Source: Aphrocallistes beatrix (lineage: Eukaryota; Porifera; Hexactinellida; Sceptrulophora; Aphrocallistidae). Taken from it: a stretch of 64,000 bases of DNA. The stretch's first letter is position 1. The number at the start of each line of letters is the position of its first letter. Positions 1-64,000 of the stretch are shown here, piece after piece. Under the pieces are notes generated by a model that searched no databases, was not told the DNA's origin, and saw nothing but the letters and a program-made list of their open reading frames with translations. The translations under genes and the position numbers were made by a program. The stretch spans positions 1,054,001 to 1,118,000 of the forward strand of contig OY725502.1 of the NCBI GenBank assembly GCA_963281255.1, read 5' to 3'.

Positions 1-1497
1 GTTCCACCGGCTATCTAATATTAAACTAAAAAGACTAACGCATCTAGTATAATTTACAAAATGATAAAAAACGATTTATTTCGATACCCAATAGAATAAT
101 TTCCATTGCAAAATCCCAAACAACCTTTTTGAGGTTGTTTGGGGGTTGAAGATTTATAAGAAAGAGCATTTTTGACTGGAGTATTATGAGATTTGTATTT
201 TCTATGCTCTTCACATTATTAGAAATTCAGCAACTAATAATTGTGATCACGCAGTTGTCTCGTAATGGTGTCGTGCAACATCGAGACGAACTTTGCTCAG
301 GAAACAACTTCATGTTTGTTATTTACAACCCTATTGAAGATATTAACAATTTTTTTATGGATTAAGAACATTTCCTTTTTGTAAACATACACTGCCTGAA
401 CAAAAGTATTCATTCGTACACCCCATAATTCCCCATACAAATAGTTATAATATTGATTTATTTAGCGAGTCAAAGTATTTAATTGGTAAGAGATACACTT
501 CGAATTTGACTTCAAATTCGAATTCTCCACATTCAAATTACCCACTTTATAAGTTTTTAACTTAGTTACTCTTCTTCAAGATTAAGTATTTTCAGCATTT
601 GCTTTCCTATGCCACATGTCGCGAGGGATCACCATTGTATATGATGGCATTGGTGGTATGAGGTGGCGCAGTTTGAAAAATTTTAACTTTGTGGGAGTGT
701 AAACAAGTTGAAAGATTAAAAAGTGAGTAATTCGAATTTGAAGTTAAATTAAGCGTATCTCTTCCCAATTAAATACCTTGACTCGTTAAATAAATCAGTA
801 TTATAACTATTTGTATGGGGAATTATGGGGTGTACGAATACTTTTGTTCAGGCAGTGTATACTTGTTCTTCTGAATCAAATTTCGATTCTAGTTCAAACA
901 ATTTTACTCCGAATTTGGGCATACCTATGAAGGAGACACAGGGAGAACTCGAACTCTTCTGGAAGACTGAAGCAAGCAGAGTCTATGTTAGCTCCAACTC
1001 CCATAGAGTTACATATAAGCAGCAAACTGACACGTTTGTTTAGTATAAAAGTACGTACTGCATACAGGTAAACTTCTGGGATGCGAATTTTGTGTCAACT
1101 TGTGTGGAGTGGATTTTGATGTAAATGAAGACAACGTTATTGTGCTGAAGTGAACAATGAAGATTGTATTTATGAGGCAAAAAAAGGAAAACTTCTTCTA
1201 GATCAATTTTTTTGCGCACTATTTGTTACGTACAATATTGAAGATAACACTGGAGACTTAATGAACTACGACTACCAAGTATGTATGAGGTTGCAACTTA
1301 GATCAGCTAGCATCAGCGATAATTACCTTTGAAATGAGATATTATATAACTTAGGCTCATTCTCTTAGCATAATGTTATTTTGATCACCCTCAAAAAGAA
1401 TATAATTACTTCCCTACAGTCTTCAGGTTAGTAGTTTAATATAACATCACTCATATATAATCATCCAAATATCTACTCTCCTAACATCATATAAGAC
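1..1497. other. AT-rich 5' flank without a credible gene
   Basis: No convincing coding region is present. Two short open frames (825-1043 and 1150-1332) have no recognisable features, and the first overlaps a transposon terminal repeat. A short hairpin occurs near 110-150 (CCAAACAACC, loop, GGTTGTTTGG). The stretch contains one complete MITE, listed separately, and presumably the promoter of the gene starting at 1498. Confidence 0.6.
390..857. mobile_element. Tc1/mariner-like MITE, copy 1
   Basis: This is a 468-bp non-autonomous element. Its terminal inverted repeats begin CACTGCCTGAACAAAAG and continue for well over 100 bp with few mismatches. It is flanked by TA dinucleotides at 388-389 and 858-859, as expected for Tc1/mariner target duplication. 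The TIR start resembles the ends of Tc1-type transposons. There is no transposase inside. The centre holds a smaller palindromic segment (near 620-660) that is also found in the copy at 32199-32681, so both belong to one family. Confidence 0.85.
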
Positions 1498-3774
1498 ATG
1501 GCATCCGGGATTCCTGACAAAGAACTCCCAATTTCACCAAAGCCCTTTACTTATGAAAGGCGTTTTACCTTAAGGCCTGATAACCAGGTTACCATTCCTA
1601 TGCCCAAAAATCCTGATGAGGTGATAGATATCATCAAAAACTCGAACCATAATATACGTGATCTGATCGGTAACAGTTTGAAAGCGCACAGAAACCCGTA
1701 CGAAGCGATGATATTTCTCTACGGATTATCTGGCGCCGGTAAATCCTCCACACTGAACCATTTGTTCAACTCAAAGCTGATCCCTACCTCAGAAAATAAA
1801 TCTGAAACGCCGGAAGTGATTGAGTATGTAGCGACATTGGACAGCACTTCCTGGAACGTGTCTGGGCTAGACATTGGATTCGTTGACACTCCGGGATGGG
1901 GGGACACGAGCGGAAGTGGCATAAAGAATCTCGCAAATATCGATCAATTTCTTCTGAGTCATCCTTTCCTTGATTCGAAACGACTTTTTTACAAATTGTA
2001 CCCTAACCTTGTTATGATCGTTGCTAGGGCGGGTGATCCAAGAATACTTGGAATTAACTCACAACTTTCTAAAATGTTACGTATGGTATCAAAATTGAAC
2101 ATCATTGATAAGAACTGCCCAAACATTATAGTTGCGCTTACTTGTGCCATGTTTATTCGACCCCCAAAAAAGTATGTGGAGAAGAGAGATCTCATGATTA
2201 AGACGATAAAGAGTCTAGTACGTCTCCATTTGGGGGTAGATCCACCAGTGGTGGCGATCGAAAATCTGGCGGATGATGAAGAACTTGACAAAGATGGAGA
2301 CTGGACACTCCTCCCAGACGGGACCAAACAGCCCTTAAATCTCTTTGATGAGATGATCTCCCTGATGAAGGCATCTGGCGATGAGATAGGAGTAGAGGCT
2401 GTTAGGTTGCTTTTCAGTAATACTAGGAATAAGATTGAGAATTTTGTGGCGAGAAAGATTAGTGAAAGAGGAGACTTTTTTAAGGATAATGAGCTTGATA
2501 TAAGTAAATGGGAGAGAATTATTACAGCTGAGTTTGAACCTCTACTAGATACAGAATTGTTTAAAGCGATCGTGTCGTGTGTCGAGGAGAAACGACTACC
2601 TCATCTCTCCTCTCTTACCTACGAATTGGTCCTACCTTTGTTGCATCGGCTGCAGGAAGTAGAGCTGACGGAAACGTCACAGATGAGTAGTATGAACATT
2701 GAATTAATTAATCGCAAACTCGCTCCTTTTAAATTAACTAAAAGTGAACGAATTCTCCTCTTTGAATTGTTTCAAGTTAAACCTTTGGAGAATTTAAAGT
2801 ATGTTGACATGCTGGGTTGTGGATTTAACATAGAAAGTTTGAATGTCAAAAACCGCATAATCTCATCTAGCGATTTGAAATATTGTTACGAGATAGGGAC
2901 TCACGTGCCAAACTTTTCCCAGTTTGTATCCAAGGGAAGACTTCTGATTCACTGCCAGTTTGAGTTTGTTAAAGAATCGATGTTATCTCCGAGAAAGCCA
3001 ACCGTTACATTTTCAGTTCTATACGAGCTATTCAACCTCCACATTGATGTTTCTACTGTTACGTTTGAGAAAGATTTTGTCGATGCTGCTAGCTCTCTCC
3101 CCAAATACGAGCCAGATCCTAACAAGAGCACGTTAAAAGCTTACAAGTCATTCTTCGATCAGTATGGCACTCATTGCCTCCTTAGTTTGAGTTTTGGAGG
3201 TCGTATCAGCGGTTCCATCGATCTCCCAGCTGACTCCAATGATTTCGAAGGAGAAACTTACAGGATAACGAGTGTACTCCGTATATTTTTTGAATATCTC
3301 CAAAAGGGAGAAAGTTTGTCTCTAGCAGAATATACTAGCATTCTTGATGCTAATTCCGTTAATTTGCTAGATAAGCTAGTCGATCGGCCTATCACGTGGA
3401 ATGGCGGAGAAGAGAAGTTCCACGTATCACAATTGAGAAACCTGAATAACGTTTTCTGGAGTTGTTGGGTAGACTCCCTATGTACGAAGTTCACCATTCT
3501 CGACAACATTTCACAGCTAGTCTGCATTTCGAATTGCGTAGCTAGATTTAAAGGCGAGGTTTCTCCCTCGATTGACAAGTATTTTATGGAAACTCAAGAT
3601 GCCAGGAAAATTGCTACAAAACCGCAAGTGTTACCAGTCTCTGAGAATCCAGAGAGGGTTGATTGGGATTTCTCTCGGTCTAAAAAATTCCCTAGGTCTC
3701 CCGTAAAAAACACTAGAGCTTCTGCTAGTGATAATGCCGAGACTAAAACGTATCAGATGTGCGGTTTATTTTGA
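1498..3774 (+). CDS. AIG1/Toc34-like GTPase with MACPF-like segment and C-terminal CaaX box (no Hint)
   Basis: This 758-residue protein carries a paraseptin-type GTPase domain followed by a perforin-like segment. The P-loop GLSGAGKS lies at about residues 76-83 and G3 (DTPG) at 130-133. A Toc/GIMAP-like G4 appears as LTCAMF, where paralogs have LTHA, and G5 reads IEN. A G-C-G-F element near 439 probably opens the MACPF segment, and the MACPF signature YGTH (556-559) is followed by GG 10-11 residues after the Tyr. Paralogs further right carry a Hint domain after this point; this one instead ends in the tetrapeptide CGLF, a CaaX motif whose final Phe suits geranylgeranylation. There is no signal peptide, so a cytosolic, membrane-attached protein is inferred. 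The ATG at 1498 is the first in frame. The domain calls are motif-based; MACPF is less certain than GTPase. Confidence 0.85.
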   Translation: MASGIPDKELPISPKPFTYERRFTLRPDNQVTIPMPKNPDEVIDIIKNSNHNIRDLIGNSLKAHRNPYEAMIFLYGLSGAGKSSTLNHLFNSKLIPTSENKSETPEVIEYVATLDSTSWNVSGLDIGFVDTPGWGDTSGSGIKNLANIDQFLLSHPFLDSKRLFYKLYPNLVMIVARAGDPRILGINSQLSKMLRMVSKLNIIDKNCPNIIVALTCAMFIRPPKKYVEKRDLMIKTIKSLVRLHLGVDPPVVAIENLADDEELDKDGDWTLLPDGTKQPLNLFDEMISLMKASGDEIGVEAVRLLFSNTRNKIENFVARKISERGDFFKDNELDISKWERIITAEFEPLLDTELFKAIVSCVEEKRLPHLSSLTYELVLPLLHRLQEVELTETSQMSSMNIELINRKLAPFKLTKSERILLFELFQVKPLENLKYVDMLGCGFNIESLNVKNRIISSSDLKYCYEIGTHVPNFSQFVSKGRLLIHCQFEFVKESMLSPRKPTVTFSVLYELFNLHIDVSTVTFEKDFVDAASSLPKYEPDPNKSTLKAYKSFFDQYGTHCLLSLSFGGRISGSIDLPADSNDFEGETYRITSVLRIFFEYLQKGESLSLAEYTSILDANSVNLLDKLVDRPITWNGGEEKFHVSQLRNLNNVFWSCWVDSLCTKFTILDNISQLVCISNCVARFKGEVSPSIDKYFMETQDARKIATKPQVLPVSENPERVDWDFSRSKKFPRSPVKNTRASASDNAETKTYQMCGLF

Positions 3775-4167
3775 ATCTCCTCTCAAGATCTCACCTCGCT
3801 CGATTTGTTATTTTAATTAATTGTTGACTATGGTTTTTAAATATGTATTGCTTATCAATAACTCTTTGGTTCGTAGTATTATATAATCGTATATATTTTC
3901 TGTAGCAAAAACAATCTGTTTTATTGTAAGATCTAAATGTCAATGGAAACATTTTTAGTCTTGTCTATATATTAAAAACGTAAAATTATAGTGCTGTAGG
4001 GACTTAAATAGGAGACTTTTGTTCGAACTTGTAAAATGCGAATGAAAATTTATTGACTTAAAATAGGAGAACATAGGGGAATGTACGTATAATAATAGTC
4101 TGAATATAATCTAATATTAGTTTATAATCAAGAATACTAGATTGTTTCATTGTTTTTGGCAATTAGG
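3775..4167. other. Intergenic, nothing recognised
   Basis: AT-rich spacer between the first GTPase-MACPF gene and the ABC transporter gene. It should contain the 3' end of the former and the promoter of the latter. I see no RNA gene or repeat in it. Confidence 0.5.
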
Positions 4168-7100
4168 ATGAATGTATCCCTATGTGGTTGTAATAGGGAT
4201 TTCAGAGGAAATATTGTGTCCCAAGTATTCTATTTATGGCTGAATAAACTTTTCTATAAAGGGCTGTGGAGAAAAATAAGCAAAAAGGATCTAAATCCTT
4301 GCCCGAAAGAACATCTCTCAAAAGAGCTGTTTGAGAAATTCAACAAATACTGGCAGTTTGAAAAGGAGAATAATTGGCGTGGAAAGCCTGACATTAAAAT
4401 CGCACTAGCTAAAACGGTCAAAACAACATTTCTGATTGCTGGCGCACTACTTTTACTGGATACACTGCTGGTACTCGTCTTAGCGATACTGGTAGCTGAG
4501 TTCTCAAAGGTCTGTAGTGACAGTGCGGTTACAAACAAGTCAAATTCAAGTAATTCTGTCTGGGAAAGCCTTGCTTATGCTTCCTCCATATCTCTCATCA
4601 CGGTCTATTTGGTCATCACTCATGTAACTGCCTACTTTCTGTTGTTCAGCGTTGGTATGCAGATGCGTACCATTTGTATAACAGCCATATTCAAGAAAAT
4701 TCTTCTCGTCCAGCAGTCAGTCCTCCACAAAATTACTATTGGCCACATCATAAATATAGCTTCTAACGATGTCTATAAATTCGATCTGGGGATTATATTT
4801 TGGAATCACTTCTGGATATCTCCCATTGTCCTTGTCTTCTCCATTGTTATCATCATTAATTACATAGGCCCTATTGGGTTGGTTGGTGTTGCGTACATTT
4901 TACTGCACATTCCCATCCAAGCTTTTTTCGGCATTGTATTCGGCTATTTTCGTCATCTTCAGTCAACCACTGCAGACAAACGGATCCGACTGATGGACCA
5001 GATCATCCGAGGCATGCGAGTGATCAAATTCTATGTATGGGAAGTTCCGTTTGTTAGTTATATCTCCGGGGTACGGAGGAAGGAGGTCTTGTATGCCAGC
5101 TTGTCAGGGTTGAGTCAGAGCACAACTTTCGCCTTTTTCAACACTAGTTTATTTATTAGTTTATTTGTGGTCTACTCATGCAGTGCAGCACTGAACAAAC
5201 CCATTGATCTGTCGAACCTGGCACTGTTATTCTTAGTGTACAATAGCATTCGCTTCAACATTGTATTCCTCATCGGTCATGCAATATTTTCGGCTAGAGA
5301 ATGCGTGATAGCTCTGCGTAGAATACAGCGTGTTTTAGAACTGCCAGAGAACATTGAAAATTGCATATCTCGCTCTCCCTGCGCAGCCGACTCTCCTTCG
5401 GTCCAATTACGAAAGTTTTCTGCTTCTTGGAAAGGAACAGATGAATCTTGCCGAGGTAACCTCGTTCTGAAGAGTATCGACTTGTCTTTAAATGGACCTC
5501 AGCTAGTGGCGATAGCAGGTCCAGTCGGGGCAGGAAAGTCTAGCTTGCTACTGAGTCTGATCAATGAACTCCCGGGGCTGTGCGGACAACTGACCATATC
5601 AGGAGTTTCGTCTTACACTGCTCAAGAACCATGGATCTTTTCTGGAACTATTAGAGACAACATTCTCTTCAGCGCCCCGCTAGATCCACTGCGCTATCAA
5701 GATGCTGTATCGGGGTGTGGACTGGTGGAGGATATTGCGTCATTTGAGAGTGCTGACATGACCCTGATAGGGGAGAGGGGTGTGACGCTGAGTGGGGGAC
5801 AGAAGGCGAGAGTGGCACTGGCACGGGCTGTGTACCAACAAGCTGATGTCTACTTGTTGGATGATCCACTCAGTGCTGTGGATGTGAAGGTAGGCAGAAG
5901 CATATTCGACAGATGTATCAAGACGATCCTGAGAGGTAAACTGGTGTTGTTAGTGACTCACCAGACACAATACGCAAGGCAGGCGGAGTCTGTGGTCGTG
6001 ATGAGAGAAGGAGAGGTTGTCTGCAGCGGTGGGTACCAGGAGGTGTTGCGGGATGAATTCTGTAGCGATTTTCTTCAGGGATTGGAAAAAGTAGAGGGAG
6101 ATAGGGATAGGCTTATAACTGAAAAGTGTGACCAGGATTCCTCTCCACTTGAAAATAATGGAATTTTCTTTGATATAATAGAATCTGCGAACGAAGAAGA
6201 GATGCCCACTCATGCCCAGCCTCTTTCCACCGCTCTCACTAGAGAGGAGTACCGATCAAATACTTTCAGAATCTTGACTTATATCCGTTACTTCTCTGCT
6301 GGCGGGCTGTTAGCTACAGGTTTCATGCTCATCCTAACCTTGCTCAGTAATGGCGGTCTCCTACTCGCCTATTGGTGGATGCAGTCCATCTCTACTTGCT
6401 CTTCTCAGTCCCAAAACTCATCCGGAACCTACAGTTATTGTCCTTGGTATTTTGACATCAAATATCCCGGATCTCTTGGCCTATTGGCACTATTCACGTT
6501 TTCAGGGTCCCTGTTCGTGTTTTTGCGCGGTTTCAACTTCTACTACGTGGTGCTTCAGGCCAGCAGACGCCTGCACAACAGAATGCTGAGAAGACTGCTG
6601 CACACGCCCATGCACTTCTTCGATACGAACCCCAGTGGCCGTATCTTGAACAGGTTTTCTAAGGACAACGGTTTCCTGGATGAACAGCTACCGTTTGTAT
6701 TCTATGACTTTTGGCAGTTCGCAACTTATAATTTGGCGATTGCTATCGCTAGCTGTGCTGTTCAGACATACTTGTTGCTTCCCTTCTCTATTTTACTCGT
6801 TTCTACACTGCTATTAAGACATTACTTTCTCAAATCCTCGACACAGCTGAAGCAACTTGAAAGCATCGCACGTAGCCCCCTCTACTCCCATATCTCCCTC
6901 ACATTACAGGGACTCTCCACCATCCGCGCACTCAGGATGGAAGAGAGAGTTACACATGACTTCCATTACTTCCAGGACGAGCATAGTTGTGCTTGGTTCC
7001 ACTACATAGCCTACAACAAATGGTTTGGACAGAGAATAGACTTTCTAGCCGCCTTTGTAGTCACATTTGGTGTGTTTTCTGCTTCGATAGCGCGCTGTGT

Positions 7101-8115
7101 TTATAGCCGGGACGACCTGATAGGATTTTCCATCCCATTACTACTTTCTTTGCCGTTATTCTTCCAATACACCGTTCGGATAAGTGGGGATGTCGAGATA
7201 TTGATGGTCTCCACAGAGCGAGTCCTCGAGTACTGTCTACTCCCACAAGAGAATACTAACAAATCCTTGGTTTGTACAGAAGATAAAGCTAGCACAGGGA
7301 GAATTGAGTTTAGTAATGTATGCTTCCGATATTCTGAAGATGTCCCATGTTCTCTTTCAGGAGTTTGCTTGGAGGTACAGCCAGGGGAGAAGATTGGGAT
7401 TATCGGTAGGACTGGAGCTGGCAAGTCTTCCCTGTTCAATTCATTGTTTCTTCTGAACGAGATTATGTCTGGCCGTATAACTATAGGGCAGGAGGACATT
7501 TCCGGTATGAACTTGTTTGACCATAGAAAGAGATTGTCTATCATCCCGCAGGACCCCTTTCTCTTCTCTGGAACACTTCGATACAACCTTGACCCGTTCC
7601 AGGAGTTCAATACTGCTGAGGTGTGGAGAGCGCTTGACAAATCGCATCTCAGATCCATGGTTGAATCTCTCCCCAATCAGCTGATGTCACCTGTGGAGGA
7701 AGATGGTCTCAACTTCTCGACAGGAGAGCGGCAACTGCTCTGTCTAGCCCGAGCTCTGCTCAGGAATAATAAGATCATTCTGATCGATGAGGCCACTGCA
7801 AACGTTGATAAGCATACTGACTTGTTGGTACAGCAGGCAATCCGATCTCACTTTTCGAGATGTTCTGTCTTGACCATAGCGCACAGAATAGAGACGGTAG
7901 CGGACTCAGATCGGATCATCGTGCTGGAGAAAGGAAGGATTGTAGAAGCTGAAACACCACTCTCCATGCTGCGAGATGAAGGTAGTTATCTCAACCAGCT
8001 CCTGGGACATGTGGATGCTAACACACGAGCTCAGCTCAGGAGTTCGATCGAACAGAAGGCTACCGGCTCTCTGAATACTGAAAAAAATCATGAGATAATA
8101 GAATATAAAACTTAA
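4168..8115 (+). CDS. ABCC-type (MRP/ABCC4-like) ABC exporter, full length
   Basis: This 1315-residue full transporter (TMD1-NBD1-TMD2-NBD2) would export organic anions or conjugates across a membrane using ATP. NBD1 has Walker A GPVGAGKSS from residue 451, signature LSGGQ at 541-545, and Walker B LLDDP with D565. NBD2 has Walker A GRTGAGKSS from 1080, a divergent signature FSTGE at 1183-1187, and Walker B LIDEAT with D1207 and E1208. The degenerate first site (Asp, not Glu, after Walker B) is typical of the ABCC family. It lacks the extra N-terminal TMD0, as in short MRPs. I place the start at the ATG at 4168; the open frame extends a few non-ATG codons further upstream. The gene is one exon, unusual for an animal ABCC gene. 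It lies between the two Hint-less GTPase-MACPF loci; no functional link is demonstrated. Confidence 0.93.
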   Translation: MNVSLCGCNRDFRGNIVSQVFYLWLNKLFYKGLWRKISKKDLNPCPKEHLSKELFEKFNKYWQFEKENNWRGKPDIKIALAKTVKTTFLIAGALLLLDTLLVLVLAILVAEFSKVCSDSAVTNKSNSSNSVWESLAYASSISLITVYLVITHVTAYFLLFSVGMQMRTICITAIFKKILLVQQSVLHKITIGHIINIASNDVYKFDLGIIFWNHFWISPIVLVFSIVIIINYIGPIGLVGVAYILLHIPIQAFFGIVFGYFRHLQSTTADKRIRLMDQIIRGMRVIKFYVWEVPFVSYISGVRRKEVLYASLSGLSQSTTFAFFNTSLFISLFVVYSCSAALNKPIDLSNLALLFLVYNSIRFNIVFLIGHAIFSARECVIALRRIQRVLELPENIENCISRSPCAADSPSVQLRKFSASWKGTDESCRGNLVLKSIDLSLNGPQLVAIAGPVGAGKSSLLLSLINELPGLCGQLTISGVSSYTAQEPWIFSGTIRDNILFSAPLDPLRYQDAVSGCGLVEDIASFESADMTLIGERGVTLSGGQKARVALARAVYQQADVYLLDDPLSAVDVKVGRSIFDRCIKTILRGKLVLLVTHQTQYARQAESVVVMREGEVVCSGGYQEVLRDEFCSDFLQGLEKVEGDRDRLITEKCDQDSSPLENNGIFFDIIESANEEEMPTHAQPLSTALTREEYRSNTFRILTYIRYFSAGGLLATGFMLILTLLSNGGLLLAYWWMQSISTCSSQSQNSSGTYSYCPWYFDIKYPGSLGLLALFTFSGSLFVFLRGFNFYYVVLQASRRLHNRMLRRLLHTPMHFFDTNPSGRILNRFSKDNGFLDEQLPFVFYDFWQFATYNLAIAIASCAVQTYLLLPFSILLVSTLLLRHYFLKSSTQLKQLESIARSPLYSHISLTLQGLSTIRALRMEERVTHDFHYFQDEHSCAWFHYIAYNKWFGQRIDFLAAFVVTFGVFSASIARCVYSRDDLIGFSIPLLLSLPLFFQYTVRISGDVEILMVSTERVLEYCLLPQENTNKSLVCTEDKASTGRIEFSNVCFRYSEDVPCSLSGVCLEVQPGEKIGIIGRTGAGKSSLFNSLFLLNEIMSGRITIGQEDISGMNLFDHRKRLSIIPQDPFLFSGTLRYNLDPFQEFNTAEVWRALDKSHLRSMVESLPNQLMSPVEEDGLNFSTGERQLLCLARALLRNNKIILIDEATANVDKHTDLLVQQAIRSHFSRCSVLTIAHRIETVADSDRIIVLEKGRIVEAETPLSMLRDEGSYLNQLLGHVDANTRAQLRSSIEQKATGSLNTEKNHEIIEYKT

Positions 8116-8709
8116 TACATTTATTTTAGTTAGTTAGTTAGTTATTATTTTTTAGTCAACATTCAACATTTTTGTACTTTTAAATACTATTTTAAAACTT
8201 TTCCAGCAGTTTTCAAATGACGGCCATTTCTCGGCTCCATCCCATAAGACTGCCATGGAGGTGGTTTCTTTTAACTCGTGTAGTTAGTTATAACACTGCT
8301 TTTGTTTAGTGAAAAAAATGCTACGAAAAAACTGTTTATGAACCAATTTTGGCTCGGGGACCACTTTTGGCCAGGCTAAAAACGGTCCCCTCCGTACTAA
8401 CTTCGGCCGCGGACACTTATTTGAGACAATTACCCGGATATCCGTTTAATCGTTAAAGTGGACGACTATTTTTTGCTTGAGTTCAGACAGTGCATTCTTG
8501 AAAAAAATAAGCAGGCTAGATAGAACTGTGCAATGCTTTTAAGAAAGTTAAATAACATCAAAATTGATTAATAAGAATGAAAACCTTCAATATCGAGAAA
8601 CCAAATGATTAAATTTGTAAATTATACATAATGCGGTGGGTCCATGTGTACTTAGTTCCAATTAATTCATTGTATTGCACGTTTGTAATAGACATTAGAC
8701 ATTAAGGGG
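8116..8709. other. Intergenic with TTAG microsatellite and possible repeat
   Basis: A short (TAGT)n run lies at about 8126-8143. From about 8340 to 8450 there is a GC-richer patch with self-complementary words (GGGGACC, GGTCCCC) that may be an old MITE, without clear ends. No gene is seen. Confidence 0.4.
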
Positions 8710-10992
8710 ATGGCGACTAATACCCACAACAGGATAAGCATTATGAAAGAACCTGCACGAGTTGCTCCAACACTTGCAACTGCTCCCATGAATACTTACA
8801 TGAGTAAAACCAGTCGCCGTCTTCCAAAAGACCCTACCGAACTGAAATCCTTCCTATCCTCAGGTCACAAGGCTAGCAAGCTGGTAGGCAGTAGTTTGAA
8901 GGCTCACAGAAGTCCTTACGAATCGATGATATTCCTCTACGGGTTGACGGGAGCAGGGAAATCTTCTACCTTGAACCATCTGTTCAAATATGATCTCATT
9001 CCTACATCTGCCAGGCAATCATGTACGCGAACTGTAGTGGAACTTGTAGCAACAATGGATAGCCCCCATTGGGATGTGACAGGGTTAGATTTGGGGTTTG
9101 TTGACACTCCAGGTTACGGAGACACGAGTTTTAGTGACATGGAAAATATTGCAAAAGTAGATTGTTTCATTTCCAAACATCCCTTCCTCAAATCTGAATT
9201 TGCACCCTTCAAATTCTATCCGAACATTGTGTTAATCGTTTCTAGCATCATAGATAACAGGATGGTGGGAGAGAACTCCAATTTTTCTAAAATGTTACGT
9301 ATACTTTCGAAACTGAACATTGTAGACAAAGCACGTCCTAATGTAGTTATCGTTCTTACTCATGCCATGTTTATTCGACCTGAACGCCAGTATACTGAAT
9401 TGGTTGAAAATAAAAAAAATTTAGTTAAAAATTTAGTTCGGTTATACTTTGAAATCGATGTTCCTATTGTCATATTGGATAATGTTACTGAGGGCCTTGA
9501 AATTGAAGGGGATTGGACTGTATTGCCAGATATGAGTAAACAACCTCTAAATTTATTCGAGGCAATGGTGTCACTTATGAAAAAGTCTGGTGATGAGATT
9601 GGGATCGAGTCCATTCGCTTGCTTTTTGGTAACAGAAAAGATTTTCGAATTTGTGAAGAAAGAAAATTTGGCTCTGAAGGGGGTATTTTCGAACATGCTG
9701 TAGTGAGCACACTTGACATCTCAAAATGGGAGGATTTAAAGGAGTCAATGAATAAATTCCCTAAACTTATCGATGGGCAAATCAAAAAAGAAATACTTTT
9801 ATGCATAAAGGAAAACAGATACCCTCGTTTGAATTTGACTGAAGATTTGATATTACCTCTCTTATACCGTCTACAAGAAGTTAATATATTCAATTTAACT
9901 GATTTTATGGACAAGAATATCGAAGAAGTTAACAGGTTGCTTTATCCATTTAAACTAAATAAAGAGGAAAGAATTTTAATATTCGAGTTATTCAAAGTTA
10001 AACCATTACAAACCTTGAAAAATTTGGATCACCTTGGATGTGGATATCTTCTTTCAGATCAAATTTAAAAATTTCCGATTATATCAGCCGAAGAAATGAA
10101 ATACTGCTACGAAATAGGCACACAAATACCTGTTTTTTCCAATTTTGTATCCAAGGGAAGGCTTCTGATTCACTGTGAGTTTGAGTGGCTTAAGAAATCA
10201 ATACTATCTTCGAGAAAACCAACCATTATGTTTTCAGTACAACACGAACTCTTCAACGTCAACATTGATGTTTCTACTGTTAAGTTTGAGAGAACTTTTG
10301 TTAATGCAGCTAAATCTCTTCCCACATACGAAACAGATCCTGACGAGAACACGATAAAAGCTTACAAGTCATTCTTCGATAAGTATGGCACTCATTGCAT
10401 CCTCAGATTGAGTTACGGAGGTCATATTAACGGATCCATCGAATTTCCTTTTACTACCGAAATAAGCAGTGACATGATGAATGCACAGGCTAAGAAAGTT
10501 GAACATTTGCTTTGGATATTTTTTGAAACTTGTCAAAATTATAACAATTCCATTTCAGACTACAAATCAATTCTAGATCCAAATTCACATGAACTTTTTG
10601 CCAAAATAATGAAAAGTTCCATTAAATGCGTTGGTGGAAATAAGATATTTTCTAATTCGAAAATGGAAGATATCAACCCTACACGTTGGAGCGAATGGGT
10701 AAATAGTTTAAATATAAATTTTGTCTTTTTAGAAGACATACTGTATGCAGGTGATATTTTTAAATTGTTAAAAAAGGTCGATATTAATTTGTCAGTGTCG
10801 ATGAAAAAATGTATCAAACAAAACTTTCAATCTGAAAATCAAACTGAGGATCAGTTCACACCTGTTTATGAATGCCCTGAGCCTCAAGTATGGAGTCCAA
10901 CCACTTCAATGGATTCAGATGCATTCAATCTTCTTACGCGAGATGCCGCCAGTGCTTCTGTCAAATCAGATCTTCGATGCCAAATAATTTAA
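8710..10992 (+). pseudogene. GTPase-MACPF-CaaX paralog interrupted by one in-frame stop
   Basis: This is the closest relative of the gene at 1498. The first part (8710-10068) encodes the GTPase with P-loop GLTGAGKS from residue 78 and G3 DTPG. A TAA at 10066-10068 interrupts the frame. The same frame continues open to 10992 with the MACPF signature YGTH (codon at 10384) and ends in CQII, another CaaX motif. Residues on both sides of the stop (GCGY before; IIS and KYCYEIGT after) align without gap to the paralog, so only one codon is changed. Options are a recent nonsense mutation, a sequencing error, stop readthrough, or two separate products with a restart at the ATG at 10096. Everything downstream looks under constraint, so inactivation, if real, is recent. 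Confidence 0.8.
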
Positions 10993-11851
10993 CTTAGTCT
11001 TGTATTTGAATATCTATCTTTTATATGTATACATAGGACTGATTATAATTGTTTCTTTTTAGTAGATGCTTTATAGACAGTTAGAACCTCGGAATTACAA
11101 GCACCCTTGGGACCCAAAAATGTAATTCCGGGGTCGTCATATTTCTGAATCAACAAAATGAAACCCCGAAAAATCGAATCCCTAATATTAGTACTTAGTA
11201 CTTATTGTAGAATAATAATTTAATATTGGAAAAATCAACCTGGATTGCTTTTACCCACCACAATACAAACATGGCAACTTGGATAACTACGTAATATTCT
11301 TCGCATTACACTATACAATTGTCCTATATTGTTATTTATTTGTCAAATTAGTATTATTTTCATTCAGGTATTTGGATTATCATTCGTCGTATTTCTGAAA
11401 TTAACTAATACAAACACCCATCACGCGCTTGCGCTGCGCGGCTTGCGAGCAAAGGCGTTGCCAGCACAAATTTAGGTGCGGCAATTCCAGTCTATTCCGT
11501 GAGAGGGTTGCGGCACCCAATGCTAATTTGTGACATTTTAGTGGGCACAGCCTTTGAGGTTGCGGCCTAGGCCCCATGTGCCGCACCCTGGCTATGCCTC
11601 TGAGTTGCGAGCGCATGTTGTTTACATGAGGCGCCTAATAAAATCAAGTGATTTACTGGTGCCTAACATCGATTATTTCTCATAAAAAATAGTGGGTAGT
11701 ATGTTAAATTCAGAATAATTGAGAGGTGACAATGTTACAGCAGCACACTGTAGTGTTTATGTGCATAACTTACTTTCTGTTTATATTTTTAGCTAAACTT
11801 CGTATATTGTAACAGTACAGTCCACACTAATAAGTAATTGATTCACTGAGC
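10993..11851. other. Intergenic with transposon remnant and GC-rich island
   Basis: Contains a partial pogo-like end near 11079-11170 (listed separately) and a GC-rich block at about 11405-11630 in otherwise AT-rich DNA. The block has words such as GCGCTTGCGCTGCGCGGC and looks like a dispersed repeat; a related GCG-rich patch occurs near 41000-41040. Small open frames in it have no support. Confidence 0.45.
11079..11170. mobile_element. Partial pogo/Tigger-like terminal repeat
   Basis: After a TA, the sequence CAGTTAGAACCTCGG leads into a CACCCTTGGGACC-like stretch. This resembles the ends of pogo/Tigger-type DNA transposons. I could not find the matching inverted end nearby, so this is a remnant. 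Confidence 0.4.
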
Positions 11852-14800
11852 ATGGCAGCTGTAGCACAGCTAGAATCCAATCCTCAGTTTGCCAGCTGTA
11901 GGACAGGTCTCACGATGACGTTACCCTCCAACAATCTAGAACTGGCGGCTGCCAAAGGGCGCTACTTCATGCACAAAGGAATGCACCTGGTAGAATCTAG
12001 CATTGAGATTGGGAGAGCAATGAATGAAGCGATCATCTTTACATTCGGTCTAAGTGGAGCCGGCAAATCGACTACTCTCAATCACCTCTTTGGCATCAAA
12101 CTGGCAAAGGTGTCAGATGAAGAGGCTTGTACAAGTGACGTATCATATTTCCTCTCAACCATGCCCAGTCCAGATTATGAGCTTGAAAACCTAAAAATTG
12201 GATTCGTTGACTTGCCGGGATGGGCAGATGGAAGAGGCATTTCCATCCAAGCACAGAACATGGCAATCATCGAGCAATTCATTGCAGAGCATCCGCATTT
12301 AGGCAACCGTGCTCGTCCCTGCTTTCCGAACGTAGTGCTCATAGTCGTCAATGCTAACGATAATAGACCAAAGGGACCGGCATCCCAAGCTGTCCTTATG
12401 CTCAAGGCGATAAAACACTTGCATATTATCGACAGAAAAAGACACAATGCAGTCATTGTAATGACGCACGTCCAATCGATTCCTCCTAATTCGATAAAAC
12501 AGAGGAAAGAGTTGTATCAGGGCCATTGCCGAGCTATATTCGGATTTGACCCTCCTTTCGTTTATGTGGAAAATAATTGTGGTGAAGAAGGCTACTATCT
12601 TCCAAGAGATAAAGATTGGACGATTCTGAATGACGGATTAAATACTAAACAGCCCTACAATGTATTCAAGGCTCTAATGGATCAAATGAAGAGTAATTAT
12701 GATGAAATAGGAGCTGAGGCTGTGAGAATATTCTTCTCTTCTCGCAATGCCTTTAAGCCTATTATCACAGGGTGTGTGGATCGGAGTCGAGTGAGTAAGA
12801 AGAGTGAGCAGAAGTGGCTGCAACGAGTAGTGCACAACCCATCCGAATTGGGAAGAGAGAGTGTTATCAGTCAAATGATAGAGCATGATTCAGCCAAATT
12901 GACGAAATGCCAAAAGCAGATGTTAGAACCGCTCATGTGTGAATTGTACAATTGTGGTATTTGTGCCAAAGCTGATCTTGAAAACTTGGACATGGCAAGA
13001 GTCCAGTCCAAGGTGTTACCCTATGTTTTGCAGGATTTCGAAATGAATTTATTGATTCGATTGTTCAAAGTGAAACCTCTCGACTTTCCTTGTCTCTATC
13101 AACACATTCCATCCACATGTAAAATTATTAATCATGAACACTTCGAGGAAATAACTGAAAAATTTTTTACTGAACTACCTAACTCAACCCATACTTCTCA
13201 GGGATTGTTGTTACCAGAATTCTTGAAAGCACAAAAATATTTCTACTCCGAAAGAAGGATAATCAGTTTCACGAATCAAACTTCAAATGCACCACCCTCT
13301 GAGGAATTTGAGGTTGATAGTTTAGAAAAAGACTTCAAAATAACTTTCCACATAAAAGAGATATTATATAGAATATATATCGAATTAGAAAGCATTATAA
13401 CTAAGATTAAAATTACTGAAGATTTCATGCATTTGATAAATACATTTCCCATCATTGAAGATGAATCAAATTTGAATTTAGAACAGTTTCAGACTTTCTT
13501 TGAAAAGTATGGCCACCTGGTTCTTACAGGATCTACATGCGGAGGATCTATTGAAGGAACAATGCACTTTAGAATGCCAGAAAAAGAATTTAATTTTAGT
13601 GTTTACAAATACATTATTCAAGAGTGCATCCAAACCCTAATTACTACTGAAGATGGGAACATAGAGTCCTTGAGGAAGTTTATACCTCCCAATTATTCAA
13701 ACCTTATTGATAGCTTGCAACGCACCAAAATCAAATTCAACGGCGGAGAGGCTCCGCTCTTTTGCGACTCGGTAGAGAATCTAACTTCACAGAAATATGG
13801 AATTTGGGTGAAGTCCTTGAATAGCAATCTAATAATCGTAGACAAGTTCGATGCTGAGAACATCCAGTCGATGTCACAGATGGTATATAAGATTAACTCA
13901 GAGAAAGGGCGTGCATTAAATGATGCCATGATCAGACTAAATGAGAGTGCCCGAGAACCAGAGCTCCTCACCCCACTCAACTCTCTATTCGAGCAGAGTC
14001 TCGAAGAGAGGGATCGAGGGCGTAGCTTCCTATCCACGATGTCAATGAGCGAGATTACTCAAATACAACAGTTGGCCCTTATGCGACCAAACATTGGAGC
14101 GAGTCTTTCAGTTATTAAGGCTCATGTTCAACCAAATCAACAACCTGATGCACCCCCAACCAACCCACCCATCCAACCTATTCCTGACCCTCCAGTTGTA
14201 GAAGACAGTCCCAAAACTCGTGAAGATGCAAGTTCGCGAGCAGGTTTTTTCTCTAGAGCATTTCTAGGTTTTGCTGGTTCCTCTGTCGTAAACATTGCGT
14301 CAGATGACAACAAAAGGATAGAAAATATTTCTCTTCGAGAACTTAGCACCCAAATTGAACCGGCACACAAACCTACCGATGCGCTATGCTATTTCCTTGA
14401 GAGAGATAGGAGCAAAGGGTCCAAAATTACCTTCAATCCTAGATCAGATACTTCCAAACTTCATGATTTTGTAGTGGTTACTATCAAAGAAGGAGAAATA
14501 AAAATGGGATATTATCAGCGTATTTTCCGAGCTTCAAAGCAGAATGGCCAATTTGACAATTCTTTTGTTAAAGCGATCAACTTGAACCAAGGAGACCATA
14601 TTTACATTTTAAATACGCGATCGAGAAAGTTACAAACAACAGAGATAATTAATATTTCCTCAAATATTGAAATTGGCTGCTATTATCCAAAATCGAATGA
14701 TTATAGTTTAATTGTAGATTTAGCTGTTGTAATCCCAGCGAATGAATGTTTTCCAGGAAATGCGAGTGTAACTTTGAAAGGAGGAGAGAAAGTGAGGATG

Positions 14801-15397
14801 GATGAAGTGAAGATAGGAGACTACGTGCTATCCATCCATCCCAGTACAGGCAAACCTGTCTACTCCAAAGTCTACCTCTGGGCACATCGAGATCCACACG
14901 TCACAGCCACATTCCTCCACATCACACATCCTCACGGACACCTTCACATCTCTGCTAACCATCTCATCCTGAGTGGAGAGAAGAGGAGACCAGTGCCAGC
15001 CGGTCACCTGGCAGTAGGAGACACTATCCATTCCTTGCTATCTCCTTCTGCCACTGCCACTGCTACTCCTATCTCAGTACCCGTGTTACACATCCACACG
15101 TGTACACAGGTGGGATACTACGCACCCTTCACGAACAACGGACTGATTGTGGTGGATGGCATAGCGTCCAGTGTGTACAGTCAGCCCTCTACTCGCTCCC
15201 ATGCACACGTGTGTGCTAGTGTGACTGGAGGACTGGTGGAACAGTTCGGTTTGCATAGAGTGGGGGAGTGTGTGATGACACCAGTGCGAGTAGGCTGTAA
15301 GTTGGGTGTGGGGAGTCTCATCCTCACTAAGCAGATGGACACCACTACTCACATACACAAATATTGTCAATGGCTGATGAAATTTATAAATATGTGA
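11852..15397 (+). CDS. GTPase-MACPF-Hint fusion protein 1
   Basis: 1181 residues in one exon. The GTPase has P-loop GLSGAGKS at 66-73, G3 DLPG at 120-123, a Toc-like G4 (MTHVQSIPP) and G5 (VENN). The MACPF signature is YGHL at 553-556 with GG about ten residues later. A Pro-rich linker near 760-790 follows. A very degenerate Hint-like domain (about 835-965) keeps a GDHIYIL block and a C-Y-Y...LIVD block but lacks the usual GFP start. The Hedgehog-type Hint domain starts at C966 (CFPGNASV) and runs to the end, including the SANHLIL histidine block and GYYAPFTNNG. The C-terminus (IHKYCQWL) resembles the end of Hedgehog proteins. Autocleavage before C966, releasing a lipid-modified or free N-terminal part, is expected for the family but not shown. 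No signal peptide is evident. Confidence 0.88.
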   Translation: MAAVAQLESNPQFASCRTGLTMTLPSNNLELAAAKGRYFMHKGMHLVESSIEIGRAMNEAIIFTFGLSGAGKSTTLNHLFGIKLAKVSDEEACTSDVSYFLSTMPSPDYELENLKIGFVDLPGWADGRGISIQAQNMAIIEQFIAEHPHLGNRARPCFPNVVLIVVNANDNRPKGPASQAVLMLKAIKHLHIIDRKRHNAVIVMTHVQSIPPNSIKQRKELYQGHCRAIFGFDPPFVYVENNCGEEGYYLPRDKDWTILNDGLNTKQPYNVFKALMDQMKSNYDEIGAEAVRIFFSSRNAFKPIITGCVDRSRVSKKSEQKWLQRVVHNPSELGRESVISQMIEHDSAKLTKCQKQMLEPLMCELYNCGICAKADLENLDMARVQSKVLPYVLQDFEMNLLIRLFKVKPLDFPCLYQHIPSTCKIINHEHFEEITEKFFTELPNSTHTSQGLLLPEFLKAQKYFYSERRIISFTNQTSNAPPSEEFEVDSLEKDFKITFHIKEILYRIYIELESIITKIKITEDFMHLINTFPIIEDESNLNLEQFQTFFEKYGHLVLTGSTCGGSIEGTMHFRMPEKEFNFSVYKYIIQECIQTLITTEDGNIESLRKFIPPNYSNLIDSLQRTKIKFNGGEAPLFCDSVENLTSQKYGIWVKSLNSNLIIVDKFDAENIQSMSQMVYKINSEKGRALNDAMIRLNESAREPELLTPLNSLFEQSLEERDRGRSFLSTMSMSEITQIQQLALMRPNIGASLSVIKAHVQPNQQPDAPPTNPPIQPIPDPPVVEDSPKTREDASSRAGFFSRAFLGFAGSSVVNIASDDNKRIENISLRELSTQIEPAHKPTDALCYFLERDRSKGSKITFNPRSDTSKLHDFVVVTIKEGEIKMGYYQRIFRASKQNGQFDNSFVKAINLNQGDHIYILNTRSRKLQTTEIINISSNIEIGCYYPKSNDYSLIVDLAVVIPANECFPGNASVTLKGGEKVRMDEVKIGDYVLSIHPSTGKPVYSKVYLWAHRDPHVTATFLHITHPHGHLHISANHLILSGEKRRPVPAGHLAVGDTIHSLLSPSATATATPISVPVLHIHTCTQVGYYAPFTNNGLIVVDGIASSVYSQPSTRSHAHVCASVTGGLVEQFGLHRVGECVMTPVRVGCKLGVGSLILTKQMDTTTHIHKYCQWLMKFINM
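14747..15397 (+). repeat. Homogenised Hint cassette (reference copy of ten)
   Basis: About 650 bp of GC-richer DNA encoding the Hint domain, nearly identical at nine further places. Plus strand: 19074-19748. Minus strand, up to the Cys codon: 20608-21255, 24636-25292, 28764-29408, 33199-33867, 37172-37819, 43148-43804, 47072-47728, and about 51105-51420, where only the first half is conserved. Identity starts at the TGT codon of the catalytic Cys, while upstream sequence differs from gene to gene. A GCCACT/GCTACT repeat encoding alternating Ala-Thr varies in length between copies. The pattern is that of gene conversion or cassette replacement. Confidence 0.85.
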
Positions 15398-16340
15398 TTG
15401 CGTAAATTTTAATGCTGGATTATTTTATATTTTATTGATATATACTTGTGTGTATATACTATATACGAATATTTGTCCTATGTATGGTTATATTTTTAGA
15501 ATTTTATCTCATAAATTTTTAATAGATGACTATGGGTACCGGTATTGTTATGTAACGTTGACATATGGCAGATGTGTGTAACAGTGACACATAGGGATAT
15601 GGAAGGGGATAGTGAAGTACTTTTAATTAACTACCTCAATTTTTTTTCAGAACTATCCCTGAAAGATTAATTTTTACGTAATTATGATAACATCGTACTA
15701 TGTAGGTATATGCTATCATATTGGATCTAAAAGTATTATTTACTTTAATTAATGGATGTTTTCAATATACAAACCCTCGATCAAGGTTGAACAACGCCAG
15801 TCGGTTCAAAAGTAATTGAGAAAAAAAAGCCTCCATTTGAAATCGGACAAATGTTGAAATTTGGTATTCCATACCCAAAAGTATCCCAGATGACCTTATT
15901 GCACTACTTATCCAAGAACCCCACTTGGCCGCACAATTTTGAAGATTAGTTTTTCAAAAAATCCCAGCCTAAAATCATTGTTAAAAGGTTTATTATATAC
16001 CCCCGAATTCATGCTAATATTTTCTCAGGGGGTTCACAATATGGGTGAGGTACTAAACCAACTGATGGGGTCTAGAATTTCGTAAAAGTGACCTTCTACA
16101 CAGTTATGACTTTATTTCAAGTCAAAAGTTATCCATTTTTAGGCTTTTTGTTGCTTTAAAGGGTTCAATTGTGTAGAAAGTCACTTTTGATAAATTCTAA
16201 ATCAGTCATTTTGTAGAGGAGACAATTCTGCGTAGTTTTGGTCAAGAGGATTTTTAGTCGGTTAGGCATTACAATAAAAAAACAATCAGAAGTGTACCGG
16301 TGTGTTTGGAAAATAAGTTCCAAGTATTTTAGACTATTGA
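15398..16340. other. Intergenic with imperfect inverted repeat
   Basis: No gene seen. It holds an inverted repeat (listed separately) and AT-rich unique sequence; the promoter of the gene at 16341 should lie at its right end. Confidence 0.45.
16072..16199. repeat. Inverted repeat, about 35-bp arms
   Basis: The arm near 16072-16105 (TAGAATTTCGTAAAAGTGAC...) is the near reverse complement of the arm near 16166-16199 (...GTCACTTTTGATAAATTCTA). About 60 bp separate them. It is probably the core of a MITE; the ends are not defined. Confidence 0.6.
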
Positions 16341-19300
16341 ATGGCTGCGAGTATTTATACAGACTTGAATTCTGTCAAGTCAACAAAAAGGATTGATAAG
16401 ACAGAAGATTTCTTTGATTTACCGTCCAGTATATTCAGAGCTGATGAGGTTTCAAATCAAAGGGTCTTACATCGAGGAATGGAGATGGTCGGGAATAGCT
16501 TGAAGGCACATAGAGCCTGTAATGAAGCCATCATCTTCGTGTATGGATTGAGTGGAGCTGGAAAAACAGCCTCCCTCAATCATTTGTTCGGATTTCAACT
16601 CATCAATATCGAACAGAACAGAGCCTCCCACACCAAACTAGTCACAGAGTATGTGGCGAGGATGGTCAGTCACGAGTGGCGTGTCAAGAATCTGGACATA
16701 GGCTTCATAGACATGCCCGGTTGGTTTGACACGGATGGGGAGGAACAGGACATCAGGAATGTGGCCACGATTGACCACTTCCTCGTCAATCACTCCTACC
16801 TCGGCTGTCTCGCCTACAAATGCTACCCGAGCATAGTGCTGGTGGCTATCAGAGCTGACGATAAGAGACTTGTAGGAGAGGGTGCTAAGGTGCCACGCAT
16901 GTTCCGAGTTCTCTCCAAGTTGAACATCGTCGACAAACAACGACCCAACCTCCTCATCATACTCACACACGTCTTGAATGTGGGAAGGAAGAACTTCAAA
17001 ACAAGACTCAAACAAACCATCGAAACAGTGGAACAGCTGGTCTACCAATACCTCGACGTGGAACCTGTCATCGTCTACGTTGAGAACGACACGGAGGAGT
17101 TCGAGGAGCTGGAAGAGAAGAAGGGAGATTGGACTGTGTTGAGAGATGGCACTCTCCAACCCAAGAATGTGTTCGAGGCGATGATGCGACTAACCAGTGA
17201 GCACAAGGACGAAGTGGGACAAGAAGCCATCCGCCTCTACTTCGCTTCCAGAGGCAGTAACAAGCCTCAGGTCAGGTCCCAATCTAACCCCGACTCTGTC
17301 TCCAGAGATCAAATTAGGAAGTGGAGAGCGATCATCCATCAAACATTCCCTTCAATCCCGAACAACGAAGTGAGTCGTGCACTACAGAGTTACGCCCAAT
17401 CACACCCCCAGCCATTCCCACCCTCCAGCCTATGCAAACTGATGGAGGAGCTGAGTACCAACAGCCTCACGCACCTGGACACTCTCCGCACCCTGTCACT
17501 GGACCAGCTGCAGCAGAAACTGTCTCCTTACAACCTCTCACAGCTGGAGTGTCAGGCGCTGATGGAAGGTTGTGGTGTGAGACCGCCTCAATGGACACAC
17601 ATCTTCCAGCACATCGGCTATGGAGTGAACACGGGCATCAGCAGCAGTCCAGAGACAGAGACCGCTCCTCTCCTTTGCTCTTCCCCTGCCTTCACTGTGA
17701 CAGGGGAGTGCTGCCAGGAGGGAGAGCTAACCGTCCCGACATGCATGCAGGTGGTTATTCCCATCGAGAGACGGCGAGTGGAATGGAAGAGAATGGAACC
17801 AGCTCCACAGACAGACAAGAAGGAGATAGCCCATCCCGTCAAGTACCAGTTCCAGATCAGTCAGAGTGTCCGCTGCATCAGACTTCTCTCCAATCAACAG
17901 CAGCTGATCTCTCTGCTCAGTCCTGCCTTCAAGGAGGCAGTAGCAGCTCTACCTGACTCCAGTGTGGTAGAGGAGAGTCAGCAGATGAGAGAGGAGTATC
18001 AGCACTTCTTCAACACGTACGGACATTTCGTGATTGTTGCTTGTGAGTGTGGAGGTGTTGTGCAGGGAGAGGTGAAACTGATGGAGAAGGAAGCCATTGA
18101 CAAACAACAAACCATCAAGTCATATATAAACAACCTCCTAGAGAAGATAGAAGCAGCCGGTGGTTCTGAAGATTTGGGCAGTTTGAAACGAGAAGTTCAA
18201 GGAGAAAGATCAGATCTGTTCTACGAACTTGATAACGCAGCACTCAGCTGGAAAGGAGGCCTCACTCCTCCAGAGTGTACCCTACACTCTCTGTTACATC
18301 ACACCTGGATGGAGTGGACTGCTTCCCTGCACGAAAACCCTGCACCACCTGACTACTCACAGTTAGACATGGACACAACTCTGCCCATCTACGAACTCAT
18401 TGGTTTGATAGATCAGAAGAAATCTACTCAAGTACAGTTCCTATGGCAAAAGGAGAATATCCTCCAATATAAAAAGTCAAAATATCCTAACTTGTTTTCA
18501 CACATAGAGTCAATCGAAGAAAATCTCAGTCCTAAGGAAATTTCTGAGTTTTATCTTAAACGTGAATTGGTCGCAAAAGCGCATGTATCTCAAACGCTTG
18601 CTAATTCCCCAGGTGGCTTTCCTGAGAGTGCAACTGTGGTTAATGGGAGCTTTCTTGACTATTCAACTGTTGGAATATCTCGAGTTAAATTAGGTGATAG
18701 GGTACTTTGTCTTGATCCTTGGGAGTCCAAGTTTCAGAAAATTGTTTACATACATGCAATAGACAAAGAAATGGAGTTAAATTATCTTAACATCATTCAC
18801 GAATACGGAGAATTACGAATCGGTTATAATCATACAATTCTGAGGAGACAGTCCGATACTCCTTATACAAAAGACAAAAGATTAGTTGTTGCCAGTTCTC
18901 TACAAGTAGGAGATGTCATCTACTTCGTAGATAATGTAGAAAATAAGTATTTAGAATCTATTGTATGTGCTATTGACACGAAGAAAGGTAAAGGCCATTA
19001 TTCTTTGAAAATAAATAATAATTTTGCTGATATAGTTGTGAACCAAGTTGTAACAGGAGACGAGGAAGCAGCTTGTTTTCCAGGAAATGCGAGTGTAACA
19101 TTGAAAGGAGGAGAGAAAGTGAGGATGGATGAAGTGAAGATAGGAGACTACGTGCTATCCATCCATCCCAGTACAGGCAAACCTGTCTACTCCAAAGTCT
19201 ACCTCTGGGCACATCGAGATCCACACATCACAGCCACATTCCTCCACATCACACATCCTCATGGACACCTTCACATCTCTGCTAACCATCTCATCCTAAG

Positions 19301-19748
19301 TGGAGAGCAGAGGAGACCAGTGCCAGCTGGTCACCTGGCAGTGGGAGATACTATCCATTCCTTGCTATCTCCTGCTGCCACTGCCACTGCCACTGCTACT
19401 GCCACTGCCACTGCTACTGCTATCTCAGTACCCGTGTTACACATCCACACGTGTATACAGGTGGGATACTACGCACCCTTCACGAACAACGGACTGATTG
19501 TGGTGGATGGCATAGCGTCCAGTGTGTACAGTCAGCCCTCTACTCGCTCCCATGCACACGTGTGTGCTAGTGTGACTGGAGGACTGGTGGAACAGTTCGG
19601 TTTGCATAGAGTGGGGGAGTGTGTGATGACACCAGTGCGAGTAGGCTGTAAGTTGGGTGTGGGGAGTCTCATCCTCACTAAGCAGATGGACACCACTATT
19701 CACATACACAAGTATTGTCAATGGCTGATGAAGATTTTGAATATGTAG
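16341..19748 (+). CDS. GTPase-MACPF-pseudoHint-Hint fusion protein 2
   Basis: 1135 residues, single exon. P-loop GLSGAGKT at 69-76; G3 DMPG at 124-127; G4 LTHVLNVG; G5 VENDTEE, followed by the family signature GDWTVLRDGT. The MACPF segment starts near GYGVNTG, with YGHF at 560-563 and GG ten residues on. From residue 758 a second Hint-like domain begins GGFPESATV: the position of the catalytic Cys is Gly. It keeps a GDRVL block, the GYNHTIL block and a GHYSL...IVVN block. The competent Hint starts at C912 (CFPGNASV). Its Ala-Thr repeat is the longest in the window. A likely poly(A) signal AATAAA is at 19760-19765. It is the close partner of the inverted pseudogene at 20608-23454. GTP hydrolysis, membrane binding by MACPF and Hint self-cleavage are family inferences. 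Confidence 0.88.
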   Translation: MAASIYTDLNSVKSTKRIDKTEDFFDLPSSIFRADEVSNQRVLHRGMEMVGNSLKAHRACNEAIIFVYGLSGAGKTASLNHLFGFQLINIEQNRASHTKLVTEYVARMVSHEWRVKNLDIGFIDMPGWFDTDGEEQDIRNVATIDHFLVNHSYLGCLAYKCYPSIVLVAIRADDKRLVGEGAKVPRMFRVLSKLNIVDKQRPNLLIILTHVLNVGRKNFKTRLKQTIETVEQLVYQYLDVEPVIVYVENDTEEFEELEEKKGDWTVLRDGTLQPKNVFEAMMRLTSEHKDEVGQEAIRLYFASRGSNKPQVRSQSNPDSVSRDQIRKWRAIIHQTFPSIPNNEVSRALQSYAQSHPQPFPPSSLCKLMEELSTNSLTHLDTLRTLSLDQLQQKLSPYNLSQLECQALMEGCGVRPPQWTHIFQHIGYGVNTGISSSPETETAPLLCSSPAFTVTGECCQEGELTVPTCMQVVIPIERRRVEWKRMEPAPQTDKKEIAHPVKYQFQISQSVRCIRLLSNQQQLISLLSPAFKEAVAALPDSSVVEESQQMREEYQHFFNTYGHFVIVACECGGVVQGEVKLMEKEAIDKQQTIKSYINNLLEKIEAAGGSEDLGSLKREVQGERSDLFYELDNAALSWKGGLTPPECTLHSLLHHTWMEWTASLHENPAPPDYSQLDMDTTLPIYELIGLIDQKKSTQVQFLWQKENILQYKKSKYPNLFSHIESIEENLSPKEISEFYLKRELVAKAHVSQTLANSPGGFPESATVVNGSFLDYSTVGISRVKLGDRVLCLDPWESKFQKIVYIHAIDKEMELNYLNIIHEYGELRIGYNHTILRRQSDTPYTKDKRLVVASSLQVGDVIYFVDNVENKYLESIVCAIDTKKGKGHYSLKINNNFADIVVNQVVTGDEEAACFPGNASVTLKGGEKVRMDEVKIGDYVLSIHPSTGKPVYSKVYLWAHRDPHITATFLHITHPHGHLHISANHLILSGEQRRPVPAGHLAVGDTIHSLLSPAATATATATATATATAISVPVLHIHTCIQVGYYAPFTNNGLIVVDGIASSVYSQPSTRSHAHVCASVTGGLVEQFGLHRVGECVMTPVRVGCKLGVGSLILTKQMDTTIHIHKYCQWLMKILNM
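19378..19425 (+). repeat. In-frame GCCACT/GCTACT microsatellite (Ala-Thr repeat)
   Basis: Six-base units coding alternating Ala and Thr inside the Hint domain, just before the ISVPVLHIH block. This copy is longest. Copies in other paralogs have fewer units (15050-15070, about 33535-33565 and others), and the copy near 51115 is reduced to a few residues. Length varies in whole 6-bp steps, so the frame is kept. Confidence 0.85.
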
Positions 19749-20607
19749 CATAACTTTTAAATAAAAATACATTGATTTTTAAGCATTTTATTTTTACTAT
19801 ATGTATTTACAATTTGTTGTTATGAATATAAATATATTCTTATTTAATTTCGTCTTTTAAATTCGTAGGGTTTCATGAATAATTAGGTACAATCATATAA
19901 TTATATTATAATACTCAGGCCCGGTAGATGCTAACTGAAGGTGTTACATGAAATAGTGGTTTTGCCATTCCTGTAGTATGAATTCTGTGAAAAAGTGGGA
20001 CGGCAAATGTCATACCGTTTCTACCGACCTTGACACTAGAAAACTAATTTGCATAATATATACTCCAATTAGACAAATCCCTTAGAGCAAGAAATACTCG
20101 CATAGCTATTAGATCCCAATCACCGGCCTCTTCAGTCTGCTGAGTTTTTTTTATGATTTCATTTTTACAATTATCAGATCTTGTAATGCATTGATTAAAT
20201 GCAATAATAGAATATGTGTTTATCAAGATTCGAGAGTATAATCAAGTTCAATCTCTAAAGTTACTATTTATTAAAATAGTTGTACTACAATTTCACCGTC
20301 TTTTCTTTATTTCGAGAACCGGGGCAAAACTAGAATTTTTGGCCATGCTTAACATATGTTGATTACTTAATATTAATATGGTAATTATTGGAAATGCCAC
20401 CTAAAACAGTAGAAAAGTAACACCTAACTTTGGAAGTGAATATTTTGCAAGCGATGGAGGTAAATTGTCTTAATGTACTAATACCTCAATTGAGTCCAAT
20501 CAGTATAATTAATTGAGTGTCTACAGTTTTAATATTCACAAATACAAATACTTGTCTCTGTCTATGTCTACTAAGGATATCATTTAACATAGGAAATACG
20601 TAACTAT
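19749..20607. other. Spacer between convergent Hint genes
   Basis: About 860 bp between the ends of the plus-strand gene at 16341-19748 and the minus-strand pseudogene at 20608-23454. It is AT-rich, and I see no gene or clear repeat. It marks the point where cluster orientation switches. Confidence 0.5.
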
Positions 20608-23454
20608 TTAATTTATCATCTCCATCAGCCATTGACAATACTTGTGTATGTGGGTAGTGGTGTCCATCTGCTTAGTGAGGATGAGACTCCCCACACCCAA
20701 CTTACAGCCTACTCGCACTGGTGCCATCACACACTCCCCCACTCTATGCAAACCAAACTGTTCCACCAGTCCTCCAGTCACACTAGCACACACGTGTGCA
20801 TGGGAGCGAGTAGAGGGCTGACTGTACACACTGGACGCTATGCCATCCACCACAATCAGTCCGTTGTTCGTGAAGGGTGCGTAGTATCCCACCTGTGTAC
20901 ACGTGTGGATGTGTAACACGGGTACTGAGATAGGAGTAGCAGTGGCAGTGGCAGCAGGAGATAGCAAGGAATGGATAGTGTCTCCCACTGCCAGGTGACC
21001 AGCTGGCACAGGTCTCCTCTGCTCTCCACTCAGGATGAGATGGTTAGCAGAGATGTGAAGGTGTCCATGAGGATGTGTGATGTGGAGGAATGTGGCTGTG
21101 ACGTGTGGATCTCGATGTGCCCAGAGGTAGACTTTGGAGTAGACAGGTTTGCCTGTACTGGGATGGATGGATAGCACGTAGTCTCCTATCTTCACTCCAT
21201 CCATCCTCACTTTCTCTCCTCCTTTCAATGTTACACTCGCATTTCCTGGAAAACAAGCTGCTTCCTCGTCTCCTGTTACAACTTGGTTCACAAGTACTTT
21301 GGCAAATTCTTCCCGTTGTTTTAATGAATAATGTCCCTTTCCTTCAATGATACCAATCTTTTGAACTCTGGACTTTAGTGTCGTCCTTTTAAAATGATCA
21401 ACATAATATATCACACTGCCTGGATATATATCCTTAGCTGGTATCAATTCTGGGGGTTTGTACGGAATTTTCACCAAAATCGTATGATTGGTTCCTATAG
21501 CCAATTCTCCAAACTGATGAGTAATTTTGATATATTCAAACGTTTTGTTTTCCTCTTCTATGTCACGGTTCACTCTTACTACTTCTTCAAATCTTATCCA
21601 CCATGGATCTCTGGTAAGTATTTTATCTCCCATAGTAACGTCTCGAATCTTCACTGCTCCATAACTGTCCCAGCTTCCACGGAAACACAGTGCATCTTCC
21701 GGGAATCCACCTGGTGCTATCTGCAAAGTCTCTGAGATGTGTTTTTGTGCCAAGCCCTCTCTGTTTACAAGACTACTTGAGATGAATACAGGTTCTGAAA
21801 TTACTGATTCTCCTGACGATTAGTCAGGTAGAGCTGCTACTGCCTCCTTGAAGGCAGGACTGAGCAGAGAGATCAGCTGCTGCTGATTGGGGAGAAGTCT
21901 GATGCAGCGGACACTCTGACTGATCTGGAACTGGTACTTGACGGGATGGGCTATCTCCTTCTTGTCTGTCTGTGGAACTGGTTCCATTCTCTTCCATTCC
22001 ACTCGCCGTCTCTCGATGGGAATAACCACCTGCATGCATGTCGGGACGGTTAGCTCTCCCTCCTGGCAGCACTCCCCTGTCACAGTGAAGACAGGGGAAG
22101 AGCAAAGGAGAGGAGTGGTCTCTGTCTCTGGACTGCTGCTGATGCCCGTGTTCACTCCATAGCCGATGTGCTGGAAGATGTGTGTCCATTGAGGCGGTCT
22201 CACACCACAAACTTCCATCAGCGCCTGACACTCCAGCTGTGAGAGGTTGTAAGGAGACAGTTTCTGCTGCAGCTGGTCCAGTGACAGGGTGCGGAGAGTG
22301 TCCAGGTGCGTGAGGCTGTTGGTGCTCAGCTCCTCCATCAGTTTGCATAGGCTGGAGGGTGGGAATGACTGGGGGTGTGATTGGGCGTAACTCTGTAGTG
22401 TACGACTCACTTCGTTGTTCGGGATTGAAGGGAATGTTTGATGGATGATCGCTCTCCACTTCCTAATTTGATCTCTGGAGACAGAGTCGGGGTTAGATTG
22501 GGACCTGACCTGAGGCTTGTTACTGCCTCTGGAAGCGAAGTAGAGGCGGATGGCTTCTTGTCCCACTTCGTCCTTGTGCTCACTGGTTAGTTGCATCATC
22601 GCTTCGAACACATTCTTGGGTTGGAGGGTGCCATCTCTCAACACAGTCCAATCTCCCTTCTTCTCTTCCAGCTCCTCGAACTCCTCCGTGTCGTTCTCAA
22701 CGTAGACGATGACAGGTTCCACGTCGAGGTATTGGCAGACCAGCTGTTCCACTGTTTCGATGGTTTGTTTGAGTCTTGTTTTGAAGTTCTTCCTTCCCAC
22801 ATTCAAGACGTGTGTGAGTATGATGAGGAGGTTGGGTCGTTGTTTGTCGACGATGTTCAACTTGGAGAGAACTCGGAACATGCGTGGCACCTTAGCACCC
22901 TCTCCTACAAGTCTCTTATCGTCAGCTCTGATAGCCACCAGCACTATGCTCGGGTAGCATTTGTAGGCGAGACAGCCGAGGTAGGAGTGATTGACGAGGA
23001 AGTGGTCAATCGTAGCCACATTCCTGATGTCCTGTTCCTCCCCATCCGTGTCAAACCAACCGGGCATGTCTATGAAGCCTATGTCCAGATTCTTGACACG
23101 CCACTCGTGACTGACCATCCTCGCCACATACTCTGTGACTAGTTTGGTGTGGGAGGCTCTGTTCTGTTCGATATTGATGAGTTGAAATCCGAACAAATGA
23201 TTGAGGGAGGCTGTTTTTCCAGCTCCACTCAATCCATACACAAAGATGATGGCTTCATTACAGGCTCTATGTGCCTTCAAGCTATTCCCGACCATCTCCA
23301 TTCCTCGATGTAATATGTTCCCCTTTGCTAATTCTTGAGCTTGATAGATACTAGTTGGCAGTTCAAAGTACAAGTCACTGCTTCTTAAGGATCTGTAATT
23401 GCATTCTTCTTGAGTCCCAATTAGACTCGAAGAATTCTGGTGTTTTTCAGCCAT
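20608..23454 (-). pseudogene. GTPase-MACPF-pseudoHint-Hint copy with internal deletion and stop
   Basis: Reading on the minus strand from the ATG at 23454, the first 544 codons are nearly identical to the gene at 16341 (P-loop GLSGAGKT from residue 74). They stop at a TAA (21820-21822) just after AFKEAVAALPD. At this point the paralog continues for about 200 residues through the MACPF YGHF...GG core; here that core is missing. The same frame then resumes with sequence ending in a pseudo-Hint (GGFPEDALCF) and a complete Hint from the Cys codon at 21255-21253. No ATG opens this second part, so a separate Hint-only protein is unlikely. Most economical reading: a large deletion removed the MACPF core and created the stop at the junction. 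The GTPase part could still be made as a truncated protein. Confidence 0.82.
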
Positions 23455-24635
23455 GTTTTTCTATTTGTTCAGCATATTGTCTCCGATGTATTTATAGTTG
23501 ACTCGAAGTAGGTTCTGTAATATATGATAAGCAAAATAGATGAACTTTCAATATTTGAATTTCCCTTTGCTATAAATATGTTATAAAAATAGACCGTCCA
23601 TGTTCTATAACTTCTATTATGTAAAATGTATCACTAAGTACAGTTATTTTTCATATTTATTCAGATTTTTCATGCACGGCTTGTCATACCATATTCTTTC
23701 AAACTACAGTATTCGCGAATTCGTTCATAAATTTTCAGCCTTGTTTAATAGTTATACCCTAGCTGAACGAAAGCTTTATCTGAACACAATGTGAATGTAT
23801 TATATTTGCTATCCAAAATAATTGAACTTAATAGAATTCTGTCGAGTAAAAGAGTGAGAAATGCGGTGGATCGGCATGCATCTAGGTTAGAAAAGAAAAC
23901 AATAGAATGCGAAATTTTTGAATTTAATTAGCACCATCCTTGGCGATAATTCAAGTGAGGGATACGTTCGAGAATCAATTATACGGTATTCATTTATTCA
24001 CCTATGCACAGATTTGGACTGGGATGGGGATTTATCGAACCTTTACGACAGGATTCAGGATCAGTAGGAACATTAAGAACATCTGGATCGACGTATCGTG
24101 ATTAATATGAAATAATAATTCTCAAACAATTAGTGACAGGCCCATGGCTGTACAACTCTACCTAAGCGCCTAAACTTTATCGGCGTTTAACTTTTATACT
24201 TAATTGTGAGCCTTGAAGCTACCCATAACCAACGTTCTCAAATTAAAATTAAAGGGCACTGTATGCCAATTTTAGTAAAACGCAGCAATTTATTAATCGT
24301 AAAACCAGTATCATCATAGGTGTAGTTAAGGGGGTTGCTAGGGGGTGCTGGAAACCCCAAATGAGAAGTGCTAGCTATGCCCATGAGTATCATACCTATC
24401 TACCATTACCGTCGGAAGCTTATAAAAAGTGTTCAGGCATATCTCCTATAGAACAAATACAGTTTAGAAAGAAGTGGGCAGGCCATGAGTCCATGACCTT
24501 ACCAGTCACACCGCTTCGTACGGCCATGTCAATTTTGTATACAAGCATAATACACGTACAATCATATACGAATAGTAGAGCAAGAGAATAGAACAATCCA
24601 ATATACGTATCAATATATGGATGAGTTAACCCAAA
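23455..24635. other. Intergenic, no gene recognised
   Basis: About 1.2 kb of AT-rich DNA. Open frames at 23600-23794 and 24361-24591 have no recognisable features. It contains the upstream region of the minus-strand pseudogene and the 3' flank of the gene ending at 24636. Confidence 0.45.
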
Positions 24636-27600
24636 TTACATAAAATGTTCATAAATCTTCATCAGCCATTGACAATACTTGTGTATGTGAGTGGTGGTGT
24701 CCATCTGCTTAGTGAGGATGAGACTCCCCACACCCAACTTACAGCCTACTCGCACTGGTGCCATCACACACTCCCCCACTCTATGCAAACCAAACTGTTC
24801 CACCAGTCCTCCAGTCACACTAGCACACACGTGTGCATGGGAGCGAGTAGAGGGCTGACTGTACACACTGGACGCTATGCCATCCACCACAATCAGTCCG
24901 TTGTTCGTGAAGGGTGCGTAGTATCCCACCTGTGTACACGTGTGGATGTGTAACACGGGTACTGAGATAGCAGTAGCAGTGGCAGTGGCAGCAGGAGATA
25001 GCAAGGAATGGATAGTGTCTCCCACTGCCAGGTGACCAGCTGGCACTGGTCTCCTCTGCTCTCCACTCAGGATGAGATGGTTAGCAGAGATGTGAAGGTG
25101 TCCGTGAGGATGTGTGATGTGGAGGAATGTGGCTGTGACGTGTGGATCTCGATGTGCCCAGAGGTAGACTTTGGAGTAGACAGGTTTGCCTGTACTGGGA
25201 TGGATGGATAGCACGTAGTCTCCTATCTTCACTTCATCCATCCTCACGTTCTCTCCTCCTTTCAATGTTACACTCGCATTTCCTGGAAAACAAGCTGCTC
25301 CTCTACTACCACAAGGGATTCCATCCACTATTACACTAAAATGATCATCTTCATATATACAAGGCTGGATATTTCCTTCCATCTTCTCCAATCTCAATTC
25401 TGTGATCCGTGTTGTTTTGAGTTTAGTACCAGCTGTATTAATCCAGACTAGTTTGTCTCGAATTTTGAGCTTCCTCACTATCGTCTTTTTAAGTTTTTTT
25501 CCTTTCAACACATTATTCAAATCTCCACTCGAAAAAACTCCATGACTATGCCTTATTTGGATGTAGTAAAATGCTCCTTCTAGTTTTAAGATGTCTACAA
25601 CTGGGACGTAAGCTCGTGTATGTCTCGCACTGATGCATTCGACGTAATTTCCTTTCTGTAAATCCTTCATTTTGATTTCTTCACTTTGTATGTCATCTAA
25701 TTGAAATTTTCGTTTCACCATTGAATTTGCAGGAAATCCATAGGCTGATATGTGAGCTGTATTAGTTCGAGCTCGTCTTGCAGCTCCTGTCCTCCTGGTA
25801 TCATGTACTCGTTCTGGTATCTCTGCAACTTCATACTCGTCCAGAATATCAGCAAATGCAAAGACTCGTGAATCAAGACGAGATCTTGTTTCCTGTTCTA
25901 TCTCTACATCAAAATTAATTTCGAAAATAAAATCTTCTCCATTCAAAGAAAGAATGTCATCTATGTCAAAATCTTCATCAGCTGTTGCATCTACAACTAG
26001 TTTCAACTGATTAGCTTTGGTATCTTGGAATGGTTTTATGAGTGAATAGACAAGAAATGAAACAGAACTAAGTTTGATATTTTCCAAAGGAATTGGGTCT
26101 TCAATGAGAGAACGTTTCCAACTCTCCCAAATTCCACTCGAGACATCCACCACTTTCAGTTTTCTTCCTTTATGAACTGGTGGAACACCACCTCGCCATG
26201 TTAACTCTGCATTGAGTACAGCCTGTATAACCGAATTCACTTTTTCATTTTGAATCGGCTCCTTTATTTGATGTCTCATACGAGCAAACAATCTGAGGTA
26301 CTGCTTAATGGTAGCTTCAGTGTTGTGTATCTCTACTTCGGACATCTCTATGGTAATCTGTCCTGTGATCACTCCACCTCCTTCCCAATGAGTCCGAAAA
26401 CAGTGACCGTATTTGTCCAGAAACTCCAAGTATTGAGGATGAAATATCTGTTCTGTTCCCTCTTCTCTCACTTCTGGAAGCATGCACGAGTCAGGAAGAG
26501 CGTACACTGACTGCTTGAATTCGGGTGTGATGTAGTTTTCAATTTGTTCGAGATATTGAATTGGTAGACTGAATACTGTGTGTGTGATTGAAAATATGAA
26601 TGTGTATGGTTTCATTTGGTTTGTGATTGTTATTTCCGGTTCTATGGTGTCAATGATTTGAACTCCTCCATCTTGTTCTCTCTGTCTGCTCAGAGTCTCA
26701 CAATAACAGTTCACTACACTGTTCTCGTAGAATAGTATGTCCATACAAGTGGGCAATAAGACTCCATTGCATACGCGTGTATCATCTGGTTGATCGGTAA
26801 CAAAATTGAAGATTGGTTGAGGTGCAGTTGGTATTATTTCCTTGTTGATACAGCCTCGCGAAATCTCATCCAGAAACCGCGGATAAGAAAGTGGCTTAAC
26901 CTTGAATACTTGGATGAGTGCTTCTTTGTCCAATTCCGTTAACTGATAAGGCCAGACCCTCTTCTGCACCTCGGACCAACTCTGTCCTGTCAACTCACTC
27001 GGATGTGTGATTCTAGCCTTGTTTAACTCTGCCATGAGAAGAAGTAATCCGTCTTCAGGGATATTGGGGTTAGTTTGAAGATAGAGTTTGAGTGCTCGTA
27101 TACATTCATTATCTTGTATGTGAATATTTTTTTGAATGACAACTTTACACCAACGTTGATATCCTTCTTCGTTTTCTTTTCCAATTGGTTCTATCCTCCT
27201 TTTTTGAGGAGGATTGACGCCACCCATGAAGAAAAGTCTTGAAGCTTCGACTCCCACTTCGTCTCCGTTATTTTTCATCAATTGAATCATCGCTTCGAAC
27301 AAGTTGAGTGGCTGTCGTGTTCCATCTGGTAACAACGTCCAATCTCCTTCAGTCTCTAATTGATAAGAATCTGTACAGTTTTCTACATATACAGTTTCTA
27401 CATTGGGAATGTCTAAGCTGCTGCTTACAATTTTCTTCACACTCTCTGCTTGTTCTCTGATGCTTGCTGTAAAACTATTCTTTGGTACACCCATAGCATG
27501 AGTCAACACGATGAGTACATTATTCTTACGATTGTCCACCAGGTTTAAGTGTTTTAAAGCTTTGAGCATCTTGTTGAAGTTGGAATCTTGTCCTTCGACA

Positions 27601-28142
27601 CGAATGTCTGTGGCAGAAATAGTTATGAGGATAATGTTGGGATAGCATTTATAGGAGTGTAAGCCTAGATGGTCATGTCCTTTGATGAACTCTTCAATTG
27701 CTGACAAGTTCATTACATCTTGCATTTCACCCTTTGTATCGTTGTAACCAGGAGGATTGATGAAGCCTATCTCTAGGTTGGTAGCTCTCCAATGTTCACT
27801 GGTTAGAGTAGTGACGTACTCAGTAACCGTTGTAGTTTCTGACTTTGAGTCACTAGTCGGTATCAGCTCACTATTGAACAAATGATTCAATGTCTTTGAT
27901 GCTCCTGATCCAGAAACTCCATACGCGAATATGATTGCTTGGTTACAAGCTCTCCTTACTTCGAAACTTGTTTCAACTAGTCTCATTGCAGGGTGATCGT
28001 ACCGGATCCTTCTCAACTTGGAAGCTTTTAACAGTGAGCTGGGGAGTGAGAAATACCCAGTTAATTCCTTGCTATATCTCGGTTTAGTAGAGCCGCTATC
28101 AGTGTTGTGGGAGTTCTTCTGTCTGGGATTACATTCTGCCAT
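24636..28142 (-). CDS. Pseudo-GTPase-MACPF-pseudoHint-Hint fusion protein 3
   Basis: 1168 residues from the ATG at 28142, chosen because both close paralogs (37172-40693, 43148-46651) begin MAESNP at this point and the preceding bases look like shared 5' UTR. An ATG at 28187 would add 15 residues. The P-loop is degenerate: GVSGSGAS from residue 75, with Ala in place of the Lys. G3 is NPPG (129-132) with Asn for Asp. G4 LTHAMGVP is kept. GTP binding is therefore doubtful. The MACPF segment carries YGHC...GGG. An acidic/Ser linker leads to a Cys-less Hint-like domain starting YGFPANSM. The competent Hint starts at the Cys codon at 25292-25290 (residue 951). It is very similar in full length to the two paralogs named above. 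Confidence 0.87.
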   Translation of the reverse strand: MAECNPRQKNSHNTDSGSTKPRYSKELTGYFSLPSSLLKASKLRRIRYDHPAMRLVETSFEVRRACNQAIIFAYGVSGSGASKTLNHLFNSELIPTSDSKSETTTVTEYVTTLTSEHWRATNLEIGFINPPGYNDTKGEMQDVMNLSAIEEFIKGHDHLGLHSYKCYPNIILITISATDIRVEGQDSNFNKMLKALKHLNLVDNRKNNVLIVLTHAMGVPKNSFTASIREQAESVKKIVSSSLDIPNVETVYVENCTDSYQLETEGDWTLLPDGTRQPLNLFEAMIQLMKNNGDEVGVEASRLFFMGGVNPPQKRRIEPIGKENEEGYQRWCKVVIQKNIHIQDNECIRALKLYLQTNPNIPEDGLLLLMAELNKARITHPSELTGQSWSEVQKRVWPYQLTELDKEALIQVFKVKPLSYPRFLDEISRGCINKEIIPTAPQPIFNFVTDQPDDTRVCNGVLLPTCMDILFYENSVVNCYCETLSRQREQDGGVQIIDTIEPEITITNQMKPYTFIFSITHTVFSLPIQYLEQIENYITPEFKQSVYALPDSCMLPEVREEGTEQIFHPQYLEFLDKYGHCFRTHWEGGGVITGQITIEMSEVEIHNTEATIKQYLRLFARMRHQIKEPIQNEKVNSVIQAVLNAELTWRGGVPPVHKGRKLKVVDVSSGIWESWKRSLIEDPIPLENIKLSSVSFLVYSLIKPFQDTKANQLKLVVDATADEDFDIDDILSLNGEDFIFEINFDVEIEQETRSRLDSRVFAFADILDEYEVAEIPERVHDTRRTGAARRARTNTAHISAYGFPANSMVKRKFQLDDIQSEEIKMKDLQKGNYVECISARHTRAYVPVVDILKLEGAFYYIQIRHSHGVFSSGDLNNVLKGKKLKKTIVRKLKIRDKLVWINTAGTKLKTTRITELRLEKMEGNIQPCIYEDDHFSVIVDGIPCGSRGAACFPGNASVTLKGGENVRMDEVKIGDYVLSIHPSTGKPVYSKVYLWAHRDPHVTATFLHITHPHGHLHISANHLILSGEQRRPVPAGHLAVGDTIHSLLSPAATATATAISVPVLHIHTCTQVGYYAPFTNNGLIVVDGIASSVYSQPSTRSHAHVCASVTGGLVEQFGLHRVGECVMAPVRVGCKLGVGSLILTKQMDTTTHIHKYCQWLMKIYEHFM

Positions 28143-28763
28143 TCCAAATCTTGGTTTTGCTAACTTTTTTATTAAAATATTCACCATCGACTTATTGCAT
28201 CATTTTTCTTCGGCAATAAGACCTTTAATATACACTTATGAATCCCGAAAGTGATGATTGTCACTTCGGCTTTAATAAATGTAGATTCATATTTATTACT
28301 TGAAAAATTGTGTTTGAAGTAAAACGTAATAAGATCTCAACAGCTTTATAAGTTTTCAGTGTAGATTTATGAACTAAATGGCTATAATGCCATCTTTTCA
28401 TATCCATATGATGAACAAGGATTATGGAAGGAAGTTCATGGGAGCTTAAAATTTAATTTAAAAATTTTTTTAAAATTTTCCTCTCATATTTTCGATATTT
28501 TTGAATTTTTTGAAGAAACTGCTCTGTCGCAGAAAGCTATTTTCTGCAGGTGCACAAAGCACACTTGTTTTACATAATGAGCATTAAATGCTGTCTGCGA
28601 CCCTGCTACCTAGATTATAATGTTCACAATCACATTCAAGTATACTCCATGCATTTGGAAATAATATTACTAGATTCGTATCTATAAAGATAGAAATACG
28701 ATACTAGAGCATAACATAGATACATCAATCCAAAAAATGAGTTTTACTAATTTACATAAAATG
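28143..28763. other. Intergenic, mostly duplicated 3' flank
   Basis: The right-hand part up to 28763 matches the 3' flank of the neighbouring gene (see the repeat entry at 28590). The rest is AT-rich with no recognised features. Confidence 0.5.
28590..28763. repeat. Duplicated 3' flank of Hint genes (copy A)
   Basis: This stretch, from GCTGTCTGCGACCCTGC to the end of the minus-strand gene at 28764, recurs with few differences at about 33043-33198 next to the gene at 33199. The duplicated or converted DNA thus runs from the 3' flank through the whole Hint cassette of both genes. Confidence 0.85.
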
Positions 28764-31700
28764 TTAATAAATCTTCATCAGCCATTGACAATACTTGTGT
28801 ATGTGAGTAGTGGTGTCCATCTGCTTAGTGAGGATGAGACTCCCCACACCCAACTTACAGCCTACTCGCACTGGTGTCATCACACACTCCCCCACTCTAT
28901 GCAAACCAAACTGTTCCACCAGTCCTCCAGTCACACTAGCACACACGTGTGCATGGGAGCGAGTAGAGGGCTGACTGTACACACTGGACGCTATGCCATC
29001 CACCACAATCAGTCCGTTGTTCGTGAAGGGTGCGTAGTATCCCACCTGTGTACACGTGTGGATGTGTAACACGGGTACTGAGATAGCAGTAGCAGTAGCA
29101 GTGGCAGCAGGAGATAGCAAGGAATGGATAGTGTCTCCCACTGCCAGGTGACCAGCTGGCACTGGTCTCCTCTGCTCTCCACTCAGGATGAGATGGTTAG
29201 CAGAGATGTGAAGGTGTCCGTGAGGATGTGTGATGTGGAGGAATGTGGCTGTGACGTGTGGATCTCGATGTGCCCAGAGGTAGACTTTGGAGTAGACAGG
29301 TTTGCCTGTACTGGGATGGATGGATAGCACGTAGTCTCCTATCTTCACTTCATCCATCCTCACTTTCTCTCCTCCTTTCAATGTTACACTCGCATTTCCT
29401 GGGAAACAAGTATCTTCTTCCTCTCCTAAATATACATTATCTACTAGCAGAAGGGATGTTCCTTTTACTTCGATAGAGTATTTGTTTGGAGATATACTCT
29501 CTCCAGTTGCTTCTACGTTCGATTTCATTATTTTATTTTGATGGGAGCAAAATATAGTGTCACCTGGAATTAGGCTTTCAACTTTAACTAATGATTGAGT
29601 TAGATTATTCGCACTACACTTCATTATCATTTTATGCATACCAATTTTACTTTCTCCAAGCGTGTGCACTATGTATCTATAACGAAAACTCCCTGTTTGT
29701 TTTTCAATTTTCTCTACTTGAATAAATTTCTTTTTACACTTGTTAGTCCTGTGTAAAAGTCTATCACCAGTTTGAAGATCTTCAATTTTGATCAAAGAAT
29801 TTTCTTGATTTTCTTCAAATTTGATAACTTTCGATGTTCCTGGAAATCCCCGTCCAATTTGTAATTTATCTAATGTTTTCGATATGTTAACCGTAGAAAA
29901 CTTTTCAATACTCTCTATAAAATCATAATCTACAAATGGATCTTTGAAAGCATTCTCTGGTAGAAGATTATTACTTGCATTTTCCCAATCCAATCCACGA
30001 GTGTTTTTAGGAAAAATGTTGAATGGTGATGCATCAAGAGTTTCGTGTGCAAGTCTAACTTGTGCAGACTTTGATTTGTCTAACAAGTTTACAAACTGGA
30101 ATACTGGTGCGGCCTTTCCATTTGATAGCTGTTGTGTATCTAGTGGAATCGGATCTTCCATGAGTGAGTCAACCCACTGGATCCAATCTCTATGTGTGAG
30201 ATTGTCAAGATTTAATTCTCCTCTCATCTGTTTCCCTCCTGACCAGCTTAACTGACTGATCCGAATGCGATCTTGAATGTCTCCCAATCCATGATCCTGA
30301 CCTTCAAAACCGAGTGGTAGATCTTCCTCATCCGTTTCTAATCTATCAATGAGGTTGTAGAGGAATGACTTGATCAGTTCGAGTTGCTGATCGTTGGAAT
30401 CCTTCTCCATCAGTTGTACGTCTCCCTGTACAACACCTCCACACTCACAAGCAACAATCACGAAATGTCCGTACGTGTTGAAGAAGTGCTGATACTCCTC
30501 TCTCACCTGCTGACTCTCCTCTACCACACTGGAGTCAGGCAGAGCTGTTACTGCCTCCTTGAAGGCAGGGCTGAGCAGAGGGATCAGCTGCTGTTGATTG
30601 AAGAGAAGTCTGATACAGCGGACACTCTGACTGATCTGGAACTGGTACTTAACACATCCTGTATGTGCTTCGTTGTTATTTTCTTTCAGTAAGACACACA
30701 TTGTTTCAATGGGAACCACTGCTTCCATACATTTGGGGACTTTCAAATTTGCCATCACATGTGATTCATCAGCTATTAACTGGATTAGATTACTTTTAGT
30801 TATAATTTCTTGTTCGGTATTGATTCCATGACCTATTGTTTCGATTATTTGAGGAATATCAAAAGGAATGACACCGCACACTTTCATCAGAGCTTTCGAT
30901 TCAATCTCATCAATCTCGTAAGGCGTCAAGAGCTCCTTGATTTGATTGAGTGTCTTTGATTGAAGTTGTTTTAGTTTGGTGATTTTCCTTTTCTCCATTT
31001 CCAAGATCAATCTGTTGAGTATATCTGAATCGCCATATGTATCTATTTGTGTATTTGCGTAATCAAATAATGCATTATTTACTTCATTTGAACTTAGTGC
31101 TATAAACTGAGAGGCGAGTTCATTTTTCCATTTCCTTACAGAGTCGACTGATAATGCAGTTGGATCGGACTTTCTCCTACATTTTGGATGATTGGTACCT
31201 CTAGACTTTACAAATATCCGAATTGCCTCTTGGCCCACTTCATCCTTACACCTTCTTGTCATCGTCATCATTGCCTCTAGTACATTGATTGGTTGGGGTG
31301 TCCCATCCCTCAAAACAGTCCAATCTTCTCCTTTTTTGTCTAATTCATGCGCTTTCCATTTATTTTCGATGTGTACAATTTCAGGTTTTATTCCAAGTAT
31401 TTCATTTGATAGAGTGTTCAACCATGTTTCAATTTCTTTGATTGTGTCTTTATATTCTCCTCTAGCAATGCTATGCACATTAGTGAGAACGAATAGGACA
31501 TTGGGGCGTTTTTTATCTACAATTCGCAATTTTGAGAGATTATGTATCATAGCATAAAGAGAACCATTATCACTTCCTCCAGACCTTTTATTTGTTGTAT
31601 CTATTGCAACAAGTATAATACTGGGATAAATTTTAAAATTTTTACAACCTAGATAAGGATGACTTTTAATGAAATAGTCTATATTGGCCATATTAATAGC

Positions 31701-32144
31701 GTCCTGACCCCCCTTTCTCGTGTCATTCCATCCTGGTACATCAATGAAACCGATTTCAAGATCCTTAACCTTCCATTTATCACTTTTCATCGTGGCGATG
31801 TATTCTGAAATTAGTGTTGTATCTGCTTGTCGGTGCTTTTTGATGATAATTTCATCCATGCCGAATATATGATTGAGTGTTGATGTTTTTCCAGCTCCAG
31901 TCAGCCCATAGGTGAATATGATCGCTTCATTGCATGACCTTTGTGCTGTCAAACTGTTTTTAACCATGTTGATGGCTCTTTCGTGGTTGATTTTTCCTTG
32001 CATTAAATCATCATTCATCTGTTTTGCTTCAAAGATATTTGATGGTAATCTGTAATATTCCTGATCATCAGGAAGCCTGTCCTTGTTTGCAACTTCCTCT
32101 TCCGTTCCTGGGTTTATTTCATCGCTTCCCAATCTCGTGGCCAT
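28764..32144 (-). CDS. GTPase-MACPF-pseudoHint-Hint fusion protein 4
   Basis: 1126 residues. P-loop GLTGAGKT from residue 80 with Lys86; G3 DVPG; G4 LTNVHSIA, where Asn replaces the usual His; G5 IEN. The MACPF core (codons near 30650-30420) is almost identical in protein to that of the gene at 16341, with YGHF at 558-561, while sequences on both sides differ strongly. This indicates a converted patch. A Hint-like domain without Cys starts GRGFPGTSK near residue 765 and keeps a TGDRLL block. The competent Hint starts at C913. No signal peptide. The ATG at 32144 is used. Confidence 0.87.
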   Translation of the reverse strand: MATRLGSDEINPGTEEEVANKDRLPDDQEYYRLPSNIFEAKQMNDDLMQGKINHERAINMVKNSLTAQRSCNEAIIFTYGLTGAGKTSTLNHIFGMDEIIIKKHRQADTTLISEYIATMKSDKWKVKDLEIGFIDVPGWNDTRKGGQDAINMANIDYFIKSHPYLGCKNFKIYPSIILVAIDTTNKRSGGSDNGSLYAMIHNLSKLRIVDKKRPNVLFVLTNVHSIARGEYKDTIKEIETWLNTLSNEILGIKPEIVHIENKWKAHELDKKGEDWTVLRDGTPQPINVLEAMMTMTRRCKDEVGQEAIRIFVKSRGTNHPKCRRKSDPTALSVDSVRKWKNELASQFIALSSNEVNNALFDYANTQIDTYGDSDILNRLILEMEKRKITKLKQLQSKTLNQIKELLTPYEIDEIESKALMKVCGVIPFDIPQIIETIGHGINTEQEIITKSNLIQLIADESHVMANLKVPKCMEAVVPIETMCVLLKENNNEAHTGCVKYQFQISQSVRCIRLLFNQQQLIPLLSPAFKEAVTALPDSSVVEESQQVREEYQHFFNTYGHFVIVACECGGVVQGDVQLMEKDSNDQQLELIKSFLYNLIDRLETDEEDLPLGFEGQDHGLGDIQDRIRISQLSWSGGKQMRGELNLDNLTHRDWIQWVDSLMEDPIPLDTQQLSNGKAAPVFQFVNLLDKSKSAQVRLAHETLDASPFNIFPKNTRGLDWENASNNLLPENAFKDPFVDYDFIESIEKFSTVNISKTLDKLQIGRGFPGTSKVIKFEENQENSLIKIEDLQTGDRLLHRTNKCKKKFIQVEKIEKQTGSFRYRYIVHTLGESKIGMHKMIMKCSANNLTQSLVKVESLIPGDTIFCSHQNKIMKSNVEATGESISPNKYSIEVKGTSLLLVDNVYLGEEEDTCFPGNASVTLKGGEKVRMDEVKIGDYVLSIHPSTGKPVYSKVYLWAHRDPHVTATFLHITHPHGHLHISANHLILSGEQRRPVPAGHLAVGDTIHSLLSPAATATATAISVPVLHIHTCTQVGYYAPFTNNGLIVVDGIASSVYSQPSTRSHAHVCASVTGGLVEQFGLHRVGECVMTPVRVGCKLGVGSLILTKQMDTTTHIHKYCQWLMKIY

Positions 32145-32198
32145 CTAACTAAGACAACATACGCAGTTATATGTTATCCTATGATTATTTATAATATA

Positions 32199-32681
32199 CA
32201 CTACCCGGACAAAAGTATATGCACACTTCATTATCTCACGTGCATTTAATACTAAAATGGGTCTATTCATGAAGATTAAAATTCAGAAACGGTAAGCGAT
32301 ACAACTAATCGGGTTTCAAATTCAAATTCTTCGCATTCAAATTAGTTATTGTAGGATATTTCTAATTAATTATTAATTCCCAATGTTTTCAAATTATCAA
32401 TCACTGCCACCTTGTGCCACATATGTCCATTTTTATCACTATACATGATGGTGATGAACTACTCCTTGTGGCAGAGGTTGATAATTTTACTCATTGGGTT
32501 GATTAATTTATTAGAAATCTTCAACTATTACTAATTCGAATGTGAAGATTTCGAATCTTAAATCAGACTCTTAATAGCTCATAGAGTTTGAATTCTTTTC
32601 CCTTCATGAAAATATCCAATTTAGTACGTACTATTTGTATAGGGAATAATATAGTGTACAAATACTATTGTCCGGTTAGTG
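32199..32681. mobile_element. Tc1/mariner-like MITE, copy 2
   Basis: A 483-bp element with terminal repeats starting CACTACCCGGACAAAAG on the left and their near reverse complement on the right, flanked by TA at 32197-32198 and 32682-32683. Internal organisation matches the element at 390-857, including the central ATGATGGTGATGA-like palindromic region. No coding capacity. Confidence 0.83.
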
Positions 32682-32964
32682 TACGTGTATTTTCACTGAA
32701 ATGAACGTGAAATTATTTGCATCTATTTATTTGTGCGACTCATAAGGAGATGCCCTATTGGCATGGACAGTACACGACTTTCATCCGTCCGTCCAGACGA
32801 TCCTGTAAAACCTCTTAGATCTAGCTGTACCAAACTTATACGGACATATTCGGTTAGATTTGTACCTTAAGTAACTATTTGTCATATCTTCACACCTCCT
32901 CAAATTTGACATAATTGAATAACTCTATTCGGTCCAGCGATTTTCCTGATCATGCACATGTCAC

Positions 32965-33032
32965 ACAATGAAGTTTACCGTTATAGAGGTGATCGCTATA
33001 TAGAGTGGCCGTTATAACAGGTACCACTGTAT
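32965..33032. mobile_element. Partial pogo-like element end
   Basis: The sequence GTTTACCGTTATAGAGG...GTTATAACAGGTACCACTGTA resembles the right end of pogo/Tigger-type elements with a terminal TA. No matching left end was found. Confidence 0.4.
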
Positions 33033-33198
33033 GGTGATGTTTGCTGTCTACGACCCTGCTACCTAGATTATGATGTTCAGATTCAAGCATACTCCATGCA
33101 TTTGGAAATAATATTACTAGATTCGTATCTATAAAGATAGAAATACGATACTAGAGCATAACATAGATACATCAATCCAAAAAATGAGTTTTACTAAT

Positions 33199-36100
33199 TT
33201 ACATAAAATGTTCATAAATCTTCATCAGCCATTGACAATACTTGTGTATGTGAGTAGTGGTGTCCATCTGCTTAGTGAGGATGAGACTCCCCACACCCAA
33301 CTTACAGCCTACTCGCACTGGTGTCATCACACACTCCCCCACTCTATGCAAACCAAACTGTTCCACCAGTCCTCCAGTCACACTAGCACACACGTGTGCA
33401 TGGGAGCGAGTAGAGGGCTGACTGTACACACTGGACGCTATGCCATCCACCACAATCAGTCCGTTGTTCGTGAAGGGTGCGTAGTATCCCACCTGTGTAC
33501 ACGTGTGGATGTGTAACACGGGTACTGAGATAGCAGTAGCAGTAGCAGTGGCAGTGGCAGTGGCATCAGGAGATAGCAAGGAATGGATAGTGTCTCCCAC
33601 TGCCAGGTGACCAGCTGGCACTGGTCTCCTCTGCTCTCCACTCAGGATGAGATGGTTAGCAGAGATGTGAAGGTGTCCGTGAGGATGTGTGATGTGGAGG
33701 AATGTGGCTGTGACGTGTGGATCTCGATGTGCCCAGAGATAGACTTTGGAGTAGACAGGTTTGCCTGTACTGGGATGGATGGATAGCACGTAGTCTCCTA
33801 TCTTCACTTCATCCATCCTCACTTTCTCTCCTCCTTTCAATGTTACACTCGCATTTCCTGGAAAACAAGATGATTCTCCCATAACCATATCATCTACGAT
33901 TAAATATAGATCTTCCCTATTTTTTACTTTTAGACGGACATTTCCCTGTAGATTGCAAATCCGTATCGATGCGATTTCATATTCTTTCATCCTGTATTCG
34001 TCATTTGTAATGATCGATACTCTATCTCTGACTAGCGCTTTCTCGACCTTTTTCTGTTTCCTTTGTGCATTTACAACACAACATTTTTTACCTGCAATCA
34101 TATGCCTATGGTGTCCATATCCCAACCTGTGATACGAGAAATATTCAGTATTTCTACAGACTTCAACGACTTCATCATATACATGCTGAAAATATTCATC
34201 AACACAGAGTACGAAGTCTCCTACCTCCACTTGATCAATCTGGACCTCCTCTGGTTCTCTTTGTGCTATGTTTCTCTTTCTCCTAATTTTAGCTTGGTTC
34301 GGGAAACCGGAAATCGGAGTGTGATTTCGTGCAGCTTGGCTTCGAGTTATTGTTCTTATTTCCTCGCTCCCTTGAGGAGAAATTTTAACATCTATCTGAG
34401 GTGGTGGTTGCTGAACTACTATTTCAAGTTCTGGAAGTTCTGGAGGTTCTTCACCTATAGTGTCTCGACGTCCGTCATCACTACTCTTGAGTAATCCAAA
34501 ACATGCTGACACATTGAATTCAATATTATTTGCGCCAAAATTGTCTACAGTTCCATGTACCAGACTTTGGTGAATCATGCTAGCTTTTGGTCTATCAAAT
34601 TCGCTAACAAGTTCGTTGATGTGCTTCGTCTCAGATACTGAATACATTTTGTCAACACAGATCGGGTTCCTGTGTAAAGATCGCTTCCATCGACCGAAAT
34701 CTTCTTGATTCAGCGCGTTCAGGTTATTCTCGTAGAGATCAGGTACTGTGCCACCATTCCATTTCAATTGACACGTGAACAGTTCGTTAAGGACCATCTT
34801 AGAATTTTCGTCCTGGACTAACCTGTCCTCTTGCTCTTCATCTCTCCTCATCGTTGTTAGGTATATTTGGATATGATTTTTGATTAACATCTCTATCTGC
34901 ATTATGTTCTCCTCTGGAATTTCCAACTCGATCTCTCCTGACACGATGCCTCCCCCCTCTAGCATAGTTCTGAAACAGTTGCCGTAATTATCGATAAATT
35001 GTGAATAATTCTCGCTACTAGGATTGGCGTATGGGTCTGGAAGATGCTTGATAGCTTCTTTAAAGTCAGCTGTAACATACTGAAGAAGTTTCTTCTTCAG
35101 TTGCAAATCAATACGAAAAATGTTATGAATTATGGAAAATTCAAATTTATGTTTTTTTATTTCGGAAACAATATTGTATATGTTTGTACGTGACCCCGTG
35201 AGTTGGACTGACCTCTGACTACGTTCGAAGCACATGAAGCTAGATGAGGCAACGAAGTTGCGTGCTCTGTTGTCGGTAACACAGGTACAAATGACTTGAG
35301 TGAGTTCGTTATAGCGTAGGCTCAAGCAAGAAGGGAGCATAACTCCATGCTGTACGTGTGCAGGTGCATATTTGAAAATCGGTTTTAATGGATCCCGTCC
35401 AGGATTATCTCTGAACAGTCCCATATTCAATGCAAGGAGAATCTCTGGGTATTGGACAGGCTTGACTTCGAATTGACAAATTATCATGTCTTTCTCTATC
35501 GATCCTAGGATAAGTGGCCACATCATCTCCTGCACTTCCACGATATCTCTGCCTTTGAGGTCTTGTTTTCGATTGATACGCGCAGCATTAAACTGAATCA
35601 TTAACGGATTGAAGGTATCCCTATGAATTTGTTTGTTCTCTCGCTGATACTTTCTAATCGCACGAATGCACTCATCTTCGATAATGTTTTTGTTCTTTTG
35701 CGTGATTATTCGCATCCATTTCTGTTCTCTCTCAAGTTTAACTTGATCTGCATGAAGAGTGGCCCCTGTACGAGGCTGACTTTCGCCTCGGTTTGGGAAA
35801 TAAACTCGCACTGCTTCAACTCCTATTTCATCTCCGTTGCTTGTCATCTGCTTGATCATTGCGTTAAACAGATTGAGTGGTTGTCTCTTCCCATCTGGTA
35901 GCACGCTCCAATCCCCTTCTTTCTCTAGCAAGTACAACTCTGGCTTATTCTCCAAGCAAACGACTACGGGGTCAACATCCAGATGGCGTCTGCAATTTTT
36001 CTTTATTATTTTCGAAATTTCATCTATTTCCTCAGCGAAATTTCCAGGAGGAAGGCCCATTATATGTGTCAGTATAAAGATGATGTTAGGCCTCTTTTTA

Positions 36101-36684
36101 TCAACAATGTCTAGGTGTCTAAGAGCAATCAGCATTTTGCAGAGCCCAGAATCGGCGCCGTCGAGTCTCTTGTCATTAGCATTTACCGCAATCAGTATTA
36201 TGCTGGGATAACACTTGTAGATGCGGGAACCAAGATGTGGATGGTTTTCAATGAATTGTTCAATCGCTGCTATATTTCTTGCATCTTGAAGATCTCCTTG
36301 GGTATCTCCCCAACCTGGTGGATCAATAAATCCGATCTCCATATTCTGAACCTCCCAACTGTCACTGACCAAATTGGCAATGTATTCAGTGACACTTTTC
36401 GTGTCTGAAGCTTTTTTGAGCTTACCAATCGGAATAAGATCAAACCCGAAAAGATGGTTCAGAGACTGAGATTTTCCATGACCAGACAGTCCATAAACGA
36501 AAATTATCGCTTCGTTGCAAGCTCTTTGTGCTTCTATACTCATCTCTACCATATGCATGCCTGTGTGTGGTGTTGTTTTCATTGCATACGCTTGCATCAG
36601 AGTAGAAGGCAATTTGAGGTAGTTTCCCTTTTCTGCCTGATTTTGAAATCTGTTTATTTGTTCGTGCGGAATTTTCTGTGCCAT
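33199..36684 (-). CDS. GTPase-MACPF-pseudoHint-Hint fusion protein 5
   Basis: 1161 residues from the ATG at 36684. P-loop GLSGHGKS with K71; G3 DPPG; G4 LTHIMGLPP, close to the Toc34/Toc159 form; G5 LENKPE. The MACPF motif reads YGNC...GGG. An acidic/Pro-rich linker (about 770-800) precedes a Cys-less Hint-like domain starting SGFPNQAK. That domain has lost the His block of the active site, where paralogs have NH(T/L)IL. The competent Hint starts at C940 (codon 33867-33865). The Ala-Thr repeat is longer than in its neighbours. The 3' flank is shared with the gene at 28764. Confidence 0.87.
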   Translation of the reverse strand: MAQKIPHEQINRFQNQAEKGNYLKLPSTLMQAYAMKTTPHTGMHMVEMSIEAQRACNEAIIFVYGLSGHGKSQSLNHLFGFDLIPIGKLKKASDTKSVTEYIANLVSDSWEVQNMEIGFIDPPGWGDTQGDLQDARNIAAIEQFIENHPHLGSRIYKCYPSIILIAVNANDKRLDGADSGLCKMLIALRHLDIVDKKRPNIIFILTHIMGLPPGNFAEEIDEISKIIKKNCRRHLDVDPVVVCLENKPELYLLEKEGDWSVLPDGKRQPLNLFNAMIKQMTSNGDEIGVEAVRVYFPNRGESQPRTGATLHADQVKLEREQKWMRIITQKNKNIIEDECIRAIRKYQRENKQIHRDTFNPLMIQFNAARINRKQDLKGRDIVEVQEMMWPLILGSIEKDMIICQFEVKPVQYPEILLALNMGLFRDNPGRDPLKPIFKYAPAHVQHGVMLPSCLSLRYNELTQVICTCVTDNRARNFVASSSFMCFERSQRSVQLTGSRTNIYNIVSEIKKHKFEFSIIHNIFRIDLQLKKKLLQYVTADFKEAIKHLPDPYANPSSENYSQFIDNYGNCFRTMLEGGGIVSGEIELEIPEENIMQIEMLIKNHIQIYLTTMRRDEEQEDRLVQDENSKMVLNELFTCQLKWNGGTVPDLYENNLNALNQEDFGRWKRSLHRNPICVDKMYSVSETKHINELVSEFDRPKASMIHQSLVHGTVDNFGANNIEFNVSACFGLLKSSDDGRRDTIGEEPPELPELEIVVQQPPPQIDVKISPQGSEEIRTITRSQAARNHTPISGFPNQAKIRRKRNIAQREPEEVQIDQVEVGDFVLCVDEYFQHVYDEVVEVCRNTEYFSYHRLGYGHHRHMIAGKKCCVVNAQRKQKKVEKALVRDRVSIITNDEYRMKEYEIASIRICNLQGNVRLKVKNREDLYLIVDDMVMGESSCFPGNASVTLKGGEKVRMDEVKIGDYVLSIHPSTGKPVYSKVYLWAHRDPHVTATFLHITHPHGHLHISANHLILSGEQRRPVPAGHLAVGDTIHSLLSPDATATATATATAISVPVLHIHTCTQVGYYAPFTNNGLIVVDGIASSVYSQPSTRSHAHVCASVTGGLVEQFGLHRVGECVMTPVRVGCKLGVGSLILTKQMDTTTHIHKYCQWLMKIYEHFM

Positions 36685-37171
36685 TATTTAGTTGTTTTCT
36701 TATAGCAATGCTAGATATTTTAATTTTAGATAACTGTCAAAAGATAGAACGAAAATACCAAATACAAATACGTGTACTGTATTTTTTCTTAGTTAAGAAT
36801 TCGGAGAAATTTCAAGATATTTCAATAAATTTGTGAAGTACTTACCTGCACAAAATAGTACATAATTACATGAATACCTACTAAATGTTTATGGATTTCG
36901 CGTAATTCTGGTCTCACTATCTCACAATAACAAACTTATGTACATAAAGAGATAAACTAGACATCTAAGGTACAACTCATGAGAATACAAAAAAGGGGAA
37001 AACAGCCTAGTATATACACAAAGAACACAAGTTTACATTACAAATATATATATATTACAAATCAAAGTGTGTTTATCAATCTAAAAAAGACATAGTCCTA
37101 ACAGACAAGTTCATCCAAATATTAACGAAAATTTATTCCATCCGAAAAGAATCAAAGTATTTACATTAAAA
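36685..37171. other. Intergenic, nothing recognised
   Basis: AT-rich spacer of about 490 bp. On the minus strand an AATAAA lies about 35 bases past the stop of the gene at 37172 (plus coordinates 37132-37137). Confidence 0.5.
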
Positions 37172-40100
37172 TCATGCAAATATATCCATCAGCCATTGAC
37201 AATACTTGTGTATGTGAGTAGTGGTGTCCATCTGCTTAGTGAGGATGAGACTCCCCACACCCAACTTACAGCCTACTCGCACTGGTGTCATCACACAATC
37301 CCCCACTCTATGCAAACCAAACTGTTCCACCAGTCCTCCAGTCACAGTAGCACACACGTGTGCATGGGAGCGAGTAGAGGGCTGACTGTACACACTGGAC
37401 GCTATGCCATCCACCACAATCAGTCCGTTGTTCGTGAAGGGTGCGTAGTATCCCACCTGTGTACACGTGTGGATGTGTAACACGGGTACTGAGATAGGAG
37501 TAGCAGTGGCAGTGGCAGCAGGAGATAGCAAGGAATGGATAGTGTCTCCCACTGCCAGGTGACCAGCTGGCACTGGTCTCCTCTGCTCTCCACTCAGGAT
37601 GAGATGGTTAGCAGAGATGTGAAGGTGTCCGTGAGGATGTGTGATGTGGAGGAATGTGGCTGTGACGTGTGGATCTCGATGTGCCCAGAGGTAGACTTTG
37701 GAGTAGACAGGTTTGCCTGTACTGGGATGGATGGATAGCACGTAGTCTCCTATCTTCACTTCATCCATCCTCACTTTCTCTCCTCCTTTCAATGTTACAC
37801 TCGCATTTCCTGGAAAACAAGCTGCTCCTCTACTACCACAAGGGATTCCATCCACTATTACACTAAAATGTTCATCTTCATATATACAAGGCTGGATATT
37901 TCCTTCCATCTTCTCCAATCTCAATTCTGTGATCCGTGTTGTTTTGAGTTTAGTACCAGCTGTATTAATCCAAACTAGTTTGTCTCGAATTTTGAGCTTC
38001 CTCACTATCGTCTTTTTATGTTTTTTTCCTTTCAACACATTATTCAAATCTCCACTAGTAAAAACTCCATGAGTATGCCTTATTTGGATGTAGTAAAATG
38101 CTCCTTCTAGTTTTGAGATGTCTACAACTGGGACGTAAGCTCGTCTATGTCTCGCACTGATGCATTCGACGTAATTTCCTTTCTGTAAATCTTTCATTTT
38201 GATTTCTTCACCTTGTATGTCATCTAATTGAAATTTTCGTTTCACCATTGAATTTGCAGGAAATCCATAGGTTGATATGAGAGCTGTATTAGTTCGAGCT
38301 CGTCTTGCAGCTCCTGTCCTCCTGGTATCATGTACTCGTTCTGGCACCTCTATCACTTCATACTCGTTCAGAATATCAGCAAATGGAAAGACTCGTGAAT
38401 CACGACGAGATATTGTTTCATGTTCTGTCTCTACATCAGAATTAATTCCGATGGGATTTCCCGTTTGTAAAATAAAATATTCTTCATTGAAAGAAAGAAT
38501 GTCGTCTATGTCAAAATCTTCATCAGCTGTTGCATCTACAACTAGTTTCAACTGATTAGCTTTGGCATCTTGGAATGGTTTTATGAGTGAATAGACAGGA
38601 AATGAAACAGAACTAAGTTTGATATTTTCCAAAGGAATTGGGTCTTCAATGAGAGAACGTTTCCAACTCTCCCAAATTCCACTCGAGACATCCACCACTT
38701 TCAGTTTTCTTCCTTTATGAACTGGTGGAATACCACCTCGCCATGTTAACTCTGCATTGAGTAATGCCTGTATAACCGAATTCACTTTTTCATTTTGAAT
38801 CGGCTCCTTTGTTTGATGTCTCATACGAGCAAACAATCTGAGGTACTGCTTAATGGTAGCTTCAGTGTTGTGTATCTCTACTTCGGACATCTCTATGGTA
38901 ATCTGTCCTGTGATCACTCCACCTCCTTCCCAATGAGTCCGAAAACAGTGACCGTATTTGTCCAGAAACTCCAAGTATTGAGGATGAAATATCTGTTCTG
39001 TTCCCTCTTCTCTCACTTCTGGAAGCATGCACGAGTCAGGAAGAGCGTACACTGACTGCTTGAATTCGGGTGTGATGTAGTTTTCAATTTGTTCGAGATA
39101 TTGAATTGGTAGACTGAATACTGTGTGTGTGATTGAAAATATGAATGTGTATGGTTTAATTTGGTTTGTGATTGTTATTTCCGGTTCTATGGTGTCAATG
39201 ATTTGAACTTCTCCATCTTGTTCTCTCTGTCTGCTCAGAGTCTCACAATAACAGTTCACTACACTGTTCTCGTAGAATAGTATGTCCATACAAGTGGGCA
39301 ATAAGACTCCATTGCATACGCGTGTATCATCTGGTTGATCGGTAACAAAATTGAAGATTGGTTGAGGTGCAGTTGGTATTATTTCCTTATTGATGCAGCC
39401 TCGCGAAATCTCATCCAGAAACCGCGGATAAGAAAGTGGCTTAACCTTGAATACGTGGATGAGTGCCCCTTTGTCCAATTCCGTTAACTGATAAGGCCAG
39501 ACCCTCTTCTGCACCTCGGACCAACTCTGTCCTGTCAACGCACTCGGATGTGTGATTCTAGCCTTGTTTAACTCTGCCATGAGAAGAAGTAATCCGTCTT
39601 CAGGGATATTGGGGTTAGTTTGAAGATAGAGTTTGAGTGCTCGTATACATTCATTATCTTGTATGTGAATTTTTTTTTGAATGACAACTCTACACCAACG
39701 TTGATAAGCTTCTTCGTTTTCTTTTCCAATTGGTTCTATCCTCCTTTTTTGAGGAGGATTGACACCACCCATGAAGAAAAGTCGTAAAGCTTCGACTCCC
39801 ACTTCGTCTCCGTTACTTTTCATCAATTGAATCATTGCTTCGAACAAGTTGAGTGGCTGTTGTGTTCCATCTGGTAACAACGTCCAATCTCCTTCCGTCT
39901 CTAATTGATAAGAATCTGTACAGTTTTCTACATAGACAGTTTCTACATTGGGAATGCCTAAGCTGCTGCTTACAATTTTCTTCACACTCTCTGCTTGTTC
40001 TCTGATGCTTGCTGTAAAACTATTCTTTGGTACACCCATAGCGTGAGTCAACACGATGAGTACATTATTCTTACGATTGTCCACCAGGTTTAAGTGTTTT

Positions 40101-40693
40101 AAAGCTTTGAGCATCTTGTTGAAGTTGGAATCTTGTCCTTCGACACGAATGTCTGTGGCAGAAATAGTTATGAGGACAATGTTGGGATAGCATTTATAGG
40201 AATGTAAGCCTAAATGGTCATGTCCTTTGATGAACTCTTCAATTGCTGACAAGTTCATTACATCTTGCATTTCACCCTTTGTATCGTTGTAACCAGGAGG
40301 ATTGATGAAGCCTATCTCTAGGTTGGTAGCTCTCCAATGTTCACTGGTTAGAGTAGTGACGTACTCAGTGACCGTTGTAGTTTCTGACTTTGAGTCACTA
40401 GTCGGTATCAGCTCACTATTGAACAAATGATTCAATGTCTTTGATGCTCCTGATCCAGAAACTCCATACGCGAATATGATTGCTTGGTTACAAGCTCTCC
40501 TTATCTCGAAACTTGTTTCAACTAGTCTCATTGCACGGTGATCGTATTGAAGTCTTCTCAACTTGGAAGCTTCTAACAGTGAGCTGGGGAGTGAGATATA
40601 TCCAGTTGATTTCTGACTATCTCTCGATTTAATAGAGCTTCTACGAGTATCACTGTTGCGGGAGTCTATCTGTCTCGGGTTAGATTCTGCCAT
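37172..40693 (-). CDS. Pseudo-GTPase-MACPF-pseudoHint-Hint fusion protein 6
   Basis: 1173 residues from the ATG at 40693. Very close paralog of the genes at 24636-28142 and 43148-46651 along the whole length, so this trio arose by recent duplication. P-loop degenerate (GVSGSGAS, Ala83 for Lys) and G3 NPPG. The N-terminus has a Ser/Arg-rich insertion (about residues 11-28) relative to its sisters. MACPF YGHC...GGG. Cys-less Hint-like domain YGFPANSM. Competent Hint from C959. The Hint has one private change near its end (VGDCV for VGECV). A nearby poly(A) signal is noted in the spacer entry. Confidence 0.87.
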   Translation of the reverse strand: MAESNPRQIDSRNSDTRRSSIKSRDSQKSTGYISLPSSLLEASKLRRLQYDHRAMRLVETSFEIRRACNQAIIFAYGVSGSGASKTLNHLFNSELIPTSDSKSETTTVTEYVTTLTSEHWRATNLEIGFINPPGYNDTKGEMQDVMNLSAIEEFIKGHDHLGLHSYKCYPNIVLITISATDIRVEGQDSNFNKMLKALKHLNLVDNRKNNVLIVLTHAMGVPKNSFTASIREQAESVKKIVSSSLGIPNVETVYVENCTDSYQLETEGDWTLLPDGTQQPLNLFEAMIQLMKSNGDEVGVEALRLFFMGGVNPPQKRRIEPIGKENEEAYQRWCRVVIQKKIHIQDNECIRALKLYLQTNPNIPEDGLLLLMAELNKARITHPSALTGQSWSEVQKRVWPYQLTELDKGALIHVFKVKPLSYPRFLDEISRGCINKEIIPTAPQPIFNFVTDQPDDTRVCNGVLLPTCMDILFYENSVVNCYCETLSRQREQDGEVQIIDTIEPEITITNQIKPYTFIFSITHTVFSLPIQYLEQIENYITPEFKQSVYALPDSCMLPEVREEGTEQIFHPQYLEFLDKYGHCFRTHWEGGGVITGQITIEMSEVEIHNTEATIKQYLRLFARMRHQTKEPIQNEKVNSVIQALLNAELTWRGGIPPVHKGRKLKVVDVSSGIWESWKRSLIEDPIPLENIKLSSVSFPVYSLIKPFQDAKANQLKLVVDATADEDFDIDDILSFNEEYFILQTGNPIGINSDVETEHETISRRDSRVFPFADILNEYEVIEVPERVHDTRRTGAARRARTNTALISTYGFPANSMVKRKFQLDDIQGEEIKMKDLQKGNYVECISARHRRAYVPVVDISKLEGAFYYIQIRHTHGVFTSGDLNNVLKGKKHKKTIVRKLKIRDKLVWINTAGTKLKTTRITELRLEKMEGNIQPCIYEDEHFSVIVDGIPCGSRGAACFPGNASVTLKGGEKVRMDEVKIGDYVLSIHPSTGKPVYSKVYLWAHRDPHVTATFLHITHPHGHLHISANHLILSGEQRRPVPAGHLAVGDTIHSLLSPAATATATPISVPVLHIHTCTQVGYYAPFTNNGLIVVDGIASSVYSQPSTRSHAHVCATVTGGLVEQFGLHRVGDCVMTPVRVGCKLGVGSLILTKQMDTTTHIHKYCQWLMDIFA

Positions 40694-41107
40694 TCCTAAT
40701 CTAAGTTGTAAATTATTACTTAAATAAATTCACTGCTTATTTCATTATACAAGGACCTTATTGAATATTACCATTATTAAAGCGCGCTAGGCGGTTTGTT
40801 CCAGCACATCAAATGATTCTTACTCACTGTTTGATACATCTCATAAAATATTGATTTATATGTTAAAGAAATATTTAGAGAATAACATTTTTCATCCTCC
40901 ATAAGCAATTTCGAATATGCATAAATTTAGAAGATACTATTATATATGACTTGTGAAAGTACATTTTCATGCTGTGTCACATGTACATTTATAATTACGA
41001 GTGCGCTTTGCGCATTTGCATAGCGCGGCTAGCGAACACAAACTATTCGCTAAGTCGGAGATATCAACAAATTCAGAATCGATAGATTCGATAATGCAGT
41101 ATTAGGG

Positions 41108-41310
41108 ATCTACGCCTCAAAAATCACAGGTCAACAGTTGAAAACTTGTGTCTAACATCTTTTTAAGATTTGTTTACTTTATGTATCTATTATGAACAAA
41201 AGTAAACAAATAATTTATCATATGGTTTGAAAATGTGATATTCAAAATCTACACCTCTAAAAACCCCATGTCAACCGTTGGAAGCTAATATCTAGCATAT
41301 TTTCAAAATT
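41108..41310. repeat. Dispersed repeat, two copies in tandem
   Basis: A motif of the form GTCAACMGTTGRAARCTxxTxTCTARCAT occurs near 41130-41170 and again near 41268-41305. A third copy lies near 58690-58735. It is probably part of an old transposon family. Confidence 0.5.
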
Positions 41311-41956
41311 CGTCAAATGGTGTTAAAATACGTATATAAAGGTGTACAAATATACACATAACCTTTGTTATTGCAATACATTCTAATAAAATTGAGACAT
41401 CTATATAATTATTGCTTAGAAGTATAAATAGCAATGATAGTCTATTGTAGTGTCGTACAATGATTTCTATTGTGAGAGTGAAGTCATATGTAATATTGTA
41501 TAGAAAAGGTATTTTTTCCATTTTTTTTGCACAGGTGTGAAAATTTCGACTTAGATCTTCAAACTTAATCGTAGACTCATCATTTGACACCTACATGCCA
41601 ATTTTCATATCTCTACGACTTGCCAATTTTTCAATCAATTCGGAGAAACAAACAGAAAAACATCCTAGCGTTTTGACATATAAGATATTAGCATTTTGGA
41701 TCAATTTTTGATGAGTATGAGGATGTACTAACTTAGTTAACGGTCACTCATCATTGTGATGTTAATTTAATAAAGGTTAATACACGCCAAAAAAAAATTG
41801 AAAATGCACAAAAGCACTATGCCCAAAACTCCCAAAATACTCCCTTTTTGGCTGTTTTAGACCTAGAGTTCTTGTTCTATTCTTTAGGAAGTGGAAATTT
41901 ATTAAAATTATGGTGTCAAATCTTTCTACCAATGTAATTCAAAAACGATTTACAAT

Positions 41957-42168
41957 TTTCCATTTTTCGAGTGTCATTTAACGTAGAATTGTCTCTTCTT
42001 TCAGGCAACTGTCCCAGAATCGCGACTTTTTTGCGAGTTAGGATGTTTTAAAGTCGAAAGTTTGCCAACTCAGGGCTAGTTTTGACTTTAAAACTTCAAA
42101 ACTACAGCGATTTTACAGTCATCTGAAAGAAACAGTTCTGTGTCGAATACACTCGAAAATGGGTATTT
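41957..42168. repeat. Inverted repeat with about 50-bp arms
   Basis: The left arm near 41957-42010 (CATTTTTCGAGTGTC... to ...TTTCAGGCAACTG) is matched by the near reverse complement near 42115-42168 (CAGTCATCTGAAAG... to ...ACTCGAAAATGGG). It is probably a foldback or MITE. Confidence 0.6.
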
Positions 42169-42794
42169 AAAAGTTTTTAGTTCTGGCCTCAGACCAAAAT
42201 GTCGACTCATCATGAAATTATGACGTCATTGTCACTTTTTTAATAATTAGAAATTTCAGTTTTTCGATTTTAGGTGATAGAAGGCTGAAATTTTAATAGA
42301 ACGTGTATATATTAATATTATTCACATATAATACAACTAACATAAAAAATGATGACTCATCACTCTGTTATGAAGTCATCATTACGCATTTGAATAATTG
42401 ACAAATTTGGTGATTTTTGAGTGATATCGATTATAACAGTAAGACAGACGTATTTAGAGATGTTATCTACCTTATAGTTAATCAATGTGAGTCTAGGCGC
42501 CCAAAGGACACCTTTGGCGGACACAAATTGTCCGCCAGCCGTGCAGCGCAAGCAAGCAAAGCACGCTCGTTACCTTTATATACGAAATGCTTTTATACAT
42601 CTATAATTTGATTGTTTTAGCTATAATATCGGTACAAAAACTTAATAATCGCGTGATGAGTCGACCTTTTCATCTGAGACTCGAACTTGCTCGAACCACT
42701 CAGAAAATATAATGCATCCAATCATAAAATAATCAATTTTAAGCTACTGACAATTTCTTTAATCAGTATATTTATTAGCTATCGAGTTTTATAG

Positions 42795-42872
42795 TATATA
42801 TGTTAGGACAAATTTGCGAAATCAACAATTATGCATAATTGTTGATTTCGCAAATTTGTCCTAACATATATA
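42795..42872. repeat. Perfect 78-bp palindrome without spacer
   Basis: Two 39-bp arms meet at ATGCAT (42831-42836). I checked every base pair of the arms, and they are exact reverse complements from 42795 to 42872. No target-site duplication is evident, and no protein is encoded. Confidence 0.95.
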
Positions 42873-42943
42873 ATACGGAATTTCAAGCATTTAGCATTTC
42901 GACTTTTTGTATGGATCCCTTAATTAATGATAGCATACAACAT

Positions 42944-43147
42944 CTGAGTGTAGGAGGATCTCTAATATTCTCTCTCGATATAAATCATAATCACTTGTGT
43001 AAACAATGCAATATAGTACAAATTCACACTACATCGTTTCTACGTTCTTGTTTCTGCATACAAATATTATAAAAACAATTTGCATTCACACACTAACAAT
43101 AAATACTAGGATTAGCAAAACTCTATTGTAAGTATTATTAATGTTTG
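42944..43147. repeat. Duplicated 3' flank of Hint genes (copy B pair)
   Basis: This stretch matches 46872-47071 with moderate divergence, increasing in similarity towards the genes (for example CTATTGTAAGTATTATTAA and GTTTGTCAGTT are shared). Both precede genes ending in the same residues (LYHNLN), so the duplication or conversion includes Hint C-terminus and flank. Confidence 0.8.
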
Positions 43148-46100
43148 TCAGTTCAAATTATGATACAATTTCATCAGCCATTGACAATACTTGTGTATGT
43201 GAGTAGTGGTGTCCATCTGCTTAGTGAGGATGATACTCCCCACACCCAACTTACAGCCTACTCGCACTGGTGTCATCACACACTCCCCCACTCTATGCAA
43301 ACCAAACTGTTCAACCAGTCCTCCAGTCACACTAGCACACACGTGTGCATGGGAGCGAGTAGAGGGCTGACTGTACACACTGGACGCTATGCCACCCACC
43401 ACAATCAGTCCGTTGTTCGTGAAGGGTGCGTAGTATCCCACCTGTGTACACGTGTGGATGTGTAACACGGGTACTGAGATAGCAGTAGCAGTGGCAGTGG
43501 CAGCAGGAGATAGCAAGGAATGGATAGTGTCTCCCACTGCCAGGTGACCAGCTGGCACTGGTATCCTCTGCTCTCCACTCAGGATGAGATGGTTAGCAGA
43601 GATGTGAAGGTGTCCGTGAGGATGTGTGATGTGGAGGAATGTGGCTGTGACGTGTGGATCTCGATGTGCCCAGAGGTAGACTTTGGAGTAGACAGGTTTG
43701 CCTGTACTGGGATGGATGGATAGCACGTAGTCTCCTATCTTCACTTCATCCATCCTCACTTTCTCACCTCCTTTCAATGTTACACTCGCATTTCCTGGAA
43801 AACAAGTCTCTTCTCTTCCACCACAAGCGATTCCATCCACTATTACACTAAAATGATCATCTTCATATATACAAGGCTGGATATTTCCTTCCATCTTCTC
43901 CAGTCTCAATTCTGTGATCCGTGTTGTTTTGAGTTTAGTACCAGCTGTATTAATCCAGACTAGTTTGTCCCGAATCTTGAGCTTCCTCACTATCGTCTTT
44001 TTAAGTTTTTTTCCTTTCAACACATTATTCAAATCTCCACTCGAAAAAACTCCATGACTATGCCTTATTTGGATATAGTAAAAAGCTCCTTTTAGTTTTG
44101 AGATGTCTACAACTGGGACGTAAGCTCGTGTATGTCTCGCACTGATGCATTCGACGTAATTTCCTTTCTGTAAATCTTTCATTTTGATTTCTTCACTTTG
44201 TATGTCATCTGATTGAAATTTTCGTTTCACCATTGAATTTGCAGGAAATCCATAGGCTGATATGAGAGCTGTATTAGTTCGAGCTCGTCTTGCAGCTCCT
44301 GTCCTCCTGGTATCATGTACTCGTTCTGGTACCTCTATCACTTCATACTCGTTCAGAATATCAGCAAATGCAAAGACTCGTGAATCACGACGAGATCTTG
44401 TTTCATGTTCTGTCTCTACATCAGAATTAATTTCAATGGGATTTCCCATTTGTAAAATAAAATCTTCTTCATTCAAAGAAAGAATGTCGTCTATGTCAAA
44501 ATCTTCATCAGCTGTTCCATCTACAACTAGTTTCAACTGATTAGCTTTGGCATCTTGGAATGGTTTTATGAGTGAATAGACAGGAAATGAAACAGGGCTA
44601 AGTTTGATATTTTCCAAAGGAATTGGATCTTCGATGAGAGAACGTTTCCAACTCTCCCAAATTCCACTCGAGACATCCACCACTTTCAGTTTTCTTCCTT
44701 TATGAACTGGTGGAATGCCACCTCGCCATGTTAACTCTGCATTGAGTACAGCCTGTATAACCGAATTCACTTTTTCATTTTGAATCGGCTCCTTTATTTG
44801 ATGTCTCATACGAGCAAACAATCTGAGGTACTGCTTAATGGTAGCTTCAGTGTTGTGTATCTCTACTTCGGACATCTCTATGGTAATCTGTCCTGTGATC
44901 ACTCCACCTCCTTCCCAATGAGTCCGAAAACAGTGACCGTATTTGTCCAGAAACTCCAAGTATTGAGGATGAAATATCTGTTCTGTTCCCTCTTCTCTCA
45001 CTTCTGGAAGCATGCACGAGTCAGGAAGAGCGTACACTGACTGCTTGAATTCGGGTGTGATGTAGTTTTCAATTTGTTCGAGATATTGAATTGGTAGACT
45101 GAATGCTGTGTGTGTGATTGAAAATATGAATGTGTATGGTTTAATTTGGTTTGTGATTGTTATTTCCGATTTTATGGTGTCAATGATTTGAACTTCTCCA
45201 TCTTGTTCTTTCTGTCTGCTCAGAGTCTCACAATAACAGTTCACTACACTGTTCTCGTAGAATAGTATGTCCATACAAGTGGGCAATAAGACTCCATTGC
45301 ATACGCGTGTATCATCTGGTTGATCGGTAACAAAATTGAAGATTGGTTGAGGTGCAGTTGGTATTATTTCCTTATTGATGCAGCCTCGCGAAATCTCATC
45401 CAGAAACCTCGGATAAGAAAGTGGCTTAACCTTGAATACTTGGATGAGTGCTTCTTTGTCCAATTCCGTTAACTGATAAGGCCAGACCCTCTTCTGCACC
45501 TCGGACCAACTCTGTCCTGTCAACTCACTCGGATGTGTGATTCTAGCCTTGTTTAACTCTGCCATGAGAAGAAGTAATCCGTCTTCAGGGATATTGGGGT
45601 TAGTTTGAAGATAGAGTTTGAGTGCTCGTATACATTCATTATCTTGTATGTGAATATTTTTTTGAATGACAACTTTACACCAACGTTGATATCCTTCTTC
45701 GTTTTCTTTTCCAATTGGTTCTATCCTCCTTTTTTGAGGAAGCTTAGCGTCACCTTGAAAGAAAAGGCGCACAGCCTCAATTCCCACTTCGTCTCCGTTA
45801 TTTTTCATCAATTGGATCATCGCTTCGAACAAGTTGAGTGGCTGTTGTGTTCCATCTGGTAACAACGTCCAATCTCCTTCCGTCTCTAATTGATAAGAAT
45901 CTGTACAGTTTTCTACATAGACAGTTTCTACATTGGGAATGTCTAAGCTGCTGCTTACAATTTTCTTCACACTCTCTGCTTGTTCTCTGATGCTTGTTGC
46001 AAAACTATTCTTTGGTACACCCATAGCGTGAGTCAACACGATGAGTACATTATTCTTACGATTGTCCACCAGGTTTAAGTGTTTTAAAGCTTTGAGCATC

Positions 46101-46651
46101 TTGTTGAAGTTGGAATCATGTCCACTAATACGAATGTCTGTGGCAGAAATAGTTATGAGGACAATGTTGGGATAGCATTTATAGGAGTGTAAGCCTAAAT
46201 GGTCATGTCCTTTGATGAACTCTTCAATTGCTGACAAGTTCATTACATCTTGCATTTCACCCTTTGTATCGTTGTAACCAGGAGGATTGATGAAGCCTAT
46301 CTCTAGGTTGGTAGCTCTCCAATGTTCACTGGTTAGAGTTGTGACGTACTCAGTAACCGTTGTAGTTTCTGACTTTGAGTCACTAGTCGGTATCAGCTCA
46401 CTATTGAACAAATGATTCAATGTCTTTGATGCTCCTGATCCAGAAACTCCATACGCGAATATGATTGCTTGGTTACAAGCTCTCCTTACTTCGAAACTTG
46501 TTTCAACTAGTCTCATTGCAGGGTGATCGTACCGGATCCTTCTCAACTTGGAAGCTTCTAACAGTGAGCTGGGGAGTTTTAATAAATCGTCATTTCCTGC
46601 TTGACTATTAGTGTTTGGCAATTCTTCCTGTATCGGGTTGGATTCTGCCAT
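43148..46651 (-). CDS. Pseudo-GTPase-MACPF-pseudoHint-Hint fusion protein 7
   Basis: 1167 residues from the ATG at 46651 (MAESNPIQEE), the homologous start in the trio; further upstream only non-ATG codons extend the frame. P-loop GVSGSGAS from residue 68 with Ala74 in place of Lys; G3 NPPG. MACPF YGHC...GGG. Cys-less Hint-like domain YGFPANSM. Competent Hint from C950, with private changes (QRIPVP, VVGGIA, GSIIL) not seen in other copies. The C-terminus LYHNLN is shared with the gene at 47072, unlike its trio sisters, showing that the Hint end was exchanged between neighbours. Confidence 0.87.
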   Translation of the reverse strand: MAESNPIQEELPNTNSQAGNDDLLKLPSSLLEASKLRRIRYDHPAMRLVETSFEVRRACNQAIIFAYGVSGSGASKTLNHLFNSELIPTSDSKSETTTVTEYVTTLTSEHWRATNLEIGFINPPGYNDTKGEMQDVMNLSAIEEFIKGHDHLGLHSYKCYPNIVLITISATDIRISGHDSNFNKMLKALKHLNLVDNRKNNVLIVLTHAMGVPKNSFATSIREQAESVKKIVSSSLDIPNVETVYVENCTDSYQLETEGDWTLLPDGTQQPLNLFEAMIQLMKNNGDEVGIEAVRLFFQGDAKLPQKRRIEPIGKENEEGYQRWCKVVIQKNIHIQDNECIRALKLYLQTNPNIPEDGLLLLMAELNKARITHPSELTGQSWSEVQKRVWPYQLTELDKEALIQVFKVKPLSYPRFLDEISRGCINKEIIPTAPQPIFNFVTDQPDDTRVCNGVLLPTCMDILFYENSVVNCYCETLSRQKEQDGEVQIIDTIKSEITITNQIKPYTFIFSITHTAFSLPIQYLEQIENYITPEFKQSVYALPDSCMLPEVREEGTEQIFHPQYLEFLDKYGHCFRTHWEGGGVITGQITIEMSEVEIHNTEATIKQYLRLFARMRHQIKEPIQNEKVNSVIQAVLNAELTWRGGIPPVHKGRKLKVVDVSSGIWESWKRSLIEDPIPLENIKLSPVSFPVYSLIKPFQDAKANQLKLVVDGTADEDFDIDDILSLNEEDFILQMGNPIEINSDVETEHETRSRRDSRVFAFADILNEYEVIEVPERVHDTRRTGAARRARTNTALISAYGFPANSMVKRKFQSDDIQSEEIKMKDLQKGNYVECISARHTRAYVPVVDISKLKGAFYYIQIRHSHGVFSSGDLNNVLKGKKLKKTIVRKLKIRDKLVWINTAGTKLKTTRITELRLEKMEGNIQPCIYEDDHFSVIVDGIACGGREETCFPGNASVTLKGGEKVRMDEVKIGDYVLSIHPSTGKPVYSKVYLWAHRDPHVTATFLHITHPHGHLHISANHLILSGEQRIPVPAGHLAVGDTIHSLLSPAATATATAISVPVLHIHTCTQVGYYAPFTNNGLIVVGGIASSVYSQPSTRSHAHVCASVTGGLVEQFGLHRVGECVMTPVRVGCKLGVGSIILTKQMDTTTHIHKYCQWLMKLYHNLN

Positions 46652-47071
46652 TCTAATATTCGTTGTAGGATTTCTCTCTAAAATAATCAACAGTACACTT
46701 CATTTTAGAAGAAACTCTTTTAAAACTGACGTTATTACTAAGTATATTTGGATCAACACGGTAGTTTGCTGCCCAATTCGATGGTAACCACTAAACGTCT
46801 AAGGGATATTATTTTCTGGGTGATGAAGCATACTATTGTATAGATCTCTACATTAATGAAAACGCAACGTCTGAATCTGTGGGAGGACCCTAATGCTCCT
46901 TTTCAAAAATATATGAAATTGTAATTTTTGATGCTAACAATGCAATGTACGAAAAACAATATACTAGTACCATTCTACGTCCTTATTTACACATACAAAT
47001 ATCATCACAATACAATTTGCATTCACACCCAAGCAAAAAAATACTCCTATTGTAAGTATTATTAACGTTTG
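46652..47071. other. Intergenic, partly duplicated 3' flank
   Basis: About 46872-47071 is the second copy of the 3' flank described at 42944-43147. The rest should hold the promoter of the minus-strand gene starting at 46651. Confidence 0.5.
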
Positions 47072-50000
47072 TCAGTTTAAATTATGATACAATTTCATCA
47101 GCCATTGACAATACTTGTGTATGTGAGTAGTGGTGTCCATCTGCTTAGTGAGGATGAGACTCCCCACACCCAACTTACAGCCTACTCGCACTGGTGTCAT
47201 CACACACTCCCCCACTCTATGCAAACCGAACTGTTCCACCAGTCCTCCAGTCACACTAGCACACACGTGTGCATGGGAGCGAGTAGAGGGCTGACTGTAC
47301 ACACTGGACGCTATGCCATCCACCACAATCAGTCCGTTGTTCGTGAAGGGTGCGTAGTATCCCACCTGTGTACACGTGTGGATGTGTAACACGGGTACTG
47401 AGATAGCAGTAGCAGTGGCAGTGGCAGCAGGAGATAGCAAGGAATGGATAGTGTCTCCCACTGCCAGGTGACCAGCTGGCACTGGTCTCCTCTGCTCTCC
47501 ACTCAGGATGAGATGGTTAGCAGAGATGTGAAGGTGTCCGTGAGGATGTGTGATGTGGAGGAATGTGGCTGTGACGTGTGGATCTCGATGTGCCCAGAGG
47601 TAGACTTTGGAGTAGACAGGTTTGCCTGTACTGGGATGGATGGATAGCACGTAGTCTCCTATCTTCACTTTATCCATCCTCACTTTCTCTCCTCCTTTCA
47701 ATGTTACACTTGCATTTCCTGGGAAACAAGCGTCTTCTTTTTCACAAACGATTCCATCAACAATGACGTTTCCATTCACTTCAGGTAGATAATTCCCTTG
47801 TTCTCTGACAAAACCAATTGTTTTCACTTTTGTTTGTTTGGTTTCTGTCGCTTTCATCTCGTAACGATAGATTTTACTTCCTAACTTCAGCTTATCGGCT
47901 GCTATAGGTCGTGAGACTTGTCCGTGCATTATTCTGTGTCTATATCCGATAGTAACTGTTGCCAAGTTATCAGATATGGTGAGGTATTCCACTTGCTTTG
48001 TATCGTTTCTTTCTATCTCATTAATAATCTGATACATTACTTTGCCGTACTTATTTGCGGACAGTACGTGATCACCTTTTACTAATTGTTTGATCTCAGT
48101 TTCTCTGCAGTCCCCATTTACTTCTCTCTTCCATAATTTCGCAATTCCTGGAAATCCACCTTTAGATCGGTCGCAAGCGCCTGTCTCAGCTTGTTCGGAT
48201 GCTAACTCTCTGGTGAGAGGTTTCGCGGTTTCATTCAATCTTAGTGACCGAGTCATTGTTCTCCTACGGGGTCCAAATCTCTCGATATGAATGGTTGCCT
48301 CCAGTGCATTCTTAGGATTTTCTTCTAACTTTAAATCTTCAATTTCAAAGTATTGTATATCTGGGTGTAACGCCATTAAAGCATCCCTCATCTTGTTGCC
48401 TTTAGATTCGTTAATAAGACTAACAAATTTAAATATTGGCATGGATCTAACATTGTTCTCGAAGTTTGATAGAACGATTGCTTTCTTTTTTAGAGAATTT
48501 ATCCATGTTTGCCAGGTTTCGTGATCAATATCGTTCAAGTTCTCACGGAATTCAGGCTTAACTCCTCCCTCCCACGTAATGGGAGCTTGCATTATCTTGT
48601 TGAAGACTTCTTCACTGAGTTGATCTCGACCCTCGATCTTCGTTCCCGTTTGCAGAGAAGCTAGGTATAACTGGACGTATTTTTCTACTATTGATTTGGT
48701 TCTGTTCAAGTCATAGTCTCTGCTTTGTAAACTCAATTCTCCCTCGATGAGCCCTCCACTGTCACACTCCAAGATAAAGTACTGACCATATTTTTTAAAG
48801 AAATCCATGTAACTTTCGTTAACTACAGGGCCTTCTAATCCCATATGCGTGGATACATCTGGCAGATCGTTTACATCTTTAATAAACTCCTCCTCCACTA
48901 GCTTGATGATGTCTTTGAATAACACCAACTGTATTCGAATTAAGATTTGTATGACTGAAAAGGTGAATCGATACGTGTCTATGTGATCTGCAATGCACAT
49001 GGATACACAGGTTATTGGGCTCAAAGGGGGAGACATGCAAGTTGGCTTCAAACCTGGTAAATTTGAATCCTGATTTTCAAAGGACTTTTCAAGATGCAGT
49101 TTGGGGGGTGTTTTTTCTTGACATGCTTCGATATCTTTGTCAATAAATTCAACATTGCAATTTACTCTGATTTCTTCGATCGGAACTGTTCTCATACACG
49201 TTGGCACATTGACTCCATGGCTAGTGTAATATTCTGTCAGTGGCTTTAAAATTCGATGACAAACCTTTCGCGTGCTCGTGTCATAACCCCTCCCAACGTA
49301 GTTAACTAGATCTGGGAAAGTTCTTGACTTTACATTAAATACTTCCATGAGGACATTCTTCTCTAGATCACTCAGTACGTAGGGAGTGATGCGCTCCTGT
49401 ACGTCATCAATGTTAAGCTCATTGAAATCAATTTTTTCTGTGAATCCTGCCTTGTGCAATTCGAACATAATAGGGAGCAGTTGTTGACTTTTAAGCTCGG
49501 AACGTTGGGTATAATACTTTTTGATCATGCGAACAACTTCTGTTTCTACCAATGTTTTGAACTTGCTGATTATAATTGTTTGCCAACGTTTTTGATCCAT
49601 CTGGGATACCCTGTCAGTTGGCAGGGCACAGCGTTTAATGGGTTTGTTCTTACCTCTGTCATGAAAATAGAGCCTAATTGCTTCTACGCCCACCTCGTCC
49701 TCTGAATCGGTCATGAGTTCAATCATTTGATCAAATAAATTCTTAGGTTGTAATATATCGTCATAAAGTATTGTCCATTCCCCTTCCGTTTTCAATAAGA
49801 ACCCGGTCGTGTTGTTTTCTAACAAGATAACTGGAGCTTCTACCTGTAAATAAGTTCTTGTGAGAGTTTGGATCGAGAGTTCAATAGACTTAATTGTTTC
49901 ACTGTAGTTGAGAGGCGGAATACTCTTAGCATGCGTCAGAACGACGATGACATTCGGTCGTTTGGTGTCTACTATTTTAAGCTCACTCAAAACTCGCAAC

Positions 50001-50509
50001 ATTTTAGCTGCGTTTGAGTCTCGACCTTCGATGCGTTCGTCCATAATATTGAAAGTCAACAAGATTATGTTGGGATAGCATTTGTAGAGTCTGGAACCCA
50101 AATGTCTATGATTCGTAATGTACTGCTCTATTGTTGCCATATTTCGTGCGTCTTGTATGTCTCCGTGCGTATCTGCCCACCCAGGGAGATCAATGAACCC
50201 AATCTCCAAATTCGTAACTTCCCACGCTTCACTGTTCATTGTAGCCACGTACTCGGTAACATTATGTGTATCTGATGTTCTTTCCTTTGATTTGGGTATG
50301 ATCTCAAAACCGAACAAATGGTTAAGTGAAGAAGTTTTCCCAGCACCCGTTAACCCGTAAACAAACAAAATGGCTTGATTGCAAGCTCTATGGGCATGTA
50401 AACTCGCGTCCACCAATTTCATCCCTCTATGGTAATGTGTTTTAACAAGGCTATTGATCTCGATGGGTGAAGAAGGGAGTTTGAAATAATCTGCTGATGC
50501 TGTGGCCAT
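47072..50509 (-). CDS. GTPase-MACPF-pseudoHint-Hint fusion protein 8
   Basis: 1145 residues from the ATG at 50509. P-loop GLTGAGKT from residue 52 with K58; G3 DLPG; G4 LTHAKSIPP, the best match in the window to the Toc-type G4; G5 LENNT. MACPF starts at GRGYDTST and has YGQYF...GG. After an Arg-rich linker comes a Cys-less Hint-like domain starting GGFPGIAK, with a well-kept GDHVLSANKYG block and a GYRHRIM block. The competent Hint starts at C928. It is well diverged from other paralogs in the GTPase/MACPF part but nearly identical in the Hint cassette. Confidence 0.88.
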   Translation of the reverse strand: MATASADYFKLPSSPIEINSLVKTHYHRGMKLVDASLHAHRACNQAILFVYGLTGAGKTSSLNHLFGFEIIPKSKERTSDTHNVTEYVATMNSEAWEVTNLEIGFIDLPGWADTHGDIQDARNMATIEQYITNHRHLGSRLYKCYPNIILLTFNIMDERIEGRDSNAAKMLRVLSELKIVDTKRPNVIVVLTHAKSIPPLNYSETIKSIELSIQTLTRTYLQVEAPVILLENNTTGFLLKTEGEWTILYDDILQPKNLFDQMIELMTDSEDEVGVEAIRLYFHDRGKNKPIKRCALPTDRVSQMDQKRWQTIIISKFKTLVETEVVRMIKKYYTQRSELKSQQLLPIMFELHKAGFTEKIDFNELNIDDVQERITPYVLSDLEKNVLMEVFNVKSRTFPDLVNYVGRGYDTSTRKVCHRILKPLTEYYTSHGVNVPTCMRTVPIEEIRVNCNVEFIDKDIEACQEKTPPKLHLEKSFENQDSNLPGLKPTCMSPPLSPITCVSMCIADHIDTYRFTFSVIQILIRIQLVLFKDIIKLVEEEFIKDVNDLPDVSTHMGLEGPVVNESYMDFFKKYGQYFILECDSGGLIEGELSLQSRDYDLNRTKSIVEKYVQLYLASLQTGTKIEGRDQLSEEVFNKIMQAPITWEGGVKPEFRENLNDIDHETWQTWINSLKKKAIVLSNFENNVRSMPIFKFVSLINESKGNKMRDALMALHPDIQYFEIEDLKLEENPKNALEATIHIERFGPRRRTMTRSLRLNETAKPLTRELASEQAETGACDRSKGGFPGIAKLWKREVNGDCRETEIKQLVKGDHVLSANKYGKVMYQIINEIERNDTKQVEYLTISDNLATVTIGYRHRIMHGQVSRPIAADKLKLGSKIYRYEMKATETKQTKVKTIGFVREQGNYLPEVNGNVIVDGIVCEKEDACFPGNASVTLKGGEKVRMDKVKIGDYVLSIHPSTGKPVYSKVYLWAHRDPHVTATFLHITHPHGHLHISANHLILSGEQRRPVPAGHLAVGDTIHSLLSPAATATATAISVPVLHIHTCTQVGYYAPFTNNGLIVVDGIASSVYSQPSTRSHAHVCASVTGGLVEQFGLHRVGECVMTPVRVGCKLGVGSLILTKQMDTTTHIHKYCQWLMKLYHNLN

Positions 50510-50784
50510 TGAAAAACCTCTCTCCTCTACACACTAACTCTAACGCTAATATTATTGTTATCAATTGCATAATCAAGAAAATAATATGAAGTGTATATAC
50601 TTAGCAACTATAACCAAATCATTGACGATACAGATAATGTAGAAGTCGATATGTACCTAAAGTTGATAATCCGTGTAAGGATTATCTCTAGAAGTTGCTC
50701 CAAAACAAATAAATAAATTGATTAACATATATGAATAAACTACGCAGAATAATTGTGAATCTAAACGGCGAACTTGAGCTGGTT

Positions 50785-53751
50785 CTATTGGTGCTTCTTA
50801 AAAAAGAAATTGAAATGTTTTGCTACGTTGAAAGAATCCTGCAAAAATTTACAGTATGTGTGAATTTTCGTTTCTTTATCAACGCAATCTTCTATCACAG
50901 ATCCGGCCCCCAGTCTGTCTATCATTCGCAATGGAAAAAATAGTTTGTGTCCAATATATTGAAGCGAGAAAACATCAGCTACAGAGCTATCAGGAACGCA
51001 AAATACACTTGTTGCTACATCATCTACGATTAAAAAGCTATTATAAGTAAACGGACAATAATAACCGACCTGAATACACGCGTGCACCTCTAACACGGGT
51101 ACTGAGATAGCGGCACTATTAGGAGATAGCAAGGAATGGATAGTGTCTCCCACTGCCAGGTGACCAGCTGGCACTGGTCTCCTCTGCTCTCCACTCAGGA
51201 TGAGATGGTTAGCAGAGATGTGAAGGTGTCCGTGAGGATGTGTGATGTGAAGGAATGTGGCTGTGACGTGTGGATCTCGATGTGCCCAGAGGTAGACTTT
51301 AGAGTAGACAGGTTTGCCTGTGCTGGGATGGATGGATAGCACGTAGTCTCCTATCTTCACTTCATCCATCCTCACTTTCTCTCCTCCTTTCAAAGTTACA
51401 CTCGCATTTCCTGGAAAACATGTATTTGCTTGTTCTTCTGGAGGAATAAGTGCCAACATCGATGCTTTTTCTCTTGTAATTGGAATTGGATCTACTATGG
51501 TTGATCTCCTGAATTTTTCTTGGTTATTTGTGGCAGTATCACTAGAATACTCAAGAGTGGGATGTCTAGTGATTATTGAATAGTCTATTGGCTGAATTTT
51601 TTGCAACTCTTTAGAAATATCAGCGTCAATTTTTTCAGCTAGACTATATACTGGAGATAACTTAAAGTCGTGTGGGGCGAAATGTGGGTAATTACAGATA
51701 GATTGAACCCAAGCTACCCATTTGTCGTTATTCAATTCTTTTAAGGTTGGGCAATAGTTTTCAGGATCTCCGCCTTCGAATACAAGAGGAGCTTGATCGA
51801 GGGCTTGACTAATTTTGCTATAATTAACATCTAGACTTTCAATAGCCTCATATCCTTGTGAAAAATACCTCACACTTAATATTTTTTCATCAAGAATTGC
51901 GTTTACTTGTTGCAATGAAATTGGATTCTTCGTCGGATCGTTGTCAATTGTTACCATCCCTGTTATTCTCCCACTTCCTTTCGCGCTGTTTATCATCCAA
52001 TGTCCGAATTTTTCAATGAACAGCTGATAATCCTCATTCAACGTGTGATCTCGATTAATTGCTGATTTGGGAAGTTTTTCGATAGCTCTTATGAAATCCG
52101 TGCTGTTTTTCAGTTCAGTATGAAGTTTGTTGGTATTTATAAGGAATATTTTATGCTCAATCTCGAATTCGAAATCCTTTTTAGTTTCATTGAGAACTTC
52201 TCTAGATGTTTTATCTGTCACAAAGGAGATCTCATTGCAGGTTACTACTGTTTCTTGAAGTGGTTTTATATCCATGCATTTAGGTATATAGATTCCAATG
52301 TTGTAATCGAAATCGCAGGATAGTGAAGTTATATCGAAAAGTGGAGTCTTCGTTATTCTCTTAGTAACTGCATCATAGCCGCAGCCAATTACCTTAACTA
52401 GATTCTGAAACCCCAGATACTGAACTTTGAATACTTCGAAGAGAATGAATTTATCCATTTTATTGAGGAGAAAAGGCTTGAGTTGATTCTCGATTTGGTG
52501 TAGAGTGCGCATTTCAAGCTCAGATTGCTTAGAGAATCCGGATTCTTGAAGATAGTAGAGAAGAGGAGTTATTTCTTGGATACGCACAACATCTGGGTGG
52601 GTCTCAGCATATTTTTCAAGTTTCAGTTTTATCTCAGTGTTAACCAACGTTACAAAATTTTCTTTTAGTTTCTTATGCCAATTTATTTCTCGTTCATTCA
52701 ACTCAACTTGACTCTCTGACTCGATAACTTTGTCACCGATTACTTTCAACTTTTCAATTGGTTTAGGTAGAAATGAGCGCTTACCACTGAAATAGATGCG
52801 GACAGCTTCTATCCCGATGTCATCTCTTTGCGCCTTCATTACGGACATCATCGCTTTAAATAAGTTGAGAGGCTGCATCTCCCCATCCCATAGTTGAGTC
52901 CAGTCTCCCTCTTTTTCGAGACCATTACCTTCAATATCATTTTCAATAAAGACCACGGGTGCAGGGATTCCTAAATACTGTCTGCATAGGTTTTGTAATT
53001 GGATTGTTTTGCTTTTCTTCTTCTCCTTATATCTCCCTCTCGGAATTGCAATTGCATGCGTCAATACGAATACAACATTAGGTCGCTCTGTGTCTACGAT
53101 GTGGAGGTAGGATATTGCTCTTAGCATCCGGGCGGAGGAAGATTCATCTCCACACATGCGTTCATCTGTAGCAGACACTACTATCAGAACAATGTTCGGG
53201 TATATCGAGAGTATATTAGAGTTCAGATGTGGATGGAGTTTATTGAACTTTGAAATTAGAGCTAGATTGATAGCATCCTGTTTCATGCCCCCCGTGTCTC
53301 CCCAGCCTGGCACGTCTATAAACCCGATTTGAAGGTTCTTCAGTTTGTAGGGGTCACTATTCATTGTTACAACATACTCAGTTGCGTCCTTTGTACACGA
53401 TTCATTTTCACTGGTTCCCAAAAGTCCGCACTCAAACAAATGGTTCAGTGTAGAGGATTTCCCAGAGCCTGTCGCTCCGTAGAGATATATGATCGCTTCA
53501 TTTGATGCTCTGTGTGCTTTAAGGCTATTTCCAATCATCCCCATACCTGGATGCTGTATTCCCGTGTAGGATAACAGTCTTGCCTCGAAGGGAGTTTTTG
53601 GCAAATCCAAATATCCAACACCAGGTGGGAGACTCACTATTTTAGCATATGGTTTATCGTTCTGTATTTCATCTGTAGATTGTGATATGGATGTATCCAT
53701 AGCTGTTATTCTACTTGAAATTGATTTACTTCTCATTTTGAACTGTTGCAT
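50785..53751 (-). CDS. GTPase-MACPF-Hint fusion protein 9, divergent, without pseudoHint
   Basis: 988 residues from the ATG at 53751; the frame extends upstream only through non-ATG codons, and an alternative ATG lies at 53736. P-loop GATGSGKS with K98; G3 DVPG; G4 LTHAIAIP; G5 IEND. MACPF starts GCGYDAVT and has FGHW...GSG. There is no second Hint-like domain; the MACPF part runs through a short linker straight into Hint at C778. The first half of Hint (about 51105-51420) matches the common cassette almost exactly. The second half (GYYCPFTYNS... to the end) is clearly divergent and has a longer Lys/Phe-rich tail. The Ala-Thr repeat is nearly absent. This looks like a half-converted gene that kept an older Hint C-terminus. 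Confidence 0.87.
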   Translation of the reverse strand: MQQFKMRSKSISSRITAMDTSISQSTDEIQNDKPYAKIVSLPPGVGYLDLPKTPFEARLLSYTGIQHPGMGMIGNSLKAHRASNEAIIYLYGATGSGKSSTLNHLFECGLLGTSENESCTKDATEYVVTMNSDPYKLKNLQIGFIDVPGWGDTGGMKQDAINLALISKFNKLHPHLNSNILSIYPNIVLIVVSATDERMCGDESSSARMLRAISYLHIVDTERPNVVFVLTHAIAIPRGRYKEKKKSKTIQLQNLCRQYLGIPAPVVFIENDIEGNGLEKEGDWTQLWDGEMQPLNLFKAMMSVMKAQRDDIGIEAVRIYFSGKRSFLPKPIEKLKVIGDKVIESESQVELNEREINWHKKLKENFVTLVNTEIKLKLEKYAETHPDVVRIQEITPLLYYLQESGFSKQSELEMRTLHQIENQLKPFLLNKMDKFILFEVFKVQYLGFQNLVKVIGCGYDAVTKRITKTPLFDITSLSCDFDYNIGIYIPKCMDIKPLQETVVTCNEISFVTDKTSREVLNETKKDFEFEIEHKIFLINTNKLHTELKNSTDFIRAIEKLPKSAINRDHTLNEDYQLFIEKFGHWMINSAKGSGRITGMVTIDNDPTKNPISLQQVNAILDEKILSVRYFSQGYEAIESLDVNYSKISQALDQAPLVFEGGDPENYCPTLKELNNDKWVAWVQSICNYPHFAPHDFKLSPVYSLAEKIDADISKELQKIQPIDYSIITRHPTLEYSSDTATNNQEKFRRSTIVDPIPITREKASMLALIPPEEQANTCFPGNASVTLKGGEKVRMDEVKIGDYVLSIHPSTGKPVYSKVYLWAHRDPHVTATFLHITHPHGHLHISANHLILSGEQRRPVPAGHLAVGDTIHSLLSPNSAAISVPVLEVHACIQVGYYCPFTYNSFLIVDDVATSVFCVPDSSVADVFSLQYIGHKLFFPLRMIDRLGAGSVIEDCVDKETKIHTYCKFLQDSFNVAKHFNFFFKKHQ

Positions 53752-54797
53752 GTGAATATTCACCTAAATATTTTGATCTAGAATATTCAGAAGAATTTCA
53801 ATATTGGATAATATTCTAATGTATGATGAATACTAGATTCACACATTACAAGTATTTATATTTATAAACCCTGCTGCTGTTACATATATGTTTACGATAG
53901 TTCAACAATATCTAATGCGATAATCACGACATTTTAACGCCAATATTATGACAAATCTTACCCAATAATTGCCTCTGAATTTCACGCAACATGCTATTGG
54001 ACTACTAATTCCAAATGATAAAATCTAAATCATATAGCGTAGGCATTTTCTCTACTTAACTGATACAATATTATATAATATACTTTATAGTACTTAATTC
54101 TTTCCCAAATCATCCAATCCAATAAAATTGTAGTTTTGCAACTAAAATTATTTTAATCCAGTTCAATAAAAACATGTCAGAATCGAATCAAACACTTAAA
54201 CTTTGTATTGACAAAGGTTTGCTGATTAATATTTTAGGTGAAGATGCAGGTGATAGTATTTAACTGCATTTATTAATCACAAGTGGCATGATTTGTATGT
54301 TGCATCACAGCACAACATCGCTTTTCGATTAAATTCATTTGTCACACTATACACTCTTCAATTCGACTATTCAGTATTCACTGTAATTATACTGTAACAA
54401 AGGTATGCTAACCAAGCGAGTCTAGGATGTGCAAGAGGTTCCCAATATATAGACCTGGATGGTATTTAGGGATCAGCCCACCCACTTACTGACTACTATC
54501 TTATAAAAAAATGATAAAATATCAAATCTTAGATTTATTTAAAAGAACCAAATTCTCAGCTTAATACAAACCTTTGCGAAATGCTTTTAGGAATTGTTAA
54601 AATTTCTATGAAATATTTAGTTATTCATCATAGCCATGTCTTTACTTTTAGTTCTATACATTGGGCGACCTGCGTAAAAGGTTGGGAACCACTGTTCTAG
54701 ACGCTGCTATATTCCGTGCGTATGATAAATATATATAATCTTAGATATTTAATTAAATGAACTGCAAAGAAAGTTAATAATTTCACCAGTAACTCAT
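53752..54797. other. Intergenic boundary of the cluster
   Basis: AT-rich DNA to the right of the last family member. It contains an hAT-like remnant (54432-54694). Nothing else is recognised. Confidence 0.5.
54432..54694. mobile_element. hAT-like non-autonomous element remnant
   Basis: The right end is GGTTGGGAACCACTG, a typical hAT-superfamily terminus preceded by a TGGGCGACCTGCG-like segment. The left end is CAAGAGGTTCCCAA. The size is about 263 bp. The expected 8-bp target duplication is not clear, so the exact ends are uncertain. Confidence 0.6.
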
Positions 54798-54873
54798 AAG
54801 ATTTTACTGCCAGATCGGCCTTGCTTAGTCCAGAGGTTTCTAAACAGACGTCATAGTGATAGCGTAGAATCTT
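54798..54873 (-). promoter_or_regulatory. SECIS element in the 3' UTR of the selenoprotein K gene
   Basis: Read on the minus strand, helix I pairs AAGATT (54873-54868) with AATCTT (54803-54798), with further pairs TAC/GTA and GCTA/TGGC inside. The core then shows ATGA (54854-54851) opposite CGAT (54817-54814), the non-Watson-Crick quartet of SECIS elements. Helix II is 11 bases long and includes the paired segments GTTTAG and CTAAGC. The apical loop begins with AAA (54839-54837). Spacing from ATGA to AAA is the family norm. It lies about 50 bases after the UGA of the adjacent gene. I folded it by hand. Confidence 0.82.
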
Positions 54874-54913
54874 ATTGGACAAGAGGGATGCAGGCTAGCG
54901 TTTGATAACCTGC

Positions 54914-55153
54914 CTATTTTGGTCCTCATCCACCTCCCATCATTGGGGGAGATTTTGGACCCTTTGGTCCATTTTTTAATGACCCAAACCTTCTCTGTGA
55001 ACCTGTTGCACCACCTTGTCCAAATCTGTACTGAGTGCCGCCATATTTACCTTGACTTGATTGGCTTGTTGGGATCAATGTTAGAAAGAAGAGAAAGATT
55101 ACATTCCATAATTTGAAGAGAAAATTTTGAATCTGATTCAAGTAAGTAATCAT
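54914..55153 (-). CDS. Selenoprotein K homolog (UGA = selenocysteine)
   Basis: A 79-residue protein if the TGA at 54928-54926 is read as Sec. The frame then continues Gly-Pro-Lys and stops at TAG (54916-54914). The C-terminus PPMMGGGUGPK matches the Sec-containing tail of selenoprotein K (PPMAGGUGR-like in vertebrates). One hydrophobic helix (about residues 11-28) is followed by a Gly-rich, basic tail, the SelK layout: a single-pass ER membrane protein linked in animals to ER-associated degradation and protein palmitoylation. A SECIS element lies downstream. The N-terminus is shorter than usual. Either the ATG at 55153, which follows an in-frame stop, is the true start, or a further exon joins at an acceptor-like TTGAATCAG near 55136. 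A standard gene finder would cut the protein at the TGA. Confidence 0.85.
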
Positions 55154-56437
55154 TCTGAATGTCTACGCTAGTTGAATATTTGATAAAATACTAAAAACCG
55201 TAAATATAACCATTTGCTTCTCTTAAATATAGAATTTGAGTAACTACGTACGTATTTACAATTCAGAGAATAATATAAAAGTATAATTACTGTATTTGAT
55301 ATATTGAAGTACGAGGATCTCGATTGACAGAAATTTTTGTGTAATTATAAACTTACACTATTATTAAATTAAATTAAATTAGTATATATAGTTTATACTT
55401 TACGTGCAAATGACGGGGTAAATAATAGATTTAGTCATTCTCACGCGATGCATTCAGTTTGCTCTAATTGCTATTCAATGGAGAATCTAGAACTTTGCTG
55501 AGCCTGCAGCTCATTGCTCGCCTATTAGACTTAGAATCTGATTGTGCTCAGGTTACACCGCATCCTCCAATACTCTGTATCTCAATTTACTTCTGCCAGT
55601 AGATACTATTAATAATTATGCTATATGATATCTATGTCAAAAGTTTGAGATAGTGTATTTATTGTTACTAGTGTAGTTACTTGTATTCACATATTAACCA
55701 ATACAATCAGGGTCGCTTTTGTGAACCCGCTTAATATGAACATTCATTTATTATGAACTAACCTCCTGGTCCCAATTTCATTTTTTAGATAGGATTTGTA
55801 TTGAATCAAGTTCGCTTAATATGAAGTATCTCTATTATGAACAGATTTTTTGGTCCCCTGGTGGTTCACAATAAGCGACCCTGACTGTATTCTGATTTGT
55901 CAATTTTGTTCATGTAAGCTAACAACTAAATAATTGCAATACTTATAAATCTTTCTGCTCAAATACGTATTACTTGAGAATATGTAAGCTTCAGAAAGCC
56001 TTAAGAATATAACATAATGCAAAACTTGTGTAAAGATCATGCAAATCTGATTAATTTAGTCATAATGCTTGAGTCACCTTTTTGAGTAAAAACTCATTAG
56101 ATGATTGAATTACTTTTTTAGGGAAATATAAATTTTAAAAGTTTTGCATTAAAATATTACATATAGTTCGTAATGGTGAATATATAATTCAAATATTTCT
56201 TTCTTTGAAATTATAACACGTGAAGTGAAATCATTATAGTTAGATGGATGTTTATAGTCAAGTTCTAACTTCCATAAATTAACATCACGTACTATGGCAT
56301 TTGCACAAATCGACTTTATTATATAACTGATTTGATGTGTGACTGAAAATTGTCTTTTTAAAATTTCCAATTTTTAAATACAATCACCTTAATCTAGCTA
56401 AATATATTTTCTTTTGAAGTGAGGATTGGAGACGGCA
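55154..56437. other. Intergenic with pogo-like MITE
   Basis: About 1.3 kb, AT-rich. A MITE lies at 55704-55887. A first exon of the minus-strand selenoprotein K gene, if any, would lie here; I did not find one. The promoter of the glypican-like gene should be at the right end. Confidence 0.45.
55704..55887. mobile_element. pogo/Tigger-like MITE
   Basis: A 184-bp element with about 26-bp terminal inverted repeats, CAATCAGGGTCGCTT... and ...AAGCGACCCTGACTG, flanked by TA at 55702-55703 and 55888-55889. There is an internal direct pair of GCTTAATATGAA-like words. No coding capacity. Confidence 0.85.
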
Positions 56438-58027
56438 ATGAAGTTCCAATTCGTAATTATCATCCTATCCTCACTGGCATGTTTATCGTCTGCGCAGTCG
56501 TATCGGTGTCTTATTGAGAGGAGCAACTGTGTCGATACGAATCTACGAAGCATCGTAGAGAGGGCAAGCAATAACCTCACACAAAACGTTGGAACTCATT
56601 TGGGGAATTTTATTTCAAACATCGAAGAAACCCAATCAAGGATAAGGAATGCAATAAATGACGAAAATTTCAAGATGAATTTCCGGAATGAACTGTCTGG
56701 GGAACTCCAAAGCTTTCAAGCTGGCGCTGATGAATTCGTTGCAGATCTACGCATGCGGCTTACGACAAGCAGAACTAGCATCGGTGACAGTATCAGACGA
56801 TATACAAACAACATCTCTTTCTCACACTTCGAAATGGTAATAAGCGAACTTGAAGAAGCAAGTACTTTCTCAGAAATCATTAACGCGGTGCGTGAAGCAA
56901 AAGAGTGTTTCCTTGATAATCTGTTCGAACGTGGTTTCATGAATACGACTAATGCGGTACGTAATGTGATTGAGCGCACTTTGGCTACGATTGATCGTGT
57001 TGCAGGACTGACTAAAACTGTTCTCGTAAACTTAGCGCCTGTTATCGCCAGGATAGAATCCATCAGGACGAGATTCCGCCCTCACCAATCTTGTCTTGAA
57101 ATACTCGCCACTAATCTAGGCTGCAGACTATGCGAAGCACCTGATAGGCCATTCCCCTGTTTCGATTTCTGCGATCAGACGTTATCCTACTGCCTATCAG
57201 TTGTGCGGGGGGCCCTCCCGGATGTTAGGGATGTCATCAGGGTGGTGGGCCTGATAAGTGACGCACTTGAAGGGAGAGAAGTAAGGGAACGTTTCGATCA
57301 GACACTTCTCTCCTTTGCTACACTTGCTAGGGCAGTTGAAGAGCTCGGAGAGAATGTTATTGGGTTCATTCAGGATTTTGATATTGTTGAGTTTATCCGC
57401 GATGTAGCTAGCGAATGTTTTCCTGGAGTTGTTTCAGTTATTAGTAGGCTGTATGAGAGTTTCAGAAATGCAGTGCGGAATGCTTTGGCAGCCATCCGAA
57501 GTATTATTCAAGGAGCAATTGACCGTATTCGAAGCAGGGTTGAAAATACGATCAACTTTTTTAACGGACTTTTCAATCGTCGGAGAAGGCACATTTCTTC
57601 AAGCATCACATTGCTCCTCCTAGATCAAGTTCTACGCATAGTAGCAGATGAGTTCTGTGAGAATCTGCCTAGCACCAGGGGGGATGAGTGCTGGAATGGA
57701 ACTGATGTCGGGGCGTATATACCTAGAATTATGGTAAGCTTCTCTGTTGATTCGCAGGTGGAAAACCCTGCAGTAATCTCTTCCGAGTTTAACACCCAAC
57801 AAGCATTGAGCAGTGTACATGAGGCAGTTAACGCTCTTGGTACCGACAATGCAGATGTGTGTGCGACGCTCACTGCTTCAATTGGGAACGCCTCTCTCTA
57901 CAATGAGCTATCTAACTCGACCGAGTCTTGCTACAGTGAGCTTAACAGATCCGCTGGCAGTCTGTTGGCTAGCTCTCTATTTTCCCTGCTCTCAATGCTA
58001 ATCGTGTACAGTCTCCACTTGTTCTAG
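56438..58027 (+). CDS. Glypican-like GPI-anchored proteoglycan core 1
   Basis: 529 residues from the ATG at 56438, which gives a clean signal peptide (about residues 1-19); the frame upstream has only non-ATG codons. Cys-rich ectodomain with a C-x(2)-C...C-x(3)-C cluster near residues 230-245, a furin-like site RRRR at 381-384 in the usual glypican position, and the hallmark CWNG at 418-421. The C-terminal hydrophobic tail (about 507-529) after Ser/Gly-type residues fits a GPI signal. A Ser-Gly with acidic neighbours (ELSGEL, S87) could carry a heparan sulphate chain, though glypican chains usually sit near the C-terminus. Glypicans modulate Hedgehog, Wnt and BMP ligands at the cell surface. 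A poly(A) signal AATAAA is at 58190-58195. Single exon. Confidence 0.82.
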   Translation: MKFQFVIIILSSLACLSSAQSYRCLIERSNCVDTNLRSIVERASNNLTQNVGTHLGNFISNIEETQSRIRNAINDENFKMNFRNELSGELQSFQAGADEFVADLRMRLTTSRTSIGDSIRRYTNNISFSHFEMVISELEEASTFSEIINAVREAKECFLDNLFERGFMNTTNAVRNVIERTLATIDRVAGLTKTVLVNLAPVIARIESIRTRFRPHQSCLEILATNLGCRLCEAPDRPFPCFDFCDQTLSYCLSVVRGALPDVRDVIRVVGLISDALEGREVRERFDQTLLSFATLARAVEELGENVIGFIQDFDIVEFIRDVASECFPGVVSVISRLYESFRNAVRNALAAIRSIIQGAIDRIRSRVENTINFFNGLFNRRRRHISSSITLLLLDQVLRIVADEFCENLPSTRGDECWNGTDVGAYIPRIMVSFSVDSQVENPAVISSEFNTQQALSSVHEAVNALGTDNADVCATLTASIGNASLYNELSNSTESCYSELNRSAGSLLASSLFSLLSMLIVYSLHLF

Positions 58028-59207
58028 TGTGAGGTGTACTCATAGCTTAGGTTTGTACATTGAGGATAGATTTGGTATATTTAAACCAGATTGTATATTG
58101 TGAACTACTTCCTATCCCCTAGTTTGTATTATATATGCATGTTCTTATTACCTGTGTGCTCTCTATTGTTTTATTTTTGTGAATTAAAAAATAAATTTCC
58201 ACCTGGAATATTGGAATAATGTTTCAAGGATAGTCTTCTGCCACGCAGTTACAAGAAATGCTGAATTAAATTTAATTACATTGAGTTACCTAGTTACATA
58301 GGCGTCATTCCGATGAGGCGGGTGGGGCCGGCCCCATATACCCAGGGTTGATGGGGCCGAGACCCTTTCGCCCCATTAACTTGTCTCAACAAACCCCAAA
58401 GTTCGACGCCCATGCCTAGTTATATTCATTTATTATGCGGATTGAGAGTCGAGGCTATTGATTAGTATGACTGCTAGGTTTAATATTTATTTAATAGTTA
58501 TAAATTTAAAAAGTAGAAACGGGAAACCCTTTATCTTAGAAATTGCATATATTTAATCTTTGAAATTGCATATTTGAAAACATATTTGGGATGCAATTCT
58601 ACTTTAATATTAGACTACAAACAGGAGTTAACATTTATCAACATTCAGAAAGTATAAATCATCGCAGAGTCTAAACGCCTAAAGGCCCTAGGTCAACCGT
58701 TGAAAGCTAGTCTCTAGCATATTTCTAAAATATTAATCGTATATCTTCGAATAGTATCCGGGACGATTATCATTTTTGGCTCCATTTAGTACCTAGTAAA
58801 AATTTAATTATTCAGGATTACGTATTAGACTTTTCAATGAATATAACCATAGTAGTCATTGGATATGTGGAAAGAGTGAATAATTCCTGTGGAACTGTAT
58901 TTCTAGTGGTAGTGAAAAGTTTTAGATTCCTTTTAGACTTTTCATAGTGGTGTCAGATAGTTGATTTAATTAAATACGTGATAGCCACTTCTTTAGTTAA
59001 TTAAGGTCTGTTAGATCTGATAGGAAATGATCTTATATAATTGATCTAATTTGAGGGTGAGCACTTCTTACCTTATATTGTTGTGGGTGATGATGTCATG
59101 TGATACCTCACTGCAATCGCATTCAATGATATATTTCATACTCCATTAAGGGATATGGGAGTAGCATAAATACTTGGAACCTTACGAGAAAACACAACCT
59201 TGAAATT
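58028..59207. other. Intergenic with repeat fragments
   Basis: GC-rich repeat-like patch at about 58310-58400 with self-complementary GGGGCCGGCCCC. A copy of the dispersed repeat seen at 41108-41310 lies near 58670-58735. The remainder is AT-rich without recognised features. Confidence 0.45.
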
Positions 59208-60917
59208 ATGAAGTGCAAGCTGCTGATTAGTGTTGTTTTACTTTGCAGTGCTATACATGTTGGGAATCCAAGAGAAATAGACCAATACAGATGTAGGACA
59301 TGGAACTCTTGCAACCAGTCAGACCTTGAGAATCTGGCCATGGCAGGGATGAATGAGATAAGGGAACAAGTTCAGGAAGGACTAGAAAACCAAGTAAAGG
59401 AGCTCAAAGATTTCCGAAATAATGTTTCTAATCGAGTGATGAGCAATGAGTTTAGTCAGTTTATTCAAAGTAATACAGTGTATGATTCGAGTGAGCCGGA
59501 CAGTGACCTGAGCGGTGAAATAACGGACGGGATTGAATATGGTAGTAGCAACAATGACAATGCAATCTACTATAAGAGACGAGTGATAGCTTATGTTGGT
59601 GTGACAATACTTAAGCAGCTGTTAAGCGCAATAGAGAGTGCTGACAAGCACGTGAATAAACCTATACACCTTCTTAGGAGAGCTCTGCGAGATAGGACTA
59701 AGAGGGTTTGTGTATTGAGGAATATATTGGACACGATTAGAGATAGCAAACAGGCTGCAGGCTTTAGGGATAGAGTAGACATGGTGATCGCTATGTTAAC
59801 TCGGTTTATTAATGTTGTTAGGAAGTTGAGGTCGAGTCAAAATCTCGACCCTCTGGTTACAAACATTCAGGAGGTCAAAGAAAAAGTTTCCGCTAAACAT
59901 GTGTGGATTGTGTGCCTTAAACTGTTCGTAACGAATATCGCCTGCAGAACATGTAACAGTTCAATCTCTCATCTTCCTCTGCAACGAACTTGCCATGGAC
60001 TGTGCACTAACACTTTGTATGCATGCCTAGCACCAATACTGAAAGCGTTGAGGAATTCTGATGACGTCATACGTGTGAATGGCATACTTGTAAACAGATT
60101 GAATGGACAAGACAATAATTTGAGAGATTTAGTACCTTCCGTTAGTACTGTAGGCAGTATGTTGGGTAACCTGACTAGATCAGCATTAGAACTAAGTAAT
60201 ACTACATTGAACTTGGGAAGAAGAATATTCGAAATAGCGCACGCTTGTAACTTTGATATGGAAAAATACTCGGACAACGATCGTGCTCTCAGCGCTGTTG
60301 CAATTAACGCTGAGCTCAATGAACAGAGAAATGACATATGGGATAGACGCACAGAAATCTCCCCGACAATATATCCAACCAGGACCGTTGATACAGATAA
60401 TCGTATGTTAACTGAACCTACTCAATCTGGAAGAGATTCACGCTCCATAGATTCTGACAGTCGATTTAATCCCACTAGCATCCCTAATCCTCCGAAACGA
60501 CTCGAGCCTCTGATTAGGAAGATTGTAGCTAATTTATGCACAGGACAAATGAACCGACTCTATGCGGCGCCAATCAATGCAGATCAGTGCTGGAATGGCA
60601 CTCAAATAGCTGTGTACAGATCTACGTTCGACTCTCTAGACGTCAACACCCAAGAAAACAACCCGGCATTCGAAGCTGCAGGAGTCGCATACAACGAGCA
60701 GGAGTATAGGGAAACAGTGGAGGCACTCACGGGCAGTACCAACCCCTGTCAAACTCTGGTCGGGACCAGTGCGACGTACAACATGATATCTGATTCTACA
60801 TCTGTCTGTTACCAGGAGGTTAATACTATAACAGCTAGCAGCAGCAGCACCTGTCTCAGGATCTCATTCGCTCTGCTCCTTCTGTCTGTTTTCTTGACAA
60901 TTGTTCATATATCATAA
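59208..60917 (+). CDS. Glypican-like GPI-anchored proteoglycan core 2
   Basis: 569 residues; signal peptide about residues 1-20. Tandem paralog of the gene at 56438 with modest similarity. Shared features are the first Cys cluster, the mid-protein C-x(2)-C-type cluster, CWNG at 461-464, a late Cys pair and a hydrophobic C-terminal GPI signal. An acidic Ser-Gly site (SDLSGEITD, S102) occupies the same place as S87 of its neighbour, supporting chain attachment in this N-terminal region. The Arg-rich furin site is not obvious here; only a weak KR occurs near 430. The region before CWNG is longer and Ser/Thr/Pro-rich. Single exon. A cell-surface heparan-sulphate proteoglycan role is inferred from the family. 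Confidence 0.78.
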   Translation: MKCKLLISVVLLCSAIHVGNPREIDQYRCRTWNSCNQSDLENLAMAGMNEIREQVQEGLENQVKELKDFRNNVSNRVMSNEFSQFIQSNTVYDSSEPDSDLSGEITDGIEYGSSNNDNAIYYKRRVIAYVGVTILKQLLSAIESADKHVNKPIHLLRRALRDRTKRVCVLRNILDTIRDSKQAAGFRDRVDMVIAMLTRFINVVRKLRSSQNLDPLVTNIQEVKEKVSAKHVWIVCLKLFVTNIACRTCNSSISHLPLQRTCHGLCTNTLYACLAPILKALRNSDDVIRVNGILVNRLNGQDNNLRDLVPSVSTVGSMLGNLTRSALELSNTTLNLGRRIFEIAHACNFDMEKYSDNDRALSAVAINAELNEQRNDIWDRRTEISPTIYPTRTVDTDNRMLTEPTQSGRDSRSIDSDSRFNPTSIPNPPKRLEPLIRKIVANLCTGQMNRLYAAPINADQCWNGTQIAVYRSTFDSLDVNTQENNPAFEAAGVAYNEQEYRETVEALTGSTNPCQTLVGTSATYNMISDSTSVCYQEVNTITASSSSTCLRISFALLLLSVFLTIVHIS

Positions 60918-61088
60918 TATTTTTTGTTTAAAAGTACTCTTGCATATATATATTCTTTTTTTTAGATTATTAGCAGTAACTATGTATTAATTAAGTGTAT
61001 GTGTAGAGCCAGCTTGAAGTATTCAAAGTAAACAATGGGATCAGAAGAAAGCAAATTCATTCGCTAGCATATCATACATAGCTGACAA
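60918..61088. other. Short AT-rich spacer before the satellite
   Basis: 3' flank of the second glypican-like gene; no feature beyond a TATATATA run. Confidence 0.4.
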
Positions 61089-62760
61089 GTAGCTACATAT
61101 GTAGCTACACGTGTAGCTACACGTGTAGCTACATGTGTAGCTACACGTGTAACTACATGTGTAGCTACACGTGTAGCTACATGTGTAGCTACATGTGTAG
61201 CTACACGTGTAGCTACATGTGTAGCTACATGTGTAGCTACACGTGTAGCTACATGTGTAGCTACATGTGTAGCTACATGTGTAGCTACACGTGTAGCTAC
61301 ATGTGTAGCTACATGTGTAGCTACACGTGTAACTACATGTGTAGCTACACGTGTAGCTACATGTGTAGCTACATGTGTAGCTACATGTGTAGCTACATGT
61401 GTAGCTACATGTGTAGCTACACGTGTAACTACATGTGTAGCTACACGTGTAGCTACATGTGTAGCTACACGTGTAGCTACATGTGTAGCTACATGTGTAG
61501 CTACATGTGTAGCTACACGTGTAGCTACACGTGTAGCTACACGTGTAGCTACATGTGTAGCTACATGTGTAGCTACATGTGTAGCTACACGTGTAGCTAC
61601 ATGTGTAGCTACATGTGTAGCTACACGTGTAGCTACATGTGTAGCTACATGTGTAGCTACACGTGTAGCTACATGTGTAGCTACACGTGTAGCTACATGT
61701 GTAGCTACATGTGTAGCTACACGTGTAGCTACATGTGTAGCTACATGTGTAGCTACACGTGTAGCTACATGTGTAGCTACACGTGTAGCTACATGTGTAG
61801 CTACACGTGTAGCTACACGTGTAGCTACATGTGTAGCTACATGTGTAGCTACACGTGTAACTACATGTGTAGCTACACGTGTAGCTACATGTGTAGCTAC
61901 ATGTGTAGCTACACGTGTAGCTACATGTGTAGCTACATGTGTAGCTACACGTGTAGCTACATGTGTAGCTACACGTGTAGCTACATGTGTAGCTACACGT
62001 GTAGCTACACGTGTAGCTACATGTGTAGCTACATGTGTAGCTACACGTGTAACTACATGTGTAGCTACACGTGTAGCTACATGTGTAGCTACATGTGTAG
62101 CTACACGTGTAGCTACATGTGTAGCTACATGTGTAGCTACACGTGTAGCTACATGTGTAGCTACATGTGTAGCTACATGTGTAGCTACACATGTAGCTAC
62201 ATGTGTAGCTACATGTGTAGCTACATGTGTGGCTACATGTGTAGCTACACGTGTAACTACATGTGTAGCTACACGTGTAGCTACATGTGTAGCTACATGT
62301 GTAGCTACATGTGTAGCTACATGTGTAGCTACACGTGTAGCTACATGTGTAGCTACACGTGTAACTACATGTGTAGCTACGCGTGTAACTACATGTGTAG
62401 CTACACGTGTAGCTACATGTGTAGCTACATGTGTAGCTACACGTGTAACTACATGTGTAGCTACACGTGTAACTACATGTGTAGCTACACGTGTAGCTAC
62501 ATGTGTAGCTACATGTGTAGCTACATGTGTAGCTACATGTGTAGCTACACGTGTAACTACATGTGTAGCTACACGTGTAGCTACATGTGTAGCTACATGT
62601 GTAGCTACATGTGTGGCTACATGTGTAGCTACACGTGTAACTACATGTGTAGCTACACGTGTAGCTACATGTGTAGCTACATGTGTAGCTACACGTGTAG
62701 CTACATGTGTAGCTACACGTGTAACTACATGTGTAGCTACACGTGTAACTACACGTGTAC
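61089..62760. repeat. 12-bp satellite (GTAGCTACAYGT)n, about 139 units
   Basis: Uninterrupted tandem array of a 12-base unit, GTAGCTAC followed by ACGT or ATGT. GTAGCTAC is itself palindromic, and with the C variant GCTACACGTGTAGC is also palindromic. A rarer variant GTAACTAC occurs only directly after a C-type (ACGT, once GCGT) unit, and blocks of several units recur in the same order, so larger segments were duplicated. A single ACAT unit (near 62188) and an ATAT unit (first) are seen. Because 12 is divisible by three, long open frames of Ser-Tyr-Thr-Cys repeats exist on both strands; they are not genes. Confidence 0.98.
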
Positions 62761-63001
62761 ATGCTACAAATGCTTTTAAGCAAATCCCACTGCAAGAAAA
62801 TAGAACGTTATTAGTGTGTTGATATAATATAGTATATTAGCTAATAAATAGACATTATAAATCACAAGTACATTATATTATCGGCCTGTTACAAATTGTT
62901 ATGAAGGTAATATAATACTTGTATAAAATATAATAATGACTATGTAAGTTTTATTAGTAGGATAGGTCTTATGAATTGAGGGGAGAAGAGTGGGGAACTA
63001 T
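62761..63001. other. Spacer with poly(A) signal of the TRAF-like gene
   Basis: On the minus strand an AATAAA lies at 62955-62950, about 47 bases after the stop of the gene ending at 63002. Nothing else is seen. Confidence 0.6.
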
Positions 63002-64000
63002 TCAACATACATTTGAAAGGTTAAGAATCTGAGCGCGAATGAATAAGGAATTATTGAGGCAGTAGGGACCAGATGCGTCTGTGGAAGGGACAGTTAGAAA
63101 GCTGCTCTTGAGAGGGATAGGCGTACGAGTCGGCCGATTGAAGAAGAAATTGTCGTCCAGGTGAATGTGTGCGAAGTCATGTATCTGATTGAGAACGTAG
63201 TACCGGATAATCCCTTCTACAGGCCACTGCAGTTCTCCATCATACTCCCCTGAAAGGATTTCCAATGCCACCTTCACCTTCACGCCGCTCTGACTCGGCA
63301 ACAGACAGGCCTGCAGCCGGAACTGGTACCCGCCGCGTGCGGAGGAGAATGGCTCGCTGATTATGGTAGATTGGTCGGAGATGGTCTTGAGGACCCATTT
63401 TATTCGCATCACCCTCTCTCCGGAAACGGGGAACCTCTCAGAGGCTCTCCTTACCAGCTCGTTAGAGTAGGTTTCAGAAGGGGTGGGGTTGGAGGGAACA
63501 CGGAGGGAGGAGGGGGCCGGGATGGGAGGGGTGTTGGAGAAGTGGGTGTGCGAGGTGAGAGAGGACTTGGGCGGGGGTGGCGGGGGAAGATCTGAGTGCA
63601 GAGATGCGATATCAGAGGTAGAGCCGTTGAGTGAGTCGGGTTGCTTAGTAGGCAGCTTAGGCTGTGTCTCTTGCTTAGGAAGTTTCCTCACCATCTCCTT
63701 CAGCTCTGAGGTTTCCCGCTCAAGAGCAGAAACTCGCTCCCGCTGGACTGTGTCTACCTTCGGAGCTAGCTTCTGCATGTCCGCTGAGAGGCTCTGGAAT
63801 ATCTTGGCCGCGTTCTGGTCCAAGTCCCATACCTGTCTCTTGAACTTCTCCATCTTCTCATCTAGTTCCCTCTCTGCTGACGACCTCTGTGCCGATGGAT
63901 CCGACCCCTGATTCCGGCCTTTCCTCTTCAACTCTTCAACCTGCTCTCTCAGGTCAGATATGTCCGGGATGATCTTCCTCATCTCTACCAGCTGTTCTGC
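63002..64000 (-). CDS. TRAF-type MATH domain protein, 5' end outside the window
   Basis: The open frame continues through the right window edge (codons for AEQLVE precede the ATG at 63982), so this is the C-terminal part of a longer protein. The first ~110 residues shown are coiled coil with heptad-like Leu/Val spacing. A Pro-rich low-complexity linker (PPPPPPKSS) follows. The last ~155 residues form a MATH/TRAF-C domain: FSS...GGYQFRLQACL, then SGEYDGELQWP, HIHLDD, a NRPT patch and NNSLFIRAQIL, in the order found in TRAF proteins. It probably trimerises through the coiled coil and docks receptor tails in innate-immune or TNF-type signalling. RING and zinc fingers, if present, lie upstream. 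Codon use is more GC-rich than in the neighbours. Confidence 0.85.
   Translation of the reverse strand, partial: AEQLVEMRKIIPDISDLREQVEELKRKGRNQGSDPSAQRSSAERELDEKMEKFKRQVWDLDQNAAKIFQSLSADMQKLAPKVDTVQRERVSALERETSELKEMVRKLPKQETQPKLPTKQPDSLNGSTSDIASLHSDLPPPPPPKSSLTSHTHFSNTPPIPAPSSLRVPSNPTPSETYSNELVRRASERFPVSGERVMRIKWVLKTISDQSTIISEPFSSARGGYQFRLQACLLPSQSGVKVKVALEILSGEYDGELQWPVEGIIRYYVLNQIHDFAHIHLDDNFFFNRPTRTPIPLKSSFLTVPSTDASGPYCLNNSLFIRAQILNLSNVC

Follow-up and report, generated by a model that had tools for sequence, protein, structure and literature searches.

A sponge gene cluster combining a GTPase, a MACPF segment and a Hedgehog-type Hog domain, with CaaX boxes as alternative C-termini

Fusions of an AIG1-like GTPase with a Hog or Hint domain have been described in several organisms, and include GmGIN1 of Glomus, the C46 expansion of Glomeromycotina, coral AIG1+Hint proteins, Biomphalaria AIG proteins with a hint/hedgehog domain and the CARD+AIG1+HINT proteins of amphioxus (PMC2362128, PMC8778642, PMC3723955, PMC7053062, PMC12373286). 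The window analysed here, a stretch of 64,000 nucleotides from Aphrocallistes beatrix, encodes a family in which a MACPF segment lies between the two. The initial annotation had called this family undescribed: within the searches made, this is true of the MACPF-bearing form, whereas the joining of GTPase and Hint was already known. Twelve loci had been placed between 1498 and 53751, and the reading frames across the window bear this out; ten of them end in a Hint domain that begins with CFPGNASV, with a GTPase-like N-terminal part and a MACPF-like segment ahead of it. The loci are given below, with the bit scores of the Pfam MACPF profile, whose curated cut-off is 21.5 bits.

1498 to 3774, plus strand: GTPase-MACPF protein of 758 amino acids without Hint; CaaX box CGLF at 3760-3771; MACPF 36.5 bits
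8710 to 10992, plus strand: GTPase-MACPF locus with an in-frame TAA at 10066; CaaX box CQII at 10978-10989; MACPF 47.6 bits
11852 to 15397, plus strand: GTPase-MACPF-pseudoHint-Hint; pseudoHint 14267-14746, Hint 14747-15394; MACPF 16.9 bits, below cut-off
16341 to 19748, plus strand: GTPase-MACPF-pseudoHint-Hint; pseudoHint 18615-19073, Hint 19074-19745; MACPF 37.5 bits
20608 to 23454, minus strand: broken copy with TAA at 21822-21820; pseudoHint 21256-21708, Hint 20611-21255; two Hint stretches, no MACPF match
24636 to 28142, minus strand: predicted pseudo-GTPase-MACPF-pseudoHint-Hint; pseudoHint 25293-25739, Hint 24639-25292; MACPF 19.7 bits, below cut-off
28764 to 32144, minus strand: GTPase-MACPF-pseudoHint-Hint; pseudoHint 29409-29849, Hint 28767-29408; MACPF 32.9 bits
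33199 to 36684, minus strand: GTPase-MACPF-pseudoHint-Hint; pseudoHint 33868-34308, Hint 33202-33867; MACPF 31.6 bits
37172 to 40693, minus strand: predicted pseudo-GTPase-MACPF-pseudoHint-Hint; pseudoHint 37820-38266, Hint 37175-37819; MACPF 19.1 bits, below cut-off
43148 to 46651, minus strand: predicted pseudo-GTPase-MACPF-pseudoHint-Hint; pseudoHint 43805-44251, Hint 43151-43804; MACPF 18.4 bits, below cut-off
47072 to 50509, minus strand: GTPase-MACPF-pseudoHint-Hint; MACPF motif 48740-48793, pseudoHint 47729-48157, Hint 47075-47728; MACPF 36.3 bits; structure predicted
50785 to 53751, minus strand: GTPase-MACPF-Hint without pseudoHint; Hint 50788-51420, start at 53736 or 53751; MACPF 25 bits

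The frame is uninterrupted in ten of the twelve loci (758-1181 amino acids); the two loci with an in-frame TAA are broken, and 20608-23454 also lacks the second half of the MACPF segment. Short motifs previously taken to be common to all twelve loci did not hold up on a literal recount, which gave LPxS in 7/12, LTHA in 6/12, DxPG in 9/12, GxG[YF][DN] in 3/12 and YG...GG in 10/12, with FG and GSG in 50785-53751 and the stretch absent from 20608-23454. None of the twelve window rows tested has a strongly hydrophobic start, as measured by hydropathy, which only roughly replaces a dedicated predictor of signal peptides; outside the window, higher values were found in L047, which reaches 2.03 when read from an upstream Met, and in L032b, which reaches 2.18 but lacks its true start. 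Further copies of the family lie on contigs C1, C2, C4, C6, C7, C12 and other parts of C16, with truncated ones on C7, C12 and C2. A look for relatives in viral contigs led nowhere, a single protein giving no match to six short patterns.

The C-terminal domain is recognised by the Pfam Hint profile in all ten Hint loci of the window, and 19 full-type Hints were found in the genome, all on GTPase-MACPF loci. Of its 213 positions, the profile is covered up to 205-209 in 18 Hints and up to 179 in one C4 copy, and a C7 copy (L028) aligns to residues 257-459 of Drosophila HhC, sterol-recognition end included (E 2.6e-10). As judged from its sequence, the domain is a Hog domain, namely a Hint followed by a sterol-recognition region. 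The catalytic Cys1 stands at the N-terminus of each of the 19, as does the [S/T]xxH block within each, with Ser instead of Thr in 18. Position 303, placed by alignment to Hedgehog, is His in all 19 and in none Asp, the Hedgehog state; the laboratory Hedgehog mutant D303H is described as active, with widened sterol use (PMC9163320). The Gly that precedes Cys1 in Hedgehog is found in a single Hint out of 19, and Hedgehog's C400 is Val in the window copies. In nine of the ten Hint loci, the exception being 50785-53751, a second Hint lies just upstream of the first, with Cys1 replaced by Gly, and this copy is predicted to be dead (pseudoHint). The same genome also holds a caspase, genes resembling glypicans and a Hedge-like domain; its single Hedge-domain match has no Hog within its frame.

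Both window loci that lack a Hint end in CaaX boxes. Genome-wide, 22 C-termini of Hint-less GTPase-MACPF loci were read, and 15 of them are of the CaaX type (C-x-x-[LIFM]). These 15 rows fall on one side of the tree (support 100/99 for 12 full-length rows and 95/90 for 15 MACPF rows), with the terminal Cys kept in every one; of the seven others, the three that were placed nest within the Hint clade. An RxxA linker motif, picked after it had been seen, precedes the CaaX Cys by 9-15 residues in 15/15 rows (1.3 expected) and the first Hint by 12-18 residues in 9/16 (2.7 expected), being missing in 7/16. With ten classical AIG1 GTPases as the root of the tree, the Hint clade falls among the CaaX rows, with deeper forks not fully supported; this suggests that the CaaX end is ancestral, on a root that rests on very long branches. 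The putative lipid anchoring had initially been guessed from the Hint alone, and gains independent support from the sister clade with its CaaX boxes. A family whose members end in either a Hog domain or a CaaX box offers a simple, testable answer on the role of the Hint in GTPase-Hint fusions, which would be C-terminal lipidation. Both this exchange of ends and the presence of a MACPF segment in a GTPase-Hint fusion appear to be new.

The reading that we favour, with a probability of about 0.5, is that the family consists of cytosolic, GTP-switched, perforin-like membrane effectors with a C-terminal lipid tether, provided either by CaaX prenylation or as a sterol ester made by the Hog domain. 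Specifically, one clade would acquire its lipid by prenylation, and in the other the CaaX box would have been replaced by a Hedgehog-type Hog domain. Cys1 would attack the preceding peptide bond in an N-S acyl shift, and a sterol held by the C-terminal sterol-recognition region, with histidine as general base, would attack the resulting thioester, so that the protein would be released as a sterol ester and the Hog domain shed. Most window members would, once freed, still carry the dead Hint copy, now at their C-terminal end. Self-assembly might then be under the control of the GTPase, as it is in septins and GIMAPs, and assembly might gather the MACPF segments on a membrane, leading to its perforation or remodelling; a plausible setting would be cell-autonomous defence or cell death. 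Secreted attack proteins were also considered, and are disfavoured by the lack of a hydrophobic leader and by the CaaX ends. Hedgehog processing is known in the endoplasmic reticulum, and the cytosol would be an unusual place for sterol transfer.

Hydrolytic cleavage occurs in some Hint-type domains, and a first alternative is that the Hint of this family only cuts, its self-removal switching on or releasing the GTPase-MACPF protein with no lipid added. The missing Gly at -1 in 18 of 19 copies and the loss of C400 from the window copies would agree with such a domain, yet the sterol-recognition end is kept in 18/19 and aligned with that of Hedgehog in one copy, the candidate sterol-activating base is a His throughout, and the sister clade has a CaaX box at the corresponding end. 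We regard hydrolysis as an unlikely account of the Hint, and lipidation as the better one.

The MACPF segment of these putative lipid-anchored effectors, proposed in the initial annotation to lie between GTPase and Hint, is supported by sequence, in Pfam as well as in PDB profile searches that returned perforin-1, C9 and C6, and its identity is confirmed at this level. The Pfam profile matches at E<=0.01 in all 11 window rows that hold the segment, seven of them above the cut-off (1498, 10069, 16341, 28764, 33199, 47072 and 50785) and four below it (11852, 24636, 37172 and 43148). In the PDB profile search perforin-1 scores best (4.2e-7), in an alignment that takes in the YG..GG and GG..W..SL blocks, and the core blocks also align with C9. 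That the segment is a misreading was rejected on these 11 Pfam rows and the perforin-1 match. The MACPF signature is Y-G-[TS]-H...GG; across the twelve loci it reads YGTH with GG in two, YG.. with GG in eight more and FG..GSG in one, and is absent from one, YGTH and GG being kept exactly in two CaaX copies. The structure predicted for 47072-50509 has an overall pLDDT of 63.5 and a pTM of 0.39, with good local confidence across most of the GTPase and MACPF blocks; at this pTM, ten-residue MACPF blocks have a pLDDT of 46-88, mostly above 70, and the Hint one of 25-47, its fold not being resolved there.

As regards the GTPase, the P-loop GK[ST] and DxxG are intact in nine of the twelve window loci and lost in three. 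The latter (24636, 37172 and 43148) are near-identical copies that have GSGASKT, with the P-loop Lys lost, and INPPGY, with the G3 Asp lost, and by these residues are pseudo-GTPases. Control by GTP, as originally suggested, cannot extend to every locus, three being pseudo-GTPases and two broken. The label AIG1/Toc34-like proved too specific. On the AIG1 profile (PF04548), the best whole window protein reaches 26.2 bits against a cut-off of 27, with the others lower or unmatched, and the same locus attains 28.3 bits once neighbouring pieces are added; in the GTPase tree, the family and the classical AIG1 proteins of the same genome form separate groups (100/100), on long branches.

Non-lytic MACPF proteins exist, and a second alternative, about as improbable as the first, sees in the family lipid-anchored scaffolds or membrane remodellers like septins and GIMAPs, in which the MACPF segment would be an assembly surface rather than a pore former. 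It agrees with the match of the GTPase profile to septins as well, with the lack of a hydrophobic leader and with the four MACPF segments below the Pfam cut-off; against it stand the alignment of the core blocks with perforin-1 and C9 and the exact YGTH and GG of the two CaaX copies.

The age of the cluster is masked by its Hints. Their DNA is homogenised from the Cys1 codon onward, with 4-fold divergence of 0.03-0.05 against 0.57-0.77 N-terminally. Most N-terminal parts are only 28-48% identical and 4-fold sites are near saturation in distant pairs, on which ground recent tandem duplication was rejected as the origin of the identical Hints. In 50785-53751 homogenisation with other copies is confined to the first half of the Hint (its first 300-odd bases), and in a C12 copy to the Hint core. 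A mobile Hint cassette, suggested by identity that starts at the Cys1 codon, was set aside because the ends of the tracts differ, and for the same reason gene conversion fits better. Gene conversion of the Hint makes the cluster look recent, and the rapid tandem expansion previously proposed applies to some copies only, the N-terminal parts of most being old. Near pairs appear to be mostly under constraint: across 14 near pairs the GTPase has a dN/dS of 0.28-0.65 (the pair L038mac/L048mac, which has no GTPase, was left out of this count), and the middle and MACPF part one of 0.37-0.51 in 13 of 15, the other two giving 0.82 and 1.04. Values above 1 in the linker or Hint of several near pairs rest on few changes. 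A largely decaying cluster, whose frames survive by chance or through recent duplication and gene conversion with no common function, is very unlikely: the broken loci, the pseudo-GTPases, the truncated copies and the dN/dS near or above 1 would speak for it, but against them stand ten uninterrupted frames despite the low N-terminal identity, the low dN/dS of GTPase and MACPF parts, the invariant Cys1, [S/T]xxH and His303 of the 19 Hints and the terminal Cys of the whole CaaX clade.

A wider proposal, somewhat less probable than the reading on which it builds, is that an immune-type cytosolic GTPase-perforin lineage swapped enzyme-made prenylation for self-made sterol esterification by a Hog domain with a natural His303. 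Protein cholesteroylation would then also occur away from the secretory pathway and from signalling, and gene conversion would hold the shared Hog cassette uniform as the effector parts diverge. If true, Hedgehog's signature chemistry would gain a second biological setting, on intracellular proteins that attack or shape membranes. Domains with a natural His303 could be ready-made tools for in vitro sterol ligation. The sharp concerted evolution of the processing domain, set against strongly diverged effectors, is a clear example in which gene conversion is almost restricted to a single domain.

Among known systems, the GIMAP/AIG1 proteins share with the family a G domain with an LTH-like G4, and differ in having no MACPF segment and in forming a separate clade. 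Of 91 AIG1 profile matches in the genome, 16 AIG1 loci were read: two end in CaaX (L016, L061) and one in CNFV (L009), five have hydrophobic tails by eye (L014, L015, L058, L060, L063), three carry a Vint-type Hint (L011-L013) and five have none of these (L010, L056, L057, L059, L062). Guanylate-binding proteins are immune GTPases that act on membranes, some by means of a C-terminal CaaX lipid anchor; they belong to another GTPase family and are not known to have either MACPF or Hint. Perforin and complement C9 have the YG..GG and GG..W..SL blocks in common with the window proteins, in which, however, the MACPF segment lies behind a GTPase and without a hydrophobic leader; Pfam scans found no other perforin or complement domain in them. 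The AIG1+Hint fusions are alike in the N-terminal P-loop GTPase and the C-terminal Hog/Hint, and GmGIN1, like the window family with its lack of a hydrophobic leader, has no signal peptide; on the other hand, the accounts of these fusions drawn on here mention no MACPF between the two domains, no CaaX relatives and no second dead Hint, and the GTPase of the window family stands at or under the AIG1 cut-off. Lastly, the Hog domain departs from that of Hedgehog in its natural His at 303, in the Gly at -1 of a single copy and in its cargo, a GTPase-MACPF protein without a hydrophobic leader, whereas Cys1, the xxH block and the succession of Hint and sterol-recognition region are common to both, and Hedgehog HhC is the best PDB match of the window Hint.

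Within positions 1498-53751, 12 loci code for long frames, most of them without interruption, and ten of the 12 have as their C-terminal end, as the initial annotation had stated, a Hint domain starting with CFPGNASV, which is found by the Pfam Hint profile in 10 of 10 rows. Two loci are broken:
8710-10992, broken locus, in-frame TAA at 10066
20608-23454, broken locus, in-frame TAA at 21822-21820, without the latter half of the MACPF segment
The MACPF-like segment that had been proposed ahead of the Hint is borne out by Pfam matches at E<=0.01 in all 11 alignment rows holding it (seven above and four below the Pfam cut-off) and by profile comparison. Specifically, a profile of nine of the 11 segments, the near copies 37172 and 43148 being excluded, matches perforin-1 (4.2e-7), complement C9 and C6; the alignment to perforin-1 takes in the YG...GG stretch and the closing GG...W..SL block. 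The GTPase part is matched by profiles for GTPases in general, for septins and for AIG1, the AIG1 score lying at or under the cut-off (26.2 versus 27 bits, or 28.3 for the same locus once neighbouring pieces are added). The short motifs described as common to all 12 loci turned out to be less general, with LPxS in 7, LTHA in 6, DxPG in 9, GxG[YF][DN] in 3 and YG...GG in 10. Three near-identical loci are pseudo-GTPases, having lost the lysine of the P-loop as well as the aspartate of G3.

Nine of the ten window Hint loci carry a second Hint-like domain immediately 5' of the Hint. A profile of ten such segments of 143-160 residues (eight of the window's nine and two from contig C4) aligns to a profile of 16 Hint cores over 134 columns, with an hhalign probability of 99.4 and E 2.5e-21; matched one by one, only four are found by the Pfam Hint profile (genome search, E<=0.001). 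As Gly replaces Cys as residue 1 in all ten, this dead Hint would be unable to initiate the reaction. Moreover, linker and dead Hint show the lowest conservation in two otherwise close pairs (dN 0.34 and 0.51, versus 0.03-0.06 in GTPase and mid+MACPF).

The genome searched comprises 100.5 Mb in 28 contigs, the window being C16:1054001-1118000, and holds at least 25 matches to PF01079, namely 19 full-type Hints, four dead Hints and two remnants. All 19 full-type Hints lie on GTPase-MACPF loci, some stop-split or otherwise broken; for one of them, in the first gene of locus L027, the GTPase front is outside the sequence read. As judged from these sequences, the Hog domains found all serve the GTPase-MACPF family. 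The Hedge domain PF01085 gave one match in the genome search (L064, C1:5075004-5075399, 29.9 bits), in a 543-codon frame without Hog. Among the 16 classical AIG1 loci examined, out of 91 matches, two end in a CaaX box (L016, L061) and one in CNFV (L009), five have a tail judged hydrophobic by eye, a Vint-type Hint above cut-off is present in three, and five have none of these features. The three Vint-type loci (L011-L013, C7:786621-796809; PF14623 above cut-off in 3/3) form a second GTPase-Hint union within the genome. A separate MACPF protein (L018, C16:202605-203135) has a start that is hydrophobic and signal-like by eye, in a 472-codon frame without GTPase.

The two window loci without Hint have the C-termini CGLF and CQII. 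Across the genome, 22 Hint-less GTPase-MACPF C-termini were examined, and 15 are of the form C-x-x-[LIFM] (two in the window, 11 on C1, two on C6), those without CaaX being L031b, L049, L050, L051, L052, L053 and L054; outside this count are, for example, the short frames C1:10074350, 10078130, 10082666 and C6:4257101, and also C7:812358. In the joint tree, the 12 CaaX rows of full length cluster together (100/99), apart from 19 Hint or lost-Hint rows, and in the MACPF tree all 15 CaaX rows group together (95/90; 94% of bootstrap trees). The three lost-Hint genes placed in trees (L031b, L034/L050 and L051, to the exclusion of L049, L052, L053 and L054) sit within Hint clades. In L049, L053 and L054 a linker as in the C12 Hint genes is followed by an apparent switch of frame shortly before the place of Cys1, the catalytic first Cys. 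In addition, the linker motif RxxA, chosen post hoc after being noticed, lies 9-15 residues ahead of the CaaX Cys in 15/15 cases (shuffle expectation 1.3) and 12-18 residues ahead of the first Hint in 9/16 (shuffle expectation 2.7). With ten classical AIG1 GTPases from this genome as outgroup, the tree places the Hint clade (100/98) among the CaaX rows, but the branches are very long and the deeper forks have 93/85 and 91/85. The simplest history would be that Hog replaced CaaX once, with losses afterwards. On C12, a giant open frame of 3630 codons (L035 and L049, C12:1024151-1035043) contains tandem GTPase-MACPF units about 2121 bases apart and ends with an apparent frame shift just 5' of the Cys1 place; it may represent a polyprotein, repeats in decay or an effect of the assembly.

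The Hint shows concerted evolution and is far more homogeneous than the rest of these genes. In distant window pairs, 50785-53736 excluded, mean identity is 47% over the 60 bases 5' of the Cys1 codon and 97% over the 60 bases 3' of it, and 97-100% identity holds up to 12-24 bases short of the reading-frame end. Divergence at 4-fold sites is 0.03-0.05 in the Hint (pairs listed); across GTPase and MACPF, distant pairs differ by 0.57-0.77 at such sites and have a protein identity of 28-48%. Recent duplicates are found among the three pseudo-GTPase loci, between 16341 and 21820, and among the C4 copies. Homogenisation in 50785-53736 stops after the first 300-odd bases of the Hint. The Hints of two C4 neighbours are 98.9% identical, versus 97.0 and 95.5% to their N-terminal sisters on C16, and the relation is reversed in the upstream part of the same copies (50% between neighbours versus 73 and 61% to the C16 sisters). 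On C12, L029 and L030 are 97-100% identical in the Hint core, 67% in its first 60 bases and 43-61% at its end. Repeated gene conversion is the best explanation of this pattern. Homogenised tracts have a higher G+C at 4-fold sites (0.43-0.60) than dead Hints do (0.18-0.34; small counts), a weak support for conversion because G+C is also high in the unhomogenised Hint of L033 (0.40-0.43) and wide-ranging in GTPase-MACPF parts (0.28 to 0.56).

The genes are mostly under constraint: across 14 near pairs the GTPase has a dN/dS of 0.28-0.65, and for mid+MACPF 13 of 15 near pairs give 0.37-0.51, the other two 0.82 and 1.04. An AlphaFold model of the 1145-residue product of 47072-50509, from an alignment of 14 window rows, has a mean pLDDT of 63.5 and a pTM of 0.39. 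Ten-residue means are 56-94 in the GTPase and 46-88 in the MACPF segment, above 70 for most, 50-78 in the dead Hint and 25-47 in the active Hint, where low values are expected because the alignment rows are near-identical.

A strongly hydrophobic leader was not found by hydropathy in the first 60 residues of the 12 window rows that include a start: ten-residue values are at most 1.81, versus 2.83 and 2.90 where the two glypicans of the window begin, and beyond the window 2.03 in L047 (from an upstream Met) and 2.18 in L032b (true start absent). Taken together, this result, the presence of a GTPase and the CaaX boxes argue for a cytosolic site. The proteins may be GTP-gated MACPF effectors, lipid-anchored at the cytosolic faces of membranes by a prenyl group in the CaaX clade and, through Hog chemistry, probably by a sterol in the Hint clade. 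Pore formation and a role in immunity might be expected from the protein families. A caspase with a long N-terminal part (L034, C7:499501-501711; PF00656, 157.5 bits) has a GTPase-MACPF gene at a distance of about 4.6 kb, and its presence with AIG1 clusters near the C7 copies, on the same contig, is only suggestive.

The window also contains two glypican-like genes with hydrophobic starts (56423-58027 and 59130-60917, the latter below the Pfam cut-off at 24 versus 26.4 bits) and, between two GTPase-MACPF genes, a long frame at 4141-8115 resembling by eye a full ABC (ABCC-type) transporter. At 61089-62759 a 12-base unit (GTAGCTACATGT and variants) is repeated in tandem, which creates four long frames that overlap one another and occupy both strands.

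Passages of published work describe an AIG1-like GTPase with Hog in GmGIN1 (PMC2362128), Glomeromycotina (PMC8778642), Acropora (PMC3723955), Biomphalaria (PMC7053062) and amphioxus (PMC12373286). Among open-licence full texts, MACPF together with a Hint domain, and MACPF together with AIG1, were met only in the amphioxus paper, whose passages do not place MACPF and Hint in the same protein; stonustoxin with MACPF and GTPase gave no paper, and the one paper examined among those naming both CaaX and a Hint domain is unrelated to an exchange. "New" thus means not found among open-licence papers.

Judging from profile and structure matches, the Hint of the GTPase-MACPF family is a Hog domain. Among solved structures, those of Drosophila Hedgehog come closest, 6TYY first, and the Pfam Hint profile is covered to 205-209 of 213 in 18 of the 19 full-type Hints of the genome search (only to 179 in C4:2274943). 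A C7 copy aligns to Drosophila HhC from 257 to 459 (E 2.6e-10), most of the sterol-recognition region included, and Cys1 and [S/T]xxH are present in 19/19. Unlike Hedgehog, just one of the 19 (L033) has Gly ahead of Cys1, and Val occupies the place of Hedgehog C400 in the window Hints, differences that weaken a simple equation with Hedgehog. In all 19, His stands where Hedgehog has Asp303 (position assigned from alignments); 6TYY is itself named as a D303H mutant in a passage of a review (PMC9163320), according to which Drosophila D303H keeps its structure and activity and has a wider sterol range.
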